Assembly (NCBI RefSeq): GCF_000429645.1
Contig: NZ_KE386935.1
Span: forward strand, 182,946-246,945
Direction of reading: 5' to 3'
DNA: 64,000 nt
Source of the DNA: Niveispirillum irakense DSM 11586
Lineage (GTDB): Bacteria > Pseudomonadota > Alphaproteobacteria > Azospirillales > Azospirillaceae
Shown here: positions 1 through 64,000 of the stretch, piece by piece
Layout of the letters: every line of letters starts with the position of its first letter
Position numbering within the stretch: position 1 is the first letter of the stretch
The notes under the pieces: generated by a model
Database searches by the model: none
Seen by the model: the letters and a program-made list of their open reading frames with translations, nothing else
Told to the model about the DNA's origin: nothing
Program-made: the position numbers and the translations under genes

Positions 1-1
1 C

Positions 2-1000
2 GCCAATGTCGTGGCCCGGATGGGCCATGGCTCCCCCTCGCTGGTCTTCAACGCCCATGCCGATACGGTGGGCATTGGGGAGCGGGCCTTGTGGGAAACC
101 GACCCGCTGGTCGCCACCCTGATTGACAACCGCGTCCATGGGCTGGGGGCCGGTAATTGCAAAGGCTCCATGGCGGCCCAGCTCTGGCTGGCGGAACAGG
201 TGGCCCGGCGCGGCGGCCCCGTGAAAGGGGAAATCACCTTCACCTTTTGCGGGGACGAGGAAAATCTGGGGCCAGACGGTGCCTCTTTCCTGCGGGAGAT
301 CGGGGCCGTAAAGCCCGACATGCTGGTGGTCGGCACCCAGACGGAAAACCAGTTGATCACCGCCGAGCGCGGCGTGATGTGGGTGGAACTGACAGCGCGC
401 GGCCAATCCGCCCATGCCGGCAACCCGGATGCGGGCGATAATGCCATCCTGCGCCTGATGCGTCTGGTCACGGTCCTGGATGCGGAAATGCGCACCCGGC
501 TGGCGACCCGCAAGGTGGGGGAGCAGCAATCAACCCTGAATGTCGGCCTGTTCCGGGGCGGCGAGAACACCAATGTCGTCCCCAGCTTCGCGCGGGTGGA
601 AATCGACCGCCGCCTGCTGCCGGAAGAAAAGGTGGAGGATGCGTTCAGGGAGATCGACGCCATCGTGCAGGCCCATCCGGAGGCGGAACATCTCTCCTGC
701 CGTCTGTTGACGGGCACCAACGGCTTCCGCGCCCCGCATGACGGGCCGCTGGTCAGCGCCCTGGCCGCTGCCATCCAGCAGGTTACCGGCGCACCGGCCC
801 GCTTCCTGAAGGATACCGGGGCCAGCGACGGGCGCTATTTCGCCGATGACGGAATCGAAATCGTCAATTTCGGCCCCGGTGCCGGCTGGCAAGGCCACCG
901 CGCCAATGAATTCGTGCCGCTGGATGAACTTGTCGCCGCGACGGCCATCCTGGAAGGGCTGGTGGAGCGGGTGCTGGGGCTGGAGGGGGGCCTATGGTGA
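2..1000 (+). CDS. M20-family metallopeptidase/deacylase, 5' end outside window
   Basis: The reading frame is open to the left edge, so the N-terminus is missing; about 332 residues are present. Family marks are HADTV (metal-binding His near the start), GDEEN (the catalytic Glu pair), SAHAGNPDAG (the lid/dimerisation His) and GHRANEFV near the end (last metal-ligand His). This fits ArgE/DapE-type amidohydrolases, which remove acyl groups from amino-acid derivatives or hydrolyse dipeptides using one or two zinc ions. Two usual metal ligands look altered: the GxGAxDxKG motif reads GAGNCKG (Asp to Asn), and the usual GEPT reads GTQT. It may therefore be a divergent subfamily. Substrate unknown. 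A toxin-antitoxin pair lies tail-to-tail just downstream. Confidence 0.8.
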   Translation, partial: ANVVARMGHGSPSLVFNAHADTVGIGERALWETDPLVATLIDNRVHGLGAGNCKGSMAAQLWLAEQVARRGGPVKGEITFTFCGDEENLGPDGASFLREIGAVKPDMLVVGTQTENQLITAERGVMWVELTARGQSAHAGNPDAGDNAILRLMRLVTVLDAEMRTRLATRKVGEQQSTLNVGLFRGGENTNVVPSFARVEIDRRLLPEEKVEDAFREIDAIVQAHPEAEHLSCRLLTGTNGFRAPHDGPLVSALAAAIQQVTGAPARFLKDTGASDGRYFADDGIEIVNFGPGAGWQGHRANEFVPLDELVAATAILEGLVERVLGLEGGLW

Positions 1001-1044
1001 CGGGGCATTGCCGCTACCGCTGGGCTAGAAACATCGTCTCGTGT

Positions 1045-1332
1045 TCACGTCAGCGTCTCTTCCACGATCCGCGGATTTCGGTCGAGCAGGGCCAGAAGGA
1101 CGCGTGCGGGGCCCTCGGGCGTTCGGCGACCCTGCTCCCAGTTCCTCAACGTTCCCAACGACACCCCGATACGGCGGGAGAACATATCCTGGGACATGCC
1201 CGTCCGCCGGCGGACCGAGGCCACATCCACCGTGGCGGGCACATGTACCACCAGGCCAGGGACATCCTCCCCTCTGGCATGTGCAATCGCCTCCTGGAGT
1301 CCCTGCATGATACGGTCGGCGCTGCTGCTCAT
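1045..1332 (-). CDS. HigA-like XRE antitoxin
   Basis: A 95-residue helix-turn-helix protein. The HTH lies in the C-terminal half (VRRRTGMSQDMFSRRIGVS, then LRNWEQGRR), as in NadS/HigA antitoxins that bind both the toxin and their own operator. A longer frame opens at 1353, but I chose ATG at 1332 because its ATGA overlaps the toxin stop codon and AAAGGA lies just upstream, the classic layout of translational coupling. The order toxin first, antitoxin second is that of higBA systems. It probably neutralises the upstream product and represses the operon. Confidence 0.85.
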   Translation of the reverse strand: MSSSADRIMQGLQEAIAHARGEDVPGLVVHVPATVDVASVRRRTGMSQDMFSRRIGVSLGTLRNWEQGRRTPEGPARVLLALLDRNPRIVEETLT

Positions 1333-1691
1333 TTTCCATTCCTTTCGCGCCATTGTCTGGCGATAAGCGTCGTCAGGGACTTGAAGGCGGCGATCTCTGC
1401 GTCAGAGAAATTGGCCCTGTCCCCTTTCGACAAAAGAGCCAGGAGATAGACCGGCACATCAGGCCCGAAATAGGCGGCAATCGCCCGGTAACCACCGCTC
1501 CTGCCTTTGCCACGACCGGCTATGCGTATCTTCCTGACACCACCCGATCCCTGGATCTCGACACCTTGTTGCGGAGATGCGGCAACAAGATCAACGAAGC
1601 TCTTTCGCTCCACCTCGGGCATTCCAGCACTTGCGGCATCCCGGACAAATTGCGCTGTCTCGACGACAGTGTGGAGAGGGCTATACGTCAT
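1329..1691 (-). CDS. RelE/HigB-type toxin
   Basis: About 120 residues matching the RelE-like HigB family: an N-terminal VVETAQFVRDA segment, a central GSGGVRKIRIAGRGKGRSGG stretch rich in Arg, Lys and Gly, then YLLALLSKGDRANFSD. Toxins of this family are ribosome-dependent mRNA interferases; activity here is inferred from the family. An in-frame GTG at 1703 would add four residues, but family members start close to the ETxxF segment, so ATG at 1691 is preferred. No strong Shine-Dalgarno is visible for either. The stop overlaps the antitoxin start by 4 bp. Confidence 0.85.
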   Translation of the reverse strand: MTYSPLHTVVETAQFVRDAASAGMPEVERKSFVDLVAASPQQGVEIQGSGGVRKIRIAGRGKGRSGGYRAIAAYFGPDVPVYLLALLSKGDRANFSDAEIAAFKSLTTLIARQWRERNGK

Positions 1692-1803
1692 TGGCGCATG
1701 CACATCAATGACGTAGTTAGAGATGATCGACCGGTTTCATGTGCGTCCTATGATGACAGACGCGGAGGATGATCTTCTGGAGGCAGAAACTATCGATGTT
1801 CGT

Positions 1804-2010
1804 TCAATCAACCCGGCCCTGTGCAGCTCCGCGCCCTACGGCGGTAAGTGCATACTTTGTCGGGCCGCTGAGAGGCCGGAGAGCAATCCTCACGAAGCCA
1901 CGACGCTCGAGGCTGGACATGACCTCACCGGCACAACCACAATCCGCGGCGCTACGGACCCGGTTTGGGATCAAGGCTTTCAATACCGTAAGTTCTTCAT
2001 CGCTAACCAT
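1804..2010 (-). CDS. small winged-helix-like hypothetical protein
   Basis: A 68-residue ORF starting at ATG 2010, preceded by GTGAGG nine bases upstream inside the repeated leader described at 2020. The pattern SLERRGFVRI, then TKYALTAVGRGA, resembles the recognition helix and wing of MarR/PadR-like winged-helix proteins, but the protein is too short to assign. The frame can be read further upstream to 2058; the Shine-Dalgarno favours the shorter form. Opposite-strand frames exist here too, so the call is moderate. Confidence 0.5.
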   Translation of the reverse strand: MVSDEELTVLKALIPNRVRSAADCGCAGEVMSSLERRGFVRIALRPLSGPTKYALTAVGRGAAQGRVD

Positions 2011-2019
2011 ATCGTGGTC

Positions 2020-2034
2020 CCTCACCTTGTGGTC
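2020..2034 (-). repeat. leader repeat copy A (Shine-Dalgarno type)
   Basis: On the minus strand this reads GACCACAAGGTGAGG. It is identical to the copy at 2931 and one base different from the copy at 3329. In each copy an ATG follows 8-9 bases after GTGAGG, so it acts as ribosome binding site for the 68-residue ORF here. Confidence 0.7.
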
Positions 2035-2153
2035 TGGATATGATCTTGTCACCGCCATTTTGTCAGCATCTACGAATTGCAGATCGCTTTTTATTTAAAG
2101 CGCACCAAATCGCGCTCAAAAGGCGGAAATCCCATTTATTTTAACGCGTAAAA

Positions 2154-2159
2154 TATAAT
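2154..2159 (+). promoter_or_regulatory. candidate -10 box upstream of AT-rich gene
   Basis: A perfect TATAAT within a very AT-rich stretch (about 2095-2200) upstream of the gene at 2218. No convincing -35 box is seen at 17 bp. AT-rich DNA yields such matches easily. Confidence 0.3.
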
Positions 2160-2217
2160 ATTCTATATATTATACAGTAAAAGGGAATTATTCTCATCGC
2201 AAAGAGGGGGAATCTGA

Positions 2218-2751
2218 ATGGAAGAGTGGCAAGCCGCATGGGGAATTTGGTTGAGCGGCAAGAAGGTTTACGATGAGTGTCCCTTATTTGGCCACACCGT
2301 GATTTGGTGGAATAGGGCGGGGCAGATGTTTCAGTTCCTGGCTGCGTTGATTGTGGTATTCGAAGTTATTGGGAAAGAAAAGTGCTTGGAGTACGGGAAG
2401 AAGTTTTTGTTCTTGGCTGGCGACGATTTTATTGACATTTGGAAGGGGATGGGCGTTGTCTCGTTTAATTGGTTCTATGGATCTTCGATTGTTTTAGTAA
2501 TTTTAGGCGGCTTAATCATAAATATTTTTGGAAAAGATTCAGTTGCAGCTTCTGTCGTGAAAGTTATTTTTTATGTATTTGTTTTGCCTGGATTTATTGG
2601 ATTGTTTATATTTGTAATTATGATTCCTATATCTATATTTCTTGTGGCTATTGGATACGTAATGAGTCGAAAAACAAGCGATAAAATATTCAAAATAATT
2701 GGCATTATATTGGCTTTATTAGGATTTCATTTCACCTTGCTAGCCTCATAG
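2218..2751 (+). CDS. AT-rich predicted multi-pass membrane protein
   Basis: A 177-residue protein of no family I recognise. Hydrophobic stretches at about residues 37-50, 88-103 and 115-175 suggest four or more membrane segments with short loops. Base composition is strikingly AT-rich against a window of about 64% GC (many ATA, TTT and TTA codons), a sign of recent acquisition. AGAGGGGG lies about 7 bases before the ATG. It lies among a toxin-antitoxin pair and an OLD nuclease, so a membrane effector role in defence is possible but unproven. Confidence 0.65.
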   Translation: MEEWQAAWGIWLSGKKVYDECPLFGHTVIWWNRAGQMFQFLAALIVVFEVIGKEKCLEYGKKFLFLAGDDFIDIWKGMGVVSFNWFYGSSIVLVILGGLIINIFGKDSVAASVVKVIFYVFVLPGFIGLFIFVIMIPISIFLVAIGYVMSRKTSDKIFKIIGIILALLGFHFTLLAS

Positions 2752-2904
2752 ACGGTCACGACACAGGCCGCCCCAAATGCCGTGACCGCCCCCGCCGTGG
2801 TCATGGTTGTCGCATCACCCAGTGACCTCAGCGTCGCCCAGGCGTCCCGGATTGTGAGTGCAGCCCTACCCGTGCGCCCGCGCCGACCGATCGGAGGGGG
2901 CTAA
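2752..2904 (+). pseudogene. possible GC-rich coding remnant after the AT-rich gene
   Basis: Directly after the TAG of the AT-rich gene, the same frame stays open for 50 codons to TAA at 2902. Composition jumps back to high GC, rich in Ala, Val, Pro and Arg codons (ending PVRPRRPIGGG). No start or ribosome binding site suits an independent gene. It may be the tail of an older gene interrupted by the AT-rich insert, or just GC-rich DNA that is open by chance. Confidence 0.25.
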
Positions 2905-2930
2905 TAGGGGATAGTCTGACATCTCGGCTT

Positions 2931-2945
2931 CCTCACCTTGTGGTC
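2931..2945 (-). repeat. leader repeat copy B
   Basis: Minus-strand GACCACAAGGTGAGG, identical to copy A. It spans the stop codon of the 128-residue gene (ACA AGG TGA). ATG at 2922 follows 8 bases later but opens only an 18-codon frame ending at 2866, so the gene once driven by this copy seems truncated or lost. Confidence 0.6.
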
Positions 2946-3319
2946 AGACCGGCGTCAAAGTAGCCGATATAGAGTGGCTGCCCCGCCATGAAAGGATTTT
3001 CCCACATCGACCGCGCATTGCCCAAGTGCGGCCCCTTGTCCGTGAACACGAAATAGGGATTTCCCGGGAATATCGCCAGAACAGTGGCTGGATCTGAGAG
3101 GGGCACTTCGCGCTCGTGACCGCGCCGCCCGCTTGTTCCCTTGCCGTGAAGCTGTTGGCCGACCGTAGCGGTCCATATGTCGCCGTTGTGCTGAAATATG
3201 ATGGAAGAAATGCGCTGACCATGCACAGGCACGGGCGAACGCACCATCTCTGACATCTTCACATAGAGAGCTTCTTGCTCATCTGGCGTCCGACCAGGAA
3301 TGTGGAATGACGCTGCCAT
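2933..3319 (-). CDS. conserved hypothetical protein
   Basis: A 128-residue protein. I chose ATG at 3319 because GTGAGG of leader repeat C lies 9 bases upstream; the frame also opens at GTG 3334. A central segment (ISSIIFQHNGDIWTATVGQQ) resembles a widespread uncharacterised family with a THNGxxWTATVG-like core, seen in mobile and accessory DNA; this comparison is from memory. No signal peptide, membrane segment or catalytic motif is evident. It is followed by leader repeat B, suggesting modular duplication in this patch. Confidence 0.6.
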   Translation of the reverse strand: MAASFHIPGRTPDEQEALYVKMSEMVRSPVPVHGQRISSIIFQHNGDIWTATVGQQLHGKGTSGRRGHEREVPLSDPATVLAIFPGNPYFVFTDKGPHLGNARSMWENPFMAGQPLYIGYFDAGLTTR

Positions 3320-3328
3320 GTCGGCGCT

Positions 3329-3343
3329 CCTCACTTTGTGGTC
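3329..3343 (-). repeat. leader repeat copy C
   Basis: Minus-strand GACCACAAAGTGAGG, 14 of 15 bases identical to copies A and B. Its GTGAGG is 9 bases from the ATG at 3319 and serves as that gene's ribosome binding site. Confidence 0.65.
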
Positions 3344-3360
3344 CTATGGTGACACCCTGT

Positions 3361-3387
3361 GCCACGTTTCACAAACTGGAACGTGGC
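3361..3387. promoter_or_regulatory. perfect 8-bp inverted repeat
   Basis: GCCACGTT and AACGTGGC flank an 11-base spacer. The left arm runs into CACGTTTCACA, which recurs at 3421. It lies upstream of the minus-strand gene starting at 3319 and could be an operator or a hairpin. Confidence 0.4.
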
Positions 3388-3415
3388 CCAAGATAAGCCC
3401 CGGCCTGTCGCCGCC

Positions 3416-3431
3416 TGTGACACGTTTCACA
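3416..3431. promoter_or_regulatory. CRP/FNR-type palindrome
   Basis: TGTGA-CACGTT-TCACA fits the CRP consensus TGTGA-N6-TCACA exactly. It is 97 bp upstream of the ATG at 3319 and 68 bp past the stop of the OLD nuclease. A CRP/FNR-superfamily regulator could bind here; target and effect are unknown. Confidence 0.45.
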
Positions 3432-3498
3432 GATGCAGCTTCCGGGCCTGGCACGGGCGGGGTAGCTTCGTGACGGATATGCAGCGCACGTGCAGGCA

Positions 3499-5451
3499 TC
3501 AGCTATTGCAGGCATTAGCGATCAAAGCGAAGACGTCTATGATCTCGTGGACTTCACCGCCTTCGTCTCCGGTGGTCACGCTGCGTTCACGGAGTTCGGG
3601 CGCCGACATCATCGGCATCACGAACGCGCAGATGATCTCTTTGGCCTTATTCTTCCTGATGGGGATACTCTGCTGCTGGTGGTTGACGGGAAACATCTTG
3701 AAGTCGCCATTATGTATCCGTTTCAGGACGTGGTTGTCGAACTCAGCTTCCATGTCGCAATAGTCCAGGTCCGCCACCACTTTGGCAAAATCGACAATAC
3801 CATTCGTTGCTCGGCCGATAGCAGCGGGATGCAGGTAGTTCTCGATCTCCCGCTTCTTTAGGACGACCACCTGCCCGCTTCCTTGTTTCCGGATCGTTTC
3901 AGCGAGTTTGAGGGTCGCCTCCTTGACCGGGCCAATGGCGGTGGTCTTATCGGAATCGACGATGTAGATTTGGGGGATGTTCAAGGCATCCAGGTAACGC
4001 CGCTCAACCCATGCGTGAAGCGCGCTACCGCCGCCCGAAACCCAAAAAATCTTGGACAGGTCGAAACCAAAGGGCAACTCCCCCGCAGTGTCAAGTACCT
4101 TGGCCAGTGAGCGGAGAGCGCTTTCGTCGGTATACCCCTCCACGCAAACTGCGACCCTTGGAAAGTTTGGGTCCTCCCGCCCTTGACGTATCGCAGTGGG
4201 AAACACACCAAGCGCTTCGGCCGCCTCCCCCAACACATCATCCGTCCCTGAACGAACCCGGGGAAGCCCAGTCGCCGCATAGGTGTCCACGAAGCGGATA
4301 CTGTCCACGGGCACAAGACCGGCGAGGGCGGGAACATGGGTGGTAAGAATCACTTGGTCGCCTGCGTCCGCGAGGGCTATCAGAGCCTCAATGATCCTGC
4401 GCTGATTGTCGGGATGCTGGGATGTTTCCGGCTCTTCAACAGCGTAGATGATCGGTGTAGCCGCGCCCTGAGCCTTTTCTCGTTCAGTTCGCTTGCGTCC
4501 GGCCTCAGCCTGAAAGAATGACATCAGTACCAGCCGTCGCACACCAGATCCTCTCTTATTGAGGGGGACGTCGTCGTCGCTGGCGAGATCCAATTTGAAC
4601 ACGCCGTCCCAATTCGGCTTGCGAAAACGTGGCGTAAGGGTGGAGGCCAGTTCGGGATAGCTCGCCCTCAGTTGCTCAAGGGTGCGGGTCGCCGTCTCTT
4701 CGGCAACGGTTTCGATCCTCTTGGCGATCCCCTCAAGTTCGTCTTCGATATCCGACATCGCCCGCCGGATGGCTAGCTTCATCGGATCCTGCACTTCTTT
4801 ATCCTGGTCGCTGTTTACACGGTCGGATTTGAACAGAGCATATGAGGGCAGGTGGCGTTCCAAGGCAGCCCAGATGGACTTGGCGTCATCTGTCCCCGCG
4901 AGGGCGACTTCTCGCTCCTCCAGCTTAAGCCCCCCGTTGCCCTTGCAGTGTTCGTAAATCGCAGCTCGCATTGAGGGGTTCTCGGTCTGGTCGCAGTTTC
5001 CCTCCAGGCCCAACTCCTTCACGAGTTTCTTAAGGTCGGTCTGCTTCTTACCCAACAGCCCTTCGGCCTTCTCCGCAGTCGGGGCATTGGCGAATGCTGC
5101 GACAGTCGGCGCCTTCGGCTTCGTTCCCGAAAGATCCCAGCTCTTGCGGATTTCCAACTTGTCGTCCGCCCGCAGCAAGTGCTCCGCCTTAAAGGAGGTG
5201 ATAGCCCCACGATCAAGGATGATCTCCTCAGGCAGTCCCGAAAACACACATGTTACGGTGGCCGTCCCGCTGCCGCCGACTGTAGCGTCGCCGATGTCGA
5301 TAGTACCGTTGAAGAATGCGTCAAGGGCTTCGAGGGCCGTCGACTTGCCAATGTCGTTCCGTCCGATCAGGGCGGTGAGCTGCGAAATCGGGATGCGGAC
5401 GGTCTCGCGGTAGCGACGAAAACCGCTGATAGCGACTTCTTCGAGTTTCAT
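3499..5451 (-). CDS. OLD-family ATPase-TOPRIM endonuclease
   Basis: A 650-residue protein starting MKLEEVAISGFRRYRE, the typical N-terminus of OLD/RecF-like ATPases. Walker A is GRNDIGKS (about residues 30-37), an ABC-like signature is GSGVRRLVLM (301-310), Walker B is IIYAVEEPE (334-342), and a His switch lies in TTHVPAL (370-376). A C-terminal TOPRIM nuclease domain carries VCVEGYTDE (Glu438) and IVDSDK (Asp499/Asp501). Such proteins cut or nick DNA under ATP control; relatives include P2 Old and GajA of Gabija. No GajB-type helicase or other partner is adjacent, so a single-gene OLD system is likeliest. ATG at 5451 was chosen over the long upstream extension because it matches the family N-terminus; GGAG lies very close to it. 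Confidence 0.88.
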   Translation of the reverse strand: MKLEEVAISGFRRYRETVRIPISQLTALIGRNDIGKSTALEALDAFFNGTIDIGDATVGGSGTATVTCVFSGLPEEIILDRGAITSFKAEHLLRADDKLEIRKSWDLSGTKPKAPTVAAFANAPTAEKAEGLLGKKQTDLKKLVKELGLEGNCDQTENPSMRAAIYEHCKGNGGLKLEEREVALAGTDDAKSIWAALERHLPSYALFKSDRVNSDQDKEVQDPMKLAIRRAMSDIEDELEGIAKRIETVAEETATRTLEQLRASYPELASTLTPRFRKPNWDGVFKLDLASDDDVPLNKRGSGVRRLVLMSFFQAEAGRKRTEREKAQGAATPIIYAVEEPETSQHPDNQRRIIEALIALADAGDQVILTTHVPALAGLVPVDSIRFVDTYAATGLPRVRSGTDDVLGEAAEALGVFPTAIRQGREDPNFPRVAVCVEGYTDESALRSLAKVLDTAGELPFGFDLSKIFWVSGGGSALHAWVERRYLDALNIPQIYIVDSDKTTAIGPVKEATLKLAETIRKQGSGQVVVLKKREIENYLHPAAIGRATNGIVDFAKVVADLDYCDMEAEFDNHVLKRIHNGDFKMFPVNHQQQSIPIRKNKAKEIICAFVMPMMSAPELRERSVTTGDEGGEVHEIIDVFALIANACNS

Positions 5452-5545
5452 GTCTCCACGCCCTGCGTTATCGGTTGCGCTGACCCGCCCAACATAGCGC
5501 AAAGGACGTGTATTCTGAACCTTGGGATGGTGAATAGTGCGAGAA

Positions 5546-5551
5546 ATTATA
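5546..5551 (-). promoter_or_regulatory. candidate -10 box for the OLD gene
   Basis: Minus-strand TATAAT about 95 bp upstream of the OLD-nuclease ATG. No clear -35 hexamer is present. The rest of 5452-5709 shows no gene. Confidence 0.3.
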
Positions 5552-5709
5552 GTAGCTTGTGATCGGCCCGACGCCCCCCGGCTTCCTCCTTCCCGTTTTA
5601 ACGGCCCGCTCCCTCGAAGCAATCCAGAGGGCTGCAAATGGTGGCTCGCTTGCAGGCGCCCGAACCCGGCAAGCTGTCCGCCACCCCCCCACACTACAGC
5701 ACCTCCCCC

Positions 5710-7086
5710 TCAACATTCCGGCAGGTTGACGGCCAGCCCGCCAAGCGACGTTTCCTTGTAGCGTTCGCTCATATCCGCCCCGGTCCGGCGCATTGTCTCG
5801 ATCACCCGGTCCAGGGAGACATGGTGCGTGCCATCGCCCATCAGGGCCAGCCGCGCCGCGTCGATGGCTTTGATGGCCCCCATGGCGTTGCGTTCGATAC
5901 AGGGGATTTGCACCAGCCCTTTGATCGGGTCGCAGGTCAGGCCCAGATTATGCTCCATGCCGATCTCGGCGGCATTTTCGATCTGGGCATTATTGCCACC
6001 CTGGGCCGCAACCAGACCGCCCGCCGCCATGGAACAGGCCACGCCCACTTCGCCCTGGCACCCCACCTCCGCAGCGGAGATGGAGGCGTTGCGCTTGTAA
6101 AGCCCGCCAATGGCCGCCGCCGTCAGCAAGAAGGTATGCCGCCCCTGGCGGGTGCCGCCGCAGAACCGGTCATAATAACGCAAGACCGCCGGCACGATGC
6201 CCGCTGCCCCATTGGTCGGGCTGGTCACCACCTTGCCGCCGGCGGCATTCTCCTCATTCACGGCCAGAGCCCAGAGGTTGATCCAGTCCAGCGCCGACAA
6301 GGGATCGGTCAGCATCCGTTCCTGTTTGGCCTGCAACTCGGCCAAAAGCCGGGCGGCACGGCGTCGGACATTCAAGCCACCGGGCAGGATGCCGGTCTGC
6401 CGGCTGCCGCGTTCGATGCAGGCATCCATGGCCGCCCAGATCCGGTCCAGCCCGTCCCGCACCTCGGCTGGGGAGCGCAGGGCGCATTCATTCTCCATCA
6501 CCAGTTCGGCAATGGTCAGCCCCTTCTCCGCCGCCAGCTTCAGCAACTCATCCGCCGTGGCATATTGATAGGGCATGGCCGGGCCGGCCTCGGCGGGCTG
6601 GTTGGCCCGCGCCTCATCCTCATCCACCACGAAACCGCCGCCAACGGAGAAGAAGGTGCGCTGGGCCAGCATCTCCCCGTCCGCATCATAGGCGGTGAAC
6701 AGGATGCCATTGGGATGGTAGGCCAGCCGTTCGCTCCCCAACCACAGGATATCCCGTTCCGGTTGGAAGCTGATGGGATGGCGACCGGCCAGCATCATCG
6801 CTGCCCCGCCTTCGATCCCCGCTACCAGCAGGTCCGACGCATCGGGATCGACATCGGCGGGCAGGAAACCGGCCAGACCGATCATCGCCGCGCGGTCGGT
6901 GGCATGGCCTTTCCCGGTCAAAGCAAGCGACGCATAAAGCGCCACGGTCACGCGGCTTGTCCGCTGCAACAGCCCCTGTACGGCCAGCCGGTCGGCAAAG
7001 CGCCATGCCGCCGTCATCGGCCCCATCGTATGGGAGCTGGAGGGACCGACACCGATCTTGAACAGATCGAACACACTGACGGTCAT
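5710..7086 (-). CDS. sdaA: L-serine ammonia-lyase (iron-sulfur dependent)
   Basis: A 458-residue single-chain L-serine dehydratase that deaminates L-serine to pyruvate and ammonia in the cytoplasm. It begins [20 protein letters not shown], the family hallmark; the in-frame extension to 7161 is not conserved-looking. The N-terminal beta domain is followed by the alpha domain with [11 protein letters not shown]. Cys in [15 protein letters not shown] and [12 protein letters not shown] are the expected 4Fe-4S ligands. Length fits the one-polypeptide type. It appears monocistronic, with a hairpin between it and kdsD upstream. Confidence 0.95.
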
Positions 7087-7204
7087 TTCATTCCACCCTT
7101 CTTGGGTATTCTTAAGGGCCCGTTGACCGGGCTTGGCATATGGATTGCGAAACGGGCGCAAGCACCCGCTTCCGCCCGCCTCTTAGCATGGGTGGCTATC
7201 AGCC

Positions 7205-7231
7205 GTCACCGCCTGTCGGACAGGCGAGTGA
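7205..7231 (-). terminator. hairpin downstream of kdsD
   Basis: CGCCTGTC-G-GACAGGCG is a perfect inverted repeat (7210-7226), extended by TCAC/GTGA with one bulged base. It lies between the kdsD stop and sdaA. There is no strong U-run, so termination is inferred from the stem only. Confidence 0.4.
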
Positions 7232-7263
7232 TGGTATGGTGGTGGGGAACGGAAGCGCCGCGC

Positions 7264-8235
7264 TTAGCTGAAACCGGCGCGCAGGCAATCATGCATCGTG
7301 ATGATGCCAATGGGCTTGCCTTCGGCAGCAACGAACAGGTTGGTGATACCTTCCCGGTTCATCCGGGCCAGCGCCTCACCCACCAGCGCTTCGGGGCTGG
7401 TGGTCCGGGGACGGTTGCTCATCACGTCCGATGCTTTCAAGGAAAGGAGATCGGGCCGCATGTGGCGACGCAGATCGCCATCGGTAATGACGCCAACCAG
7501 ATTTCCACCTTCATCCAGAATGCCGGCACAGCCCAGGCTTTTAGATGTGATCTCCAGCAGCACGTCGGACATGCTGGCATCACGGGAAGACAGCGGCAGC
7601 GCCTCGCCACTGCGCATCAGGTTATCAACCCGCATCAGGGTCTGGCCCAGACGGCCACCGGGGTGGAAATTGCGGAAATTATCAGCGGTGAAGCCGCGCC
7701 GCGTCATCAATGCCACCGCCAGCGCGTCGCCCAACGCCATCATCATGGTGGTGGAGGTGGTGGGCGCCATGCCCACGGCACAGGCTTCCGGCGCGCGCGG
7801 CACGATCAGCGGATGGGTGGACGCCTTGGCCAGCGCTGAATCCCCCCGGCTGGTCATGCCGACCAGGGGGATGTTCCAGCGACCGCAATAATGCAGCAGG
7901 TCGGAAAGCTCCTGCGTTTCGCCGGAATTGGAGAGCGCAATCACCAGATCATCCGGGCCGATCATACCCAGATCGCCATGGCTGGCCTCTGCCGGATGGA
8001 TGAAATAGGCCGGCGTGCCGGTGGAAGCGAGCGTGGCGGCGATCTTGCGCGCGACATGGCCGCTTTTGCCGATACCAGCGACAAAGCTGCGGCCCCGGCG
8101 GGCCAGGATCATCTCCACCGCCTGATCAAACCGATCACCCAGGCTTTCCTGCAGCAGACGCAGACCTTCGATTTCCGCCGCGATGGCCTCCTGGCCAATG
8201 CGATGCGCCGGCTCCTGCATGCCCTGCCCCGTCAT
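7264..8235 (-). CDS. kdsD: arabinose-5-phosphate isomerase (KdsD/KpsF)
   Basis: About 323 residues. It interconverts D-ribulose 5-phosphate and D-arabinose 5-phosphate, the first step to the LPS sugar Kdo. The N-terminal SIS domain has GIGKSGHVARK, HPAEASHGDLGM and ALSNSGETQEL (sugar-phosphate site); two CBS domains follow, with DVLLEITSKSLGCAGI and FVAAEGKPIGIITMHD. ATG at 8235 was chosen; a further in-frame Met (MQEPAHR) five codons on and an upstream start at 8277 are possible. The neighbouring manC suggests general envelope-polysaccharide functions nearby. Confidence 0.92.
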   Translation of the reverse strand: MTGQGMQEPAHRIGQEAIAAEIEGLRLLQESLGDRFDQAVEMILARRGRSFVAGIGKSGHVARKIAATLASTGTPAYFIHPAEASHGDLGMIGPDDLVIALSNSGETQELSDLLHYCGRWNIPLVGMTSRGDSALAKASTHPLIVPRAPEACAVGMAPTTSTTMMMALGDALAVALMTRRGFTADNFRNFHPGGRLGQTLMRVDNLMRSGEALPLSSRDASMSDVLLEITSKSLGCAGILDEGGNLVGVITDGDLRRHMRPDLLSLKASDVMSNRPRTTSPEALVGEALARMNREGITNLFVAAEGKPIGIITMHDCLRAGFS

Positions 8236-8483
8236 TCTTTGCAAAACCTCTTCCCATCGTGCCGGACCTGCCGGCACCTATCCATGGCCGCTTATATGGG
8301 ACCGGATTGGAATTTCCACCAGCTTCCGTTCAGCCCCCCTGATGTGCCGCGCAGAGACGGCGGAAAAAAGGCGGCGAACAGAATGAATGGTTGAAGATGG
8401 CAGGCCGCTTGATCGGGAACGCTGTTCCATGCACCCTTGATCGCCCACCCCACCGGATATCACGGACCGTCACGGTAGCTGGA

Positions 8484-8927
8484 ATGAATCATCGTCAGAT
8501 TCTCGACCTCGCCCTTCGCGACCTGCCGGCCGACCGGGCCATCTATCTGTCCAAGGTGGCCGACGCGCTGGCCCAGCATGCCGGGATGGATGAACGCACC
8601 CACCTGACCTTTCCCGTTCTGGCCGCCGCCGCAGCGGGCATAGAACCGGTACTGGAACCAGCAGAATGCGCCGATCAAGTCGTCCGCTTCATGAACCAGC
8701 ATGCCGAGGGCGTGGCCCATACCCTCTATTCCGCCGCCTATCTGCACAGTCCCGCCAAAGCCATGGCGCCTTGGGCCGCCAAGCTGAAAGCGGCCATCGC
8801 AATAGCGATCATGGACCAACTGTCCAGCGGCCAACTGGAATTCACGGAGCGGAAGGTCTGGCGCTTCCGCTCCGACAGCCGCACGCCCCCCGGCGCCTTC
8901 CCCTATGCGGATGCGGAGGAGGAGTGA
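8484..8927 (+). CDS. hypothetical protein
   Basis: A 147-residue, Ala-rich, probably alpha-helical soluble protein starting MNHRQILDLALRDLP. The frame opens earlier at 8391, but the upstream stretch lacks coding character. I do not recognise a domain. It has no signal peptide and ends in an acidic DAEEE. A weak GGA precedes the start. It diverges from kdsD across about 250 bp that show no other gene. An antisense frame of similar length exists (8460-8933), but the plus-strand product looks more protein-like. Confidence 0.6.
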   Translation: MNHRQILDLALRDLPADRAIYLSKVADALAQHAGMDERTHLTFPVLAAAAAGIEPVLEPAECADQVVRFMNQHAEGVAHTLYSAAYLHSPAKAMAPWAAKLKAAIAIAIMDQLSSGQLEFTERKVWRFRSDSRTPPGAFPYADAEEE

Positions 8928-9448
8928 GAGCATCGCCTCATCTCAATGATTGCCCCCCCGGCAAATTTTTCCGCCCGCCAAGCTGTTGCCCGACCATACT
9001 GCCGGGCAATAATTGCAGCCCCCTGCCGGGAAAATCGGGGTGCGGTTACGATCTGACGACAGCAACCGCACCCCAGTTGGTGCTTTCGCCCTGAACCGAA
9101 AAGTGGGCCCGGCAGCACAAAACCGGCCAATGCCGAGGGAGTGATCCCCCGACCCGGCACCAATCCGCAAGGGAACCGGCACCGGAAACAGAAAAGGCGA
9201 AGGACACGCCGCTTTCCCTTGGGGCGGTCGCCAGCAGGAATTGGTATAATCACCCACCCCTGCCGGTCGGCAAAACGGTATGCCCTTCCAATCCGGTTCC
9301 AAGCAAGAACCGGGCCGAAAACATCGGCACGTCAAGTCGGGGGCTTTAAGCGCCTGCAGGCAGCCAATGAGGGGAACCCTTTGCAATTCGCAAAAACAGT
9401 TCTGGAGATCAACAGATTGTTGCCTTTTGCAATGCCGCGTGAAAATAT
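8928..9448. other. 521-bp gene-free stretch with strong hairpin
   Basis: No convincing ORF. It contains a perfect 11-bp inverted repeat (GGGGTGCGGTT at 9037-9047, AACCGCACCCC at 9064-9074; 16-base loop) and several CTGCCGGG repeats in both orientations around 8999-9115. It precedes the sigma-54 activator gene and may hold its promoter or a small RNA. I found no clear -24/-12 element. Confidence 0.45.
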
Positions 9449-11062
9449 ATGGTCATGAGCAACGCCCCGCGCATCCTGATCGTTGAACCGGCGCCGTCGC
9501 TGGCGCTGGCGTATGTCAACGCCCTGAAACGCGATGGATATGACCTGTCCGTCGTGGAGAATGCGCGGGCTGCCCGGCAGGCGCTGGGAAGCGATCTGGC
9601 TGATCTGATCCTCGTTAACCTGCAATTACCCGACCACCCCGGCACGGAACTGGTGCGCGACCTGATAAATGCCGGCCAGGCGGAGCGCGCCATCGCCCTG
9701 ACGGCGCAGGGGTCGGTACAGGTAGCGGTGGAAGCGATGCGCGCGGGGGTCAGCGATGTCCTTCTGCTGCCCGTTGGCACAGATCGATTGCGCAGTGCCG
9801 TCAGTGCCGCGCTGGCAACCGCCAGTGCCGCGGCCAGCAGCGCTGCATCCCCCCGTAAACGGCGGGGGGCCAAGGCGGCGGTTGCGGAGCCTGCGGTCGG
9901 AGATGGCAGCTCCTTCTACGGCTTCATTGGCGCGTCCCCACCCATGAAGGCTGCCTACCGGCTGATTGAGGCGGCAGCCCCTTCCAAGGCCACCGTCTTC
10001 ATTACCGGGGAGAGCGGTACCGGCAAGGAAGTCTGTGCTGAGGCCATCCACCGCCGCAGCCCGCGCGGGGGCGGACCTTTCATCGCCGTCAACTGCGCCG
10101 CCATCCCCAAGGATTTGATGGAATCGGAGATTTTCGGCCATGTGAAAGGGGCTTTCACGGGCGCGACATCCGATCATGCCGGCGCAGCCCTGCAGGCCGA
10201 TGGCGGCACCCTGTTCCTGGATGAGATCGGGGAGATGGACCTGTCCCTGCAGGCCAAGCTGCTGCGTTTCCTGCAGACCGGCATGGTCAAGAAGGTGGGG
10301 TCGGAGAAGCTGGAACCGGTGGATGTGCGCATCGTCTGCGCCACCAACCGCGACCCTTATGCCGAAGTGCAGGCCGGCCGTTTCCGCGAAGATCTTTTCT
10401 ATCGCCTGCAGGTAATCTCCATCGAACTGCCCCCCTTGCGGGAACGGGGGGAGGATGTGCTGCTGATCGCACGGCATTTCCTGACCCGGTACGGTCGGGA
10501 AGAGAGCAAGGCATTCAAGGGTTTCAGCCCTGAAGCAGAAGAAATTCTGCGCACCTATGGCTGGCCCGGCAATGTACGCCAGTTGCTGAATGTCGTGCGC
10601 AATGTGGTGGTGCTGAATGAGGGGGAGGAGATCCAGCCCTTCATGCTGCCCCCGCCCCTGAACAAGCCAACCATGATCGTCCCGCCTTTATTGCAGGACC
10701 CGCGCTGGGCTTCCATGGTGGGGCCGCTGGCCGGGCCGATGGGGCTGGCGGGCCCCGGCGGCAATCCCTTTGCCGCGTTGGGCCTGCCCGGCACGCCGGT
10801 GACTGTGCCGGGGGCAGGAGCACCGCCACCGCAGACGCCGCCAGGGCCGACACAAACAGCCATATCCCAACCCCCTCTTCCTCCCCCCCCTCTTCCTTCC
10901 AATGATCCGGAACGACAGATCCGGCCGCTTTGGATGGTGGAAGAAGAGGCGATTGAAAATGCGATCCAGTTGTGCGGCGGCAATATCACCCGCGCTGCCG
11001 TCCTGTTGGAAATCAATCCCTGCACCATCTATCGTCGTCGCCAGAAGAAACGGGCGGGTTGA
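9449..11062 (+). CDS. sigma-54-dependent activator with degenerate receiver domain
   Basis: A 537-residue NtrC-like protein. Residues 1-125 resemble a receiver domain, but the acidic pocket reads IVEPAPS, the phospho-acceptor Asp is Asn in LILVNLQLPD, and the conserved Lys region reads LLLPVG, so aspartyl phosphorylation looks impossible. The AAA+ domain (about 155-400) has Walker A GESGTGKE, the sigma-54 contact loop GAFTGA and Walker B GGTLFLDE. A Pro/Gly-rich linker precedes a Fis-type HTH (NITRAAVLLEINPCTIYRRR) at the C-terminus. It should drive open complex formation at -24/-12 promoters; targets unknown. ATG 9449 or 9455 could start it; neither has a good ribosome binding site. Confidence 0.88.
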   Translation: MVMSNAPRILIVEPAPSLALAYVNALKRDGYDLSVVENARAARQALGSDLADLILVNLQLPDHPGTELVRDLINAGQAERAIALTAQGSVQVAVEAMRAGVSDVLLLPVGTDRLRSAVSAALATASAAASSAASPRKRRGAKAAVAEPAVGDGSSFYGFIGASPPMKAAYRLIEAAAPSKATVFITGESGTGKEVCAEAIHRRSPRGGGPFIAVNCAAIPKDLMESEIFGHVKGAFTGATSDHAGAALQADGGTLFLDEIGEMDLSLQAKLLRFLQTGMVKKVGSEKLEPVDVRIVCATNRDPYAEVQAGRFREDLFYRLQVISIELPPLRERGEDVLLIARHFLTRYGREESKAFKGFSPEAEEILRTYGWPGNVRQLLNVVRNVVVLNEGEEIQPFMLPPPLNKPTMIVPPLLQDPRWASMVGPLAGPMGLAGPGGNPFAALGLPGTPVTVPGAGAPPPQTPPGPTQTAISQPPLPPPPLPSNDPERQIRPLWMVEEEAIENAIQLCGGNITRAAVLLEINPCTIYRRRQKKRAG

Positions 11063-11084
11063 GCCCGGGGGTCAGAGAGCAGCC

Positions 11085-11411
11085 ATGATCACCGAGATCC
11101 GGCACATCATCTTTTCCAACGACGAACTGAAGCTCGTCTTCCAGTCCGTGCCGGTCGATGGATTCGACCGCAGCCGCCGGATCACCCGCATCCAGGTGGT
11201 GGAAGGGCCGCCCCCGTCCATCCGTATCCAGAGCGAGGCGGCCCAGCGACCGGGTCACTATGCCGAATTGGAGGTGGAGAGCTATCAGCTCGCCCGCCTG
11301 ATCGTGGCCTATTGCCGGGAAAAGAAAATCCCTTTGCCCAAGGATGCGCTGAAGACCATCCACGCCCAGGGCGATGCGCTGTGCTTTTCCATCATGAGCA
11401 CGCTGGGCTGA
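11085..11411 (+). CDS. conserved hypothetical protein
   Basis: A 108-residue protein starting MITEIRHIIFSNDELKLVF, preceded by AGAGAG eight bases upstream and 22 bp behind the sigma-54 activator, so probably cotranscribed. It is a mixed alpha/beta soluble protein without signal peptide. I do not recognise the family. The frame extends upstream inside the activator gene (to 10902), but that part is antisense-like and the internal ATG has the ribosome binding site. Confidence 0.7.
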   Translation: MITEIRHIIFSNDELKLVFQSVPVDGFDRSRRITRIQVVEGPPPSIRIQSEAAQRPGHYAELEVESYQLARLIVAYCREKKIPLPKDALKTIHAQGDALCFSIMSTLG

Positions 11412-11496
11412 GCCGCTGATATATCCGTTCCCGCTGGTTCACGGCCGGGAACGGATGGGCTATGATGGCGATGCTTCATTATCGAAGGGAGGGGTC

Positions 11497-11682
11497 ATGA
11501 GCGTTTCATCCACAGCCGGCTATGCCTCAGCCCTCAGCCTGCTGCAGACGCTTGGCAATGTGCAGGTGGAGCAGTTACGCCAGTCCGCTGACCAGATGCA
11601 GCAGACAACCCAGGCCCTCCAGACCGGCACAATGCCAGCCGCCACCGAAGGGCGCGGCCAGATCGTCGATCTGCTGGCCTGA
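11497..11682 (+). CDS. small hypothetical protein
   Basis: A 61-residue protein, MSVSSTAGYASALSLLQTLG onward, with a Gln-rich helix (VEQLRQSADQMQQTTQALQTG). The strong GAAGGGAGGGG just before ATG 11497 decides the start over the upstream in-frame start at 11455. The layout loosely resembles short YjfB-type 'putative motility proteins', but this is only an impression. Confidence 0.6.
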   Translation: MSVSSTAGYASALSLLQTLGNVQVEQLRQSADQMQQTTQALQTGTMPAATEGRGQIVDLLA

Positions 11683-11684
11683 CC

Positions 11685-11724
11685 CCAGCGCAGCGCGGCT
11701 GGGTCCCCTGTCTTCGCAGGGTAC
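11685..11724 (+). terminator. two small hairpins after the 61-residue ORF
   Basis: GACCCCAGC pairs with GCTGGGTC (one bulge), followed at once by CCCTG-TCTTCG-CAGGG. There is no U-run, so intrinsic termination is uncertain. Confidence 0.35.
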
Positions 11725-11820
11725 TATCATCCCGCGCTACAACCCGTTATCCTGGCACGCATTTGGCGGTTCAGCCGACCGGACAGAGCATCCGGTGGCC
11801 GGGATGAGGGGACGTTGGCA

Positions 11821-13344
11821 ATGAGCGATTTCGGTTCGGGCGGCGGCACGGCCAACCCGGTGCAGGCGGCGCGTGCGGCACTGGATGCCAGTGATTTCGC
11901 CGCCGCAGTGCCGCTGCTGCGGGAAGCCATCCTGGACGATCCCGGCGACGCGGCCCTGCGCGCCGATCTGGGTGTGGCCCTGGAATCGCTGGGCGATCTG
12001 GATGGGGCGACGCAAGCCTATGCCGCTGCCGCCGCGCTGGAGCCGGAAAACCCCATCTACCATTTCAACCAGGGTGCCGTGGCCCAGGCCCAGGGCCGCG
12101 CCCATGATGCCGCCACCCATTATGTGGATGCGCTGGAGCGGGAGCCGCTTTTTGCGGAAGCCTATTATAATCTGGGCACCCTGTTCTTTGAGATCGGGGA
12201 GTTCGAGATTGCCTGCGAGCATTACGGCAATGCCCTGAAAGCCAGGCCCGACTATGCCGAAGCCGCCAGCAATCTGGGGCTGGCCCTGCGCCGCCTGGGC
12301 CGGCAGGAGGAGGCGGTAATCCAGTTCCGCCACGCCCTGGCCCTGCGCCCCGATCTGGCACAGACCCATTCCAATCTCGCCGTCGTGCTGCTGGAGGTTG
12401 GAGAGTTCGACGAAGCGATCGCCTGCTATGGCCGGGCCTTGTCCTTCGAACCGACCAACCCCTCCATACATGTCAACCTGTCGTTGGCCTGGCGTGGACG
12501 TGGGCGCACCGATCTGGCTGCGGAATCGGTGCTGCGTGCGCTGGTTCTGGCCCCGGACCATGCGGCCGCACAGATTGAGCTTGGTTCCGTCGCGGCCGCC
12601 CTGGCCAAGGAAGGTAACGAAGCCGGCCTGCGCGATCTGCTGGATCGCTGGCGGCGCGTGGCCGGGGAGACACCCGTTCTCACCCACACGATGGCGGCCC
12701 TGGGGCTGGCGCCCGTCCCGGATCGGGCCGCCGATAATTACGTGGCCCAGATGTTCGACGCTTCTTCCAAGCGGTTCGACGAGATGATCGGCTCGCTTGG
12801 ATATCAGGGACCAACCCTGATTGCCGGGGCCATGGCCCGCCATGCCGGCGAGGCCACGGGCGCGCTGGACGTGCTGGATGCCGGTTGCGGCACGGGCCTG
12901 TCCGGCACCGTCCTGCGTGATTATGCCCGGCAATTGATCGGTGTGGATTTGTCACTGGGCATGCTGCGTCAGGCTGACCGGCGTGGCATCTATGACCGGC
13001 TGGAGCAGGCGGAACTGGAAGCCTTCCTGATCGCCTGCCCGGATAGTTTCGATGTTGCCGCGTTCGGTGATGTGCTGTGCTATTTCGGTGATGTGACCGC
13101 CCTTTTCCGCGCCGCCGCCGGCAGCCTGCACAAGGGGGGTCTGATCATCGGCACCGTAGAGGCGACAAGCGGCGAAGTTCCCTATCGCCTGGGTCCCAGC
13201 GGACGCTACGCCCACCAGCCAGCTTATATCCAGCAGACCTTGACCGAGGCCGGTTTCCAGATCCTGGAAATCACGCCATGTGTGCTGCGCCATGAAAGCG
13301 GCCAACCTGTTGAAGGGGTAATCGCCGTGGGCCGCCGCCTCTGA
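11821..13344 (+). CDS. TPR-repeat protein fused to SAM-dependent methyltransferase
   Basis: A 507-residue protein. The N-terminal half (about residues 5-240) holds six to seven tetratricopeptide repeats (for example AEAYYNLGTLFFEIGEFEIA and AEAASNLGLALRRLGRQEEA). The C-terminal part (about 335-507) is a class I methyltransferase: VLDAGCGTGLSG is motif I for S-adenosylmethionine, IGVDLSLGML motif II, and VAAFGDVLCYFGD motif IV. ATG 11821 follows GAGGGGA; a TTG two codons earlier is less likely. The fusion suggests TPR-guided methylation of a protein or glycan; manC next door hints at polysaccharide work. The methyl acceptor is unknown. Confidence 0.85.
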   Translation: MSDFGSGGGTANPVQAARAALDASDFAAAVPLLREAILDDPGDAALRADLGVALESLGDLDGATQAYAAAAALEPENPIYHFNQGAVAQAQGRAHDAATHYVDALEREPLFAEAYYNLGTLFFEIGEFEIACEHYGNALKARPDYAEAASNLGLALRRLGRQEEAVIQFRHALALRPDLAQTHSNLAVVLLEVGEFDEAIACYGRALSFEPTNPSIHVNLSLAWRGRGRTDLAAESVLRALVLAPDHAAAQIELGSVAAALAKEGNEAGLRDLLDRWRRVAGETPVLTHTMAALGLAPVPDRAADNYVAQMFDASSKRFDEMIGSLGYQGPTLIAGAMARHAGEATGALDVLDAGCGTGLSGTVLRDYARQLIGVDLSLGMLRQADRRGIYDRLEQAELEAFLIACPDSFDVAAFGDVLCYFGDVTALFRAAAGSLHKGGLIIGTVEATSGEVPYRLGPSGRYAHQPAYIQQTLTEAGFQILEITPCVLRHESGQPVEGVIAVGRRL

Positions 13345-13442
13345 CGAGAGGCCGGGGAAACCCCACTCATAAGGCTTGCCTTTCACTAAAACGGCGGGGC
13401 ACTCTCCCGCCGCCTGACCTTTGCTGAATGCGGTTTCTATTC

Positions 13443-14876
13443 ATGAGCAACGAGAATTTTGCCGCGCCCATCATTCCGGTGCTGCTGTCCGGCGGGTCAG
13501 GGTCCCGCCTCTGGCCTGTTTCCCGCGAGCGGTATCCCAAGCAGTTGCTGCCTTTGTGCGGCGACCAGACGATGATCCAGGAAACGGCATTGCGGGTTGG
13601 CCGGGACCATGGCTTTGCTGATCCGATCATTATCTGCAATCAGGAACATCGTTTCGCCATCGCCGAACAGATGATGCAGGCTGGCGTGCAGCCAACCCAT
13701 CTGGTGCTGGAACCGTGCGGTCGTAATACGGCGCCGGCTGCCGCCATCGCCGCATTGCTGGCAAGGCGGGAACATCCGGATGCGATGGTTCTGCTATTGC
13801 CCGCTGATCATGCGATTTTGAATGCCGCCGCCTTTCATGAAGCGGTGATGGCGGGTGCACAAACGGCGGCGACAGGGATGCTGGTCACTTTCGGCATCCG
13901 TCCGACCAGCCCTGAAACCGGCTATGGCTATATCGAGAAGGGCGACGCGCTGTCCGACAAGGCTTTCCGCGTGCAGCAATTCGCGGAGAAACCTGCTCTT
14001 ACCGTGGCTCAATCCTATGTAGCCGGTGGCCGTCATCTCTGGAACAGCGGCATGTTCCTGTTCCGGGCCCAAGATTTCCTGGAGGAGTTGGCGCGGCTGG
14101 CGCCGGAAGTTGCATATACGGCGGAAATTGCGCTGGAAGCGGCATCGCATGACCTGGACTTCCTGCGGCTTGAGAACAAGACCTTTGCCCAGGCACCCAA
14201 TATCTCGCTTGATTTCGCGGTGATGGAAAAGACCGACCGCGCCGCCGTCGTGCCCTGTGATATCGGCTGGACGGATGTTGGTGCCTGGTCGGCCCTGTGG
14301 GACATCGCGCAAAAGGATGAGACGGGTAACGCCGTCAGCGGCGATGCGATCCTGGTCGATGCCCATGACAATCTGGTCCGCAGCGATGCCGGCCTGACCG
14401 CCCTGGTTGGCGTGGACAATCTGACCGTCGTGGTGACGGAGGATGCGGTCCTGGTGGCCAACCGCTCCCGCGTGCAGGAGGTGAAGGCCGTCGTGGACCG
14501 GCTGAAGCATGAAGGGCGGAAGGAACGGCTTGAACATCGCCGCACCTATCGCCCCTGGGGCTATGTTCACCGGTTGCATGACGGACCGGGTTTCCTGGTC
14601 AACCGGCTGACCATCCATCCCGGCCATAAGATTTCCCTACAACGCCACCAGCACCGCGCCGAACATTGGGTCGTGGTGCGAGGGGAAGCCCTGGTGACAC
14701 TGGGGGACGAACAGCGCGTGCTGCATGTGAACGAATCCCTATTCATCCCCGCCGGCATCCCCCACCGGCTGGAGAATGCCGGCACCAGTGACCTCTGTCT
14801 GGTCGAAGTGCAGACCGGCGATTATCTGGGCGCCGATGATGTGGTCCGGATTGAAGACCATTACGGCCGTATTTGA
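13443..14876 (+). CDS. manC: mannose-1-phosphate guanylyltransferase / mannose-6-phosphate isomerase
   Basis: A 477-residue bifunctional enzyme that makes GDP-mannose for exopolysaccharide or LPS. The N-terminal nucleotidyltransferase has LLSGGSGSRLWPVSRERYPK and the FAEKP motif; the C-terminal cupin isomerase domain has HPGHKISLQRHQHRAEHW and the metal-site His and Glu residues. Type II isomerase length fits. I prefer ATG 13443, which places the start about ten residues before the GGSGSR motif as in CpsB and XanB; ATG 13428 adds five residues. Neither has a clear ribosome binding site. Confidence 0.93.
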   Translation: MSNENFAAPIIPVLLSGGSGSRLWPVSRERYPKQLLPLCGDQTMIQETALRVGRDHGFADPIIICNQEHRFAIAEQMMQAGVQPTHLVLEPCGRNTAPAAAIAALLARREHPDAMVLLLPADHAILNAAAFHEAVMAGAQTAATGMLVTFGIRPTSPETGYGYIEKGDALSDKAFRVQQFAEKPALTVAQSYVAGGRHLWNSGMFLFRAQDFLEELARLAPEVAYTAEIALEAASHDLDFLRLENKTFAQAPNISLDFAVMEKTDRAAVVPCDIGWTDVGAWSALWDIAQKDETGNAVSGDAILVDAHDNLVRSDAGLTALVGVDNLTVVVTEDAVLVANRSRVQEVKAVVDRLKHEGRKERLEHRRTYRPWGYVHRLHDGPGFLVNRLTIHPGHKISLQRHQHRAEHWVVVRGEALVTLGDEQRVLHVNESLFIPAGIPHRLENAGTSDLCLVEVQTGDYLGADDVVRIEDHYGRI

Positions 14877-14883
14877 TAGCTCC

Positions 14884-14932
14884 CCCTTGTCCGGCCTGTC
14901 AGCGGGCCGGACATCAGCGGGCCGGACAAGGG
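14884..14932. terminator. bidirectional terminator with tandem-repeat arm
   Basis: CCCTTGTCCGGCC (14884-14896) pairs perfectly with GGCCGGACAAGGG (14920-14932). Between them a 15-base unit TCAGCGGGCCGGACA is tandemly duplicated, allowing an alternative shorter stem. It lies between the convergent manC and the GDSL hydrolase. Confidence 0.6.
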
Positions 14933-14942
14933 CACCGACACG

Positions 14943-16184
14943 TCACCTCCCGAACAGGGCGCGATCCACGGCTTTGGCCATGGCGGCATAGCCGGCATCG
15001 CTGGGGTGCAGCTTGTCACCCACATCATAGGCCGGCAAAAGCTGTCCGGGCTTGGCAGGGTCGCGCATCGCCTCGTCTAAATCGACCACACCGTCAAAGC
15101 CCTCGTTCCGCCGTATCCAGGCATTCACCTCCTGCCGGATGGCTTCACCCTGCGGGGAATAATAGTTCGCCCCCTCATAAGGCATGATGGTGCCGATATG
15201 GATGCGCACGCCCTGGGCGTGGGCGCGGTCGCGTAATTGCGACAGGCCATGGATCAGTTCAGAAGCCGTTACCGCTTCAGGCGGGCGGCGGAAACCATTG
15301 CCGATATCATTGATGCCGATCAGCAGCACGATATCCGTCACCCCGGCCGGGGCCAGGGCATCACGATCGAAACGGGCCAGCAGGTTGGCGCCGGCATTGT
15401 CGCGCAGCAGACGGTTACCGGAAATGCCCTGGTTCAACACGACAAGGCGACCGGCATCGCCACCGCGCGCGGCCAGCAGGGTCGCCAGCTTGGCGGGATA
15501 AGTGCCAGCCGGCTTGGCATGGGTCACGTCGCCTTCCGTGATGCTGTCACCAATGGCGACCAGCACCGGCGCCGGGGCGGCTGCCTGCACCTCCACCGAC
15601 GCCACCAGCGTCGGCGACCGCTTGGTTTCACCCACCAGCACCGGGGCCTGTGTCAAATCGCCAGGACCGGCAATGGTGACATTGGGACGATGGCCCGCCA
15701 CGATGGCCGGGCCCGGATAATGGATGGAGATGGCCAGCCGGTCGCCCGCCGTCACCGGAATCGCCACCGGATCACTCAACAGCGGTGCCCCCGGCGGCAG
15801 CACGCCACCCACCTGCCCACCAAACAGTAGGGGGCGGTCCGTGCCGGGCCGGATGGTGCCATCCGCCCCCACCAGGGCCAGACGGGCGGCACCAAAGCGC
15901 ACATCCTGCCGGCCCAATTCATTGGAAAGACGCAGGCGAACAGCCTTGCCGGCCACGGCAACCGGCAGGATATGGCGGACGGTCTGATTGTCGTAGGTCG
16001 CTGTATCTCCGCCCGGCAAGGGCGACAAGGCCCAGGCCGGAACCCAGCTTTCCTTGGCCGCAATAGCCACGGGTGCCGCGGCTGAACCTTTGCCGGCGTT
16101 CGGGGCGGCGCTGCATCCACCCAGCAACAAAAGACTGGCCAGGGCAGCGGCAATGCCACTCCGCAGGGTGCCGTTCACGCGCAT
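14943..16184 (-). CDS. SGNH/GDSL-type hydrolase lipoprotein
   Basis: A 413-residue exported protein. ATG 16184 follows GGAAGGAAA; the signal peptide ends in the lipobox LLGGC, so it is probably lipid-anchored. An N-terminal beta-rich region precedes the SGNH domain: block I GDSITEGD (nucleophile Ser), block II GISGNR, block III GIND and block V HPSDAGY (catalytic Asp and His). Such enzymes deacetylate or de-esterify carbohydrates and lipids in the periplasm or at the cell surface. Substrate not readable. Confidence 0.88.
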   Translation of the reverse strand: MRVNGTLRSGIAAALASLLLLGGCSAAPNAGKGSAAAPVAIAAKESWVPAWALSPLPGGDTATYDNQTVRHILPVAVAGKAVRLRLSNELGRQDVRFGAARLALVGADGTIRPGTDRPLLFGGQVGGVLPPGAPLLSDPVAIPVTAGDRLAISIHYPGPAIVAGHRPNVTIAGPGDLTQAPVLVGETKRSPTLVASVEVQAAAPAPVLVAIGDSITEGDVTHAKPAGTYPAKLATLLAARGGDAGRLVVLNQGISGNRLLRDNAGANLLARFDRDALAPAGVTDIVLLIGINDIGNGFRRPPEAVTASELIHGLSQLRDRAHAQGVRIHIGTIMPYEGANYYSPQGEAIRQEVNAWIRRNEGFDGVVDLDEAMRDPAKPGQLLPAYDVGDKLHPSDAGYAAMAKAVDRALFGR

Positions 16185-16278
16185 GGTCTTTCCTTCCCCA
16201 TGGAATCTTATTGACGGGCGGGAGGATATATTAAGCATATAATTACCGCCAAGCCGGATTGGCCCGGCGGTGGAAAAA

Positions 16279-17304
16279 TCACAGCCGCAAAACTCCGGCC
16301 AGCCGTTCCATCGCCGCCACGTCCGGGGGCAAGCCCAAGCGCAGCCAGTCCGGGCGGTCCGGGAACCGGCGGACCCAGATAGCCGCCTGTCCCAACCGGG
16401 TGAACAGGTCGGGCGCGTCTTCCAAACGGATCAGGCGATAGAGGTCGGTGCCGCCGACAATCTCCCGCCCGCCACCGGCAAGGATCGCATCCAGTCCCGC
16501 CCGTGCCTGTGCCAGCTGACCCCGCATCCTGTCTTGCCAGGGCCGATCCGCCAGGGCCATGGCCCCCAGCTCCAGGGCCGGCCCCGGCACGGCCCAGGGG
16601 CCAAGCCTCCCGGTCAACGCCTGCACCAGGGAGACGGGCGCTGCCAGAAAGCCCAGCCGCAGCCCGGCCAGCCCGAAAAATTTACCAAAGGAACGCAGGA
16701 TCACCAGCCCTTCCCGCCCGGCATACGGGGCAAGGCTGCTTTCCGGCACCAGATCGGCAAAGGCCTCATCCACCACCAGCCATCCGCCTCTGGCGGCCAG
16801 CCTTTCCTGCCAGCGCAGCAGGATATCCGGGACGATCAGCCTGCCATCCGGATTGTTGGGATTGACCAGCACCAGCACATCGGGCAGCGGCCCCTTATCC
16901 GGGTCGGGCAAAGTGTGGATCAGGCTGACCTGATGCCCTGCCCGTTCCCAGGCCGGTGCATGTTCACCATAGGTGGGGGACAGGATGGCAACCGTGCCCG
17001 GCAGGCGGAGGAAAGGCAGGGTCTGGATCAGGATCTGCGATCCGGGGGCCGCCGCCAGCAAGGCAGGGTCCGGTACGCCATAGGCATCCGCCGCAGCACG
17101 CAGCAAGGCCGCTTCCGCCGCCTTGCCCGGCAGACGGGTCCAGCTCGCGCCCGGCAGGTCGGGCACAGGATAGGGCCAGGGGTTGATGCCGGTGGAAAGG
17201 TCGATCCAGGGGCCGGGCGCCTGGGGGAACAGGGAAGCGGCATCGGCCAGATCGCCACCATGCACCAGCACGCCCTGACGGGGCTGCACTGCCGGCTGAT
17301 CCAT
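16279..17304 (-). CDS. cobC: threonine-phosphate decarboxylase (cobalamin linker synthesis)
   Basis: About 341 residues, an aminotransferase-fold PLP enzyme that converts L-threonine phosphate to (R)-1-aminopropan-2-ol phosphate, the nucleotide-loop linker of B12 (CobD in Salmonella, CobC in aerobic-pathway naming). HGGDLADAASLFP lies near the N-terminus, LVNPNNPDGR binds the cofactor region, and SFGKFFGLAGLRLG holds the PLP Lys. ATG 17304 leaves 19 bp to the divergent cbiB; an alternative Met at 17325 would overlap it by 2 bp. Head-to-head pairing with cbiB, which uses its product, supports the call. Confidence 0.9.
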   Translation of the reverse strand: MDQPAVQPRQGVLVHGGDLADAASLFPQAPGPWIDLSTGINPWPYPVPDLPGASWTRLPGKAAEAALLRAAADAYGVPDPALLAAAPGSQILIQTLPFLRLPGTVAILSPTYGEHAPAWERAGHQVSLIHTLPDPDKGPLPDVLVLVNPNNPDGRLIVPDILLRWQERLAARGGWLVVDEAFADLVPESSLAPYAGREGLVILRSFGKFFGLAGLRLGFLAAPVSLVQALTGRLGPWAVPGPALELGAMALADRPWQDRMRGQLAQARAGLDAILAGGGREIVGGTDLYRLIRLEDAPDLFTRLGQAAIWVRRFPDRPDWLRLGLPPDVAAMERLAGVLRL

Positions 17305-17323
17305 GCTAATGGCTGGGCCCATC

Positions 17324-18310
17324 ATGACCGATTCCCTTCCCCTGGCTATATTGCTGTCGCTCGCCCTGCTGCTGGAAGCATTGGCCGGATATCCCGATCC
17401 GCTCTACCGTGCCATCAGGCATCCGGTGGTCTGGATCGGCGCAGTTATTTCTGCCCTGGACCGGCATCTGAACCAGCCAGACCAAGCCCCCGCCCGCCGT
17501 CGCGCCGCCGGCATTGTCAGCGTGGTGATCCTGGTTGGAGGGGCTGTTGCCATCGGTATCAGCCTGCAAGCCCTTGTGCTGGCACTGCTGCCCGGATGGC
17601 CGGGCATGGTGCTGCTGGCGCTGCTGGCCTCCAGCCTGCTGGCCCAGCGCAGCCTTTACCGGTTTGTCGCCGCCGTGCCGGCAGGGTTGCGCAAGGGCGG
17701 ACTGACCGGCGGACGGCAGGCCGTGGCCCATATTGTGGGCCGCGATCCGGAAAGCCTGGACGAGGCCGGCGTGTCCCGCGCTGCCATTGAAAGCCTGGCG
17801 GAGAATTTTTCCGACGGGGTGGTGGCACCGGCCTTCTGGCTGGCCGTGGGCGGGCTGCCTGGCATCCTGGCCTATAAGGCGATCAATACCGCCGACAGCA
17901 TGATCGGCCACCGCACGCCACGGCATGAGGCGTTCGGCTGGGCGGCCGCCCGGCTGGACGATCTGGTCAACCTGCCCGCCTCCCGCCTGACGGCGCTGCT
18001 GCTGGCGGGGGCCGCCTGCATGACCAGGGGAGCCAGCGCGGCCGCCGCCCTGGCTGCCGTTCGCCGCGACGCCCGCCACCATCGCAGCCCCAATGCCGGC
18101 TGGCCGGAAGCGGCCATGGCCGGCGCGCTGGGGTTGAGGCTGGCAGGACCGCGCCGCTATGCCGGCCATGTCGTGGATGATCATTGGATGGGCGATGGAA
18201 GGGCCGATGCCGGGGCCACCGACATTGAAAAAGCGCTGCGGCTTTACGTGCGCTCGCTGGGCCTGCTGTGGCTGCTGGCGCTGCTCTGGGCCTGGGGGGG
18301 CTGGGTTTAA
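17324..18310 (+). CDS. cbiB: adenosylcobinamide-phosphate synthase
   Basis: A 328-residue multi-spanning membrane protein (CobD in aerobic nomenclature) that attaches aminopropanol or its phosphate to adenosylcobyric acid. Family marks are [22 protein letters not shown] near the start, [17 protein letters not shown] and [13 protein letters not shown] in the middle, and [17 protein letters not shown] later. An in-frame start at 17303 exists; 17324 is preferred. It runs convergently into cobQ, and the two stop codons overlap in one TTAA. Confidence 0.93.
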
Positions 18311-19794
18311 CATCCCGGCTGGCGGGCACAGCGCAGCAGCCCGTCCATATCCAGATGCCGTTCGCACGCCGCCGCCAGTTCATCCAGCGCAGCATCCACC
18401 GTGCTGTCATAGGCAAGCCCGGCGATGGTGCCAAAGCCGGCCAGGAAATGGCGGCGGAAGCCATCATCATTGAACAGGCCGTGGATATAGCAGCCCGCGA
18501 TCCGGCCATCGGCACTGCGGGCCCCTTCCGGCCCGCCCGGCAGATGCAGCAAGGGCCGGTCGCGGCCCGGCCCCTGGGTGACGCCGACATGCATTTCATA
18601 GCCCGTGAAGGGGACGGTGCCGCTGGCATCGATACCGGATACCGCCGTCAGCACCTTGGTGCCGGTCAGAACCGTGGTGACATCCAGCAGGCCCAGCCCC
18701 GTCACCCCGCCGGGCGGCCCCTCAATCCCGTCCGGATCGTCAATATGGCGGCCCAGCATCTGGTAGCCGCCACAAATGCCCAGCACATGGCCACCGCGCC
18801 GGACATGGGCCATCAGGTCGATATCCCAGCCCTGGGCACGGAAAAACTGAAGGTCGGCAATGGTCGCCTTGCTGCCGGGCAGGATGATCAGATCGGCATC
18901 CAGCGGCAGCGGTCTTCCCGGCGGCACCATGGTGATGGCAACCGACGGTTCCAGCCGCAGCGGATCGAAATCATCGAAATTGGCAATGCGGGACAGCATG
19001 GGAACGGCGATGCGCAGTTGCCTGCCGTCCTTGCCCCCCAATGGCCCGCCGGTGCGCCATTGGTCCAGCACCACCGCATCTTCCGCCGGCAGACGCGCGG
19101 CGGCAGGCTGGAAGGGCAGCACACCGAAGGAGGGCCAGCCGGTACGGTTGGTGATCTCCACCAACCCATCATCGAACAGGCTTATATCACCCCGGAATTT
19201 GTTGATCAGGTACCCCCGGATCATGGCCCGGTCTTCCGGTGCCACCACGGCATGGGTGCCGACGATGCTGGCGATCACCCCGCCCCGGTCAATATCACCG
19301 GCCAGGATCACCGGCACATTCGCGGCCCGGGCAAAGCCCATATTGGCAATGTCTCGCGGGCGGAGATTGATCTCCGCCGGGCTGCCGGCCCCTTCCACCA
19401 GCACCAGATCGGCCCCCTCCCCGACGCGGGTGAAACTGTCCAGCACGGCAGCCAGCAATTCCCCCTTGCGACGCTGGTAATCGGCAGCGCGCGACGTGCC
19501 CACCATCCGCCCCTGCACAATGACCTGGGCGCCGATATCGCTCTGCGGCTTCAGCAGCACCGGGTTCATATGGATAGAGGGCGCAACCCCGCAGGCCCGC
19601 GCCTGCAGGGCCTGCGCCCGCCCGATCTCCCCCCCGTCCGGGGTGACGGCAGCATTATTGGACATGTTCTGCGGCTTGAAGGGCCGCACCCGCAATCCGC
19701 GATGCACAAAGGCCCGCGCCAGGGCTGCCACCAGCAGCGACTTGCCAACATCCGATCCGGTGCCCTGGATCATCAAAGCGGGGGGGCGGGTCAT
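18307..19794 (-). CDS. cobQ: cobyric acid synthase
   Basis: A 495-residue amidotransferase that amidates four side chains of adenosylcobyrinate a,c-diamide using glutamine. The N-terminal dethiobiotin-synthetase-like domain has GTGSDVGKS; the C-terminal glutamine amidotransferase has [10 protein letters not shown] with nucleophile Cys341, and CYIHGLF with the His. ATG 19794 matches the family N-terminus ([19 protein letters not shown]). It is the last gene of the riboswitch-led operon, 22 bp behind cobO. Its stop overlaps that of cbiB. Confidence 0.95.
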
Positions 19795-19816
19795 GACAGG
19801 CCTGATTGTGAAAGGA

Positions 19817-20434
19817 TCAAAACTCAATACCCGCCTGCGCCTTGATGCCGGCATTGAACGGATGTTTGACGGCCTGGAACTCCGTCACCAGATCGGCAGC
19901 GTCCATCAAGGCCGGCTTGGCATTGCGGCCGGTAACCAGCACATGCAGGTCGGGCCGGCGGGAGACCAGGGTCGCCACCACCTCTTCCACCGGCAGATAA
20001 TCATAGCGCAGTGCCAGATTGATCTCGTCCAGCACCACCAGCCGATAGCGCGGATCGGCCATCATGGCGCGGGCCTTGTCCCAGGCCCGGCCAGCGGCGG
20101 CGATATCGCGCGCCTTGTCCTGCGTTTCCCAGGTAAAGCCTTCCCCCATCGCGTAATGGTCGATCAGATCGTCAAACCGTTCCAGCGCCACCTGTTCTCC
20201 CGTCGCCCAGGCACCCTTGATGAACTGGATGAAGCCGACGCGGAAGCCATGGCCCGCCGCCCGCAGCATCAGCCCCAGGGCGGCGGTGGATTTGCCCTTG
20301 CCCGGCCCGGTATGGACCATCAGCAGGCCCTTTTCGTGCTGGCGTTCGGCAACCCGGCGATCCATCAGCGCCTTGCGCTTCTGCATCTTCAACCGGTGGC
20401 GCTCCGCCTCGGCGGTATTGACGGGATCAGCCAT
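19817..20434 (-). CDS. cobO: cob(I)yrinic acid a,c-diamide adenosyltransferase
   Basis: A 205-residue BtuR/CobA-type ATP:corrinoid adenosyltransferase that forms the Co-C bond to adenosine. P-loop [14 protein letters not shown] lies at about residues 40-53, [12 protein letters not shown] in the middle and [10 protein letters not shown] later, all family motifs. It overlaps cobP upstream by 8 bp, indicating coupled translation within the B12 operon. Confidence 0.95.
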
Positions 20435-20960
20435 GGACGGGAACTCCCTTCAGGGTCAAAGGCAGGCCGGCGGCAACAAACAGCACGCGACCAGCGATGC
20501 GGGCAACATCCTGGTGCAGCCGGCCCGCCCGGTCGCGGAATTCCCGCGACAGACGATTATCGGGCACGATGCCCAGCCCCACCTCGTTGGAAACCAGGAT
20601 CACGGGCACCCGCAAGGTGGGCAGCACGGCCAGCAGGGCGGCACTATCGGCATCGACATCGCCTTCCCGCAAAATCAGGTTGGTCAGCCACAGGGTCAGG
20701 CAATCCACCAGCACGGGATGGCCGGCCTCATCGGCGGCACGCAGCGCACCGGGCAGGTCCAGCGGCTCCTCCACCGTGATCCAGCCGGGCACCCGGCTTT
20801 CGCGATGGTGGCGCACGCGCTGGCGCATCTCCTCGTCCCAGGTCTGGGCGGTGGCAATATAGGTCCAGGGGGATGGCAGGGCCGTCACCAGCCCTTCAGC
20901 CAGCGCACTTTTACCCGACCGGGCACCACCCAGGATCAGGGTCAGGTCAGACGCACTCAT
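20427..20960 (-). CDS. cobP: adenosylcobinamide kinase / GTP:adenosylcobinamide-phosphate guanylyltransferase
   Basis: A 177-residue bifunctional enzyme (CobU in Salmonella) that phosphorylates adenosylcobinamide and then transfers GMP. P-loop [14 protein letters not shown] lies near the N-terminus; [10 protein letters not shown] includes the guanylated His region, and [20 protein letters not shown] is a strong family signature. The start overlaps btuD by 4 bp and the end overlaps cobO by 8 bp. Confidence 0.94.
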
Positions 20961-21742
20961 CCCATACCCCGCTGCTTCCAGGGCAGGACATAAGGGATGC
21001 CGTCGCGGCTGCCGCGCAGCAGCTCAATCCCATAGACCTGCTCGATAATCCCGCTTTCAAGCAGGCTTTCCGGTACCCCGTCGGCGGCCACGCGCCCGGC
21101 CTCGTCCAGCAGGCACAGCCGGGTGCAATAGCGCATGGCGAGGCTGAGATCATGCAGCACCACCACCACGCCCATGCCCCCGGTCGCCAAACCAGCCAGC
21201 AATTCCATCACCTGAAGCTGGTGGTGGGGGTCCAGGCCCGCCGCCGGCTCATCGGCCAGCAGGATCGACGGCTCCCCCGCCAGGACGCGGGCCAGCATCA
21301 CCCGCGCCCGCTCCCCGCCGGACAGGGTGGTGACGATGCGCTCAGCCAGCCCTTCCACCTCGCATTGGCGCATGGCGCGGGTGATGGCGGCACGGTCGCC
21401 CGCCCCTTCCCCACCCCAGGGGCCGGCATGGGGCAGGCGGCCCAGGGTCACCACCCGGTCCACGCGCAGCGGCCAGTGGCTGGCGGCCCCCTGTTCCAGA
21501 TAGCCGATGCGGCGTGCCCGCTCATGGCGGGGCCAGTCGGCCAGCGCGCGGCCTTCCAGCGCCACCTCCCCCGCCGCCGGGGGCAACAGGGCGGCCAGCA
21601 CGGAGAGCAGCGTGGATTTGCCCGCGCCATTCGGGCCGATCAGGCCCACACATTCCCCGCCCGCCACGGCGAAATCCACACCGTTCAGAACCGGGCGTCC
21701 CCCCCGCGCGACGTGAAGCCCAGTGGCCTGCAGCATACTCAT
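20957..21742 (-). CDS. btuD: cobalamin/iron-siderophore ABC transporter ATPase
   Basis: A 261-residue ATPase of the FecE/HmuV/BtuD family. Walker [10 protein letters not shown] lies at about residues 36-44, the signature is [15 protein letters not shown], and Walker B is [12 protein letters not shown]. It overlaps btuC by 4 bp at the start and cobP by 4 bp at the end. Position behind the B12 riboswitch and between btuC and cob genes makes B12 or corrinoid the likely cargo. Confidence 0.92.
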
Positions 21743-22734
21743 CGCATTTCCGCCCTTGTCTTCAGCAGCAGGTGGAAGAAGAAGGGGGCGCCCACCAGAC
21801 CGGTGACCACGCCCAGCTTCAACTCGTCATTCGTCGGCACCAGCCGCACGCCCAGATCGGCCGCCAGCAGCAGGCAGGCCCCGGCCAGCGCACTGGGCCA
21901 AAGCAGGCGGGAAGGTTGATGCCCTGTCACCCGGCGCAGCAGATGCGGCACCACCAGTCCGATAAAGCCAATGGCCCCGGTAACTGACACCGCTGCCCCC
22001 ACCGCCAGCACCGTGCCCAGCACGGTCCGTCGCCGCAGGGAGGTGAGATCCACACCCATGCTGGCCGCCGTCCGCTCCCCCAGGCCCAGCGCATCCAGCG
22101 CCTTGCCACTGGAGGCCAGCAACAACAGCCCCGCCAGGATGAAGGGCGATGCCACGACCAGATGCTGCATGGTGCGGTCGGTCAGGCTGCCCAGCAGCCA
22201 GAAGGCGATTTCCAGGGCCGCATGCGGGTTGGGGGCGAGGTTCAGCGCCAGCGAGGTCAGCGATGCCGCCATGGTCTGCACCGCCAGCCCGGCCAGGATC
22301 AGCATCAGCACCGACGCATCACGCCCCGCCAGCCCCTGGATCAGCAGCACCGCCACCCCGGCCCCGGCAATGCCCGCCAGCGGCAGGGCCAGCGGATAGG
22401 CAGCCGACAGGCCGAAATAGATCACCAGCACCGCCCCGAAGGACGCAGCCGATGAGGCACCGATCAATCCCGGTTCCGCCAGCGGGTTGCGCAGATAGCC
22501 TTGCAAGGCCGCCCCCGCCATGCCCAGCGCGGCGCCGACCAACGCGCCCAGCAAGGCGCGGGGCAGGCGGATTTCCTGGGCGATCAGGGCCACCGGCCCT
22601 TCCTGTCCCCCCATCAGTCCGGAAAGCAGATCCCCCGCCGCAATCGGTGCCGGGCCGACCAGGAAGGAGGCAACCAGCAGCACGGCCAGCAACAGCGACA
22701 GGCCGCCGATCAGCATCATGTCACGGCGGTTCAT
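21739..22734 (-). CDS. btuC: cobalamin ABC transporter permease
   Basis: A 331-residue FecCD-family permease with about ten membrane helices. It starts MNRRDMMLIGGLSLLLAVLL; family motifs are GAALGMAGAALQGYLRNPLAEP and GFIGLVVPHLLRRVTGHQP. ATG 22734 lies inside the end of btuF (4-bp overlap); the frame open to 22818 is antisense-like. It works in the inner membrane with BtuD and BtuF. Confidence 0.93.
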   Translation of the reverse strand: MNRRDMMLIGGLSLLLAVLLVASFLVGPAPIAAGDLLSGLMGGQEGPVALIAQEIRLPRALLGALVGAALGMAGAALQGYLRNPLAEPGLIGASSAASFGAVLVIYFGLSAAYPLALPLAGIAGAGVAVLLIQGLAGRDASVLMLILAGLAVQTMAASLTSLALNLAPNPHAALEIAFWLLGSLTDRTMQHLVVASPFILAGLLLLASSGKALDALGLGERTAASMGVDLTSLRRRTVLGTVLAVGAAVSVTGAIGFIGLVVPHLLRRVTGHQPSRLLWPSALAGACLLLAADLGVRLVPTNDELKLGVVTGLVGAPFFFHLLLKTRAEMR

Positions 22735-23591
22735 TGTGCCCCCTCCCGCATCGCCAGGGCCTGGGTGGCGCGCCCGGCCAGCACCCCCACCCCGTCGATG
22801 GAAGCCGGGCTGCTGCACAGCCAGTACAGCAGCGGAAATTCCGCCACCGCCATGGCACCGGCGGCATGCTGGCCCGACAGGGCCGGATGTTCCATCACCG
22901 ACTGGCCGATGCCGGGCCGGTCGGGGCGGCGGCTATCCACCACCAGCAGGTCGGGCGGGTCCAGCACCAGGCTTTCCACCGCCACCCTTCCATTGGGCCG
23001 ACCGCTGATCCGCCCGCCAATATTGGTCAGCCCGGCGGCTGCCATCATGTCATTGACGATGGATCGGGTGCCCGGCACTTCTCCCCCTGGCCGGTAAAGC
23101 GCCGCCGTGCCCAGGCTATGGCCGGATGGCACCAGCCGGGCGCGCAGGTCAGCGGCCAGGGCCGCCCCTTCCTGCCCTCGCCCCAAGGCATTGGCCACCT
23201 GTTCCACCTGCGCCGGGATATCGGCCAGGGTCCGGGCCGTTTGCAGGCGCAGCACCGGCACGCCCAACCGTTCCAGCATCGTGACCGTCTGTCCGCGGGA
23301 GAAGGTGCCGGCAATGACCAGATCGGGCTTCAGCAGCAGCACCGTTTCCGCCGTGCCATCATGCAAGGGCAGGCCGGCGGCACGGGCGGCATAGGGTGAC
23401 AGGACGGGATCGCCCACCTTGGCCGTCAGCCCGGCAATCTGACCGGGATCGGCCAGTGCCAGCACGAACTGGTCGGTACAGAGCGAGAGGGAGACGACGC
23501 GGGGATGCGCCGCCCCCTCCCCCGCCAACGCCAGGGTACTCCCCGCGACCGACAGGGCGGCCGCGAGGAAATATCGGGCCGCCCACCGCAT
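22731..23591 (-). CDS. btuF: cobalamin-binding periplasmic protein
   Basis: A 286-residue ABC substrate-binding protein with an N-terminal signal peptide (MRWAARYFLAAALSVAGSTLALA). The PRVVSLSLCTDQFVLALADP motif is typical of FecB/BtuF proteins, with one domain per lobe joined by a helix. The start ATG shares one base with the btuB stop (TGATG), so translation is probably coupled. B12 specificity is inferred from the operon. Confidence 0.9.
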   Translation of the reverse strand: MRWAARYFLAAALSVAGSTLALAGEGAAHPRVVSLSLCTDQFVLALADPGQIAGLTAKVGDPVLSPYAARAAGLPLHDGTAETVLLLKPDLVIAGTFSRGQTVTMLERLGVPVLRLQTARTLADIPAQVEQVANALGRGQEGAALAADLRARLVPSGHSLGTAALYRPGGEVPGTRSIVNDMMAAAGLTNIGGRISGRPNGRVAVESLVLDPPDLLVVDSRRPDRPGIGQSVMEHPALSGQHAAGAMAVAEFPLLYWLCSSPASIDGVGVLAGRATQALAMREGAQ

Positions 23592-25459
23592 CAGAAGCTC
23601 ACCGACACGCCGCCATAGGCCGACCGGCCCGGCGTGCGGTAGGTGCGAACTTCCTGATACTCCTTGTCCGCGATATTCTCGACCCGACCGAACAGGCTGA
23701 CACTCTCCCGCAGCTTCCACCGCGCGGTGACATCCACCGTGGTGTAGCGGTCCAGGATGGCGGTGGTAGCCGAGGCCGTATCCCGCTGCTTGCCGACATG
23801 GCGCAGGGCCGCCCCCAGCAGCAGCGCATCGGTGGCGTACCAGTCGATGCTGGCATTGACCGTATTGCGCGGGCGGCGGGGCAGGTCACGGCCCGATATC
23901 CGGTCCGTGGCGTCAAGATAGGTATAATTGGCGGACAGCAGCAGGCTTTCCAGCGGCTTGGCCTCAAAGGTCAGTTCCACGCCTTCCGTCCGGGCCTTGG
24001 CGACATTCACATAGGCAGAGGAGAAGCCGATGAGATTGTCATAATGGGTACGGAAAAGGCTGGCGCCCAGCGTCACCTTCCCGTCCAGCAAAGGCTGCTC
24101 GATGCCGGCATCCATGCCCCTGGCCTCTTCCGGTCGCAGGTCGGCATTGCCATAGCTGGGCTCGTAAAGCTGGTACAGCGTCGGTGCCTTGTAGGCAGTG
24201 CCGTAGGAAGCACGCAGGATGGTGCCGCTTGCCGGGACGATATAGGCCCCCGTGAACCGGTAAGTCGCCTTGGACCCGAAAGCCTCATGATCATCCACGC
24301 GGCCACCAGCCGTGACGGTCAGATCATCGGTCAGTTGGGCCTGATACTGGATGAAGGCGGATTTGGTGGTCACGTCATCGTCAATGCCGGGTTCAAGACC
24401 AAAGGCGCTTGTATTGGTGGTCTTGGCATCCTCCTCATCCACCGACAGGCCGAAGGTGGCCGTATCGCGCCCGAAATGCAGATTGCCCTGATAGTCCAGC
24501 GCCTTGCGCAGGCTGTCGAAGGTGGAGGCAACGTACCAGCCGGTCGGTTCGTCGAAATCACGCTTGGTGCTGGCGAGAGAGACGGCGAGATTGCTGGTGA
24601 AGCTGCCTTCCAGCAGTGACAGATCAGCCGCAGCGCGGCCCTGCCAGGTCTCTTTCTCCTGCGCGGCGGCACCATCGGCGCCAAACGGATCATATTCCGT
24701 ATCCAGCCAGGACCAGCCGCCGCTGAAATCGAAGCGCAGCAGCTCCGTCGCCTCAACCCCCAGCTTGCCGCTGACGGAGCGGGCATCGCTGCCATCCTTT
24801 TCCGGCCCGGCGAAAGTGCGGGAGAAACCGTCGGTGGTGAAATTGCTCCCGGTCAGCGCGAAGCTGGTATTGCCGCTGCGGCCCGACACGCCAGCCTGCT
24901 GGCGGAAGGTACCGTAGGAACCGGCTTCGGCCAGGGCCGTGAAGCGGAGGGCGCCATCGCCGCTGCGGGTGATGATATTGATCACACCGCCCATGGCGTC
25001 ATTGCCGTAAAGCGCGCTCTGCGGGCCTTTCAGCACCTCGATCTTCTCGATATCAACCGTCAGCAGGCTGTTGAAATCGAACTCATTATTGGCACCGGCG
25101 GCGTCATTCACCTCCACCCCGTCGATCAAAACCTTGACCATGCCGGCTTCCGACCCGCGCAGCCGCAGGGTGGAGGTGGAGCCGAAACCGCCATTGCGGG
25201 AGATGGAAACGCCGGGCACGCGCTTCAGCATGTCCAGCACCTGCACCTGCTGGCGCCGCTCGATCTCCGCCGCATCGATGATGCTGACGCTGGAGCCGAC
25301 GCGCGACGCCTCGGTCGGGATGCGGTTGGCGGTGACCACCAGTTCCGCCACCTCGGTCGTGGCCTGGGCGGCGGCATCAAGGGCAAGGGCGGGAGCCATC
25401 AGCACACCCAGCCCCAGGGCAGGCAGCATATGCCGGCGGAAAGTCTGTGAAGTACGCAT
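23591..25459 (-). CDS. btuB: TonB-dependent vitamin B12 receptor
   Basis: A 622-residue outer-membrane receptor. It has a signal peptide ending near AAAQA, a TonB-box-like ELVVTANR, a plug domain (VPGVSISRNGGFGSTSTLRLRGSEAG and VLKGPQSALYGNDAMGGVINIIT), a 22-strand barrel and a C-terminal Phe in GGVSVSF. It imports cobalamin or related corrinoids using TonB energy. ATG 25459 is chosen because the signal peptide follows directly. Expression is controlled by the cobalamin riboswitch immediately upstream. Confidence 0.94.
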   Translation of the reverse strand: MRTSQTFRRHMLPALGLGVLMAPALALDAAAQATTEVAELVVTANRIPTEASRVGSSVSIIDAAEIERRQQVQVLDMLKRVPGVSISRNGGFGSTSTLRLRGSEAGMVKVLIDGVEVNDAAGANNEFDFNSLLTVDIEKIEVLKGPQSALYGNDAMGGVINIITRSGDGALRFTALAEAGSYGTFRQQAGVSGRSGNTSFALTGSNFTTDGFSRTFAGPEKDGSDARSVSGKLGVEATELLRFDFSGGWSWLDTEYDPFGADGAAAQEKETWQGRAAADLSLLEGSFTSNLAVSLASTKRDFDEPTGWYVASTFDSLRKALDYQGNLHFGRDTATFGLSVDEEDAKTTNTSAFGLEPGIDDDVTTKSAFIQYQAQLTDDLTVTAGGRVDDHEAFGSKATYRFTGAYIVPASGTILRASYGTAYKAPTLYQLYEPSYGNADLRPEEARGMDAGIEQPLLDGKVTLGASLFRTHYDNLIGFSSAYVNVAKARTEGVELTFEAKPLESLLLSANYTYLDATDRISGRDLPRRPRNTVNASIDWYATDALLLGAALRHVGKQRDTASATTAILDRYTTVDVTARWKLRESVSLFGRVENIADKEYQEVRTYRTPGRSAYGGVSVSF

Positions 25460-25470
25460 GAACTCAGGAA

Positions 25471-25498
25471 CTCCGTTCGCAAAAGGACGAATTCGGAG
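25471..25498 (-). promoter_or_regulatory. Shine-Dalgarno-sequestering hairpin of btuB
   Basis: On the minus strand CTCCGAATTCG pairs with CGAACGGAG (9 bp, two bulged bases, 8-base loop). The 3' arm holds the GGAG ribosome binding site, 11 bases from the btuB ATG. It fits the translational expression platform of the upstream riboswitch. Confidence 0.55.
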
Positions 25499-25603
25499 CC
25501 TGGAAGGAAGGTGCGGGTAGTCATATCCGCCCCGGCCAGGACTGCCGAAGCGCCAACGCGAAACGGTTGACCGTCCCACCGGGGCACCCCGCCCAATGGC
25601 CGC

Positions 25604-25790
25604 GCGACGCATTGCCGATGGCAGGTCTCCTGGCTTGCGGGTCACGGCATTTACCCGGCCTTCCCAGTTTCCCAGTGGCCATGTCGGGCAACGCTATCCG
25701 CTTACAGTTGCGGGGGCAGCCACGGATTTGGCGCCCTTTTAGGGGCACCGCACCATGTTCCCTTTTCACCCCCCGCTGCCGGGGGGAACC
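25604..25790 (-). ncRNA. cobalamin riboswitch
   Basis: Read on the minus strand, the region carries the conserved order of a B12 aptamer: GGTGAAAAGGGAA, GGTGC, the core GCTGCCCCCGCAACTGTAAG followed by CGG, CCACTGG, GGGAAGG and the 3' AGCCAGGAGACCTGCC (25620-25635). Adenosylcobalamin binding would shut down translation or transcription of the btuB-cobQ operon. Boundaries are approximate. The remainder of 25460-25996 (riboswitch leader and the region before the chemoreceptor) holds no other gene. Confidence 0.93.
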
Positions 25791-25996
25791 ATCGATGGTC
25801 CGGTATTAGCGCGGGCATCCGGGGGGATCAAGGGAAAGCCCATGGGCTGGCATCATGGCAACAATGACCAAAAGTTTCAGGATGGGCTCAAGAAGGGCTG
25901 TTGCGATGCAGCGACTGTCATAATTCTATGTAATCTGAACACCCCGCAGCAGCGGACCGCCTTCACCGATCAACCAATGGTTCAGGGGGGCAGCAC

Positions 25997-28072
25997 ATGA
26001 TTGGGTTGTTACGTTCATCGTTGAAAACGCGGCTGGTCCTTTCCGGGATCGGGCTTTGCATCGTGCTTGGTGCCAGCCTGACCGCTGCTTCCGCCTTCCT
26101 CACCTACCGGTCCACAAAGGCCGATGTCACCCAGACCCTGCAAGAGGGGACAGAAAATTATGCGCTGATTGCCGCCAACACAGTCGAACGGGCACTGCGC
26201 AATGTCGCCCTGGTGACCGCCACCGCAGAGGGTGGTCTGGGCGATCCCGGCTTCAGCCGTCCCCTCCTGATCAACCAGGCAACCCGTCTCGTGGCCGCAG
26301 CGCCTGGCATCGTCGGTGTGACAATCGCTTTTGAGCCGGACGCCCTGGACGGCCTGGATGCCGCCAGTGTCGGCACGCCGGGGGCGGATGAAAAAGGCCG
26401 CTTCGCACCTTATTTTTTCAATAAAAGCGACGGCACCGTCGGCATTGAAGCCCTGGTGATGACGGTGGAGGCGGGTATCCAGCAATGGTATCTGGACCCG
26501 CTGCAACAGAACCGGTCACTGCTGACCCCACCCTATATCTACCCGGTGGAGGGAAAGGACGTCTTGATGGTCACGGCCTCCGCCCCCATCCGCAGGGACG
26601 GCAAAGCCGTGGGTATCGCCACCACCGATCTGGCGCTGACCGATCTGCAACAGCAATTTGCCAGCATGCACCCTTTGGGGGCCGGCGATGTGCGCCTGCT
26701 GGCGCAAAACAACCATTGGGTTGTCCATCCTCAGGCGGCGGAACTGAACCGCCCGGTAGAAGCGCCTGGGCTGATGGCGCTGATCAACAGCGCCAGCCCC
26801 GGTCAACCCGCCATGGACACGCTGGAACTGGAAGGGCAGGAACGGCTGGTCCTGGCCTATCCCATCCGTTTTGCCGGCGTGCCAGAGCAATGGACCCTGC
26901 TGGTGACCCTGCCAACGCAGGTGATTACCGACGCGGTGACACAAACCCTGACGCCGATGATCGTGATTGCGCTGGTCCTGACCGTACTGGCGGCCGCCGC
27001 GTTCTACGGGCTTGGCAATGGGGTGGCCAACCCGATCCTGCGCCTGACCGGAACCATGCGCGCCATCGCGCGGGGTGATTTGAAAGCCGACATCCCGCAT
27101 CTGGACCATCATGACGAGATCGGCCACATGGCGGAAGCCCTGCGCGACATGCGCGACGGGCTGAAGGCGGCAGAACAATTACGGGCGGAGAATGCGCAGC
27201 GCGAAGCCGCCATGTCGGAACAGCGCCGCATGGAGCGGCAGTCCCTGGCCGCCCAGTTCGAGCAGGAGGTGGGCAGCCTGTTGAGCCGGATGAGCGGGGC
27301 CGCCGCATCGCTGGTGGACCAGTCCAACATGATGTCGCAGGATTGCGCCGACACCCAGCAGAGCGCCGCCTTGGGTGCCGCCGCGGTGACAGAAGCCGCT
27401 GCCAATGTGCAGACGGTGGCGGCGGCGGCCGAACAGCTTCGCGCCTCCATCGCGGAGATCGGCACCCAGGTGCAGATGTCCGCCGGCATCGCCGCCCGCG
27501 CGGCGGAAGAGGCCGGGGCCGCCACTGGCACCGTGGACCTGCTGACACAAAGTGCCGACCGCATCGGCAATGTGGTCGGCCTGATTTCCGAAATTGCCAG
27601 CCAGACCAACCTGCTGGCGCTGAACGCCACGATTGAGGCTGCGCGTGCCGGGGAAGCCGGCAAGGGCTTTGCCGTCGTCGCGGCGGAGGTGAAGAATCTG
27701 GCGACCCAGACCGCCAAGGCGACGGAGGAGATCGCTGATCTGGTGGGCAGTATCCGCCAGACCTCCGCCCATGCCGCAACCGCTATTGGCGGTATTGCCG
27801 GCACCATCCGCACCATCAACGAAACCGCCACGGCCATTGCCGGGGCGGTGGAGGAACAGACCGCTGCCACCCAGGAGATCGCGCGTAATGTGGATGAGGC
27901 AGCGCGCGGCACCGATGATGCGTCGCGCGCCATCCAGGGCATTGCAGAGAAGGTTATGATGGTGACGGAGGCCGCTGCAATGGCCCTGGACAGCGCCGCC
28001 GATGTCCGTGACCGCGCCAAGGAAGCGGATAATGAGGTGGAGGCTTTTGTCGGGCGTATCCGCGTCGGGTGA
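25997..28072 (+). CDS. methyl-accepting chemotaxis protein, dCache type
   Basis: A 691-residue receptor. Membrane helix 1 is at about residues 13-37, a periplasmic double-Cache-like sensor at 40-310, helix 2 at about 315-337, HAMP to about 390, and the signalling domain ends the protein. The hairpin tip reads [21 protein letters not shown], then [25 protein letters not shown], the universal MCP core. GGGGGG precedes the ATG by about 7 bases. There is no C-terminal CheR pentapeptide (ends GRIRVG). Ligand unknown. It is monocistronic, followed by a hairpin. Confidence 0.93.
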
Positions 28073-28085
28073 TGAAAGCCGTGGG

Positions 28086-28113
28086 AAGCCCCTATTGATC
28101 CCAGGGGCTTTCA
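28086..28113 (+). terminator. terminator of the chemoreceptor gene
   Basis: AAGCCCCT and AGGGGCTT form an 8-bp stem with a 9-base loop, followed by TTC. The U-run is weak. Confidence 0.5.
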
Positions 28114-28155
28114 ACCGGTAGGTATGGGGACCGCCCGTCACCCCGAAGGGTTTTG

Positions 28156-29400
28156 ATGCGCTTTCTTCATGCCGCCGATATCCATCTCGACAGTCCCCTG
28201 CTGGGGCTGGCAGCCCGGGCCGGCGCCCGCGCCGACGACCTGATCGGCGCCACCCGCCGCGCCCTGGTGCGGCTGGTCGATACCGCCCTGGCGGAGCAGG
28301 TGGGTTTTCTGATCATCGCCGGTGATCTCTATGATGGCGACTGGCGCGACTTCATGACCGGCCTGTTCTTCGCTGAACAGATGGCACGGCTGGAACGGGC
28401 CGGCATCCCGGTCATTCTGCTGCGCGGCAACCATGATGCCGAAAGCCTGATGACCCGGCAATTGACCCTGCCGGCCAATGTGCAGACCTTCACCACCCGC
28501 AAGGCGGAAACCATCCGGCTGGAGGCGTTGGGCGTGGCGCTGCATGGCCGCAGCTTTCCCACCCGCCATGTCACCGATAATCTGGTGACCGGATATCCCC
28601 CGCCCGTGGCGGGCATGCTGAATATCGGCGTGCTGCACACGGCCCTGGATGGCCGGCCGGGCCACGCGCCCTATGCCCCCTGCACCCTGACCGACCTGAC
28701 GGCAAAGGGCTATGATTACTGGGCTTTGGGCCATGTGCATGAGCGCGCGGTCCTGTGCGAAGACCCCTGGATCATTTTTCCAGGCAACCTGCAGGGCCGC
28801 CACGCTAATGAGGCCGGGCCGAAAGGCGCCACCCTGGTCCATACCGATCAGGGCCGGATCACCAAAGTGGAAGCCCTGGTATTGGACGAGGTGCGCTGGG
28901 CCCGGCTGGAGATCGCCGCGGACGGGCTGGACAGTCTGGAAGCATTGGGGGAGGCGCTGTTGGCGTCCTTTGCCCGCGCCACCACCGATGCCGATGGGCG
29001 CGGCCTTGCCGCCCGGCTGATCCTGACCGGCCAGACGCCCCTTCACGGCTGGCTGAAATCGGAACCGGAACGATTGGCGGCAGAGGTTGAGGTCGCCGCC
29101 AGCCGCGCCGGCGGCGATATCTGGATTGAGAAAATCGATGTCCGTACCCGTGACCCGCACCCCCATGGCGGGCTGGGTGGGGATGCGCTGGCCGAACTGG
29201 CCGCCACCATCCGCGACCTGCGCGCCGATGGCACCGCCCTGGCCCCCCTGGCCGACGATCTGGCCGCCTTGCGCCACAAACTGCCGCCAGGGGCGCTGGC
29301 CGCCGCCGGCTGGGACGGTGTGGACGATGGCGAATTGCTCGCCACCATTCTGGAAGATGCGGAAGCCCTGCTGCTGGCCCGCCTGTCGGGGGACCGGTAA
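28156..29400 (+). CDS. SbcD/YhaO-type metallophosphoesterase (DNA repair exonuclease)
   Basis: A 414-residue protein with the five phosphoesterase motifs of Mre11/SbcD: ADIHLDSP, GDLYDGD, LRGNHDAE, LHTALDG and GHVHE. ATG 28156 follows GAAGG; a TTG one codon earlier is unlikely. Its stop overlaps the ATG of the next gene by one base (TAATG). The pair corresponds to YhaO/YhaN, an SbcCD-like nuclease complex acting on DNA ends; the role is inferred from family and pairing. Confidence 0.9.
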   Translation: MRFLHAADIHLDSPLLGLAARAGARADDLIGATRRALVRLVDTALAEQVGFLIIAGDLYDGDWRDFMTGLFFAEQMARLERAGIPVILLRGNHDAESLMTRQLTLPANVQTFTTRKAETIRLEALGVALHGRSFPTRHVTDNLVTGYPPPVAGMLNIGVLHTALDGRPGHAPYAPCTLTDLTAKGYDYWALGHVHERAVLCEDPWIIFPGNLQGRHANEAGPKGATLVHTDQGRITKVEALVLDEVRWARLEIAADGLDSLEALGEALLASFARATTDADGRGLAARLILTGQTPLHGWLKSEPERLAAEVEVAASRAGGDIWIEKIDVRTRDPHPHGGLGGDALAELAATIRDLRADGTALAPLADDLAALRHKLPPGALAAAGWDGVDDGELLATILEDAEALLLARLSGDR

Positions 29401-32400
29401 TGCGTATCGACCGTCTGGACCTTGAGAAATACGGCCATTTCGATGGCTATAGCCTGGACCTGTCCGGCGAGGCGCGGCTGCATATCGTGCATGGCGCCAA
29501 TGAGGCCGGCAAATCCACCGCCCTTGCCGCCATCTGCGACCTGCTGTTCGGCGTGCCGGAACGGACCCGCCTGGGCTTCCGCCACGGCAATGCCGCACTT
29601 CGCATCGGCGCCAGCCTGCGCAAGCCCGACGGGGATGTGCTGGACATCAAGCGCCGCAAGGGCCGCACTCGCACGCTGCTGGCCGGGGACGGTATCACCG
29701 AACTGCCGGATGGGCTGCTGGCCCCCCTGCTGGGCGGGATCGACCGGGGGGATTTTGAACGGCTGTTCGGCCTGGATCATCCGCGCCTGCGCCAAGGCGG
29801 GGAGGCAATGCTGGCAGCCGGCGGCGATCTGGCGCGCATCCTGTTCCAGGCCGGCAGCGGCCTGACCGGCATCACCGACCTGACGACGGCCCTGGCGGCG
29901 GAGGCCGACCGGCTGGGCTCCCCCGCCCGCAAGCAGGCCAGCAAGCCGCTTTACGAGGCACTCGACGCCCATCAGGCCGCCACCGCCCGCATGCGGAACG
30001 AGGCAACCAAAGCCGAAGCCTGGGCCACCGCGCAAGCCCAGCTTGCCAGTGCCACGGAAAAGCTGGCGCGGGTCCAGGCCGATCTGGCCGCCGCCCAGCA
30101 GGAACGGTCGCGGCTGGAACGCCAGCGCCGCGTCCGACCCATCCTGGCCCGGTTGGTGGACATCGGGCAGGAACTGGCAGGGCTGGCCGATGCGCCCGAC
30201 CTGCCGGCAACGCTGGATGCCGACTGGCGCCGCGCGGAAACAGGGCTGCGGGAGGCGCATCGCCGCGCGGATGAGGCGGTGGAACGCCATGCCCAGGCCG
30301 CCGCCGATCTGGCCGCCGCCGGCCCCGCGCCGCGCCTGCCGGACCTGGCAACCGCGATTGAGGAACTGTTCCGGCAGGTTGGCACCATCGACAAGGCCCG
30401 GGCCGACCTGCCCCGCCGGGTGCGGGAACAGGAACAGATGGATGAAAGGCTGGCCCTGCTGGCCGCCCGGATTGGCCGGACCGGGACAGATGCCGCCAGT
30501 CTGGAACAGGCCCTGCCCGCCCCGGTACTGGCTGCACGCATCCGCGACCGGATCAAGGGGCTTGCCCGGCTGGAAGGCAGCCGGGACGCGGCGGAAAAGC
30601 GGGCGCAAGCCATCGCCCAACAAGCGGAACTGGCCGAACAGAGCGATATCGGTACGGTGGAGGGTGATCCTGCCGCCGCCGAAGCCGCGTTGAATGCAGC
30701 CTTGCCCCTGCTGGGCGCGGAAGCGCGGCTGCAAGAGGCCGAACGCCAGATGGCGGAGCGGGAGGATCAGCTTGCCCGCCTGTGCCGGCGGCTGACCGGC
30801 TGGCAGGGCGATGCCCGCGCCCTGTCAGCCCTGCCTTTGCCGGCCCTGACGCTGGTGGAGCGCCATCTGGCCCGACACGACCAGATCGCCAAATCCCGCC
30901 AAGACCAGCAGGCGGAAGAAACCGCGCTGAAGGCGGAAATCACCCGCCATGAACGGACCCTGGCCGCCCTGAAGGCGGAAGGCGATGTGCCCACCCCCAC
31001 CGCCATTGCCGAGGCGCGGCGCGACCGGGACCAGAGCTGGACCCTGATCCGCCGGCGGTTCCTGGACAAGGCAGATGTTCCGGTAACGGAATGGTCAGCC
31101 TTTTTCGGGCCTAATGACCCCGCACCCCGGCTGGAAAATGCTCTGCGCACAGCCGACGATCTGGTCGATCGCCGGGCGCGGGAGGCGCAGCGCGTGGCCG
31201 ACCATCTGCGCGCGGAAGCCGATCTGGCCGACGCCCGCACCGGGCTGAAAGCCGTTGAAGCGCTGGGGGAACGGCTGACCGCCGAACAGGCGGCCCTGGC
31301 AACCGAATGGCAATCCCTGTGGGCACCCAGCACCGTGACGCCGGGGGAGCCCGCCGCCATGGTGGAATGGCTGCGGCTGGCGGGCGATATCCTGTCCCGG
31401 CTGGAAGCGCAGGAACAGACCCACGCCTTGCTGGCCGAGCGGCGGCGGGAAATGGCGCAATGCGCCGATTATCTGCACCAAGCCCTGGTCCTGGCGGGCC
31501 AAGCCCCGGCGGCGGGTGAAACCGCCCTGTCCCAACTGCGCATCCGGGCGGAAACCGCCGTCAAGCAATGCCGGCAGCATTATGACCAGCATCACCGCGC
31601 CCTGACGGAGCGGCAGCGCATCCACCGGCAATTGAAGGATGCGGAAAGGGAAAAACAGGCAGCACAAGACGCCCTGGCCGACTGGCGCCAGGGCTGGGCC
31701 GGCGACATGGCCATTCTTGGCTTGCCCGCCCAAGCGGGGGCGGCAGAGGCGGAAGCCGCCCTGGATGCCTGGACGGACATCGCCACCCAATTACAAGCCC
31801 GGCACGATCTGGCCCACCGTATCGACCGGCTGCGGGAGGATATTGCCGCCTTCACCACCCAGGCCCGTGATCTGGCGACCAAGGCCCTGGCGCTGGAGCC
31901 GCGCCTGGATGCACAGGCCGCCGCCGACCCGGCCATCCTGTTCAACGCGCTGCGTGATGCGCGGGAGGAAGCTGCCCGCCATGCCGGGTTGGTGGAAGCA
32001 TTGAGCAAGGCGGAAGCGGCGGAAAAGGCGGCCCGCACCGCCCTTGCCACCGCACAGGCGACATTGGACGATCTGCGCACCCTGCACCGGTTGGACGCGC
32101 AAGCCGATATCCCCGCCCTGGTCGCCCTGTCCGCCCGCCGGCGGGAACGTCAGGCCGCAGAAAAGGCGGTGCTGGATGAGTTGGCCGGCGCCGGCGATGG
32201 GCTGACCCTGGCCGAGCTGGAAACCGATCTGGCCGATAGCGACCCCGACGCGCTGAGCCGCCATCTGGCGGAAAAAGCGATGATGATCGGGGAATTGCAG
32301 AAGGACCTGCCCGACGCCTCCGCCCAGGCGCGCGATGCCGAACGGGCGCTGGAGGCCCTGCGCCAGCGCGCCGGGATCGGGGAAGCTGCCCATGATGCGG

Positions 32401-32918
32401 CCGCGGCAGAAGCGAAGGCGGCGGATGTGGCACAGCGCTGGCTGCGGCTGCGCGCTGCCGGCCTGCTGCTGGGGCTGGCGGTGGAGCGCTATCGCGACCG
32501 GAACGAGCATCCGCTGCTGCGCCGGGCCAGCGCCGTGCTGGCCGCCATGGCCGCCAGCGGCGGCAACCCGGTCACACATCTGAAGGTGGATTATGGCGAT
32601 GCCGACCATCCGGTGCTGCTGGGCGTGCGCGGCGATGGCAGCGACGCCCATGTGCAGGATATGAGCGAGGGGTTGCGCGACCAGCTATTCCTGGCGCTGC
32701 GCATCGCCGCCGTGGAAGCGCATATCGCCCAGGCCACGCCCCTGCCCTTCATCGCCGACGATCTGTTCATCACGTCGGACGAGCCGCGCACTGCCGCCGG
32801 GCTGGTAGCGCTGACGGAACTGGGCGCGGCAACCCAGGTGATCCTGTTCACCCATCATCGCTATGTGGTGGATGCCGCCAGGGAACTGGACGGGGTGCGG
32901 GTGCATCATCTGGGGTAA
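29400..32918 (+). CDS. YhaN-type AAA ATPase with long coiled coil
   Basis: A 1172-residue SMC/SbcC-like protein. Walker A HGANEAGKSTALAAI lies near residues 35-49; long Ala/Glu/Gln/Arg-rich coiled coils fill about 180-990; the C-terminal ATPase half has DMSEGLRDQLFLALRIA (signature) and LPFIADDLFITSDE (Walker B). It pairs with the phosphoesterase upstream (1-bp overlap) to form a DNA-end-processing complex by analogy with SbcCD and YhaNO. The coiled-coil length is consistent with a rod-shaped arm; I saw no zinc-hook CxxC motif. Confidence 0.88.
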   Translation: MRIDRLDLEKYGHFDGYSLDLSGEARLHIVHGANEAGKSTALAAICDLLFGVPERTRLGFRHGNAALRIGASLRKPDGDVLDIKRRKGRTRTLLAGDGITELPDGLLAPLLGGIDRGDFERLFGLDHPRLRQGGEAMLAAGGDLARILFQAGSGLTGITDLTTALAAEADRLGSPARKQASKPLYEALDAHQAATARMRNEATKAEAWATAQAQLASATEKLARVQADLAAAQQERSRLERQRRVRPILARLVDIGQELAGLADAPDLPATLDADWRRAETGLREAHRRADEAVERHAQAAADLAAAGPAPRLPDLATAIEELFRQVGTIDKARADLPRRVREQEQMDERLALLAARIGRTGTDAASLEQALPAPVLAARIRDRIKGLARLEGSRDAAEKRAQAIAQQAELAEQSDIGTVEGDPAAAEAALNAALPLLGAEARLQEAERQMAEREDQLARLCRRLTGWQGDARALSALPLPALTLVERHLARHDQIAKSRQDQQAEETALKAEITRHERTLAALKAEGDVPTPTAIAEARRDRDQSWTLIRRRFLDKADVPVTEWSAFFGPNDPAPRLENALRTADDLVDRRAREAQRVADHLRAEADLADARTGLKAVEALGERLTAEQAALATEWQSLWAPSTVTPGEPAAMVEWLRLAGDILSRLEAQEQTHALLAERRREMAQCADYLHQALVLAGQAPAAGETALSQLRIRAETAVKQCRQHYDQHHRALTERQRIHRQLKDAEREKQAAQDALADWRQGWAGDMAILGLPAQAGAAEAEAALDAWTDIATQLQARHDLAHRIDRLREDIAAFTTQARDLATKALALEPRLDAQAAADPAILFNALRDAREEAARHAGLVEALSKAEAAEKAARTALATAQATLDDLRTLHRLDAQADIPALVALSARRRERQAAEKAVLDELAGAGDGLTLAELETDLADSDPDALSRHLAEKAMMIGELQKDLPDASAQARDAERALEALRQRAGIGEAAHDAAAAEAKAADVAQRWLRLRAAGLLLGLAVERYRDRNEHPLLRRASAVLAAMAASGGNPVTHLKVDYGDADHPVLLGVRGDGSDAHVQDMSEGLRDQLFLALRIAAVEAHIAQATPLPFIADDLFITSDEPRTAAGLVALTELGAATQVILFTHHRYVVDAARELDGVRVHHLG

Positions 32919-32943
32919 TACCGTCGGTTTGGATCAACCTCCA

Positions 32944-33027
32944 CCGTCACCCCGGCGCAGGCCGGGGTCCAGGTTCGTAGAGCGCGGGGCTTGTGATTCT
33001 GGACCCCGGCCGCAGCATGGGTGACGG
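32944..33027. repeat. dispersed palindromic element, copy 1
   Basis: The left arm begins CCGTCACCCCGGCGCAGG; the right arm ends GGGTGACGG but is partly decayed. The same element, intact, occurs at 46340. It resembles REP/BIME-type intergenic palindromes of alphaproteobacteria. It lies between yhaN-like and the convergent gamma-glutamyltransferase gene. Confidence 0.75.
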
Positions 33028-33068
33028 TAGTGAGAACGATGTCCAATCCCATTCAACCCTGACAAACT

Positions 33069-34859
33069 CTACCGCCCCACGGCATAGGCCTGCATCAGCC
33101 GGGGGGTGGCGGCGGCGCGCAAGATGCCGTCGGCGTCCCGCTCCGCCGCCGTCAGCCGGCCGGCGGACCAGGGGGGGGCGATTTCCACCTGATGGCCGCG
33201 ACGGCGCAGTTCCGCAATCGTATCGGGACCGAAACTTTCCTCCAGCACCGCGACGCCCAGCATTGCCTCCCGCGGGAAGAAGCTGGCCGGGAAATGGACG
33301 CTGTGGAACAGCGGCATGTCGATGCCCTGCTGCAATCCCAGCCCGTGATGGATACGGCGCAGCAGGAAGATCAATTGCCATTGGTCCTGCTGGTCGCCGC
33401 CGGGCGTGCCACAAATCAGGGCCGGGCGGCCTTCCTTCAAGGCCAGAGTGGGGGTCAGCGTCGTGCGCGGGCGCTTGCCCGGCGCCAGACTGCCGGGCAG
33501 CCCTTCCTCCAGCCAGAACATCTGCGCCCGTGTGTTGAGCGCGAAGCCCAGGCCCGGAATGGTGGGGGAGGATTGCGGCCAACCGCCGGACGGGGTGGCC
33601 GACACCATATTGCCGAACCGGTCGATCACATCGAGATGCACCGTGTCGCCGGGCTTCACGGTCGGTCGCAGATGGGCCATGGTCGGTTCCCCAATGCCCA
33701 GCCCGCCGGCTGTGCTGCCGGCCATGCGCACGCCGGCCAGCATGCGGTCCACCTGATCGCCATAACCGGGCAGCCGGCCCGGCCGCAATTCATGCGATGC
33801 CATATCGCCGATCAGCCCCCGCCGCGCCACGCCATAGGCCGGGTCCAGCAAAAGGCCCAGCGGCACATCCACAAAATCAGGGTCGCCGTAATAGGCTTCC
33901 CGGTCGGCGAAGGCGAGCTTGATCGCCTCCAGCACCAGATGGATGAAATCGGGATCGTTGGGGCCAAGGGCGCCCAGATCGAAGCCCCGCAGAATATCCA
34001 GCGCCTGCAACAGCACCGGCCCCTGGCCCCAGGGGCCGGTCTTGCACAGGGTCCAACCGTGGTAATCCAGGGTCACCGGCTGTTCATAGGTCGGCTGCCA
34101 GCCGGCCATGTCCGCCCCGGTCAACAGGCCCCGATGGCGCCGGCCGCTGGCATCCATCAGCGGTTCATGGGCGCAGAAACCGTCAATCGCCTCCGCCACG
34201 AAGCCTTTGTACCAGGCATCATGGGCGCGCAGGATCTGCTGTTCCCGGCTGCCCTCCCCCGCTTCCCGCAGGATGCGGCGGTAGGTGGCGGCAAGATAGG
34301 GGTTACGGAACAGGCTGTGCGGCGGCGGCGCCTTGCCGCCGGGCAGCCAGACCGGGGCGGAACTGGGCCATTCGGTGTGGAAAGCCTGTTCCAGCTCCGC
34401 CAGCGCCCGGGACACGCCGGGCAGCAGCGGGTGCCCCGCTTCCAGATAATGGATCGCCGGTTCCAGCACGTCGGCCAGCCGCAAGGTGCCATGGTCCAGC
34501 AGCAGCCGCATCCAGGCCCCAAATGCCCCCGGCACCACCGCCGCAATCAGACCGGAGCCAGGCACGAGATCCAGTCCCAGATCGCGAAACCGCCCGATGC
34601 TGGCAGCCGCCGGGGCCGTCCCCTGGCCGCACAGCACGCCCGTATGGCCGCTGGCGGCAGCATGGAACAGGATCGGCACCTCCCCCGCCGGGCCACAGAG
34701 ATGCGGTTCCACCACCTGGAGCGTGAAACCCGCCGCCACAGCGGCATCGAAGGCGTTGCCGCCCCGTTCCAGCATCGCCATCCCCACCTGGGACGCGATC
34801 CAATGGGTGGAGGTCACGGTGCCGAACGTGCCGCGTATTTCCGGACGGGTGGTGAACAT
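33069..34859 (-). CDS. gamma-glutamyltransferase-family Ntn hydrolase
   Basis: A 596-residue precursor of the GGT superfamily, which self-cleaves at a Thr to form a large and a small subunit. GDTVHLDVIDRFGN holds the presumed new N-terminal Thr406, and TPSGGW and GTPGGDQQD are small-subunit motifs. No signal peptide is evident, so it may be cytoplasmic, unlike classic GGT. Substrates in this branch vary (gamma-glutamyl amides, oxamate, acyl amides). ATG 34859 has GGGGGT 8 bases upstream. It diverges from the BASS transporter across a palindrome of the catabolic regulon, so it may hydrolyse an amide in that pathway; this is inference. Confidence 0.85.
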   Translation of the reverse strand: MFTTRPEIRGTFGTVTSTHWIASQVGMAMLERGGNAFDAAVAAGFTLQVVEPHLCGPAGEVPILFHAAASGHTGVLCGQGTAPAAASIGRFRDLGLDLVPGSGLIAAVVPGAFGAWMRLLLDHGTLRLADVLEPAIHYLEAGHPLLPGVSRALAELEQAFHTEWPSSAPVWLPGGKAPPPHSLFRNPYLAATYRRILREAGEGSREQQILRAHDAWYKGFVAEAIDGFCAHEPLMDASGRRHRGLLTGADMAGWQPTYEQPVTLDYHGWTLCKTGPWGQGPVLLQALDILRGFDLGALGPNDPDFIHLVLEAIKLAFADREAYYGDPDFVDVPLGLLLDPAYGVARRGLIGDMASHELRPGRLPGYGDQVDRMLAGVRMAGSTAGGLGIGEPTMAHLRPTVKPGDTVHLDVIDRFGNMVSATPSGGWPQSSPTIPGLGFALNTRAQMFWLEEGLPGSLAPGKRPRTTLTPTLALKEGRPALICGTPGGDQQDQWQLIFLLRRIHHGLGLQQGIDMPLFHSVHFPASFFPREAMLGVAVLEESFGPDTIAELRRRGHQVEIAPPWSAGRLTAAERDADGILRAAATPRLMQAYAVGR

Positions 34860-34924
34860 TTGCAAAGACCCCCTGAAAGGCTTTCACCGGCTGCATCATT
34901 CACCAACCGATGAGATTGACGTAG

Positions 34925-34941
34925 ACTTTGTATGACAATAA
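34925..34941. promoter_or_regulatory. regulon palindrome, site 1
   Basis: ACTTTGT-ATG-ACAATAA, core TTGT-N3-ACAA, lies in the gap between the divergent gamma-glutamyltransferase-family and BASS-transporter genes. See site 2 for the perfect version. Confidence 0.5.
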
Positions 34942-35027
34942 TACCAACATCTGCAAGCACGGGCTGGCGCATGACGCCGGATCGGGGTAAAGCCAATCGA
35001 CTGTCAGAAAGCGTAGGGTCCCGCGTC

Positions 35028-36026
35028 ATGAAGCGTTCTGTCTTTTCCGTCCTTGATCCTTTCCTGCTGATCCTGCTGGGTGTGCTGGCGCTGGCAGCAT
35101 TGCTGCCGGTACAAGGACAGGCGGCGGAGGTGACGGATATCGCCGCCAATATCGCCATCGCGCTTCTGTTCTTCTTCCATGGCGCCAAGCTGTCGCGGGC
35201 AGCGATCATGGCCGGCATCGGCCATTGGCGCCTGCATCTGACGGTAATGGCGATGACTTTCGCCGTTTTCCCGCTGCTGGGGCTGGGAATGGGTCAGTTG
35301 CCCCCGTCCATCCTGTCGCCTGCGATCGGTATGGGTATCCTGTACCTGTGCCTGCTGCCCTCCACGGTGCAAAGCTCCATCGCTTTTACCTCCATCGCCG
35401 GCGGCAATGTGCCGGCGGCGATCTGCAGCGCGTCAGCGTCGAACCTGCTGGGCATTTTCCTGACGCCGGTGCTGGTCGGGCTGCTGATGCACACGACGGG
35501 GCAGCCCGGCATCTCGTTGGACGCGCTGGAATCCATCATGCTGCAATTGCTGGCCCCGTTCGTGGCCGGCCACCTGCTGCAGCCGCTGATCGGCCGTTTC
35601 GTGCAGAAGCACAAGCAACTGATTTCCTATACCGATCGCGGCTCCATCCTGCTGGTGGTCTATTCCGCCTTCAGCGCCGCCGTGGTGGACGGGCTGTGGC
35701 ACAAGGTGGAATGGCGGGATCTGGCGGTGATCACCCTTGCCAGCCTTGTCCTGCTGGGCATTGTGCTGGGCCTGTCCATGCTGATCGGCCGGGCCATGGG
35801 CTTCAAGCGGGAAGACCGGATCGTGCTGATCTTCTGCGGTTCCAAGAAAAGCCTGGTGTCGGGCGTGCCCATGGCCGGCGTGCTGTTCCCTGCCGCCCAG
35901 GTCGGCATGATCATCCTTCCGCTGATGATGTTTCACCAGATCCAGTTGATCCTCTGCACCTGGCTGGCCGGGCGCTACCGGCAGCAACTGGAACAGGAAA
36001 AGGCGGCCGGAGAAATTGCCGGATAA
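35028..36026 (+). CDS. bile acid:sodium symporter (BASS) family transporter
   Basis: A 332-residue protein with about ten hydrophobic helices, of the SBF-like/YfeH type. FFHGAKLSRAAIMAGIGHWRLH, LLPSTVQSSIAFTSIAGGN and CGSKKSLVSGVPMAG are characteristic; the crossover helices carry the sodium sites. It probably moves an organic anion. ATG 35028 begins just before the first helix; in-frame starts at 34971 and 34932 lie in or near the operator and are less likely. Its promoter gap contains a site of the catabolic regulon, so it may import the aromatic substrate. Confidence 0.85.
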   Translation: MKRSVFSVLDPFLLILLGVLALAALLPVQGQAAEVTDIAANIAIALLFFFHGAKLSRAAIMAGIGHWRLHLTVMAMTFAVFPLLGLGMGQLPPSILSPAIGMGILYLCLLPSTVQSSIAFTSIAGGNVPAAICSASASNLLGIFLTPVLVGLLMHTTGQPGISLDALESIMLQLLAPFVAGHLLQPLIGRFVQKHKQLISYTDRGSILLVVYSAFSAAVVDGLWHKVEWRDLAVITLASLVLLGIVLGLSMLIGRAMGFKREDRIVLIFCGSKKSLVSGVPMAGVLFPAAQVGMIILPLMMFHQIQLILCTWLAGRYRQQLEQEKAAGEIAG

Positions 36027-36038
36027 AGGCAATAAAAA

Positions 36039-36071
36039 GCCGCCGGCCCTGTGATCAGGGGCCGGCGGCTG
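36039..36071 (-). terminator. intrinsic terminator of the cupin operon
   Basis: AGCCGCCGGCCC and GGGCCGGCGGCT form a 12-bp stem; on the minus strand it is followed by TTTTT. It serves the minus-strand monooxygenase-cupin unit and may also stop the convergent transporter transcript. Confidence 0.85.
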
Positions 36072-36093
36072 AACGGAAATGGTACGCTGCCGC

Positions 36094-36621
36094 TTAACCC
36101 TGGAGATGCGCCTCGCGCCGCTCGAACAGGGACTGGTCGGCAAAGCCGGCCACGTCCGGTCGGCCCCGGCCCAGCACCACCTGCAGGTGGCAGGGTTCTT
36201 CCGTCTCGTTCACATAGCCGTGGATGACCCCGGCAGGGCAGGAGATCATCTCCCACGGCCCCAGTTCCTTTGACAGGCGGTTGCCGTCCTCATCCTCGAT
36301 AAAGACCACGCAACGCCCCTGAAGGATGAAGAAAACTTCCTCCACCTCATGCGTGTGCGGTGCGTTGCCCTGGCCGGGGGGCACCAGCATGATGGAAAGC
36401 GTGAAATTGCCGGCCGGGACGATGCCGGCATCGTCATGCTTGCCTGAAGCGCCGGCGCCGATGAACCGGTGCTGCGCCCGACGATAGCCTTCGATATTCG
36501 CGTCGGAAAAGGCATTCCAGTCCGGCACACGATCGCCGAAACGGGCGACATAGCGATCCATGATCTGTTCCAGCGTCGCGTCCTGCAGCTCCGGCGGGCG
36601 GGGGTGGCGGGCAATGCCCAT
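36094..36621 (-). CDS. cupin-domain protein
   Basis: A 175-residue protein starting MGIARHPRPPELQDATLEQI, with AGGAGAG upstream. The cupin core is in the C-terminal half: PHTHEVEEVFFILQG (motif 1 His and Glu metal ligands) and CPAGVIHGYVNE (motif 2 His). It lies 125 bp behind the flavin monooxygenase on the same strand, with a strong hairpin between. It could be a metal-dependent isomerase or dioxygenase, or a binding protein, in the aromatic pathway; function unassigned. Confidence 0.8.
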   Translation of the reverse strand: MGIARHPRPPELQDATLEQIMDRYVARFGDRVPDWNAFSDANIEGYRRAQHRFIGAGASGKHDDAGIVPAGNFTLSIMLVPPGQGNAPHTHEVEEVFFILQGRCVVFIEDEDGNRLSKELGPWEMISCPAGVIHGYVNETEEPCHLQVVLGRGRPDVAGFADQSLFERREAHLQG

Positions 36622-36703
36622 CTGCTCTCTCCTGTTCGGGTTTGGCCTGTTCGGCGTTGATTTATCGGCGCAAAGGAAGGGCGCGGCGGCGGCCCATGCC
36701 GCT

Positions 36704-36741
36704 GAAGCCTTTAATCCCGAAGGGTCGGGATTAAAGGCTTC
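36704..36741. terminator. perfect 17-bp hairpin between monooxygenase and cupin genes
   Basis: GAAGCCTTTAATCCCGA and its exact complement flank a 4-base loop. The stem is unusually long and perfect. It begins six bases past the monooxygenase stop, inside the presumed operon. There is no U-run, so an mRNA-stabilising or attenuating role is as likely as termination. Confidence 0.6.
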
Positions 36742-36746
36742 AGGAA

Positions 36747-37967
36747 TCACAAGGTCGCGTCAGCGTCGACCATGCTGTCGATCAGGCAGGCACGCCGGAT
36801 GAAGGCATCATGCCGGTCAGGGTCCAGTGAGGCGGCGCGGATATCGGCCAGCTTCGCCTTGCGCGCCACCGGGTCTTTTTCCCCCAGGGTGTTCTTGTTC
36901 TGGATGCTCTGTGCCTGGACATAATCGGTCTGGGCCTTGCGGCGCTGGCGGCTGTAACGGTCGAACAAGGCAGGCGCGTCGCCGCCATGGAACCAGACCT
37001 GCTCCAGCTTCTCCGCCAGATTGACGGCATCATGGATGCCGCCATTCATGCCCATGCCGCCGACGGGATTATTCACATGCGCGGCGTCACCGGCCAGCAG
37101 CACCCGTCCCTTGTTGAAGGTGGCTGCCACGCGCTGATGCACCTTGTAAAGCGCGATGGTGACAATCTCGTACCGGCCCGGCTGGGGGCAGAATTTCTGC
37201 AGCCGCGCCTCGATGGCGTCGGGTGACAGCAATTCCTCATCCGTCTGTTCCGGCAAGGTCGGGCTGACGGCGCGCCACATGCCATCCCCGTCCGGGCCGC
37301 GCGCCTTGAACAGATTCATCCATTCATCAGGATCAGAGAAATAATTGCGGTTGGAGAGATCACCGCGCAGGCCGAAAAAGTCGAATCTTGTATCGACCTT
37401 CAGGAAACGTTCCGGCCAGGTGAAGCCCTCGAACCCGATCTCCGCCAGCTTGCGGATGGTGCTGCGGCCGCCATCGCAGCCCACCAAATAACGCCCCTCG
37501 ATAATTTCCATCCCATCCGGGCCGGAAACGACGGCGCGCACCCGGTCGGAAGTCTGCTCAATGGCGGTGACGCGGGTGGACATGCGCACCTGCGCCCCAT
37601 CATCCCCTTCCAACCGCTTCAGGATGGTCTGGACGATCTTGTACTGCTCCCATTGCAGCACATAGGGGTGCGACGGCACCTGCCGCATCTCGCGGATATC
37701 GAAACGGCCAACCAGCTCACCCGACACGCGGTCCAGGTAATGGAAGACAGGCGAGACCAGACCCTGGTCCAGCCCGTCCTGCAACAGACCCAGTTCATCC
37801 AGCATCGCCACCGTCGGCGGGTGGCAGGAGGCGGCCCGGCAATCAATCTCCGGCTCGGGCAGCGCCTCGATCAGGCAGACCGGAATATGCCGCTGACGCA
37901 ACGCATAGGCCAGCACGGCCCCGATGGGGCCGGCACCGACGATGATGACCCGATCCAAAGACTGCAT
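36747..37967 (-). CDS. FAD-dependent aromatic monooxygenase
   Basis: A 406-residue group A flavoprotein hydroxylase (PHBH/UbiH/MhpA fold). FAD motifs are VGAGPIGAV near residue 10, VGCDGGRSTIRKL in the middle (DG motif) and VLLAGDAAHVNNPVGGMGMNGG (GD motif). It would use NAD(P)H and oxygen to hydroxylate an aromatic ring. ATG 37967 follows AAGGACGGAG. A perfect 7-3-7 regulon palindrome lies 45 bp upstream. Its place in the pathway (ring activation before or after the Rieske step) is not readable from sequence. Confidence 0.9.
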   Translation of the reverse strand: MQSLDRVIIVGAGPIGAVLAYALRQRHIPVCLIEALPEPEIDCRAASCHPPTVAMLDELGLLQDGLDQGLVSPVFHYLDRVSGELVGRFDIREMRQVPSHPYVLQWEQYKIVQTILKRLEGDDGAQVRMSTRVTAIEQTSDRVRAVVSGPDGMEIIEGRYLVGCDGGRSTIRKLAEIGFEGFTWPERFLKVDTRFDFFGLRGDLSNRNYFSDPDEWMNLFKARGPDGDGMWRAVSPTLPEQTDEELLSPDAIEARLQKFCPQPGRYEIVTIALYKVHQRVAATFNKGRVLLAGDAAHVNNPVGGMGMNGGIHDAVNLAEKLEQVWFHGGDAPALFDRYSRQRRKAQTDYVQAQSIQNKNTLGEKDPVARKAKLADIRAASLDPDRHDAFIRRACLIDSMVDADATL

Positions 37968-38011
37968 GGACTCCGTCCTTCTGTAACGAGAAGGGCAGAG
38001 TAATCTTTGTA

Positions 38012-38028
38012 TGTTTGTATGACAAACA
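38012..38028. promoter_or_regulatory. regulon palindrome, site 2 (perfect)
   Basis: TGTTTGT-ATG-ACAAACA is a perfect 7-3-7 inverted repeat, the best copy in the window, with an extra half-site (CTTTGT) just to its left. It is 45 bp upstream of the flavin monooxygenase ATG and just past the GntR stop. Likely operator of the GntR/FCD regulator next door. Confidence 0.7.
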
Positions 38029-38055
38029 TAAAATCAGTCAGTGAATGGTTTGCCC

Positions 38056-38796
38056 TCAGGCTGCCGTCCCGGCACTGCGCCGTGTCGGCACGGGGGCCCC
38101 GTCCGCCGCTTCCGCCTCAAGCCGGGCGACAATGGCATTGCGGGAATTGGCCAGATGGGTGCGCATGGCCTCCACGGCACGGGTTGCATCACCGGCCTGG
38201 ATGGCCTCCATCAACCGATCCCATTCCTGCATCCCCTGTTCCAGGCGGCCCGGTTCCCCCATCGACCGCAGGCGCAGGTAATTGACCCGGGCCAGCAGGG
38301 GACGAGCGACATCATGGATAACCTTGGAACCGCTGCCCTGGAGAATCGTCTCGTAAAATTCCGCGGCCATCAGGGAGAGTTGCTGGACATTGCCCTTGTT
38401 CAGCGCCTTTTGCAGATCCTTGTGGATGCGGGTCAGGCGCTTGACCAGTTCCGCATCGCCGCGTTCCACCAGCCGGCGCACGGCTTCTGTCTCCAGCATC
38501 TCACGCACCGTATAGATGTCGTGGGCATCCTGGGCGGTGACGATGGCAACGGCGATATTGCGACGCTTGCCGACCTCGATCAGGCTTTCCGACTGAAGCT
38601 GGCGCAACGCCTCGCGCACGGAAGTGCGGCTGATGCCCAGCGCCTCACACAATTCCCGCTCCACCAGCCGGGTACCGGGCGGGTACAAGCCGGTGGAAAT
38701 GGCTGTGCGCAGCCGCTCCAGCGCGTGATCGCGGACCAGCATGGGGTTATCGATGATCTTCAGGTCGCTGTAATCCACGATTTGGGCCTCTGACAT
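38056..38796 (-). CDS. GntR-family regulator, FCD type
   Basis: A 246-residue protein. An N-terminal winged helix (about 22-88) has PGTRLVERELCEALGISRTS and VREALRQLQSESLIEV, the GntR signature; the C-terminal FCD effector domain (about 98-225) has VREMLETEAVRRLVERG. FCD regulators usually bind a small carboxylate (often with a metal) and release DNA. It is placed centrally among genes preceded by the TTGT-N3-ACAA palindrome and is the natural candidate to bind it. A degenerate copy overlaps its own start, suggesting autoregulation. It may be cotranscribed with the aspartate dehydrogenase gene upstream. Confidence 0.92.
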   Translation of the reverse strand: MSEAQIVDYSDLKIIDNPMLVRDHALERLRTAISTGLYPPGTRLVERELCEALGISRTSVREALRQLQSESLIEVGKRRNIAVAIVTAQDAHDIYTVREMLETEAVRRLVERGDAELVKRLTRIHKDLQKALNKGNVQQLSLMAAEFYETILQGSGSKVIHDVARPLLARVNYLRLRSMGEPGRLEQGMQEWDRLMEAIQAGDATRAVEAMRTHLANSRNAIVARLEAEAADGAPVPTRRSAGTAA

Positions 38797-38813
38797 ACTT
38801 TGTTACACGACTG
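38797..38813. promoter_or_regulatory. regulon palindrome, site 3 (weak)
   Basis: ACTTTGT-TAC-ACGACTG shares the left half with site 1, but the right half is degenerate. It abuts the GntR start codon. Confidence 0.3.
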
Positions 38814-38860
38814 CCAGGGCCCTTTTACCACAGTTTGGCGCAACAAGCTGCGAACGAATA

Positions 38861-39667
38861 TCATATGACATCAGACAAAAGACGGAAGATGGGCAGACCA
38901 TTGCCCAGACGCGCGCATTGCAGCAGGCTATAGGCGGTCAGCGCCGATGTTTTGGGATTATCCGGCGCGGCGCGGGCAAAGATATCGAAATGGAAGCGGC
39001 CGAACGGGCCTTCCGCCTCGATCAGCCCCACCGGATCGGTGACCAGACGGGAAGAGACCAGCCGCACCCGCGTACGTTCCATCCCGATGCCCGCCAGGGC
39101 GATGGCAACGGAGACATTGGCATTCTTGGGGTATGAGAGGGCGGCCTCCCGCGCATTGCCTTCAAAGAAAACACGCTCCGGCTCCGCATGGCCCAGATCC
39201 AGCACCTGTTCAGCCGCCGTGCCGGCCCAGGCATGCGGCGGCTTGTAGGAGGTGTAGGTCACATGATCAATGCCCATCAGGCGGGCGGCGGCCAGCCCGT
39301 CCAGCCCGGCAATGGCACCGGCCGGCAACAGCGCCCGTCCACCGCCCGCCTGCTCTGCGGCGTGCAGATGGTCGCGCAAAGCCGGATCGGCCAGCGCCCC
39401 GACGGAAGAGATGACAAGGTCGATGCCAGCGCGCAGCACGGCAGGTCCATAGTCAGTGATCGCCCCATGGCCAGCACATTCCAGCACCACGGACGGGGCC
39501 GTTGCGATCAGGGCCTCCACATCGAATACGGGCTTCGGCGCACTCCGGCCAGGGCGGACCAGGATGGCCTTGCATGTGTCCGCCTCCCCGATCCGGTTCA
39601 AGGTCGCGGCAATTTCGGCCCCGATGGCGCCGAAACCGATCATCGCGAAACCCGCTTTATCCGGCAT
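38861..39667 (-). CDS. aspartate dehydrogenase-family protein
   Basis: A 268-residue protein of the L-aspartate dehydrogenase (NadX-type) family. The Rossmann [10 protein letters not shown] lies near the N-terminus; [12 protein letters not shown] and [11 protein letters not shown], with the conserved His, lie mid-protein, then [14 protein letters not shown]. The family reduces iminoaspartate or oxidises L-aspartate with NAD(P). Here it is divergent from acetaldehyde dehydrogenase across a regulon palindrome and upstream of GntR, so it probably has a catabolic rather than NAD-biosynthetic role. ATG 39667 follows GGGGAG; the long upstream extension is rejected. Confidence 0.82.
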
Positions 39668-39706
39668 CCTGCAATCTCCCCTTTTCCCGATGGATTTGTC
39701 GCTGTA

Positions 39707-39723
39707 CGATTGTCCGACAATAT
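39707..39723. promoter_or_regulatory. regulon palindrome, site 5
   Basis: CGATTGT-CCG-ACAATAT; the ATTGT/ACAAT arms are perfect. It lies in the 86-bp gap between the divergent aspartate dehydrogenase and acetaldehyde dehydrogenase genes. Confidence 0.5.
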
Positions 39724-39753
39724 TACATGTCGTGTTTGCGACGCCAACGGGAA

Positions 39754-40713
39754 ATGGGGAGCCAGGGTTTGGCCAGAACCGCACCGGGGGACAAGATCCC
39801 CGTCGCCATTATCGGATCGGGCAATATCGGCACCGACCTGATGATCAAGATCATGCGTTTGTCGGATGTGCTGACGGTGGGTGCCTTTGTCGGCATCGAC
39901 CCGCAGTCAGACGGGTTGAAGCGCGCGGCACGCCTGGGCGTGCCGGTCACCGCCGGCGGTATCGACGGGCTGGTGGCAATGCCGGGCTTCGCCGATATCC
40001 GCATCGTCTTCGATGCCACCTCCGCCAAGGCGCATGCCCATCATGATGCGGTGCTGCGCGCCCATGGCAAGCAGGTGATTGACCTGACGCCCGCCGCCAT
40101 CGGCCCCTATGTCATCCCGCCTGTGAACGGGGCGGCGCACCTGTCGGCGCCCAACCTGAACATGGTGACCTGCGGTGGTCAGGCGACCATCCCCATGGTC
40201 GCCGCCGTGGCGCGGGTGGCCCCGGTCCATTATGCGGAGATCGTCGCCTCCATCGCGTCCAAATCCGCCGGGCCCGGCACCCGCGCCAATATTGATGAAT
40301 TTACCGAAACCACCAGCCGCGCCATTGAGCAGGTGGGCGGGGCCACACGCGGCAAGGCCATCATCGTGCTGAACCCGGCGGAACCGCCGCTGATCATGCG
40401 CGACACGGTCTATTGCCTGTGTGACACAGCCGACCGGCAGGCACTATCCGACAGCATCAAGGCGATGGTGGCAGAGGTGCAATCCTATGTGCCGGGCTAC
40501 CGGCTGAAGCAGGACGTGCAGTTTGAGAGCATCGGCGACAACGCCCCCCTCTTCATCCCGGAAATGGACCGGCATTTCACCGGCCTGAAAGTCTCTGTCT
40601 TCCTGGAGGTGGAAGGGGCAGCGCACTACCTGCCGGCCTATGCCGGCAACCTGGACATCATGACGTCGGCCGCGCTGAAAACGGCTGAGCGTCTGGCGAT
40701 GCAGCAGGCTTGA
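39754..40713 (+). CDS. mhpF: acetaldehyde dehydrogenase (acylating)
   Basis: About 319 residues, of the MhpF/DmpF/BphJ/CarF family. It turns acetaldehyde, NAD and CoA into acetyl-CoA as the last step of meta-cleavage. [15 protein letters not shown] binds [14 protein letters not shown] holds the catalytic Cys140; the later [19 protein letters not shown] segment is typical. The start is uncertain: ATG 39727, ATG 39754 or TTG 39769 (the last has GGGGAG well placed). It is followed after 10 bp by the aldolase, with which it normally forms a channelling complex. Confidence 0.93.
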
Positions 40714-40723
40714 GGGGGAAAAC

Positions 40724-41752
40724 ATGACCGCAAACACAAAGCCCCAGGGCAAGCTCTATATCCAGGACGTCACCCTGCGCGACGGCATGCATGCCATCCG
40801 CCACAAATACAGCCTGGACCATGTCCGCACCATTGCCCGCGCCCTGGACGCGGCCAAGGTGGATGCGATCGAAATTGCGCATGGCGATGGTCTGTCCGGC
40901 TCCAGCTTCAATTACGGTTTCGGCGCCGCCACCGATTGGGCCTGGATCGAAGCAGTGGGCGAGGTGGTACGCCATGCCAAGCTGACCACCCTGCTGCTGC
41001 CCGGCATCGGCACGGTGCATGATCTGAAACGGGCCTTTGATCTGGGCGTGCGTTCCGTGCGGATTGCCACCCATTGCACGGAGGCCGATGTCTCCCGCCA
41101 GCATATCGAAGCAGCCCGCGCCCTTGGCATGGATGTCGCCGGTTTCCTGATGATGAGCCATATGAGCAGCCCGGAAGCATTGGCCATACAGGCCAAGCTG
41201 ATGGAGGAGTATGGCGCCCAGTGCGTCTATGTCACCGATAGTGGCGGCGCCCTGACCATGGAAGGGGTGACAGCCCGGCTGCAGGCCTATGACCGGCTGC
41301 TGAAACCGGAAACCGAACGCGGCATCCATGCCCATCACAACCTGTCGCTGGGCGTGGCCAATTCCATCGCCGCCGTGCAGGCGGGCGCCATCCGCGTGGA
41401 TGCGTCCCTGGCCGGCATGGGGGCGGGGGCCGGCAACGCCCCGCTGGAAGTGTTCATCGCCGCCGCCGATGTCTATGGGTGGGAGCATGGTTGCGATCTG
41501 TTCGCCCTGATGGATGCCGCGGAAGATCTGGTGCGGCCATTGCAGGACCGCCCGGTACGGGTAGACCGGGAAACGCTGAGCCTGGGCTATGCCGGCGTCT
41601 ATTCCAGCTTCCTGCGCCATGCGGAGAAGGCGGCCAAGGACCATGGGCTGGATGTACGCACCATCCTGCTGGAACTGGGCCGCCGCCGCATGGTCGGCGG
41701 GCAGGAAGATATGATCACCGACGTGGCGCTTGATCTGGTGAAGGCAGGCTGA
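40724..41752 (+). CDS. mhpE: 4-hydroxy-2-oxovalerate aldolase
   Basis: A 342-residue HMGL-like aldolase (DmpG/BphI/CarE family) that splits 4-hydroxy-2-oxovalerate into pyruvate and acetaldehyde. The N-terminal [16 protein letters not shown] contains the catalytic Arg and Asp; [15 protein letters not shown] gives the metal-binding His pair; the C-terminal [21 protein letters not shown] matches the dehydrogenase-interacting region. GAGGGGG precedes the ATG. Cotranscribed with mhpF. Confidence 0.95.
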
Positions 41753-41898
41753 ACGCCATCACAACAGGGGTTCACATCTGGTCCTGCGGGTGGGGGATAC
41801 CGTTCCCCCCACCCTTTTCCTCCAGTTTCTGCGTAATAACCTGTCGTTGCTTCATGTCACCCATGATCGGGCTACGGGTGCGATGTGCAATATGTTAT

Positions 41899-41917
41899 GA
41901 TATTGAGAGTCGTTATA
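41899..41917. promoter_or_regulatory. Fur-box-like site upstream of tonB
   Basis: GATATTGAGAGTCGTTATA matches the classical 19-base Fur box at 14 positions and lies 29 bp before the tonB ATG. It suggests iron control; alphaproteobacteria may instead use Irr or RirA here. Confidence 0.4.
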
Positions 41918-41946
41918 ATTACCACCCGATCCAGAGAGCAAGGCGG

Positions 41947-42684
41947 ATGCCGGCCGATCACGCGATGGCAATGGATGTTTCCAGCTTCAAGCCACAATGG
42001 TCGTTGACGGTCGATCGGTCGACCCCGGCCGGGCGGCGGGTCTTTTCCATGGCCCTGGTCATCGCCGGCCATGTCGCCGTGGGCATCATCGCCTTTTACC
42101 AGGGCGTAGTCGTCCCGCAGCAGGTGGATATCCCCCTTACCGTCACCATGGTGGAAAATCCGGCCCCGGATCTGCCCTTACCGGAACCGCCGGCCCCCAC
42201 CCTGGCGCCCGACATGATGAAGCCGCCGCCGGTCCAGGTGGCGATGCCCATCATCCCGCTGGCGGTGGAAGCGCCGCCACGGCCCAACGCAATCACCGTC
42301 GCCACCGCCCCGCCGGCACCGAAGCAGAACGCCACCAGCGACGCTGGCCCCACGCCTGTCACCACCGCTGTGTCTCCCCCCAGCCAGGGCACCCCGCCGG
42401 CGGATTACATGTCACGGCTACTGGCCCATCTGAACCAGGCCAAACGCTATCCCATGGCCGCGCGCCGGCTGCGCCACCAGGGCGTGGTCATGGTCCGCTT
42501 CACGATGGATCGCGGCGGCCATGTCGTTGCCGCCCGTCTGGAACAGCAATCGAACTACAAGCTGTTGAATGACGAGGCAATGGAGCTGCTGGCCCGCGCA
42601 CAGCCCCTGCCGCCCCTGCCCGAGGATATGCCCGACCGGATCGAACTGGTGGTGCCGATCGACTTCTCCCTGAAAGCAGCCTGA
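41947..42684 (+). CDS. tonB: TonB-family energy transducer
   Basis: A 245-residue protein with one N-terminal membrane helix (VFSMALVIAGHVAVGIIAFY, about residues 33-52), a Pro-rich periplasmic linker (LPLPEPPAPTLAPDMMKPPP) and a C-terminal TonB domain (LLAHLNQAKRYPMAARRLRHQG, then VRFTMDRGGHVVAARL). It couples the proton gradient to TonB-dependent receptors. ATG 41947 follows AAGGCGG; the frame open from 41854 is not used. exbB and exbD are not adjacent. Confidence 0.88.
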   Translation: MPADHAMAMDVSSFKPQWSLTVDRSTPAGRRVFSMALVIAGHVAVGIIAFYQGVVVPQQVDIPLTVTMVENPAPDLPLPEPPAPTLAPDMMKPPPVQVAMPIIPLAVEAPPRPNAITVATAPPAPKQNATSDAGPTPVTTAVSPPSQGTPPADYMSRLLAHLNQAKRYPMAARRLRHQGVVMVRFTMDRGGHVVAARLEQQSNYKLLNDEAMELLARAQPLPPLPEDMPDRIELVVPIDFSLKAA

Positions 42685-42750
42685 CCCCCGGGGAACCCCG
42701 CCTCCCCCTGCCCCGTTGCCAGCCCACAGGCATGTCGGCCAGGAAAGGGT

Positions 42751-43638
42751 ATGGCGGTGGTGGGACCGGAAACGATAAGGACAGCGGATATCGGGGCGGC
42801 CAGTCCGTCCCTGCCCCTGGCATCGGGCGACTGTCTGCGCGGGGAACCGCCACCGGATAGCGGGCTCGCCCCGCCAGATGCAGACCTGTTCTATGCGGAA
42901 AGCCTGCGCATCCTGACGGAAAGCGGCATCCCCTTCCTGGTGGCCGGCACCTTTGCCGTGAATGTCTATACCGGCATCAACCGCGCCACCAAGGATCTGG
43001 ACATCTTCTGCAAGGCGGGTGACTTCCCCCGTATCCTGCTGCATTTCAAAAGCAAAGGGTTCCAGACCGAAATCGAGGATGAACGCTGGATCGCCAAGGT
43101 GCGTCGCGGCGACTGCTTCTTCGACGTGATCTTCGCCAACGGCGCCGCGGTCGTCCCCATCTCCGACGCCTGGTTCCATGAAAGCCACACCGCCACCTAT
43201 TATGGCGTGGAGGTGCAGCTTACCCCACCGACAGAGATGATCTGGTCCAAGGCCCTGCTGCAACTGCGCCACCGCTATGACGGGGCCGATATCGCGCATC
43301 TGATCCTGAAGCAGTCCGATCGGATCGACTGGCAGCGGCTGTTGAATCACATGGAGCAATATTGGGAAGTATTGCTGATCCATGTGCTGAATTTCCGCTT
43401 CATCTACCCGTCTGAACGGGAAAACGTGCCGCGCTGGCTCTATGCGGAATTGCTGCGCCGGGCCGCCGAACATGCGGACCTGCCGATCCCGCAGGTGAAG
43501 ATTTGCCGAGGCCGTCTGTTCTCCCCCGTGGATTACGAGATTGATGTGGCGGAATGGGGGTTTGCCGATCTGATCGGCGCCGCCCGCCCCCAGCCGGTAC
43601 AGCCCGCCCAAACCGATATCGCGGAGCAAAAGCCATGA
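42751..43638 (+). CDS. nucleotidyltransferase-fold protein
   Basis: A 295-residue protein with a Pol-beta-like nucleotidyltransferase core: FLVAGTFAVNVYTGINRATKDLDIF (GT/S motif followed by DLD metal ligands) and later CFFDVIF. The fold is shared with AbiEii toxins, MNT antitoxins and aminoglycoside nucleotidyltransferases, so function is open. AAAGGG lies before the ATG. It overlaps a metallophosphoesterase by 4 bp (ATGA), implying a two-gene unit. Confidence 0.75.
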   Translation: MAVVGPETIRTADIGAASPSLPLASGDCLRGEPPPDSGLAPPDADLFYAESLRILTESGIPFLVAGTFAVNVYTGINRATKDLDIFCKAGDFPRILLHFKSKGFQTEIEDERWIAKVRRGDCFFDVIFANGAAVVPISDAWFHESHTATYYGVEVQLTPPTEMIWSKALLQLRHRYDGADIAHLILKQSDRIDWQRLLNHMEQYWEVLLIHVLNFRFIYPSERENVPRWLYAELLRRAAEHADLPIPQVKICRGRLFSPVDYEIDVAEWGFADLIGAARPQPVQPAQTDIAEQKP

Positions 43639-44378
43639 ACGACCTTCAGCTTGATGAGGCCCCTGAGGCGAAGCTGCGTGTGGCGGCCATTGGCGATGTC
43701 CATGCCGCCCCCAGCCAGCGCGGGCAATGGCGCGACATGTTCGCGGAGATCTCCACCCGCGCCGACGTGCTGTGCCTGTGCGGCGACCTGACCAATATCG
43801 GCATCGCGGCAGAGGCCGAAGCCCTGGCCGATGATCTGCGCGCCTGTTCCGTGCCGGTGCTGGCCGTGCTGGGCAACCATGACCATCAAAGCGGCCAACC
43901 GGCGGAGGTGGAGCAGGTGCTGCGCGAGGCCGGCGTCAAGTTCCTGGAAAACGAGGTCTGCACCATCAAAGGTGTGGGGTTTGCGGGGGTGAAGGGCTTT
44001 GGCGGCGGCTTCGACGACAAGATGCTGGATGCCTTCGGGGAAGCCGCAACGAAAGCCTTCGCCCAGGAAGCAGTAGACGAAGCGCTGCGCCTGGAACATG
44101 CCATCAAAATGCTGGATACGCCCGACATCGTGGTGATGCTGCATTATGCGCCCATCGCCGCCACCGTGGCGGGGGAGCCAGAGGCAATCCTGCCTTTTCT
44201 CGGCTCCTCCCGCTTTGCGGAAGCCATCGACCGGTTTGACAATGTGCGGGCCGTTTTCCATGGCCACGCCCATCGCGGCGCCTATGCCGGCCAGACGCGC
44301 CGCGGCATACCGGTCTATAATGTCGCCGCTCCCGTGGAAAAGCCGGACGGCAGGCCCTATGCGCTGATAGAGGTGTGA
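43635..44378 (+). CDS. metallophosphoesterase
   Basis: A 247-residue calcineurin-like phosphoesterase. Motifs are AIGDVHAAP, LCGDLTNIG, VLGNHDHQ, MLHYAPI and FHGHAHRGA, giving the usual two-metal site. ATG 43635 overlaps the nucleotidyltransferase stop by 4 bp. A nucleotidyl-transfer enzyme paired with a phosphodiesterase could add and remove a modification, but the target is unknown. It ends 3 bp from the convergent ring-cleavage dioxygenase gene. Confidence 0.85.
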   Translation: MNDLQLDEAPEAKLRVAAIGDVHAAPSQRGQWRDMFAEISTRADVLCLCGDLTNIGIAAEAEALADDLRACSVPVLAVLGNHDHQSGQPAEVEQVLREAGVKFLENEVCTIKGVGFAGVKGFGGGFDDKMLDAFGEAATKAFAQEAVDEALRLEHAIKMLDTPDIVVMLHYAPIAATVAGEPEAILPFLGSSRFAEAIDRFDNVRAVFHGHAHRGAYAGQTRRGIPVYNVAAPVEKPDGRPYALIEV

Positions 44379-44381
44379 TGG

Positions 44382-45197
44382 TCACCCTTGGTCAGGGGTG
44401 AGCGATACCCCCGCCATACCGCTGGCCCAGGCGGGAATAGCCTCGTAAAAGATCACTTCGCCCACAGCACCGGGAACGGCGCCGGCCATGGCGATCCAGG
44501 CATTGACCTCCAGCCCGCCATTGCCGCCATCGCGCAGGATGGCATCATTCTCCAGGGCTGCCAGTTCAGCCCCGCGCCCGCTGGTCAGCACCTCCATGAT
44601 CCATCGGTCCCATTCCTCATTCACCTGTCCTTCCTCCGGCACACCCAGCCAGTGGGACAGGCCACCGCCGGCCAGCAGGGCAACGCGGAAATCACCGGGC
44701 AATTCCTCTTCCACATAGCGGCGCAGGACGGTGCCCAGTTTCCAGCATTCCGCCGGGGTCGGGGCAGGATCGCAGACCGTGTTGACGTAAAGCGGAATGG
44801 TGCGGATGGCGTGGGCGGGATCGACGATCCCCAGCGGGATCATCACCCCATGATCGGGCTTCACCGCCGCCGGCTGCATGTCAATGCCAGCGGCCTGTAC
44901 CGCCTTCAACAGCCCCTGTGCCACCGTGGCATTGCCGCGGAACGGCGTGGTGGGCAGACCCATATCGCCATAGGGCGTGAAGCTGTCAGCCGTGCCAATA
45001 GCCAGCGGCTTGGGCTTCCTGATTTCAAAATTGTTCAGATGATCACTGGTCAGCACGATGATCAGTTCGGGATCGGCGGCGCGCAGGCGGCGGCCAATCT
45101 CCTTCATCCCCTCGAACACCCGCTCCGATGGCTCGGCCAGCCCTTCGGGCGTGCCCAGGACATGCGACATGGCATAAGTGCCGACAATCCTGCCCAT
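44382..45197 (-). CDS. class III extradiol ring-cleavage dioxygenase, catalytic subunit
   Basis: A 271-residue LigB-superfamily enzyme (relatives: LigB, MhpB, CarBb). Iron ligands expected from the family are present: His12 in AMSHVLG, His53 in SDHLNNF and Glu near residue 252 in FYEAIPAW; catalytic His lies in PDHGVMIPLG. It cleaves a catechol-type ring next to the hydroxyls with oxygen. A LigA-like small subunit is encoded 4 bp upstream, as for carBaBb and ligAB. GGAGGTGAGG precedes the ATG. The exact diol is unknown. Confidence 0.9.
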   Translation of the reverse strand: MGRIVGTYAMSHVLGTPEGLAEPSERVFEGMKEIGRRLRAADPELIIVLTSDHLNNFEIRKPKPLAIGTADSFTPYGDMGLPTTPFRGNATVAQGLLKAVQAAGIDMQPAAVKPDHGVMIPLGIVDPAHAIRTIPLYVNTVCDPAPTPAECWKLGTVLRRYVEEELPGDFRVALLAGGGLSHWLGVPEEGQVNEEWDRWIMEVLTSGRGAELAALENDAILRDGGNGGLEVNAWIAMAGAVPGAVGEVIFYEAIPAWASGMAGVSLTPDQG

Positions 45198-45201
45198 GAC
45201 C

Positions 45202-45474
45202 TCACCTCCGGTCGAAATAATGGCTGATGGCGAAGAAGGGCATGGTCGGCCGGCCCGACCAGATCAGCCATTTCACCACCATGTTGGGATGGATGCCCAG
45301 CGCCGACAGTTCATCCCGGCTGCCGCTGCGCAGGGTCGGGCGTACCGTTTCCGGCACGCCGAACCGGTCGAACAGGGCGTCCGGCCCGCTTTTCACCAAG
45401 GGCCGATCGGCGGGGGAACGGATCAGATGCTCGATCAGTTCATGCACGCCGGGCGGCGCTTCACGGGCCAGCAT
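45202..45474 (-). CDS. extradiol dioxygenase small subunit (LigA/CarBa-like)
   Basis: A 90-residue all-helical protein with the LigA-type C-terminal motif SRDELSALGIHPNMVVKWLIW. It caps the active site of the LigB-like partner. ATG 45474 lies one base after the hydrolase stop; the frame open to 45534 overlaps the hydrolase and is rejected. Size matches CarBa-like subunits rather than the larger LigA. Confidence 0.82.
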   Translation of the reverse strand: MLAREAPPGVHELIEHLIRSPADRPLVKSGPDALFDRFGVPETVRPTLRSGSRDELSALGIHPNMVVKWLIWSGRPTMPFFAISHYFDRR

Positions 45475-45475
45475 C

Positions 45476-46297
45476 TCAAACCTCCAGATCCAGGAAATGA
45501 TCGACGGCGGCGCAGAAATCAGCCTGCGCCTCAATCATCGCCCAATGGCCACAGTTCGGCACGATATAGCCCCAGCTATTCTCGAACAGATCCAGGAACC
45601 GGTAGGCGCGGGCCAGGGTGGAGACGCCATCCTGCTTGCCATTGACCACCAGCACCGGATGCTTGATCGACCGCAGATCATCCTCGGCGAAATTCAGCGT
45701 GCCCTTGCGGGTCCAGCCATTGATGGCGGCCAGGGCAGCACGGGCTTCCGGGGGATCGACGATATCGTAGCGGTACTGCACCATCTCGTCCGACGGAACG
45801 AATCCGGGGGCCGTCAACCCGCCGATCACACGGCGCATGCCGTCCAGGGTGAAATCATAATTGAGATTATGCAGCAGATGGGCCGAGGGCTTTTCCGGGA
45901 TCGGCAGGCCGGCACTGCCCATCAGCACCAGCTTGGAGACCCGGTCCGGATCGGCCAGCGTAACGCTGATCGCCGTGGCACCCCCCATGGAATTGCCGAC
46001 CAGGGCGGCCTTCTCAATCCCCATTGCCTTCAGGAAAGCCAGCAGGTGGCGGCCGCGGCCGGGCTGGTCATATTCATAGGCTTCCGGCGACGGCTTGTCG
46101 GTCTTGCCAAAACCGATCATGTCCGGCGCGATGACGCGGAAGCGCTTGGCAAAATGCGGGATGCAATCCTTCCAGTTGCCCCAGCTATCCGCCCCGGCCC
46201 CGCCGCCATGTACCAGCACCAGCACGGGGCCGGACCCGGATTCCAGATAATGGGTGCGGATGCCATCCGCGTCGATGAAGTTTGAAGTGATGGTCAT
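45476..46297 (-). CDS. meta-cleavage product hydrolase (alpha/beta)
   Basis: A 273-residue alpha/beta hydrolase of the MhpC/BphD/CarC group. It breaks the C-C bond of a vinylogous 1,5-diketone from ring cleavage, releasing 2-hydroxypenta-2,4-dienoate and an acid. The nucleophile is Ser103 in GNSMGG, with acid Asp in VNGKQDG, base His in NCGHWAM and oxyanion region HGGGAGA. AAAGGATC precedes the ATG. The operon order hydrolase-LigA-LigB follows the Rieske gene on the same strand. Confidence 0.92.
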   Translation of the reverse strand: MTITSNFIDADGIRTHYLESGSGPVLVLVHGGGAGADSWGNWKDCIPHFAKRFRVIAPDMIGFGKTDKPSPEAYEYDQPGRGRHLLAFLKAMGIEKAALVGNSMGGATAISVTLADPDRVSKLVLMGSAGLPIPEKPSAHLLHNLNYDFTLDGMRRVIGGLTAPGFVPSDEMVQYRYDIVDPPEARAALAAINGWTRKGTLNFAEDDLRSIKHPVLVVNGKQDGVSTLARAYRFLDLFENSWGYIVPNCGHWAMIEAQADFCAAVDHFLDLEV

Positions 46298-46339
46298 GGG
46301 GGTGATCCTTTGGGGGCGGGGGGCTTAACGTTGCACTTT

Positions 46340-46423
46340 CCGTCACCCCGGCGCAGGCCGGGGTCCAGACTGCCAATCGCTTCGCCCTACGAAACTGGAC
46401 CCCGGCCTGCGCCGGGGTGACGG
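46340..46423. repeat. dispersed palindromic element, copy 2 (intact)
   Basis: The left arm CCGTCACCCCGGCGCAGG continues to GGTCCAG; the right arm is its near-perfect complement ending GGGGTGACGG, giving a long hairpin with about a 26-base centre. It sits between the Rieske and hydrolase genes inside the catabolic operon and is the intact version of the element at 32944. Confidence 0.85.
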
Positions 46424-46457
46424 CAGAGAGGAAGGGCGCCTATCGGCGCCCCCCTCC

Positions 46458-47627
46458 TCAGCGCAGATGCGCGGGCGTCTGGATGCCGCGGCCGTGGCGG
46501 GCGGCCAGGCGGCGCCATTCCAGGATGGTTACATCCGGCTCGCACAGCATCTCGTCCACCCAGCCGAAATCATCGGCGTAGAAGGGTTCCGTCACCTCGC
46601 GCGCCCAGATGTCATCACCGTTGAACCCATCCAGCCCGTGCGGCTTCCAGACAGATTCGAACTCCCCGGCGAAGGTCAGCTTATCCTCTTCCGACGCGAC
46701 CGGGCAGCCGATGGTCTGGACGTAAAGATGCGTCTTGTCATCCATCGGCACATACCATTCAAACTGGGTCAGGCCGGGACCGGGGAATTCCGCGACCTTC
46801 AGCACACCCGGCAGCCAGATGGAAGTGCCGACCGAAGCCGAGGTACCGGAGACGTTGGGCGTGCGCGGCCCGCGCACCACGACACGGCCATCAATCACGC
46901 CTTCCCACACCGGATGGTGCTGGGCGAAATCGTCGATCACACCCTTGGGCCCATCGGCCTCTTCCACCAGTTCCACCGCCCCCGGCAACGGCGTGTGGCC
47001 GATGGGGAAGTTGAAATGCCGGTAGTGACGCAGCGTCGTGTCCTTGTGAATGAAGATATGCAGGCTGTCGAAGCCGTTCTCCGCGCCCAGTCGCCAGTTG
47101 GAGTTCACGACCCGGTGCTTGCCCAGCACCATGATATCCTCATCCAAAAAGCCCGGCGGCACATCCTGGGCCAGCGGCGGCGGGGGATTATCCTCATCCG
47201 TATCACCGACAAAGACGAAGACCAGACCCTTTGCCTCCTCCACCGGATAGGAGACGATCTTGCGCCGGCCGATCAGGCGGCTGTCCGGCACGGCCAGGAT
47301 ATTGACCAGTTCCCCGGTCTGGAAACGGTAGGTATAGCCGTGATACCAGCAGGTGATCGTGTCCTTGGTATAGCAATCGGGCTTGCGCGACAGCGGCACG
47401 CCGCGATGCAGACACCGGTCGCGGATCGCATAGACCTTACCGTCGATCCGCTTCAGCAGAAGCTGCTCGCCCAGCACCTTGACGATCTCGATCTGGCCTT
47501 CGTCGATCTCCTTGGAGAAGCGGACCGGGTACCAATGGTTCCGGAAACCCATCTTGGCTTCCACATACCCACCCCAATCACCCACGGCCTTGGCAACGTC
47601 CGGGTTCACCAGATTCTCATCCGTCAT
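46458..47627 (-). CDS. Rieske oxygenase, carbazole 1,9a-dioxygenase (CarAa)-like
   Basis: A 389-residue terminal oxygenase. The Rieske site is C72-L-H74 and C93-W-Y-H96; the mononuclear iron site has His190 and His194 (ENGFDSLHIFIHKD) and an Asp at about 338 (GFNGDDIWARE). The remembered CarAa of Pseudomonas resinovorans CA10 (384 residues) shares GFRNHWYPV-FSKEI, DRCLHRGV-LS, TITCWYH, IWLPGVLKV, QFEWYVP and GIQT-AH, so the relationship is close in architecture. CarAa is a homotrimer without beta subunit, and none is present here. It likely attacks an angular or ring-fusion position of a bicyclic or N-containing aromatic. ATG 47627 has AGGGA upstream. Confidence 0.9.
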   Translation of the reverse strand: MTDENLVNPDVAKAVGDWGGYVEAKMGFRNHWYPVRFSKEIDEGQIEIVKVLGEQLLLKRIDGKVYAIRDRCLHRGVPLSRKPDCYTKDTITCWYHGYTYRFQTGELVNILAVPDSRLIGRRKIVSYPVEEAKGLVFVFVGDTDEDNPPPPLAQDVPPGFLDEDIMVLGKHRVVNSNWRLGAENGFDSLHIFIHKDTTLRHYRHFNFPIGHTPLPGAVELVEEADGPKGVIDDFAQHHPVWEGVIDGRVVVRGPRTPNVSGTSASVGTSIWLPGVLKVAEFPGPGLTQFEWYVPMDDKTHLYVQTIGCPVASEEDKLTFAGEFESVWKPHGLDGFNGDDIWAREVTEPFYADDFGWVDEMLCEPDVTILEWRRLAARHGRGIQTPAHLR

Positions 47628-47659
47628 GTCGCGTCCCTGCTGCTGGATCATACTTTGTG

Positions 47660-47676
47660 TGATTGTATGACAAACA
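47660..47676. promoter_or_regulatory. regulon palindrome, site 6
   Basis: TGATTGT-ATG-ACAAACA, 6 of 7 arm positions symmetric, preceded by an ACTTTGT half-site at 47652. It lies 32 bp before the Rieske oxygenase ATG. Confidence 0.65.
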
Positions 47677-47705
47677 TTTTGTAATGCAATGCTTGTGTTG
47701 GAAAA

Positions 47706-48494
47706 TCATGCGCTCAGGCTGAAACCCACGCGGCCAATCCCGTCGATGCTGGCTTCCACCCGGTCGCCGGCCTGGACGCCAACCATGGGACCCAGGGCGC
47801 CGGACAGGATCAGTTCGCCGGCGCGCAGCGGTTCCCCAAAACTGGCGGCACGGCGGGCCAGCCAGGCGACGGCATTCAGCGGGCCGCCCAGACAGTCCCG
47901 TCCCCGCCCGGTGGAAACCACCTTGCCGTTGACCGACAAAGACATGGCGCACTCCACCAGATCCAGCCCGTCCAGCCGGCGCGCCGGGCCGCCCAGCGCC
48001 AGCAAGCCGGAAGAAGCATTGTCGGCAATGGTATCGACGATGCGGATGTCCCAGCCGGCGATGCGGCTGCCCACAATTTCAATGGAAGGCAGCACCCAGT
48101 CGATGGCGCGCACGACATCGGCGACACTCGCATCGTGATAAGGCAGATCTTCCTTCAGCAGGAAGGCGATCTCCGCCTCCACGCGCGGCTGCTGCAGGCG
48201 GGAAAACGGCACCTCGTCGCCATCGCCATAGACCATGTCAGCGAAGAGATAGCCGTAATCCGGCTCCCCCACCCCAAGCTGAGCCTGCACCGCCTTGTTG
48301 GTCAGCCCGATCTTGCGCCCCACCGGCCGGCGCCCGGTAGCCTGCCATTCAGCGACCTGTATCTGCTGGATGGCATAGGCGCTGGCCACGTCACCGGCGG
48401 CAAAATGCTCCCGGATAGGGGCAATCGCGCCGCTGTTATAGGCCGACAGAAGCGCACCGGCCATCTGCCTGATCTTGTCCTGATGTTCGCTCAA
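47706..48494 (-). CDS. 2-hydroxypenta-2,4-dienoate hydratase (2-keto-4-pentenoate hydratase)
   Basis: About 262 residues, of the MhpD/BphH/CarD family, which adds water to the dienoate to give 4-hydroxy-2-oxovalerate, the aldolase substrate. Motifs are VGRKIGLTNKAVQAQLGV, PRVEAEIAFLL (metal ligands) and LPSIEIVGSRI. I prefer a TTG start at 48494, because AGGAGG lies 8 bases upstream; the ATG at 48515 would put this ribosome binding site inside the gene. It is the first gene of the minus-strand run ending in the ring-cleavage dioxygenase. Confidence 0.9.
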   Translation of the reverse strand: MSEHQDKIRQMAGALLSAYNSGAIAPIREHFAAGDVASAYAIQQIQVAEWQATGRRPVGRKIGLTNKAVQAQLGVGEPDYGYLFADMVYGDGDEVPFSRLQQPRVEAEIAFLLKEDLPYHDASVADVVRAIDWVLPSIEIVGSRIAGWDIRIVDTIADNASSGLLALGGPARRLDGLDLVECAMSLSVNGKVVSTGRGRDCLGGPLNAVAWLARRAASFGEPLRAGELILSGALGPMVGVQAGDRVEASIDGIGRVGFSLSA

Positions 48495-48525
48495 TTCCCT
48501 GTCCTCCTGTTTCATTCATGTTATA

Positions 48526-48542
48526 TGATTGTCATACAATCA
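48526..48542. promoter_or_regulatory. regulon palindrome, site 7 (perfect)
   Basis: TGATTGT-CAT-ACAATCA is a perfect 7-3-7 inverted repeat in the divergent gap between the hydratase and the ferredoxin reductase, so one site can control both directions. Confidence 0.7.
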
Positions 48543-48567
48543 TGCAAGCTAACGGTTGGGTGACGGC

Positions 48568-49575
48568 ATGTTCAAGGCGACCTTCCTTTTCCAGGACGGG
48601 GGTGAAGTGGCGGTGGATGTGGCGCCGGATCAGACGGTGCTGGAGGCGGCAATCGCCGTGGATGCCCCGGTCCGCCATGATTGCTGTTCCGGCAGTTGCG
48701 GCACCTGCATCGCGGAACGGCTGGACGGGGATGCCACGCTGGAAGCGGGGGACATGGCCCTGCCGCTGACCCCGTCGGAACTGGCCGGCGGCCTGATGCC
48801 GACCTGCCTGACCCGGCTGGCGGGTGACACCCGCTTCCGCCTGCCCTATCCGCTGCATCCGGCAGCCCCGGAGCCGGCGCGCCATGCCGCCCATCTTCTG
48901 TCCGTCACCGCGGCCAGCCCCACGGTGCATCGCCTGCTGCTGGAGGTGGAGACGCCGGAGGATTTCGATTTCCGGCCCGGCCAGTATCTGCGCATCCGCC
49001 CGCCGGGGCTGCGGGCCGTACGCGCCTATTCCATCGCCAGCCGGCCTGCCGATTTGCCGCTGGTGGAACTGCTGGTACGCCATGTGCCGGGCGGCCAGAT
49101 GTCGGAATGGCTGCGTGAAAAGGCCCAGCCGGGTGACCGGGTGGCCCTGCACGGGCCGCTCGGCTCCTTTGCCTATGATGATCGCGCTGCCGCCCATCTG
49201 TTCATTGCCGGTGGCACCGGGTTGGCACCTGTCCTGTCCATGATCCGCAGCCGCAGCGATGACAGCCCGGCCCTGCTGTGCTTTGGCTGCAGCAAGCCGG
49301 AGGATCTGTTTTATCTGGCGGAGTTGCGGGAACTGGCGGCCACGCATCCGAACCTGTCTGTCCGCGTGGCCCTGTTCGACACGGGCGGTGGTGCGGTGCC
49401 GGAAGGGGTGGCGCAGGGCACCGCCCTTTCCGTTCTGACCGACGCCGATCTGGTACCGGGCACGACCGCTTATCTCTGCGGCCCGCCGGGCATGATCAAT
49501 GCCGCCAGCCAGTTCCTCGCCGGCAACGGCCTGCCCCTCTCCGCCATCCGGGCCGAGCGGTTCCTGCCAAGCTGA
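48568..49575 (+). CDS. [2Fe-2S]-FAD oxygenase reductase
   Basis: A 335-residue electron-transfer chain in one protein. The N-terminal plant-type ferredoxin domain has Cys39, Cys44, Cys47 and Cys80 (HDCCSGSCGTC, MPTC). The FAD domain carries RAYSIASRP, and the NAD domain GGTGLAPVLSM and YLCGPPGM. It resembles BenC and CarAd and should pass electrons from NADH to the CarAa-like oxygenase. No separate ferredoxin gene is in the window. ATG 48568 is chosen over an in-frame TTG at 48556. Confidence 0.92.
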   Translation: MFKATFLFQDGGEVAVDVAPDQTVLEAAIAVDAPVRHDCCSGSCGTCIAERLDGDATLEAGDMALPLTPSELAGGLMPTCLTRLAGDTRFRLPYPLHPAAPEPARHAAHLLSVTAASPTVHRLLLEVETPEDFDFRPGQYLRIRPPGLRAVRAYSIASRPADLPLVELLVRHVPGGQMSEWLREKAQPGDRVALHGPLGSFAYDDRAAAHLFIAGGTGLAPVLSMIRSRSDDSPALLCFGCSKPEDLFYLAELRELAATHPNLSVRVALFDTGGGAVPEGVAQGTALSVLTDADLVPGTTAYLCGPPGMINAASQFLAGNGLPLSAIRAERFLPS

Positions 49576-49602
49576 CGGCGGGGACACGGGAAAGGCCAAT
49601 AG

Positions 49603-49634
49603 AAAAGCCGGGAGGAACCACCCTCCCGGCTTTT
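49603..49634. terminator. bidirectional intrinsic terminator
   Basis: AAAAGCCGGGAGG and CCTCCCGGCTTTT form a perfect 13-bp stem with a 6-base loop, giving U-runs on both strands. It separates the reductase gene from the convergent MFS gene. Confidence 0.92.
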
Positions 49635-49669
49635 CTTATCTCGATAACAGGTGTGGCGATGATCGGCTG

Positions 49670-50965
49670 TCACGTCACCGAGAGCGGGGCGCCACGGCGC
49701 TTTTCCGCATAGGGGCGCAGCAGCGTGACAAGCACAATCGCCATCAGACAGATCGGCACCCCCAAGGCCAGCATGGAATTGTAAGAGCCGGTCTTATCGA
49801 AGACGAAGCCGAAAATGGCCGGCCCCAAACCCATGCCCATCATCACCGCCCCGAACAGCACGCCGAAAATCGCGGCGAAACTGCGCAAGCCGAAATAGCG
49901 GCTGGTGAGATAGGCCAGCATATCCACTTCCGCCCCCAGGCTTCCGCCCAGCAGCAAGGCCGCCACCAGGAATGCCCAGGTCGGCAGATCCATCGCCAGC
50001 ACGCCCAGCCCAAGGGCGGAGAGCGAAAAGAAAATGAAAGCGATCAGCCTTGCATCATGCCGGTCGATCAGGAAACCGATCAACAGCCGCCCGCCAAAGG
50101 TCGCCAGACCGAAGATGGAGGCAATCTGGGCCGCATCACGGGTGGACAGGCCCCGATCCGTCAGCATGGGCACCAGATGCGGGATCAGCCCGTACAGCAC
50201 GAAGGCCAGGCTGACAAAGATCGTCACCAGGCTCCAGAAATCGCGCCGGGTCAGCGCTTCGCGCAGCGTGTCGCCGGTTTGGGCGGCAGGCGTTACCGGC
50301 GTACCCGCCGCATCCAGGGCGGGCGGCAGGCCATCAGGGGTCAGCCCCATGGCAGCGGGGCTTTCCCGCAATAAAAACAGGATCATCGGCAGGGTCAGGC
50401 AGAGCATGATCAGCCCCAACCCGACATAGCCCGTGCGCCAGCCATGGCTGGTCACCAGCCATTCGGTGAGAACCGGCACATAGGCGAAGCCCAGACCGGT
50501 ACCGCTACCGGCAATGCCGATGGCCAGCCCGCGCGACCGGTCGAACCAGGAAGCCAGGACGCGCATATAGGGTACGCTGTTCGACCCCACCGCCAGCGTG
50601 CCCATGACTATATAAACGGCAACGAACTGCCACAATGCCGTTACCAGAGGCAGGGACAGCAGACACAGACCCATAATGATGATGGAAGGAATCAGCACCC
50701 GCCGCACCCCGAACCGGTCCACCAGCCGCCCTACGAAGGGCAGGGACAGGGCGGTGCAGATCATCATGATGGATACGGCACTGCTGGTCTGGGCGCGGTC
50801 CCAGCCAAATTCCTGTTCCAGGGGGCCGATCATCAGCCCCAGGGAAGCCAGCCCGAAGGCGGCCGGGCCGGTGGAAATGCCCAACAGGCTGACCAGTACC
50901 ACCACCCAGCCATAGAAAGGCCGCCGGGCGCCGGCTGCCCCGTCAACTCGCGTTTCACTGTTCAT
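49670..50965 (-). CDS. MFS transporter
   Basis: A 431-residue protein with 12 predicted helices in two six-helix halves separated by a hydrophilic loop (about 195-230). GRLVDRFGVRRVL after helix 2 is the MFS motif A. The type resembles OFA/monocarboxylate transporters (WVVVLVSLLGISTGP). It may import an aromatic acid or export an intermediate. No regulon palindrome is evident upstream. Confidence 0.87.
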   Translation of the reverse strand: MNSETRVDGAAGARRPFYGWVVVLVSLLGISTGPAAFGLASLGLMIGPLEQEFGWDRAQTSSAVSIMMICTALSLPFVGRLVDRFGVRRVLIPSIIIMGLCLLSLPLVTALWQFVAVYIVMGTLAVGSNSVPYMRVLASWFDRSRGLAIGIAGSGTGLGFAYVPVLTEWLVTSHGWRTGYVGLGLIMLCLTLPMILFLLRESPAAMGLTPDGLPPALDAAGTPVTPAAQTGDTLREALTRRDFWSLVTIFVSLAFVLYGLIPHLVPMLTDRGLSTRDAAQIASIFGLATFGGRLLIGFLIDRHDARLIAFIFFSLSALGLGVLAMDLPTWAFLVAALLLGGSLGAEVDMLAYLTSRYFGLRSFAAIFGVLFGAVMMGMGLGPAIFGFVFDKTGSYNSMLALGVPICLMAIVLVTLLRPYAEKRRGAPLSVT

Positions 50966-51130
50966 CGCGTGTGCGCCCTTCTGCTTCCAGAATCCAATGA
51001 TGAACCCGCAGAGCTGTTTGGCTTGCAGATTCCATGCCTATGTATGGCAGGCAGATAATTGGCAGAGGGGACGGAGCCTGTTTCCTCTCGAACCTGAAAG
51101 GAAACAGGACTTCCGCTTCCCCACTCTAGA

Positions 51131-53392
51131 TCAGAAAGTGGTGGAAAGGGTGCCGCCGATGGTGCGCGGGCGGGTGGTATAGACACGGTAACCGTCACCC
51201 GTGACACGCAAACCAATCTCTGCGGCCTTGTCAGTCAAGTTCTCGACATAGAGGCTGGCATCCCAGGTGCCAAAGCGCGCACCCGCCCGCAGGCCCAGCA
51301 GGAAATAATCATCCAGCCGCTGGTAATTATCGTTGGTGTCGTTGAACTCGCTATAGGACGACCCGCGATAATTGAAGTTGGAGGTCAGATAGCCCTGGAT
51401 ATCCGGGGTCAGGTCTGTCTCGTAGCTCACCTGCCCACCGAAGGACCATTTCGGCGTATAAGGGATGCGATCCCCATCAAAGCCACCCGTTGCCGCCGTA
51501 TCCGGCAGATCCTCTGACAGTTTGCTGTCGGTGTAGGTGATGCCGAAATTGAACGACAATTCCTGCGTCGCGCGGGCATTCACCTGAAACTCCACGCCAT
51601 TCACATAGCTTTTGCCGGCGTTGGAGATATAGGCGAAGGTGCCGCCCGGATCGGTGACAGAAATCTGCTGGTTGGACCAGTCGATCCGGTAAACGGACAG
51701 TTCGGCGAACACCGCCCGGTCAAGCAGGTAGGATTTCACACCGGCTTCGTAGTTCCACAGCGTATCCGACGTGTAGCGCGCCGGCACGACGACGCCATAT
51801 TGCGCCGCGCCATCAGCATCATTGGTGCCACCGGGGCGGAAACCAGACGCCGCGCGGGCATAGAAGCTGGTGTCCGGCGTGGCGGCATAGGTCAGCGCGA
51901 AATTATAGCTGATCTTGTCTTCCGCCGTGCTTTCATCCAGCGCCACAGTCGGCGCCGTCTGGATTGGCGAGCTGGGGAACCGCAGGCTCTGGGTTGTGAC
52001 CTTATACTCTTTGATATCGGCATCATAATACCGGATACCCGCCGTGGCGGTGAGCTGGTCGGTTACCTGATAATTGCTTTCCGCGAACAGCGCATATTGG
52101 TCGATTGCGGTCTTGGAATAGGCGGAATTGATATCGTCCCGCGCCAGTCCGGAAGCAACGCAATCATCATGGAACCGGCAGAGCGCCATACCGGAAACCG
52201 GGTCGGCCACCAAGGCGGCGCTGATGCTGTCCGCCCGCTGTTCGGCATAGAAGCCGCCGACAACAATCTGCACCGGACCGGAGAAATCAGACGCGAAACG
52301 CAGTTCCGATGACCAGTTGGAGAGATCCTGGGCCTGATGGTAATCGAGAAGGGCCGGGATATTGAAGCGCCGGGCCGTCGGTGTACTGTCACGCGCCAGG
52401 AAGAAATTACGATCCAGATAGGATGTGGTCGCCGTAATGGTACCGAAATCCAGGCTGTAATCAATGACCGCGCTGTAAAGGTCGGTATTGTCATTGAAGG
52501 GCTGGAGCGTGTCCGCCTCGGCAATATAGGGGCCGGCGGAATAATCATAATATTGCGTGCCGTCGACATCGATCTTCTGATGCAACGCGGTCAGCAGGAT
52601 GGACAGCCGCTCGTTCGGGGTGGCCTTAATGCTGAAACGGCCGCCGCTTACGGCCTGGTCATTGGTGTTCTTCAGCGACCGCGTGCCGCTGACCTGGTCG
52701 ATATAACCGCCCCCATTATCACCCCAGACCACAGCGCGGGCCGCCAGCTTATCCTCCACGATGGGGGCATTGACCATCGCCTCCCCCTGGAAAAAGCTGT
52801 TGCCCCCCTTGACCCCGGCCACCGACATGCTGGCCCGGCCTTCCATCTCGTTCATCACCGGCTTGTTGGTGATGACGCGGACCGTACCGCTCATCGAACT
52901 GGCGCCGAACAGGGTGCCCTGCGGTCCCTTCAGCACTTCCACCCGCTCAACATCATGCAATTGGATGTTTGGTTGGTTATCGGAACCACCATCAAGACCA
53001 AGCCCAGTGATGACCGTCTCATCGAAATAAAGACCAACCGTCGGCTTGCCGGCCGAGGAAATACCGCGGACAATGATCTGGTTATCGCCAGCGCCACGAT
53101 TGTTGATCTGGATGGAGGGGTTCAACCGGGCGAAGCTTTCCATACTGAAAGCCTGGCTCTTTTCAATCGCATCGCCGGCAACGGCGGCGATGGCGATAGG
53201 GGTGTCTTTGTTGGTCGTGGCGCGTTTGGTCGCCGTGACGATGATTTCCTCCAGGATCAGCCCGCCGGCTTCATCCTGGGCGAAGGCGGTGGCGGGAATT
53301 GCCGCCAATGCACATGCGAGGGCACCACATTGGAGAAGGCGTGTCTTCAAACGGGGCCGCCGGCTGGCATTTTGCGCCAGAAATTTGCTCAT
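51131..53392 (-). CDS. TonB-dependent outer-membrane receptor
   Basis: A 753-residue receptor. The signal peptide ends near TAFAQD, TonB box region LEEIIVTATKR, plug domain with IIVRGISSAGKPTVGLYFDE and VERVEVLKGPQGTLFGASSMSGTVRVIT, then the barrel ending GGTLSTTF. The type is common in sphingomonads and caulobacters for siderophores, aromatics or glycans. ATG 53392 follows AAGGAGA at 10 bases. The promoter gap with the tannase-family gene holds regulon-like palindromes, so it may import the pathway substrate. Confidence 0.9.
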   Translation of the reverse strand: MSKFLAQNASRRPRLKTRLLQCGALACALAAIPATAFAQDEAGGLILEEIIVTATKRATTNKDTPIAIAAVAGDAIEKSQAFSMESFARLNPSIQINNRGAGDNQIIVRGISSAGKPTVGLYFDETVITGLGLDGGSDNQPNIQLHDVERVEVLKGPQGTLFGASSMSGTVRVITNKPVMNEMEGRASMSVAGVKGGNSFFQGEAMVNAPIVEDKLAARAVVWGDNGGGYIDQVSGTRSLKNTNDQAVSGGRFSIKATPNERLSILLTALHQKIDVDGTQYYDYSAGPYIAEADTLQPFNDNTDLYSAVIDYSLDFGTITATTSYLDRNFFLARDSTPTARRFNIPALLDYHQAQDLSNWSSELRFASDFSGPVQIVVGGFYAEQRADSISAALVADPVSGMALCRFHDDCVASGLARDDINSAYSKTAIDQYALFAESNYQVTDQLTATAGIRYYDADIKEYKVTTQSLRFPSSPIQTAPTVALDESTAEDKISYNFALTYAATPDTSFYARAASGFRPGGTNDADGAAQYGVVVPARYTSDTLWNYEAGVKSYLLDRAVFAELSVYRIDWSNQQISVTDPGGTFAYISNAGKSYVNGVEFQVNARATQELSFNFGITYTDSKLSEDLPDTAATGGFDGDRIPYTPKWSFGGQVSYETDLTPDIQGYLTSNFNYRGSSYSEFNDTNDNYQRLDDYFLLGLRAGARFGTWDASLYVENLTDKAAEIGLRVTGDGYRVYTTRPRTIGGTLSTTF

Positions 53393-53450
53393 ACCCGAGT
53401 CTCCTTGACTGTAAGCCTCTGTTTTCCCTGGTGGTTTTATTTGTTTTGTT

Positions 53451-53472
53451 TGCATACTGTGTTCAGTATGCA
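53451..53472. promoter_or_regulatory. 9-bp inverted repeat upstream of the TonB receptor
   Basis: TGCATACTG and CAGTATGCA are perfectly complementary arms around TGTT. The half-site TTGCATAC equals the left arm of the palindrome near the second GntR gene (56783), though spacing differs. It is 58 bp before the receptor ATG. Confidence 0.5.
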
Positions 53473-53497
53473 GCATTCGCTCGCCTCGTCAATCTGT

Positions 53498-53514
53498 ATG
53501 ATGTATGACAAAGT
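53498..53514. promoter_or_regulatory. regulon palindrome, site 8
   Basis: ATGATGT-ATG-ACAAAGT, with the right half well conserved and one core mismatch on the left. It lies in the divergent gap between the TonB receptor and the tannase-family gene. Confidence 0.4.
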
Positions 53515-53640
53515 AAGTTGCCGCAAGCACTGTTGCGCCGCGGCATCGTCGGGCAGGGGAAATGGCTGTAAAAAGCAGCCGGCACGGGTATGCCGGGGCA
53601 AGGCCCGACCGACCTTGGACAGCATGAACAGGGAAACGGA

Positions 53641-55242
53641 ATGCAAGCCTTCACACGCAAAATCGCGCTGGCCGCCGCCCTTCTGGCGGCAGGCAGCTCA
53701 ATCGGGTCGGCACAGGCACAGGTACCGGCGGCCCCCATTGCCAAGGCGGGGGGCAGTCACGCTGCCGCCACGGCCTGCCAGGACATGGCGAAGGCCGATT
53801 TCACACGCTTGGCCGACTTCCCCACCGCCATCCTGTCGGCCAGTCTGGTTCCGGCCAAGGATGGCGTGGCGGAACATTGCGCCATTACCGGCACCATCCA
53901 GCCGCAAATCCAGTTTGAAATCCGCCTGCCGATGCAGGGCTGGAACGGTCGCTATTTCCAGGTCGGCTGCGGCGGTTTCTGCGGCGTGATCAATATCCAG
54001 AACTGCGCTGACGCCCAGGCCGCCAATTTCGTCGTCGCCGCCCATAATATGGGCCATGTCGGCATGGTGACGAAGGACCCGGTCTGGGGCGCGGATCAGG
54101 ACCTTCGGACTGATTTCGCGGGCCGCTCCACCCATGCCATGGCCGTGGTGGGCAAGGCGATTGCCACCCGCTTCTATGGCGCCCAGCCGGAATACGCCTA
54201 TTTCCGGGGCTGTTCTACGGGCGGGCGTGAGGGATTGACGCTCGCCCAGCGCTATCCGGATGATTTCGACGGCATCATCGCCGGCGATCCCGCCTTCGCC
54301 GGTCGGCTGGGGGCCATTGCCAATAATTGGGATGCACACCATCTGCTGCGCGCCGACGGGTCGGAAGTATTCACCCGGCCGAAGCTGAAGGTGCTGGCAG
54401 ACGCCGTGATGGCCGCCTGTGATGAAAAGGACGGGCTGAAGGACGGGATCATCACCGACCCGCGCGCCTGCCATTTCGACCCCACAACGCTGGCCTGCCC
54501 CGAGGGACAGGAGGGTGATGCCTGTCTGACGCCAGAACAGGTGAAGACCGCCATCGCTTTGTATGATGGCCCCCGCAACAGCCGGGGTCGGGCCTTGATG
54601 CCGGGCGCCACGCCGCTGGGCAGCGAATTATCCTGGAGCGGTGCCGGCCGCCGGGCGCTGGCCGAGGGCTACCTGCGCTATCTCGCCTTCGCGGAAAACC
54701 CGCCGGCCGACTATGATTATCGCAGCTTCGATTTCAACAAGGACATCGCGGCGGTGGAAGCCCAGGCCGCGCTTTACGATCCCGTGGCCCCCTATCAGGC
54801 ACCCGACCTCTCTGGCTTTGCCGCAACGGGCGGCAAGCTGATTGTCTATCATGGCTGGGCCGATGCCGGCGTCTCCCCCTATGCGCTGCTGGACTATCAC
54901 GCCCATGTCGTGGCGCGCGCCGGCGGGCCGGAAAAGGCCCAGGACTGGATGCGGGTCTTCATGGTGCCCGGCATGTTCCATTGCCGCGGCGGCGACGCGC
55001 CCAACAGTTTCGACATGTTGCCGGCCATGGTGGAATGGGTGGAACAGAACAGGGCGCCAGACAGCATCCTGGCTACCCAGCGCGAAGGGGACCGTATCGT
55101 GCGCACCCGCCCGCTCTATCCCTATCCGGCGGTAGCCACCTATAAGGGCCACGGTGATGTGAATGATGCCGCCAACTGGAAGCCGGTTTCGCCCAAACAT
55201 TATCCCGACGACCGGATCGATTGGATCTGGGCACCGAAGTAA
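53641..55242 (+). CDS. tannase/feruloyl esterase-family hydrolase
   Basis: A 533-residue exported protein with a signal peptide ending near SAQAQ. It carries the CS-D-HC arrangement of this family: GCSTGGREG (nucleophile Ser beside a Cys), Asp in GWADAGVSPYALLDY, and GMFHCRGGDAPN (His beside the disulfide partner Cys). Such enzymes split phenolic esters such as gallates, ferulates or phthalate half-esters. ATG 53641 follows AGGGAAACGGA. It could release the aromatic acid that feeds the upstream pathway; this is inference. Confidence 0.9.
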   Translation: MQAFTRKIALAAALLAAGSSIGSAQAQVPAAPIAKAGGSHAAATACQDMAKADFTRLADFPTAILSASLVPAKDGVAEHCAITGTIQPQIQFEIRLPMQGWNGRYFQVGCGGFCGVINIQNCADAQAANFVVAAHNMGHVGMVTKDPVWGADQDLRTDFAGRSTHAMAVVGKAIATRFYGAQPEYAYFRGCSTGGREGLTLAQRYPDDFDGIIAGDPAFAGRLGAIANNWDAHHLLRADGSEVFTRPKLKVLADAVMAACDEKDGLKDGIITDPRACHFDPTTLACPEGQEGDACLTPEQVKTAIALYDGPRNSRGRALMPGATPLGSELSWSGAGRRALAEGYLRYLAFAENPPADYDYRSFDFNKDIAAVEAQAALYDPVAPYQAPDLSGFAATGGKLIVYHGWADAGVSPYALLDYHAHVVARAGGPEKAQDWMRVFMVPGMFHCRGGDAPNSFDMLPAMVEWVEQNRAPDSILATQREGDRIVRTRPLYPYPAVATYKGHGDVNDAANWKPVSPKHYPDDRIDWIWAPK

Positions 55243-55262
55243 ACGCCCGTTGAGGGAGGGGA

Positions 55263-55291
55263 GATGGAACAGCCTTCGGGTCTGTTCCATC
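55263..55291 (+). terminator. terminator of the tannase-family gene
   Basis: GATGGAACAG and CTGTTCCATC form a 10-bp stem with a 9-base loop, followed by TTGCCTTG. The U-run is weak. Confidence 0.55.
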
Positions 55292-55359
55292 TTGCCTTGA
55301 AGTCGACCTGGGCCGATCATCCCCTTTCCATTGCATGAAATCCGGGGGGTGACACGCCA

Positions 55360-55797
55360 ATGGGAGATGGGAACGGGGAAATGGAATCAAAGCCGGTTAA
55401 ATTACTTTCGGGCGGCAATCCGCAAATTCCGAAGGGTGATGGCGATATACCGGTGCAGCGCTATATCGCCGCCATGCCGGGTTGGAAGAGCGATCTGGGC
55501 CGACGCCTGGACATGCTTATCGTCCAGACGGTGCCAGACGTGCGCAAGGCGGTAAAATGGAACTCACCCTTCTATGGCATGGAGGGTCGGGGCTGGTTCC
55601 TGTCGTTCCATGTCCTGACACGCTATGTGAAGGTTACCTTCTTCAACGGCATAGCTCTGCATCCGCTCCCGCCCGGCGGTACGGAACGCAGCAAGGAAGC
55701 GCGCTGGATCGACATCCACGAGGATGAAACGCTGGATGAAGCGCTGATGGCAGACTGGATCCGGCAGGCAGCCGCACTGCCCGGCTGGACGCCCTGA
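55360..55797 (+). CDS. DUF1801 domain protein
   Basis: A 145-residue protein of the DUF1801/YdhG type: IPVQRYIAAMPGWKSDLGRRL, then VRKAVKWNSPFYGMEG, WFLSFHVLTRYVKVTFFNG and ARWIDIHEDE. Function unknown. Starts at ATG 55360 or 55381 are both possible; the second has GGGGAA directly before it. It is followed by the convergent TauD-like gene. Confidence 0.85.
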   Translation: MGDGNGEMESKPVKLLSGGNPQIPKGDGDIPVQRYIAAMPGWKSDLGRRLDMLIVQTVPDVRKAVKWNSPFYGMEGRGWFLSFHVLTRYVKVTFFNGIALHPLPPGGTERSKEARWIDIHEDETLDEALMADWIRQAAALPGWTP

Positions 55798-55860
55798 TCC
55801 CCTCCACCCGAACCCAATGGCGAAGGGGGCCGCCTTGAATATAGGCGCCCCCTTCCCGGA

Positions 55861-56682
55861 TCATTCCGCAGCGGCCGCCACTTCAACCGGCGTATCTTCC
55901 ACCTGGACGCGGAAACCGGAACGGACCTGCGGGTAATAATCCCAGATCGCCAGATGCTGGGTGCAGCGGTTGTCCCAGAAGGCAACCGAATGCGGTTCCC
56001 AGCGGAAGCGGACCTGGAAGTAATTATCCTCGCAGTGCCGATAGAGGAACTGGAGGATGGCTTCGCTCTCCGGCTTTGCCAACTCATTGATATGAGAGGT
56101 AAAGCCGCGATTGACGAAAATGACCTTGCGCCCCGTCACCGGATGGGTGCGGATCACCGGATGCACCGCCACGGGGAATGTGCCGGTCGGGTCGAAGCGG
56201 CCGAAGGCCAGTTTGCCGTCATGGGTGGCCGTCAACCCTTCCAGATAGGCCTTCATCCGGTCCGACAGCGCATCATAGGCGGCATACATGCTGGCAAACA
56301 CGGTGTCCCCGCCCAGCGTCGGCAGCGTGTGCATGTAAAGGATGCTGCCCATGGGCGGCACGGTGGCGCAGGTCATGTCCGTATGCCACTCCTCCCCCGC
56401 CACATGCTTGGAATTTTCATCCGCGTGCAATTTACGCACTTCGGGATGGTCGGGCAGGCCCTTCAACGCATGAGCCTGCAGCGGCCCGAAATGACGGCCC
56501 AGCCGCTTCAATGACGCCGGGTCCAGCCGCTGGTCACGGAAGAAGATAACCTGATGGTCGGCCAGCGCCTGCTTCAGGTCGGCGACCTGCTGATCGGTCA
56601 GCGATTGGGACAGGTCGATGCCGGAAATCACCGCGCCGATTCGCGGCGTCAGGGGAGCGGCGGTGATCGTTTCATAAGCCAA
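55861..56682 (-). CDS. TauD/TfdA-family alpha-ketoglutarate dioxygenase
   Basis: About 273 residues. The iron triad is His100-x-Asp102 (EEWHTDMTC) and His243 (NRCTQHLAIWDY); the 2-oxoglutarate Arg lies about 11-15 residues later (VRSGFR). The family oxidatively removes sulfonate, sulfate-ester or aryloxy groups. I prefer a TTG start at 56682, because AAGGAG lies 7 bases upstream; the ATG of the longer frame (56736) lacks this. It diverges from the second GntR gene across a palindrome, so it is probably its target. Confidence 0.88.
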   Translation of the reverse strand: MAYETITAAPLTPRIGAVISGIDLSQSLTDQQVADLKQALADHQVIFFRDQRLDPASLKRLGRHFGPLQAHALKGLPDHPEVRKLHADENSKHVAGEEWHTDMTCATVPPMGSILYMHTLPTLGGDTVFASMYAAYDALSDRMKAYLEGLTATHDGKLAFGRFDPTGTFPVAVHPVIRTHPVTGRKVIFVNRGFTSHINELAKPESEAILQFLYRHCEDNYFQVRFRWEPHSVAFWDNRCTQHLAIWDYYPQVRSGFRVQVEDTPVEVAAAAE

Positions 56683-56782
56683 GGCTATTCTCCTTGCGGG
56701 CTGGGATTTTGTCTTACATGCGGGGACCTGCGCCACACCTTGGCAAACAAGCCCGGTTTGGTGCGGCTTCCGAACAGATATT

Positions 56783-56801
56783 ATTGCATACGGTATACAA
56801 T
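56783..56801. promoter_or_regulatory. palindromic operator between TauD-like and GntR genes
   Basis: ATTGCATAC-G-GTATACAAT is symmetric except for one pair. It lies 101 bp from the TauD-like start and 113 bp from the GntR start, fitting an autoregulated divergent operator. The sequence differs from the TTGT-N3-ACAA family. Confidence 0.65.
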
Positions 56802-56914
56802 GAAAAGCACCTTATCGCGCTGAAGCCGGGACGTTTTTCGGACAAGGGGATACGGGCGCCGATCGGGCGGTCTATAAAGGCGCAGCAAAGATCAGCAGGG
56901 TTAGTGGGGGAAGC

Positions 56915-57574
56915 ATGGTCCGTGGCAGCCGCATCATCGGCCAGGGCACACGGTTGCGCGATCAGGTCTATCAGCAGATCCGGGAGGAGTTGCAGAACGA
57001 GCAGCTCAAGGCCGGGCAACGGCTGGTAGAGATGGATCTGGCCGCCCGCTATGGCGTATCGCGCACCCCGATCCGCGAGGCGCTGCTGCAATTATCGCGG
57101 GAGGGGCTGCTGGCCCCGCATGATCGCGGCTATATCGTGCCGCTGGATACGCAGAAAGATGTGGTCGACCGGCTGGAGGTGCGCCGCCTGCTGGATTGCC
57201 GTCTGGTCCGCCATGCCGCCACCGATGCGACGGAAGAAGAGGTGAAGGCGCTGGCCCGCATCTTCAACCGCGCCCGCACAGCGCACGAGACAGGTCGCGC
57301 CAAAAGCTTCATCGAGGCGCACAACCAGTTCCGCGCCAGCCTGCGTGCCATGTGCCGCAATGTGCTGTTGAGCCGGTGCGCGGGCATGGTGGATGACGTG
57401 TTCCAGATGATGCGCAACCAGATCCACCAGTCGCCGGAAAACCGCGCCATGACGCTGGGATGCGATGAGCGACTGCTTGCCGCAATCCAAAAGCGCGACC
57501 CGGACGCAGCGGAAGCGGCGATGGGCGAATTCCTGGATGCGCTGAACGCCTATTTCAGCGCAGGACAGGGCTGA
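56915..57574 (+). CDS. second GntR-family regulator, FCD type
   Basis: A 219-residue protein. The winged helix has LKAGQRLVEMDLAARYGVSR, then TPIREALLQLSREGLLAPHD; the FCD domain has LEVRRLLDCRLVRHAA and EAHNQFRASL (His candidate for the metal site). GGGGGAAG precedes the ATG. It probably controls the divergent TauD-like gene and perhaps the porin downstream. A terminator follows. Confidence 0.92.
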   Translation: MVRGSRIIGQGTRLRDQVYQQIREELQNEQLKAGQRLVEMDLAARYGVSRTPIREALLQLSREGLLAPHDRGYIVPLDTQKDVVDRLEVRRLLDCRLVRHAATDATEEEVKALARIFNRARTAHETGRAKSFIEAHNQFRASLRAMCRNVLLSRCAGMVDDVFQMMRNQIHQSPENRAMTLGCDERLLAAIQKRDPDAAEAAMGEFLDALNAYFSAGQG

Positions 57575-57605
57575 AGCCACCCCCGGAAAACTTGCGTCTG
57601 TACGA

Positions 57606-57648
57606 CCCGGCCTGCCCCAGGATGGCGGGCCGGGCACCGCCCCTTTTT
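57606..57648 (+). terminator. intrinsic terminator of the second GntR gene
   Basis: CCCGGCCTGCC pairs with GGCGGGCCGGG (one G-T pair, 7-base loop), followed nine bases later by a TTTTT run. Confidence 0.65.
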
Positions 57649-57662
57649 GATGATGCGAATAA

Positions 57663-57679
57663 AACATGACGTTCATGTT
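57663..57679. promoter_or_regulatory. perfect 7-3-7 palindrome upstream of porin
   Basis: AACATGA-CGT-TCATGTT is a perfect inverted repeat in an AT-richer patch, about 310 bp before the porin ATG. Likely an operator for an unidentified regulator. Confidence 0.5.
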
Positions 57680-57988
57680 GTAATAAAACTTAAACCCCAT
57701 TGACGATGTGGGGAATTTGCGCCAACGTCGATGGTGAAGGTTGTGGAACCTTCCGCGGGCATTTGAATCGGGCTCAGCTTGACGCCGCGTCACCAAAGGC
57801 TAAAGCGACACGACGGTTCGTGGTGTCGATCAGGGAAGAAGGACACAACGTCATGGCCCATTGTCGCCAGATCGCCTAACGGCCGAACCAAACCAACCAT
57901 AAGCCGGACACCCCCATTCCCACCGATCTTGGGAAAGGGAGAACCGTGTGCCGGCTGTAAAACAAATAATCTGAAGGGGTCGATAAGA

Positions 57989-59260
57989 ATGAAGAAGGTC
58001 AACCTGACCGCCCTGCTGCTGGCAGGCGCGGCACTGACGATCACCGCCCTGCCCGCACAGGCGCAGAATGCGGATGAGGTTTCTGCCCTGCGTGCCCAGG
58101 TGCAGGAATTGCTGGCCCGGATTGAAAAGCTGGAAAAGGCCCCAGCCGCCGTGTCCGGCGCCGCCACCGGCCAAGCCACGCCGCCGGTTATCAAGGATGT
58201 GCCCCTGGTCGCAGCCGATGCCTATAAGGCACCGCAGGTGACCCAGAGCGGCAATTCCAAGGTCAAGCTGACCCTGTCCGGGCAGATCGGTCGTTCCGTC
58301 CTGTTCGTCGATGATGGCTTCGATACCGATACGCTGCACGGCGACAATGCCACCGCTTCCTCCCGCATCCGTCTGGCCGGCCAGGCCAAGCTGGATGATA
58401 ACTGGACGGCCGGCACGGATATCGAGCTGGAAGCCAGCTCCGCCTCCACCCGCAATATCGGGATCGGCAATGATGGCGGCAGCAATTTCAGTATGAACGA
58501 ACGCAAGATCGAATTCTGGGTGCAGCACAAGGCCATCGGCCGCCTGTGGGTGGGCCAGGGCGACACGGCAACCAATACCTCGTCCGAAAGCGATCTGTCC
58601 GGCACCGGCACCCTGCTGGGCTATAGTGATATCGGCCAGTCCTTCGGTGGCGTTGCCTTCCGCAATCGTTTGACCCGTGCCAATGGCCCGACGGTCAATA
58701 ACGCCTTCAACAATTTCGACGGCCTGCACCGCGAAGACCGCGTGCGCTATGACACACCGAGCTTTGGCGGCGGCTTCCAGCTTTCCACCAGCGTCACCCA
58801 GGGCGGTGCGGCTGATGGCGCTGTCCGCTATAATGGCAAGGTCGGTGATACAGAGATCGCAGCCGCCGTCGGCTATGCCGACAATAAGAGCCGTACCGGC
58901 TTCGATACCCAGACCAACGGCTCGGTCTCGGTGAAGTTCGCCAGCGGCTTCAACGTCACGGGCGCCGCCGGTACGCGCGACCTGGGCCCCCGCAACAGCG
59001 ATTTCTGGTACAGCAAGCTGGGCTACATCGCCAAGCTGACCAGCCTGGGCAACAGCGCCTTCGCGGTGGATTACTACAAGCAGGAAGATTTCGCCGTCGC
59101 CGGTGCCGACAGCAAGGCGTGGGGCCTGTCCTACGTCCAGACGGTCGATGCCTTCGCCGCCGACTTCTATCTCGGCTTCCGCAATCATGAATACAACACG
59201 CCGACGGCCGATTTCCGTGACGTGTATGGCTTCATCAGCGGGGCGCGCGTGCGCTTCTGA
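57989..59260 (+). CDS. outer-membrane porin
   Basis: A 423-residue protein. The signal peptide ends PAQAQ; a short coiled coil follows (EVSALRAQVQELLARIEKLEKA), as in trimeric porins with periplasmic N-terminal stalks. The rest is a beta barrel with alternating patterns (VKLTLSGQIGRSVLFVDDG) and the C-terminal strand ends ISGARVRF. AAGGGG precedes ATG 57989. It probably admits small organic molecules; DcaP-like or Gram-negative general porin are both possible. Confidence 0.87.
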   Translation: MKKVNLTALLLAGAALTITALPAQAQNADEVSALRAQVQELLARIEKLEKAPAAVSGAATGQATPPVIKDVPLVAADAYKAPQVTQSGNSKVKLTLSGQIGRSVLFVDDGFDTDTLHGDNATASSRIRLAGQAKLDDNWTAGTDIELEASSASTRNIGIGNDGGSNFSMNERKIEFWVQHKAIGRLWVGQGDTATNTSSESDLSGTGTLLGYSDIGQSFGGVAFRNRLTRANGPTVNNAFNNFDGLHREDRVRYDTPSFGGGFQLSTSVTQGGAADGAVRYNGKVGDTEIAAAVGYADNKSRTGFDTQTNGSVSVKFASGFNVTGAAGTRDLGPRNSDFWYSKLGYIAKLTSLGNSAFAVDYYKQEDFAVAGADSKAWGLSYVQTVDAFAADFYLGFRNHEYNTPTADFRDVYGFISGARVRF

Positions 59261-59338
59261 TGATGCAGCCTATCCCGGCGGGCAACCGCCCGCCGGGACA
59301 TTTTGGTTCCCGTACCCCGTCCGATCAGGAGAAAGAGC

Positions 59339-60376
59339 ATGAATGTGACCGCACAATCGCCTGCCCCTGCCGCACGGGGAAACGGTCTGTGTCTTGTGCC
59401 ACCGGCGCCCAATTTTACGGTCGCGCCGGACCTGTCGCCGGAGGTCGCCTCCGTCGTCAGCCTGATTGCTGGCAGCGCAACCGGCACCGATCTGGGCGAA
59501 GAGCGTAAAATCTTCACCCGCGTGCGCCGGGCCCTGGGACCGGCAGTGCCGGATATCGCCTCCATAAGGGAGGAAACCATTGCAACCCCGGCTGGACCGC
59601 TGGCGCTGCGGCTTTACCGCCCCTCCTTCGGGTTCCGGCCCCTGCCGGCGCTGCTGTTCTTCCATGGCGGCGGCTGGACATTGGGCGATCTGGACAGCCA
59701 TGACACGCTGTGCCGCCAACTGGCCATCGCCACCGGCCATGTCATTGTCGCCGTGGATTACCGGCTGGCGCCGGAACATCCCTGGCCGGCAGCCCTGGAT
59801 GATGGCTGGGCCGCGCTGCGCTGGCTGTCCGCCTATGCGCCGTTGCTCGCCATCGACCCGCTGGCCATCGGCGTTGCCGGTGATAGTGCTGGCGGCAATA
59901 TCGCTGCCGTTCTGGCCCTGAAGGCCCGCAATGAAGGCGGGCCGGCCCTGAAGGCACAGGTGCTGATTTATCCATGCACCGACCTTTCCGCCAGCCTGCC
60001 GTCCCATTTCACCCGTGCCGACGGCTATCTGCTGACGCGAAAGACCTATCTGGCCTATGTCAGCAATTATCTCGCCGGGCGGAATATTGAGGGCGACTGG
60101 CAGGTATCCCCGCTCCGGGCCGACCGGTTCGACGGCTTGCCCCCAGCCGTGATCATCACTGCCGGCTTGGACCCGCTGCTGGACGAGGGGCGGGCCTATG
60201 CCGGGCGGCTGGCGGCAGCGGGCGTGCCCGTGCTGCACCGCTCCTATCCCGACATGGTGCATGGTTTCATCACCATGGGCGGCCGCCTGCCCGCCGCCAA
60301 CCGGGCCATCACCGATATCGGCCGGGCGCTCGCCTCCTACGATATCTATGCGTTCAGCGATGGCGGGGGGATCTGA
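59339..60376 (+). CDS. HSL-type alpha/beta hydrolase (esterase)
   Basis: A 345-residue hormone-sensitive-lipase-family enzyme. It has HGGGW (oxyanion hole), GDSAGGN (nucleophile Ser), DPLLDEG (Asp) and MVHGF (His). It has no signal peptide, so it is cytoplasmic. AGGAGAAAGAG precedes the ATG. It lies 78 bp behind the porin, possibly cotranscribed, and could hydrolyse an aromatic or short-chain ester taken up by it. Confidence 0.9.
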   Translation: MNVTAQSPAPAARGNGLCLVPPAPNFTVAPDLSPEVASVVSLIAGSATGTDLGEERKIFTRVRRALGPAVPDIASIREETIATPAGPLALRLYRPSFGFRPLPALLFFHGGGWTLGDLDSHDTLCRQLAIATGHVIVAVDYRLAPEHPWPAALDDGWAALRWLSAYAPLLAIDPLAIGVAGDSAGGNIAAVLALKARNEGGPALKAQVLIYPCTDLSASLPSHFTRADGYLLTRKTYLAYVSNYLAGRNIEGDWQVSPLRADRFDGLPPAVIITAGLDPLLDEGRAYAGRLAAAGVPVLHRSYPDMVHGFITMGGRLPAANRAITDIGRALASYDIYAFSDGGGI

Positions 60377-60398
60377 CCCCCCGCCACTTCCTGGCTTC

Positions 60399-61781
60399 TC
60401 ACCCCAGGTCGCGGCAGATGGCTGCTGCGACCTGACGGGCCTGGACCCGGATATCGGGAATGGCCGTCACCTCCCAGAACGCGCCGCGTGACGCAGGGCC
60501 CAGGGCATAAAAACGTCCGGCACAGCCATCCGCCGCGATCAGCCGGCCATCGCCATCCAGATCAAGGCCAAGATGCAGCGCATCGGGCCGGGCCAGCCCG
60601 GCCGCCAGCAGCGACTGGATAATGGCCGGGCCCGCCTTGGACAGATCACCACCAGGGCCGGTGCAGTTCACCACATGCTGGACCCGCATCACCGCATCCT
60701 GCGCCGTACCGCGGGGGCACCAGCGCACGGCAACAAGTTCCTGCGCGCCCACCCCCTCCACAGCGAAAGCCCGCAGCCGGCCCGATTGCAGGGAGAGTTC
60801 GCCCCGCGCCAGCATCCCATCCAGCCGGTCGGCCACCATGGGGGCCAGCCGGTGGCGATGCACATCCCACCATGGCCGCAGATGGCGGAGGAACCGCCGC
60901 CGCGCCGCTGTATCCAGTGACTGCCAGAAAGGCCGGGTGATCGGGCGCAAGGCATCAATCACGGCCCGCCAGTCGGCCCCATCCCCCGCAGCGGCCTGAT
61001 ACTGGCGCAGATGGGTACGGATCAGGCGCAGCGCCTGGGACAGAAGCGGCGGGATAGGCGGCAGCGGCGGCGGGGCCATAGTGGCAGGGGCCGCATGGCG
61101 ACGCGGCAGCAATCCCCGACGCGACATGGCCAGCTTTGGCCCCACATGCCCGGCCGCCCTCAAGCTCAACGCAACATCCACCATGGTCAGGCCGGTGCCC
61201 AGCAGCAGAACGCTATCCTCCGGCGCGACATGGGCGAAGGCATCCGGCGCCCAGGGGTCGCCGATATAGCGCCGTGACCGCGCCAGCCCGCCATCGGGAA
61301 CATGCGGTGGTTCCGGCGCGCCATTGCCGGTGGCCAGCACCAGGGCATCGACCAGCAATTCCCGCCCCACGGCCAGCCGCACACGCGGCCGCCCCTGGCC
61401 GGTGATGATGGTCACCGCCTCATCATTCACCAGCATCAGCCGCCCGGTGGCATTGTCACTCATCGCCGCGGCGCGGAGAAGACCGGCCAGATAGGTGCCA
61501 TAAACGCGCCGGGGCACGAAACCGGCGGCCAGCAGGTCCGGATGCCGGTCCCGCAGCCAGTTGGCGAAATGATCCGGCTGGTCGGGAAACGCACTCATGT
61601 TTCCGGCGCGGACATTCAGCAGATGATCGGCATTGCCGGTGGAATAGGCGACGCCGACACCAAAACCTGTACGTTTCTCAATCAGGAAAATCCGGGGACC
61701 GTCCGGATCGGACAGGAGATGCAGCGCCGTCAGCGCACCGCTGGCCCCCGCCCCGATAATGGCAACCGCGGGCCGGCTCAA
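60399..61781 (-). CDS. FAD/NAD(P)-binding oxidoreductase-like protein
   Basis: A 460-residue protein of the FAD-NAD(P)-binding (HcaD/YdhS-like) type: IIGAGASGALTALHLL binds the dinucleotide; FGVGVAYSTGNADHLLNVRAG and VLLLGTGLTMVDVALSL follow; NCTGPGGDLSKAG lies near the end. It starts at TTG 61781. A 13-codon leader frame (ATG 61819, with AGGAG upstream) ends in a TGA overlapping this TTG, suggesting coupling, or alternatively a frameshift in the real N-terminus. Substrate unknown. Confidence 0.78.
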   Translation of the reverse strand: MSRPAVAIIGAGASGALTALHLLSDPDGPRIFLIEKRTGFGVGVAYSTGNADHLLNVRAGNMSAFPDQPDHFANWLRDRHPDLLAAGFVPRRVYGTYLAGLLRAAAMSDNATGRLMLVNDEAVTIITGQGRPRVRLAVGRELLVDALVLATGNGAPEPPHVPDGGLARSRRYIGDPWAPDAFAHVAPEDSVLLLGTGLTMVDVALSLRAAGHVGPKLAMSRRGLLPRRHAAPATMAPPPLPPIPPLLSQALRLIRTHLRQYQAAAGDGADWRAVIDALRPITRPFWQSLDTAARRRFLRHLRPWWDVHRHRLAPMVADRLDGMLARGELSLQSGRLRAFAVEGVGAQELVAVRWCPRGTAQDAVMRVQHVVNCTGPGGDLSKAGPAIIQSLLAAGLARPDALHLGLDLDGDGRLIAADGCAGRFYALGPASRGAFWEVTAIPDIRVQARQVAAAICRDLG

Positions 61782-61819
61782 AACCGCACCCGGCGCAGGG
61801 GGAGAAAGAGAAGGGACAT
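61778..61819 (-). CDS. possible 13-residue leader ORF
   Basis: ATG 61819 with a good AGGAG, coding MSLLFLPLRRVRF, stops at 61778 inside the TTG start of the FAD protein (TTGA overlap). It may serve only to deliver ribosomes to the TTG. Confidence 0.35.
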   Translation of the reverse strand: MSLLFLPLRRVRF

Positions 61820-61873
61820 GAAGGCTCCTGTCGTCAAGGGGCGGCAGCGGGCATTTCCTACTTCTGGAATAGG

Positions 61874-61902
61874 ATTAATGCGCGACAGGAACCACTTGTC
61901 AA
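61874..61902 (-). promoter_or_regulatory. candidate sigma-70 promoter of the FAD protein
   Basis: Minus-strand -35 TTGACA (61897-61902), perfect, and -10 ATTAAT (61874-61879, 4 of 6) are separated by 17 bp. It is 55 bp before the leader ORF start. Confidence 0.45.
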
Positions 61903-61924
61903 TGGAACAGAAAAGAGGCGCCCC

Positions 61925-62317
61925 TCAGGCTTCCGGGTCCAAGGCGGCCAGGATGGCGCATTCCGCCCGGTCATCCCCGTGGCAACGGGCCACCAGCCCA
62001 CGCAATGTGCTGCGCATTGCCTCCAGTTCCGCGATGCGCGCGTCCAGATCGCGGATATGGGCCAGCGCCAGCGCCTTCACGTCCGCGCTGGCGCGGTCGC
62101 CATCCTGCCATAACCCCAGAAGGGCCGGCAGTTCGGCCAGGGAAAAACCCAGCCGGCGGGCCTGGCGGATGAAGCGCAGGGTCCGCACCTCTGCCGGGCC
62201 ATAGGTGCGATAGCCGGCATCGGTGCGGGTCGCCGGCGGGATCAGGCCGATCTCCTCATAATGGCGGACCATTTTGGCGGAGAGGCCGGCGGCCTTGGCC
62301 GCTTCACCGATATTCAT
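61925..62317 (-). CDS. cueR: Cu(I)-responsive MerR-family regulator
   Basis: A 130-residue MerR protein: MNIGEAAKAAGLSAKMVRHYEEIGL is the HTH, followed by the long dimer helix. Cys112 and Cys120 (ARCHGDDRAEC) fall at the same positions as the copper-ligand Cys of E. coli CueR, without the extra Cys of zinc or mercury sensors. It lies 14 bp behind copA on the same strand, so it is probably cotranscribed with its own target. Confidence 0.92.
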   Translation of the reverse strand: MNIGEAAKAAGLSAKMVRHYEEIGLIPPATRTDAGYRTYGPAEVRTLRFIRQARRLGFSLAELPALLGLWQDGDRASADVKALALAHIRDLDARIAELEAMRSTLRGLVARCHGDDRAECAILAALDPEA

Positions 62318-62331
62318 GGCGCATCCCCCGT

Positions 62332-64000
62332 TCAAGTCCGCGACCGGGGCCGCCAGCGGCGCAGCAACAGCGCATTGGACACGACGCTGACACTGGAAAA
62401 GGCCATGGCCGCGCCCGCCACCGCCGGGCTGAGCAGGCCCAACGCCGCCAGCGGAATACCCACCACATTATAAGCAAAGGCCCAGAACAGGTTCTGCCGG
62501 ATCTTGGCCCAGGTGCGGCGGGAAATGGCGATGGCATCGGCCACCAGCAGCGGATCGCCGCGCATCAATGTGATGCCCGCCGTGTGCATGGCAACCTGGG
62601 TGCCGGTCGCCATGGCAAAACCGACATCCGCCGCCGCCAGGGCCGGCGCATCATTGATACCGTCACCCACCATGGCGACCGATGCACCCGCCCGCTTCAA
62701 CTGCGCCACATGCGCGGCCTTGTCCTGCGGCAGCAGATGGGCGATGGCCTGATCCAGGCCCAGTTCCGCAGCCACCTTGTCGGCCGCACCCTGATTGTCG
62801 CCCGTCAGCATCAGGGTGCGCAGCCCCGCCGCTTTCAACGCCGCCACCGCAGCCCGCGCGGACGGCTTCACCGGATCGCCAAAGGCCAGCAGACCCAGCA
62901 GATGCGGGGAGGGCCCGGCTTCCGCCAGCCAGCTTACCGTGCGACCAGCAGCCGCTTCCGCCGCCGCGACGGAAGCCAGCGCATCCATGGCAACGCCATG
63001 GTCACGCATCAACCGGTCATTGCCCAAGAGCAGCGGGCGTCCCGCAACCGTCGCCACAAGCCCCAGCCCGGCCAGGGCCTGCTGATCGAGCGTCGGTTCC
63101 GCTGTCTGCCCTTCGTCACGCGCAGCGGTCAGCACAGCCGTCGCCAGCGGATGCTCACTGCCGGCCTGGAGACTGGCGGCCAGCCGCAGCAATTCCGCCC
63201 TGTCTTGGCCTTCCGCCGGATGCAGGGCCGCCAGGGTGGGGCGCCCTTCCGTCAGGGTGCCCGTCTTGTCAAAAATGATGGTATCAGCGCGGTGCGCCTG
63301 TTCCAGGGCAGCGGCATCCTTGATCAGGATACCCGCCTGGGCCGCCACGCCGGTCCCGGCCATCAGCGCCGTCGGCGTTGCCAGCCCCAGGGCACAGGGA
63401 CAGGCAATGACCAGCACCGACACGGCATTGATCAGCGATGCCTCCATCCCCGCCCCCGCCAGCAGCCAGCCGGCAAGGGTCAAGATCGCCAGCCCCAGCA
63501 CCACGGGCACGAAGATGGCGGAGACCCGGTCGGCCAGCCGCTGGATCGGCGCCTTGGCCATCTGCGCGCCTTCCACCAGCTTGATGATGCGCGACAGGGT
63601 GCTGTCCGCCCCCACCGCGCGGGTGCGCACCAGCAAGGTGCCGGCACCATTGACCGATCCGCCGGTAACCGGGTCGCCCTCCCGGCGGGTGACCGGCAGG
63701 CTTTCCCCCGTGATCATGGATTCATCAATGTCGGAGATGCCTTCCAGTACCGTGCCATCCACCGGCACCAGCGCACCGGGCAGGACAACAACCATGTCCC
63801 CCACCCGGACCTGTCCCACGGGCACATCAACATCACCGCCCGGCAGACGCAGCCGGGCGGTACGCGGGCGCAGGGCGCCCAGCGCGTCGATGGCCGCCAT
63901 GGCCTGCGACAGGGCGCGCGCCTCCAGCCATCGCCCCAGCAACAGCAGAGTGATGATAACAGCCGCGGCTTCGAAATAGAGATGCGGTTCATGGCCGGCG
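62332..64000 (-). CDS. copA: Cu(+)-exporting P-type ATPase, N-terminus outside window
   Basis: The frame is open to the right edge; about 556 C-terminal residues are present and the metal-binding N-domain and first helices are missing. Present are the transport motif [12 protein letters not shown], the actuator TGES, phosphorylation DKTGTLTEG, nucleotide-binding SEHPLATAV, and [19 protein letters not shown] plus an adjacent CueR point to monovalent copper export across the inner membrane. Confidence 0.95.

Follow-up and report, generated by a model that had tools for sequence, protein, structure and literature searches.

The closest described counterparts of this locus are carbazole-degradation (car) clusters and biphenyl operons. 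The car cluster of Sphingomonas XLDN2-5 is reported to carry a GntR-family CarR beside the car core (PMC2848856), and in the car cluster of Novosphingobium KA1 on pCAR3 a GntR gene likewise adjoins the CarAa-CarBaBb-CarC core, as it does here. Biphenyl operons are described as being under the control of GntR-family BphS/BphR1, with a ring-cleavage product as the effector (PMC10282184); the likeness to the present locus lies in the family of the regulator and in the biaryl meta-cleavage pathway. At the level of the operator, a consensus of TKGT/ACMA with 3-bp spacing is given for the FadR subfamily (PMC4494728), and the ChIP-exo motif reported for E. coli YieP, atTTGTaTGAcaAAT (PMC7642389), is nearly identical to the operator proposed here.

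The window (the whole stretch of 64,000 nucleotides from Niveispirillum irakense DSM 11586) contains a gene cluster that an initial annotation had read as an aromatic meta-cleavage regulon, marked by a family of palindromes. All seven sites were found at the coordinates it gave, and those at 38012-38028 and 48526-48542 are indeed perfect 7-3-7 palindromes. The exact core TTGT-N3-ACAA starts at 34928, 38015, 39710, 47663 and 48529 and nowhere else in the 64 kb; over 100 shuffles of the window, the mean count was 0.23 and the maximum 2. Pattern searches, from which all site counts for this genome derive, located the core in 30 places in 5.45 Mb, with five of the 30 falling within 13.6 kb (0.25% of the genome), confirming an excess here over the genome at large. 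On either strand, the 11-mer TTGTCATACAA has six genomic copies, four of them in the window; the other two, when judged by ORFs of at least 180 codons, lie between convergent ORF ends and within a long ORF, respectively. All three exact copies of TATNNTTGTCATACAA in the genome are in the window. Adopting probable start codons places the sites between genes; as called mechanically, the BASS-like and aspartate-dehydrogenase-like ORFs each extend over a site. We consider it highly likely that a single local regulator, the FCD-type GntR protein of 38056-38796, uses these sites as its operators and acts as a repressor.

Table 1. Genes, predicted operators and promoter elements of the cluster (window coordinates).
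Feature	Position	Strand	Basis and remarks
Gamma-glutamyltranspeptidase (GGT)-like hydrolase	33069..34865	-	PF01019
Operator between GGT-like (-) and BASS-like (+) genes	34925..34941		exact core; 34.3 bits
SBF-like (BASS) transporter	35028..36026	+	PF13593; start chosen from sequence
Single-domain cupin	36094..36750	-	PF07883; true start probably inside ORF
FAD-binding_3 monooxygenase (FMO)	36747..37967	-	PF01494
Probable -10 box TACTCT, FMO promoter	37997..38002	-	17 bp from TTGTCA
Operator and probable -35 box, FMO-cupin operon	38012..38028		35.3 bits; perfect palindrome
FCD-type GntR, proposed repressor	38056..38796	-	PF00392, PF07729
Aspartate-dehydrogenase-like	38861..39667	-	PF01958, NF009828 above cut-off; start chosen from sequence
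Operator between aspartate-dehydrogenase-like (-) and mhpF-like (+) genes	39707..39723		17.1 bits, control range
Acylating acetaldehyde dehydrogenase, MhpF type	39754..40713	+	TIGR03215 above cut-off; start approximate
4-hydroxy-2-oxovalerate aldolase, MhpE type	40724..41752	+	TIGR03217 above cut-off
CarBb-like LigB-type extradiol dioxygenase	44382..45197	-	PF02900; 43% to KA1 CarBb
CarBa-like small subunit	45202..45474	-	KA1 CarBa 25% over 77 aa, E 2e-7; start chosen from sequence
CarC-like meta-cleavage product hydrolase	45476..46297	-	51% to KA1 CarC; best solved match 1j1i
CarAa-like Rieske terminal oxygenase	46458..47627	-	PF11723; 55% to KA1, 53% to CA10 CarAa
Operator upstream of CarAa-like Rieske gene	47660..47676		28.7 bits
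2-keto-4-pentenoate hydratase	47706..48515	-	46% to CA10 CarD; NF008461 348.9 bits, just under cut-off 350; start possibly TTG 48494
Operator between hydratase (-) and reductase (+) genes	48526..48542		35.5 bits; perfect 7-3-7 palindrome
Oxygenase reductase (Fer2-FAD-NAD), CarAd-like	48568..49575	+	27% to CA10 CarAd
MFS transporter	49670..50965	-	PF07690; 61-68% relatives in orthologous loci
TonB-dependent receptor	51131..53476	-	PF00593, PF07715
Weak operator between TonB-dependent receptor (-) and tannase-like (+) genes	53498..53514		15.5 bits, control range
Tannase/feruloyl-esterase-like	53641..55242	+	PF07519; start chosen from sequence
TauD-type dioxygenase	55861..56736	-	PF02668; 73-82% in orthologous loci; no operator here
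Second GntR	56915..57574		helix SRTPIREA

The sites were scored with a matrix trained on 31 sites, all from other genomes; the best scores of 10 Markov sequences, used as controls, ranged from 9.4 to 18.7 bits. Six of the seven annotated sites are the window's top six matches. Four of these (48526, 38012, 34925 and 47660) score far above the controls, and the remaining two, 39707 and 53498, fall within the control range by score and have related sites at orthologous intergenic places. The seventh, at the GntR promoter (38797), drops out, as it is outside the 25 best matches of the window. A role for 38797 as an autoregulatory operator was rejected, as only one of 14 GntR upstream regions (that of L049) holds a match scoring above the best coding stretch. 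Lacking a supported operator of its own in the window, the GntR gene may instead be co-transcribed with its neighbour for the aspartate-dehydrogenase-like protein; that gene stops 64 bp short of it and has site 39707 in its promoter region.

The same arrangement is seen in 14 other genomes with the cluster, where each of the 47 exact 11-mers is found no more than 170 bp outward of the aligned start of a cluster gene and none is inside a query gene. This concentration of sites, both here and at the starts of the same gene set elsewhere, upholds the reading as a regulon. All 15 cluster genomes, this one included, have an exact site upstream of FMO; G587 and G086 share with the window an exact site between GGT and BASS. 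Site 39707 has the exact core with a different spacer, and the orthologous intergenic regions carry related or exact sites. Upstream of the Rieske gene, exact sites occur within 30 bp in L049, L138 and L139. Most positions orthologous to the hydratase/reductase site carry it exact or with one base changed. The five Steroidobacter-group loci have a weak site (10-16 bits) in the same place as 53498. Some orthologous promoters have no site, namely those of the Rieske gene in the Steroidobacter group and of most MFS genes.

The operator in front of FMO probably also serves as the -35 box of that promoter, promoter boxes being consensus readings. TTGTCA is followed by a TA at a distance of 17 bp in 14 of the 15 flavin-monooxygenase promoters and of 18 bp in the fifteenth; by alignment, TA stands 17 bp past TTGTCA in 12 of 13 rows, in all eight chosen lineages and in both of two further genomes, with a largest column count of 8 in 20,000 shuffles of the 13 rows. 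Such double use would explain the asymmetric CAT centre of the operator, and argues for repression. The alternative that GntR activates some or all of the promoters is unlikely: biphenyl GntR regulators are described in a review as repressors, or as activators where operator and promoter do not overlap (PMC10282184), but the operator here overlaps a probable -35 box or, on the hydratase side, sits just upstream of a probable -10 box, which is the repressor geometry of that review.

The meta-cleavage pathway proposed by the initial annotation is supported, and can be sharpened to a carbazole-type pathway since CarBa-, CarBb- and CarC-like genes are also in the window; as judged from homology, it combines CarAa-, CarBaBb- and CarC-like enzymes with a hydratase, an aldolase and an acylating aldehyde dehydrogenase. 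The Rieske protein matches the CarAa-type homotrimeric oxygenases (PF11723, 260 bits) with conserved Rieske and active-site motifs, the extradiol dioxygenase has two subunits (CarBb 33-43% identity; CarBa 25%, a weak match to KA1 only), and the hydrolase is 47-51% identical to CarC. The CarBa-like gene was missing from the initial annotation's list. With homologues of CarD and CarAd also present, the cluster might be taken as simply a known carbazole degradation operon, yet this is improbable. The CarAa-like protein is only 52-55% identical to three carbazole CarAa proteins, as against 76-83% to the members of its own clade, and differs from the carbazole enzymes in the stretch following the active-site histidines. 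FMO, cupin, aspartate-dehydrogenase-like, GGT, tannase and TauD gave no tblastn match in the fetched pCAR1 and pCAR3 segments, and no CarAc-type ferredoxin gene was recognised in the window; among 26 fetched cluster loci searched, 12 have CarAc-like genes, several just downstream of an operator. Nor is the regulator a CarR orthologue, being 30% identical to KA1 CarR with a different recognition helix (GRGPVREA in KA1 versus SRTSVREA). The KA1 carR-carAa segment as fetched contains no TTGTN3ACAA, whereas here one operator type would serve several promoters, along with accessory genes not found in that segment. Carbazole was not adopted as the substrate in view of the divergent CarAa and of the accessory genes not found in the fetched pCAR1/pCAR3 segments. 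The term 'uncharacterised' used for the regulon holds in that searches of open-licence papers turned up no description, although its core enzymes belong to a known type.

On Acinetobacter johnsonii pIC001B, TTGTAGAACAA, the CarR operator of Janthinobacterium J3, precedes a transporter gene and lies about 1 kb before a CarAa-like gene, which itself contains a further TTGTN3ACAA. The 17-kb segment has no match to any GntR query, and no paper on this operator was located among open-licence articles, so that it is kept as a lead.

The predicted binder at 38056 has winged-helix GntR (PF00392, 60.3 bits; cut-off 27) and FCD (PF07729, 97.2 bits; cut-off 24.3) domains, as in the FadR/FCD subfamily, and the window sites near its genes fit TKGT-N3-ACMA, as expected of its operator. 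All 15 cluster genomes encode an orthologue, each with the unchanged helix SRTSVREA; the longer stretch LVERELCEALG varies (LVERELCDALG in G587). G150 and G587, retrieved via Rieske and cupin, respectively, without using GntR, both have a GntR orthologue and all of their 11-mers (2/2 and 4/4) in the cluster. They alone are free of GntR-based retrieval: L045-L056 were fetched by GntR itself, which makes co-occurrence in those loci a product of the retrieval. The 11-mer is missing around five CarAa relatives (40-56% identical) whose fetched 20 kb contains no GntR orthologue; one of them (G210) has a copy elsewhere in its genome. Co-occurrence, helix, fit to consensus and these GntR-less clusters together support the initial choice of this protein as the probable binder. 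Distances of GntR run parallel to those of 11 other cluster proteins (r 0.79-0.96), as expected from common descent of the cluster. A structure model (mean pLDDT 84.6), used for fold assignment only, has GntR/FCD regulators as the nearest solved folds. The predicted fold resembles that of the VanR-type AlkR (9isw; TM 0.91 normalised by AlkR), with TM at most 0.60 for most chains of Atu1419 (6z74), also VanR-type; both differ in sequence (18-24% identity) and pathway. Metal-binding FCD regulators of the TM0439 type have three histidine ligands in the FCD pocket. At these positions, located by alignment to solved relatives, the first histidine is Tyr in 13 of 14 orthologues and Asn in one, the second is Trp in all 14, and the third is kept in all 14, so that the three-histidine set is incomplete.

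Counting against the assignment to 38056, similar sites are read even by the distant YieP (46% identity across a 48-residue part of the DNA-binding domain, with helix SRTAVREA, and without significant similarity beyond that domain or a related pathway), and the genome has 13 FCD-domain matches. A different FCD regulator, most likely the second GntR, is nonetheless an unlikely binder. Its gene adjoins that of the conserved TauD protein, with an exact site between the two in L049; no site was found in that intergenic region in the window. The five Steroidobacter-group loci keep the operators, but matches to the second GntR within 10 kb are the first GntR or none; G411 encodes a 48% relative of the second GntR with no 38056 orthologue in the fetched 20 kb, and the 11-mer is absent from its entire genome; and the helix is SRTPIREA. 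That the repeat merely reflects a strong -35 element common to these promoters, or their AT-rich composition, is very improbable: TTGTCA resembles TTGACA and the spacing at FMO is correct, but the right half ACAA is unneeded for a -35 box, other promoters have the site in another position and orientation, and all exact copies in 14 genomes belong to the cluster, with none in related clusters.

With the 38056 GntR as repressor, the mechanism that we infer for binding, repression and induction would run as follows. When inducer is absent, a GntR dimer would occupy TTGTCATACAA and cover the core promoter, with the -35 box inside the operator at FMO and the -10 box just downstream of it on the hydratase side. 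An aromatic substrate or ring-cleavage intermediate would presumably free the promoters of GntR, allowing uptake, CarAa-type hydroxylation, CarBaBb-type meta-cleavage and CarC-type C-C hydrolysis, followed by the hydratase, aldolase and acylating aldehyde dehydrogenase steps. The accessory set (FMO, cupin, aspartate-dehydrogenase-like and GGT-like) would respond through the same operators.

Other Rieske clusters, ones with IclR regulators, also combine relatives of the cupin and of the aspartate-dehydrogenase-like protein; for these, no substrate-naming paper was found in the open-licence literature. FMO relatives are found near amidohydrolase and GntR genes on two plasmids, which does not settle the substrate. 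Tentatively, the cluster could encode a natural pathway with a scattered distribution (Caulobacter and sphingomonad relatives, the Steroidobacter group, the lineage of the window), acting on an unrecognised biaryl or tricyclic compound that is probably N-containing and perhaps acidic or linked to an amino acid. The pollutant-degrading car operons would then be cousins, the operator would be asymmetric through its use as a -35 box, and the FCD pocket would have aromatic residues in place of metal-binding histidines so as to accommodate an aromatic ligand.

The locus thus offers a regulon prediction that specifies operator, regulator and member genes, and the operator may be used to mark further members in each genome. 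A CarAa-type pathway in this setting bears on the origin of the pollutant-degrading angular dioxygenases, and duty as a -35 box would offer a simple reason for an asymmetric centre in the operator of a dimeric repressor.

All seven near-palindromic TTGT-N3-ACAA sites placed in the window by the initial annotation were found at their claimed positions. The exact core is present in five of them, with no further copies in the 64 kb (0.23 expected); its centre in these five freely found matches is ATG/CAT in four cases and CCG in one. Genome-wide, the pattern occurs in 30 places, 5 of these inside 13.6 kb. The 11-mer TTGTCATACAA (either strand) has 6 genomic copies, 4 of which are in the window; judged on ORFs of at least 180 codons, the remaining two lie between convergent ORF ends and within a long ORF. 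For TATNNTTGTCATACAA, all three genomic copies are in the window. By these pattern counts the sites are clearly enriched here over the genome as a whole.

A blind matrix, built on 31 distinct sites all from other genomes, assigned ranks 1-6 in the window to six of the seven sites (35.5, 35.3, 34.3, 28.7, 17.1 and 15.5 bits). The two lowest-ranked are unsupported by score alone, because the best scores in ten Markov controls reach 9.4-18.7 bits. Orthologous upstream regions were scanned using a second matrix that included the window's own sites, with a maximum of 10.0 among 203 control coding stretches. For the aspartate-dehydrogenase-like (AspDH)/mhpF regions, eight loci gave near-matches of 16-20 bits, L045, L055 and L140 have exact sites, and no site was found in L048 (a cut contig) or L056. 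A weak site (10-16 bits) occurs in the TonB receptor/tannase regions of five Steroidobacter-group loci; this group also carries TTATCATACAA in the hydratase/reductase region, and the scan found no site upstream of its Rieske genes. It likewise found none upstream of most MFS genes in the orthologous loci, and only 1 of 14 GntR upstream regions (L049, 14 bits) exceeds the best coding stretch.

A search with the window's FCD-type GntR, the proposed repressor, found 29 loci. In 12 (L045-L056) the GntR is 53-70% identical and the cluster is present, or parts of it on short contigs; in the other 17 (L057-L073) identity is at most 42% and no other cluster gene was seen. Among 81 other genomes of the window's family, 13 have a GntR match at E <= 1e-30, with a maximum of 36% identity. 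TTGT-N3-ACAA occurs within ~900 bp of the GntR gene in 5 of the 17 distant loci (L059, L062, L063, L064 and L067), and in four the palindrome is within ~300 bp of the locus's own GntR gene (L062:10739, L063:1142, L064:9706 and L067:3328; 34-39% identity). The operator type is therefore probably shared by a GntR subgroup.

The 12 close genomes contain 41 exact copies of the 11-mer. Rieske and cupin queries, used to avoid the circularity of GntR-based fetching, matched 8/397 genomes (Rieske) and 4/390 and 5/217 (cupin), adding two cluster genomes, G150 and G587. Both encode the GntR (58% and 50% identity), and their 11-mers (2 and 4, respectively) are all inside the cluster. Pooling the 14 genomes, 47/47 exact 11-mers have an aligned cluster-gene start within 170 bp outward and none lies within a query gene; as this set was gathered by exact 11-mer, its constant centre is partly by choice. 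The flanking genes are the FAD-binding_3 monooxygenase (FMO), ferredoxin, reductase/hydratase, Rieske, AspDH/mhpF, gamma-glutamyltranspeptidase-like (GGT)/SBF-like transporter, TauD/second GntR, tannase and MFS/TonB receptor. In five genomes whose CarAa relatives are 40-56% identical, the fetched 20 kb contains neither an orthologue of this GntR nor an 11-mer; of these, G210 has one 11-mer elsewhere in the genome, and G178 is nearly the Novosphingobium KA1 car cluster. In this small sample, the site therefore tracks this GntR and not CarAa-type clusters generally. The second FCD-type GntR has ~62% identity in Caulobacter and Phenylobacterium loci, and a 48% relative lies next to CarC- and CarBaBb-like genes in G411 (L132).

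At FMO promoters, a TA lies 17 bp downstream of the operator's TTGTCA in 12/13 rows and 18 bp in one; two more genomes match this spacing, giving 14/15, and with one row per lineage it is 17 bp in 8/8. When the 13 rows, taken as independent though five are close relatives, were shuffled 20,000 times, the highest column count was 8. TTGTCA and TA are read as the predicted -35 and -10. The operator centre is CAT towards the FMO in every case, for which a double role as the -35 would account. The operator on the hydratase/Rieske side runs directly into TCATATAA in the window, L052, L054 and L055; in L130 and L137 the sequence there is TCATATCA. Each is a plausible candidate -10. With starts predicted, both arrangements would be repressor geometry.

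The window GntR protein has GntR and FCD domains, and its model (mean pLDDT 84.6) is closest to solved GntR/FCD regulators. SRTSVREA is unchanged in 15/15 orthologues. For YieP, whose own helix is SRTAVREA, PMC7642389 gives the motif atTTGTaTGAcaAAT. Unlike the cluster GntR, KA1 CarR has the helix GRGPVREA, and the KA1 segment has no TTGT-N3-ACAA-type site. In the FCD pocket, the first of the three histidines of metal-binding relatives is Tyr in 13/14 rows and Asn in one, the second is Trp in 14/14, and the third is retained. We infer an aromatic, non-metal-bound effector; this would agree with biphenyl regulators whose effector is the ring-cleavage product (PMC10282184).

The initial annotation named the Rieske oxygenase, hydratase and reductase; three further pathway genes lie in the same minus-strand run.

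Pathway genes and other features of the window
Feature	Position	Strand	Remark
LigB-type extradiol dioxygenase	44382-45197	-	same run as Rieske
Extradiol dioxygenase small subunit	45202-45474	-	same run as Rieske
Meta-cleavage product hydrolase	45476-46297	-	best solved relative is meta-cleavage hydrolase 1j1i
mhpE-carBb interval	41854-44378	+	TonB-C protein, protein without Pfam match, third ORF
Second FCD-type GntR	56915-57574	+	adjoins TauD-type dioxygenase
Cobalamin riboswitch (RF00174)	25603-25808	-	132.5 bits; directly upstream of the ORF below, overlapping part of its mechanical start
ORF	23591-25645	-	weak match to TonB-dependent receptor

The Rieske protein belongs to PF11723, and its closest solved structures are carbazole 1,9a-dioxygenase oxygenases. 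Compared with the proteins encoded on fetched car segments of pCAR1, pCAR3 and pIC001B, identities are 52-55% for CarAa, 33-43% for CarBb, 47-51% for CarC and 21-27% for CarAd, with CarBa matched in KA1 only (25%) and CarD in pCAR1 only (46%). By family assignment, these genes, the hydratase, the aldolase and the acylating aldehyde dehydrogenase make up a complete carbazole-type meta-cleavage route to pyruvate and acetyl-CoA. No CarAc-type ferredoxin was recognised within the window; one is present in related loci, often immediately after the operator. As queries, the three products of the mhpE-carBb interval matched 0/29 GntR loci at E 1e-10.

After the active-site histidines, the CarAa clade has TLRH(Y/F)R (STLRHFR in two rows) in place of the carbazole enzymes' sequence, consistent with a different, perhaps acidic substrate. 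The operator also precedes an asparaginase-family gene (PF00710) in G587 (L162:17176-18135, -) and an ORF asparaginase-like by eye in Croceicoccus (L144:5709-6794, -), both divergent from a CarAc-like ferredoxin gene. Together with the AspDH-like and GGT-like genes, these hint at an amino-acid-linked substrate. On Klebsiella, Acinetobacter and Caballeronia replicons (L145, L146 and L147), Rieske-oxygenase clusters that have IclR regulators carry relatives of both the cupin and the AspDH-like protein (39-46% identity), a pairing that suggests a shared catabolic module.

That biaryl meta-cleavage operons can be under GntR control is already known (PMC2848856 and PMC10282184). No description of a regulon of the present kind was found in searches of open-licence literature. 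As far as could be seen, what is new is a multi-promoter regulon on one conserved predicted operator, the overlap of that operator with the -35, and an accessory gene set conserved along with a separate CarAa clade.
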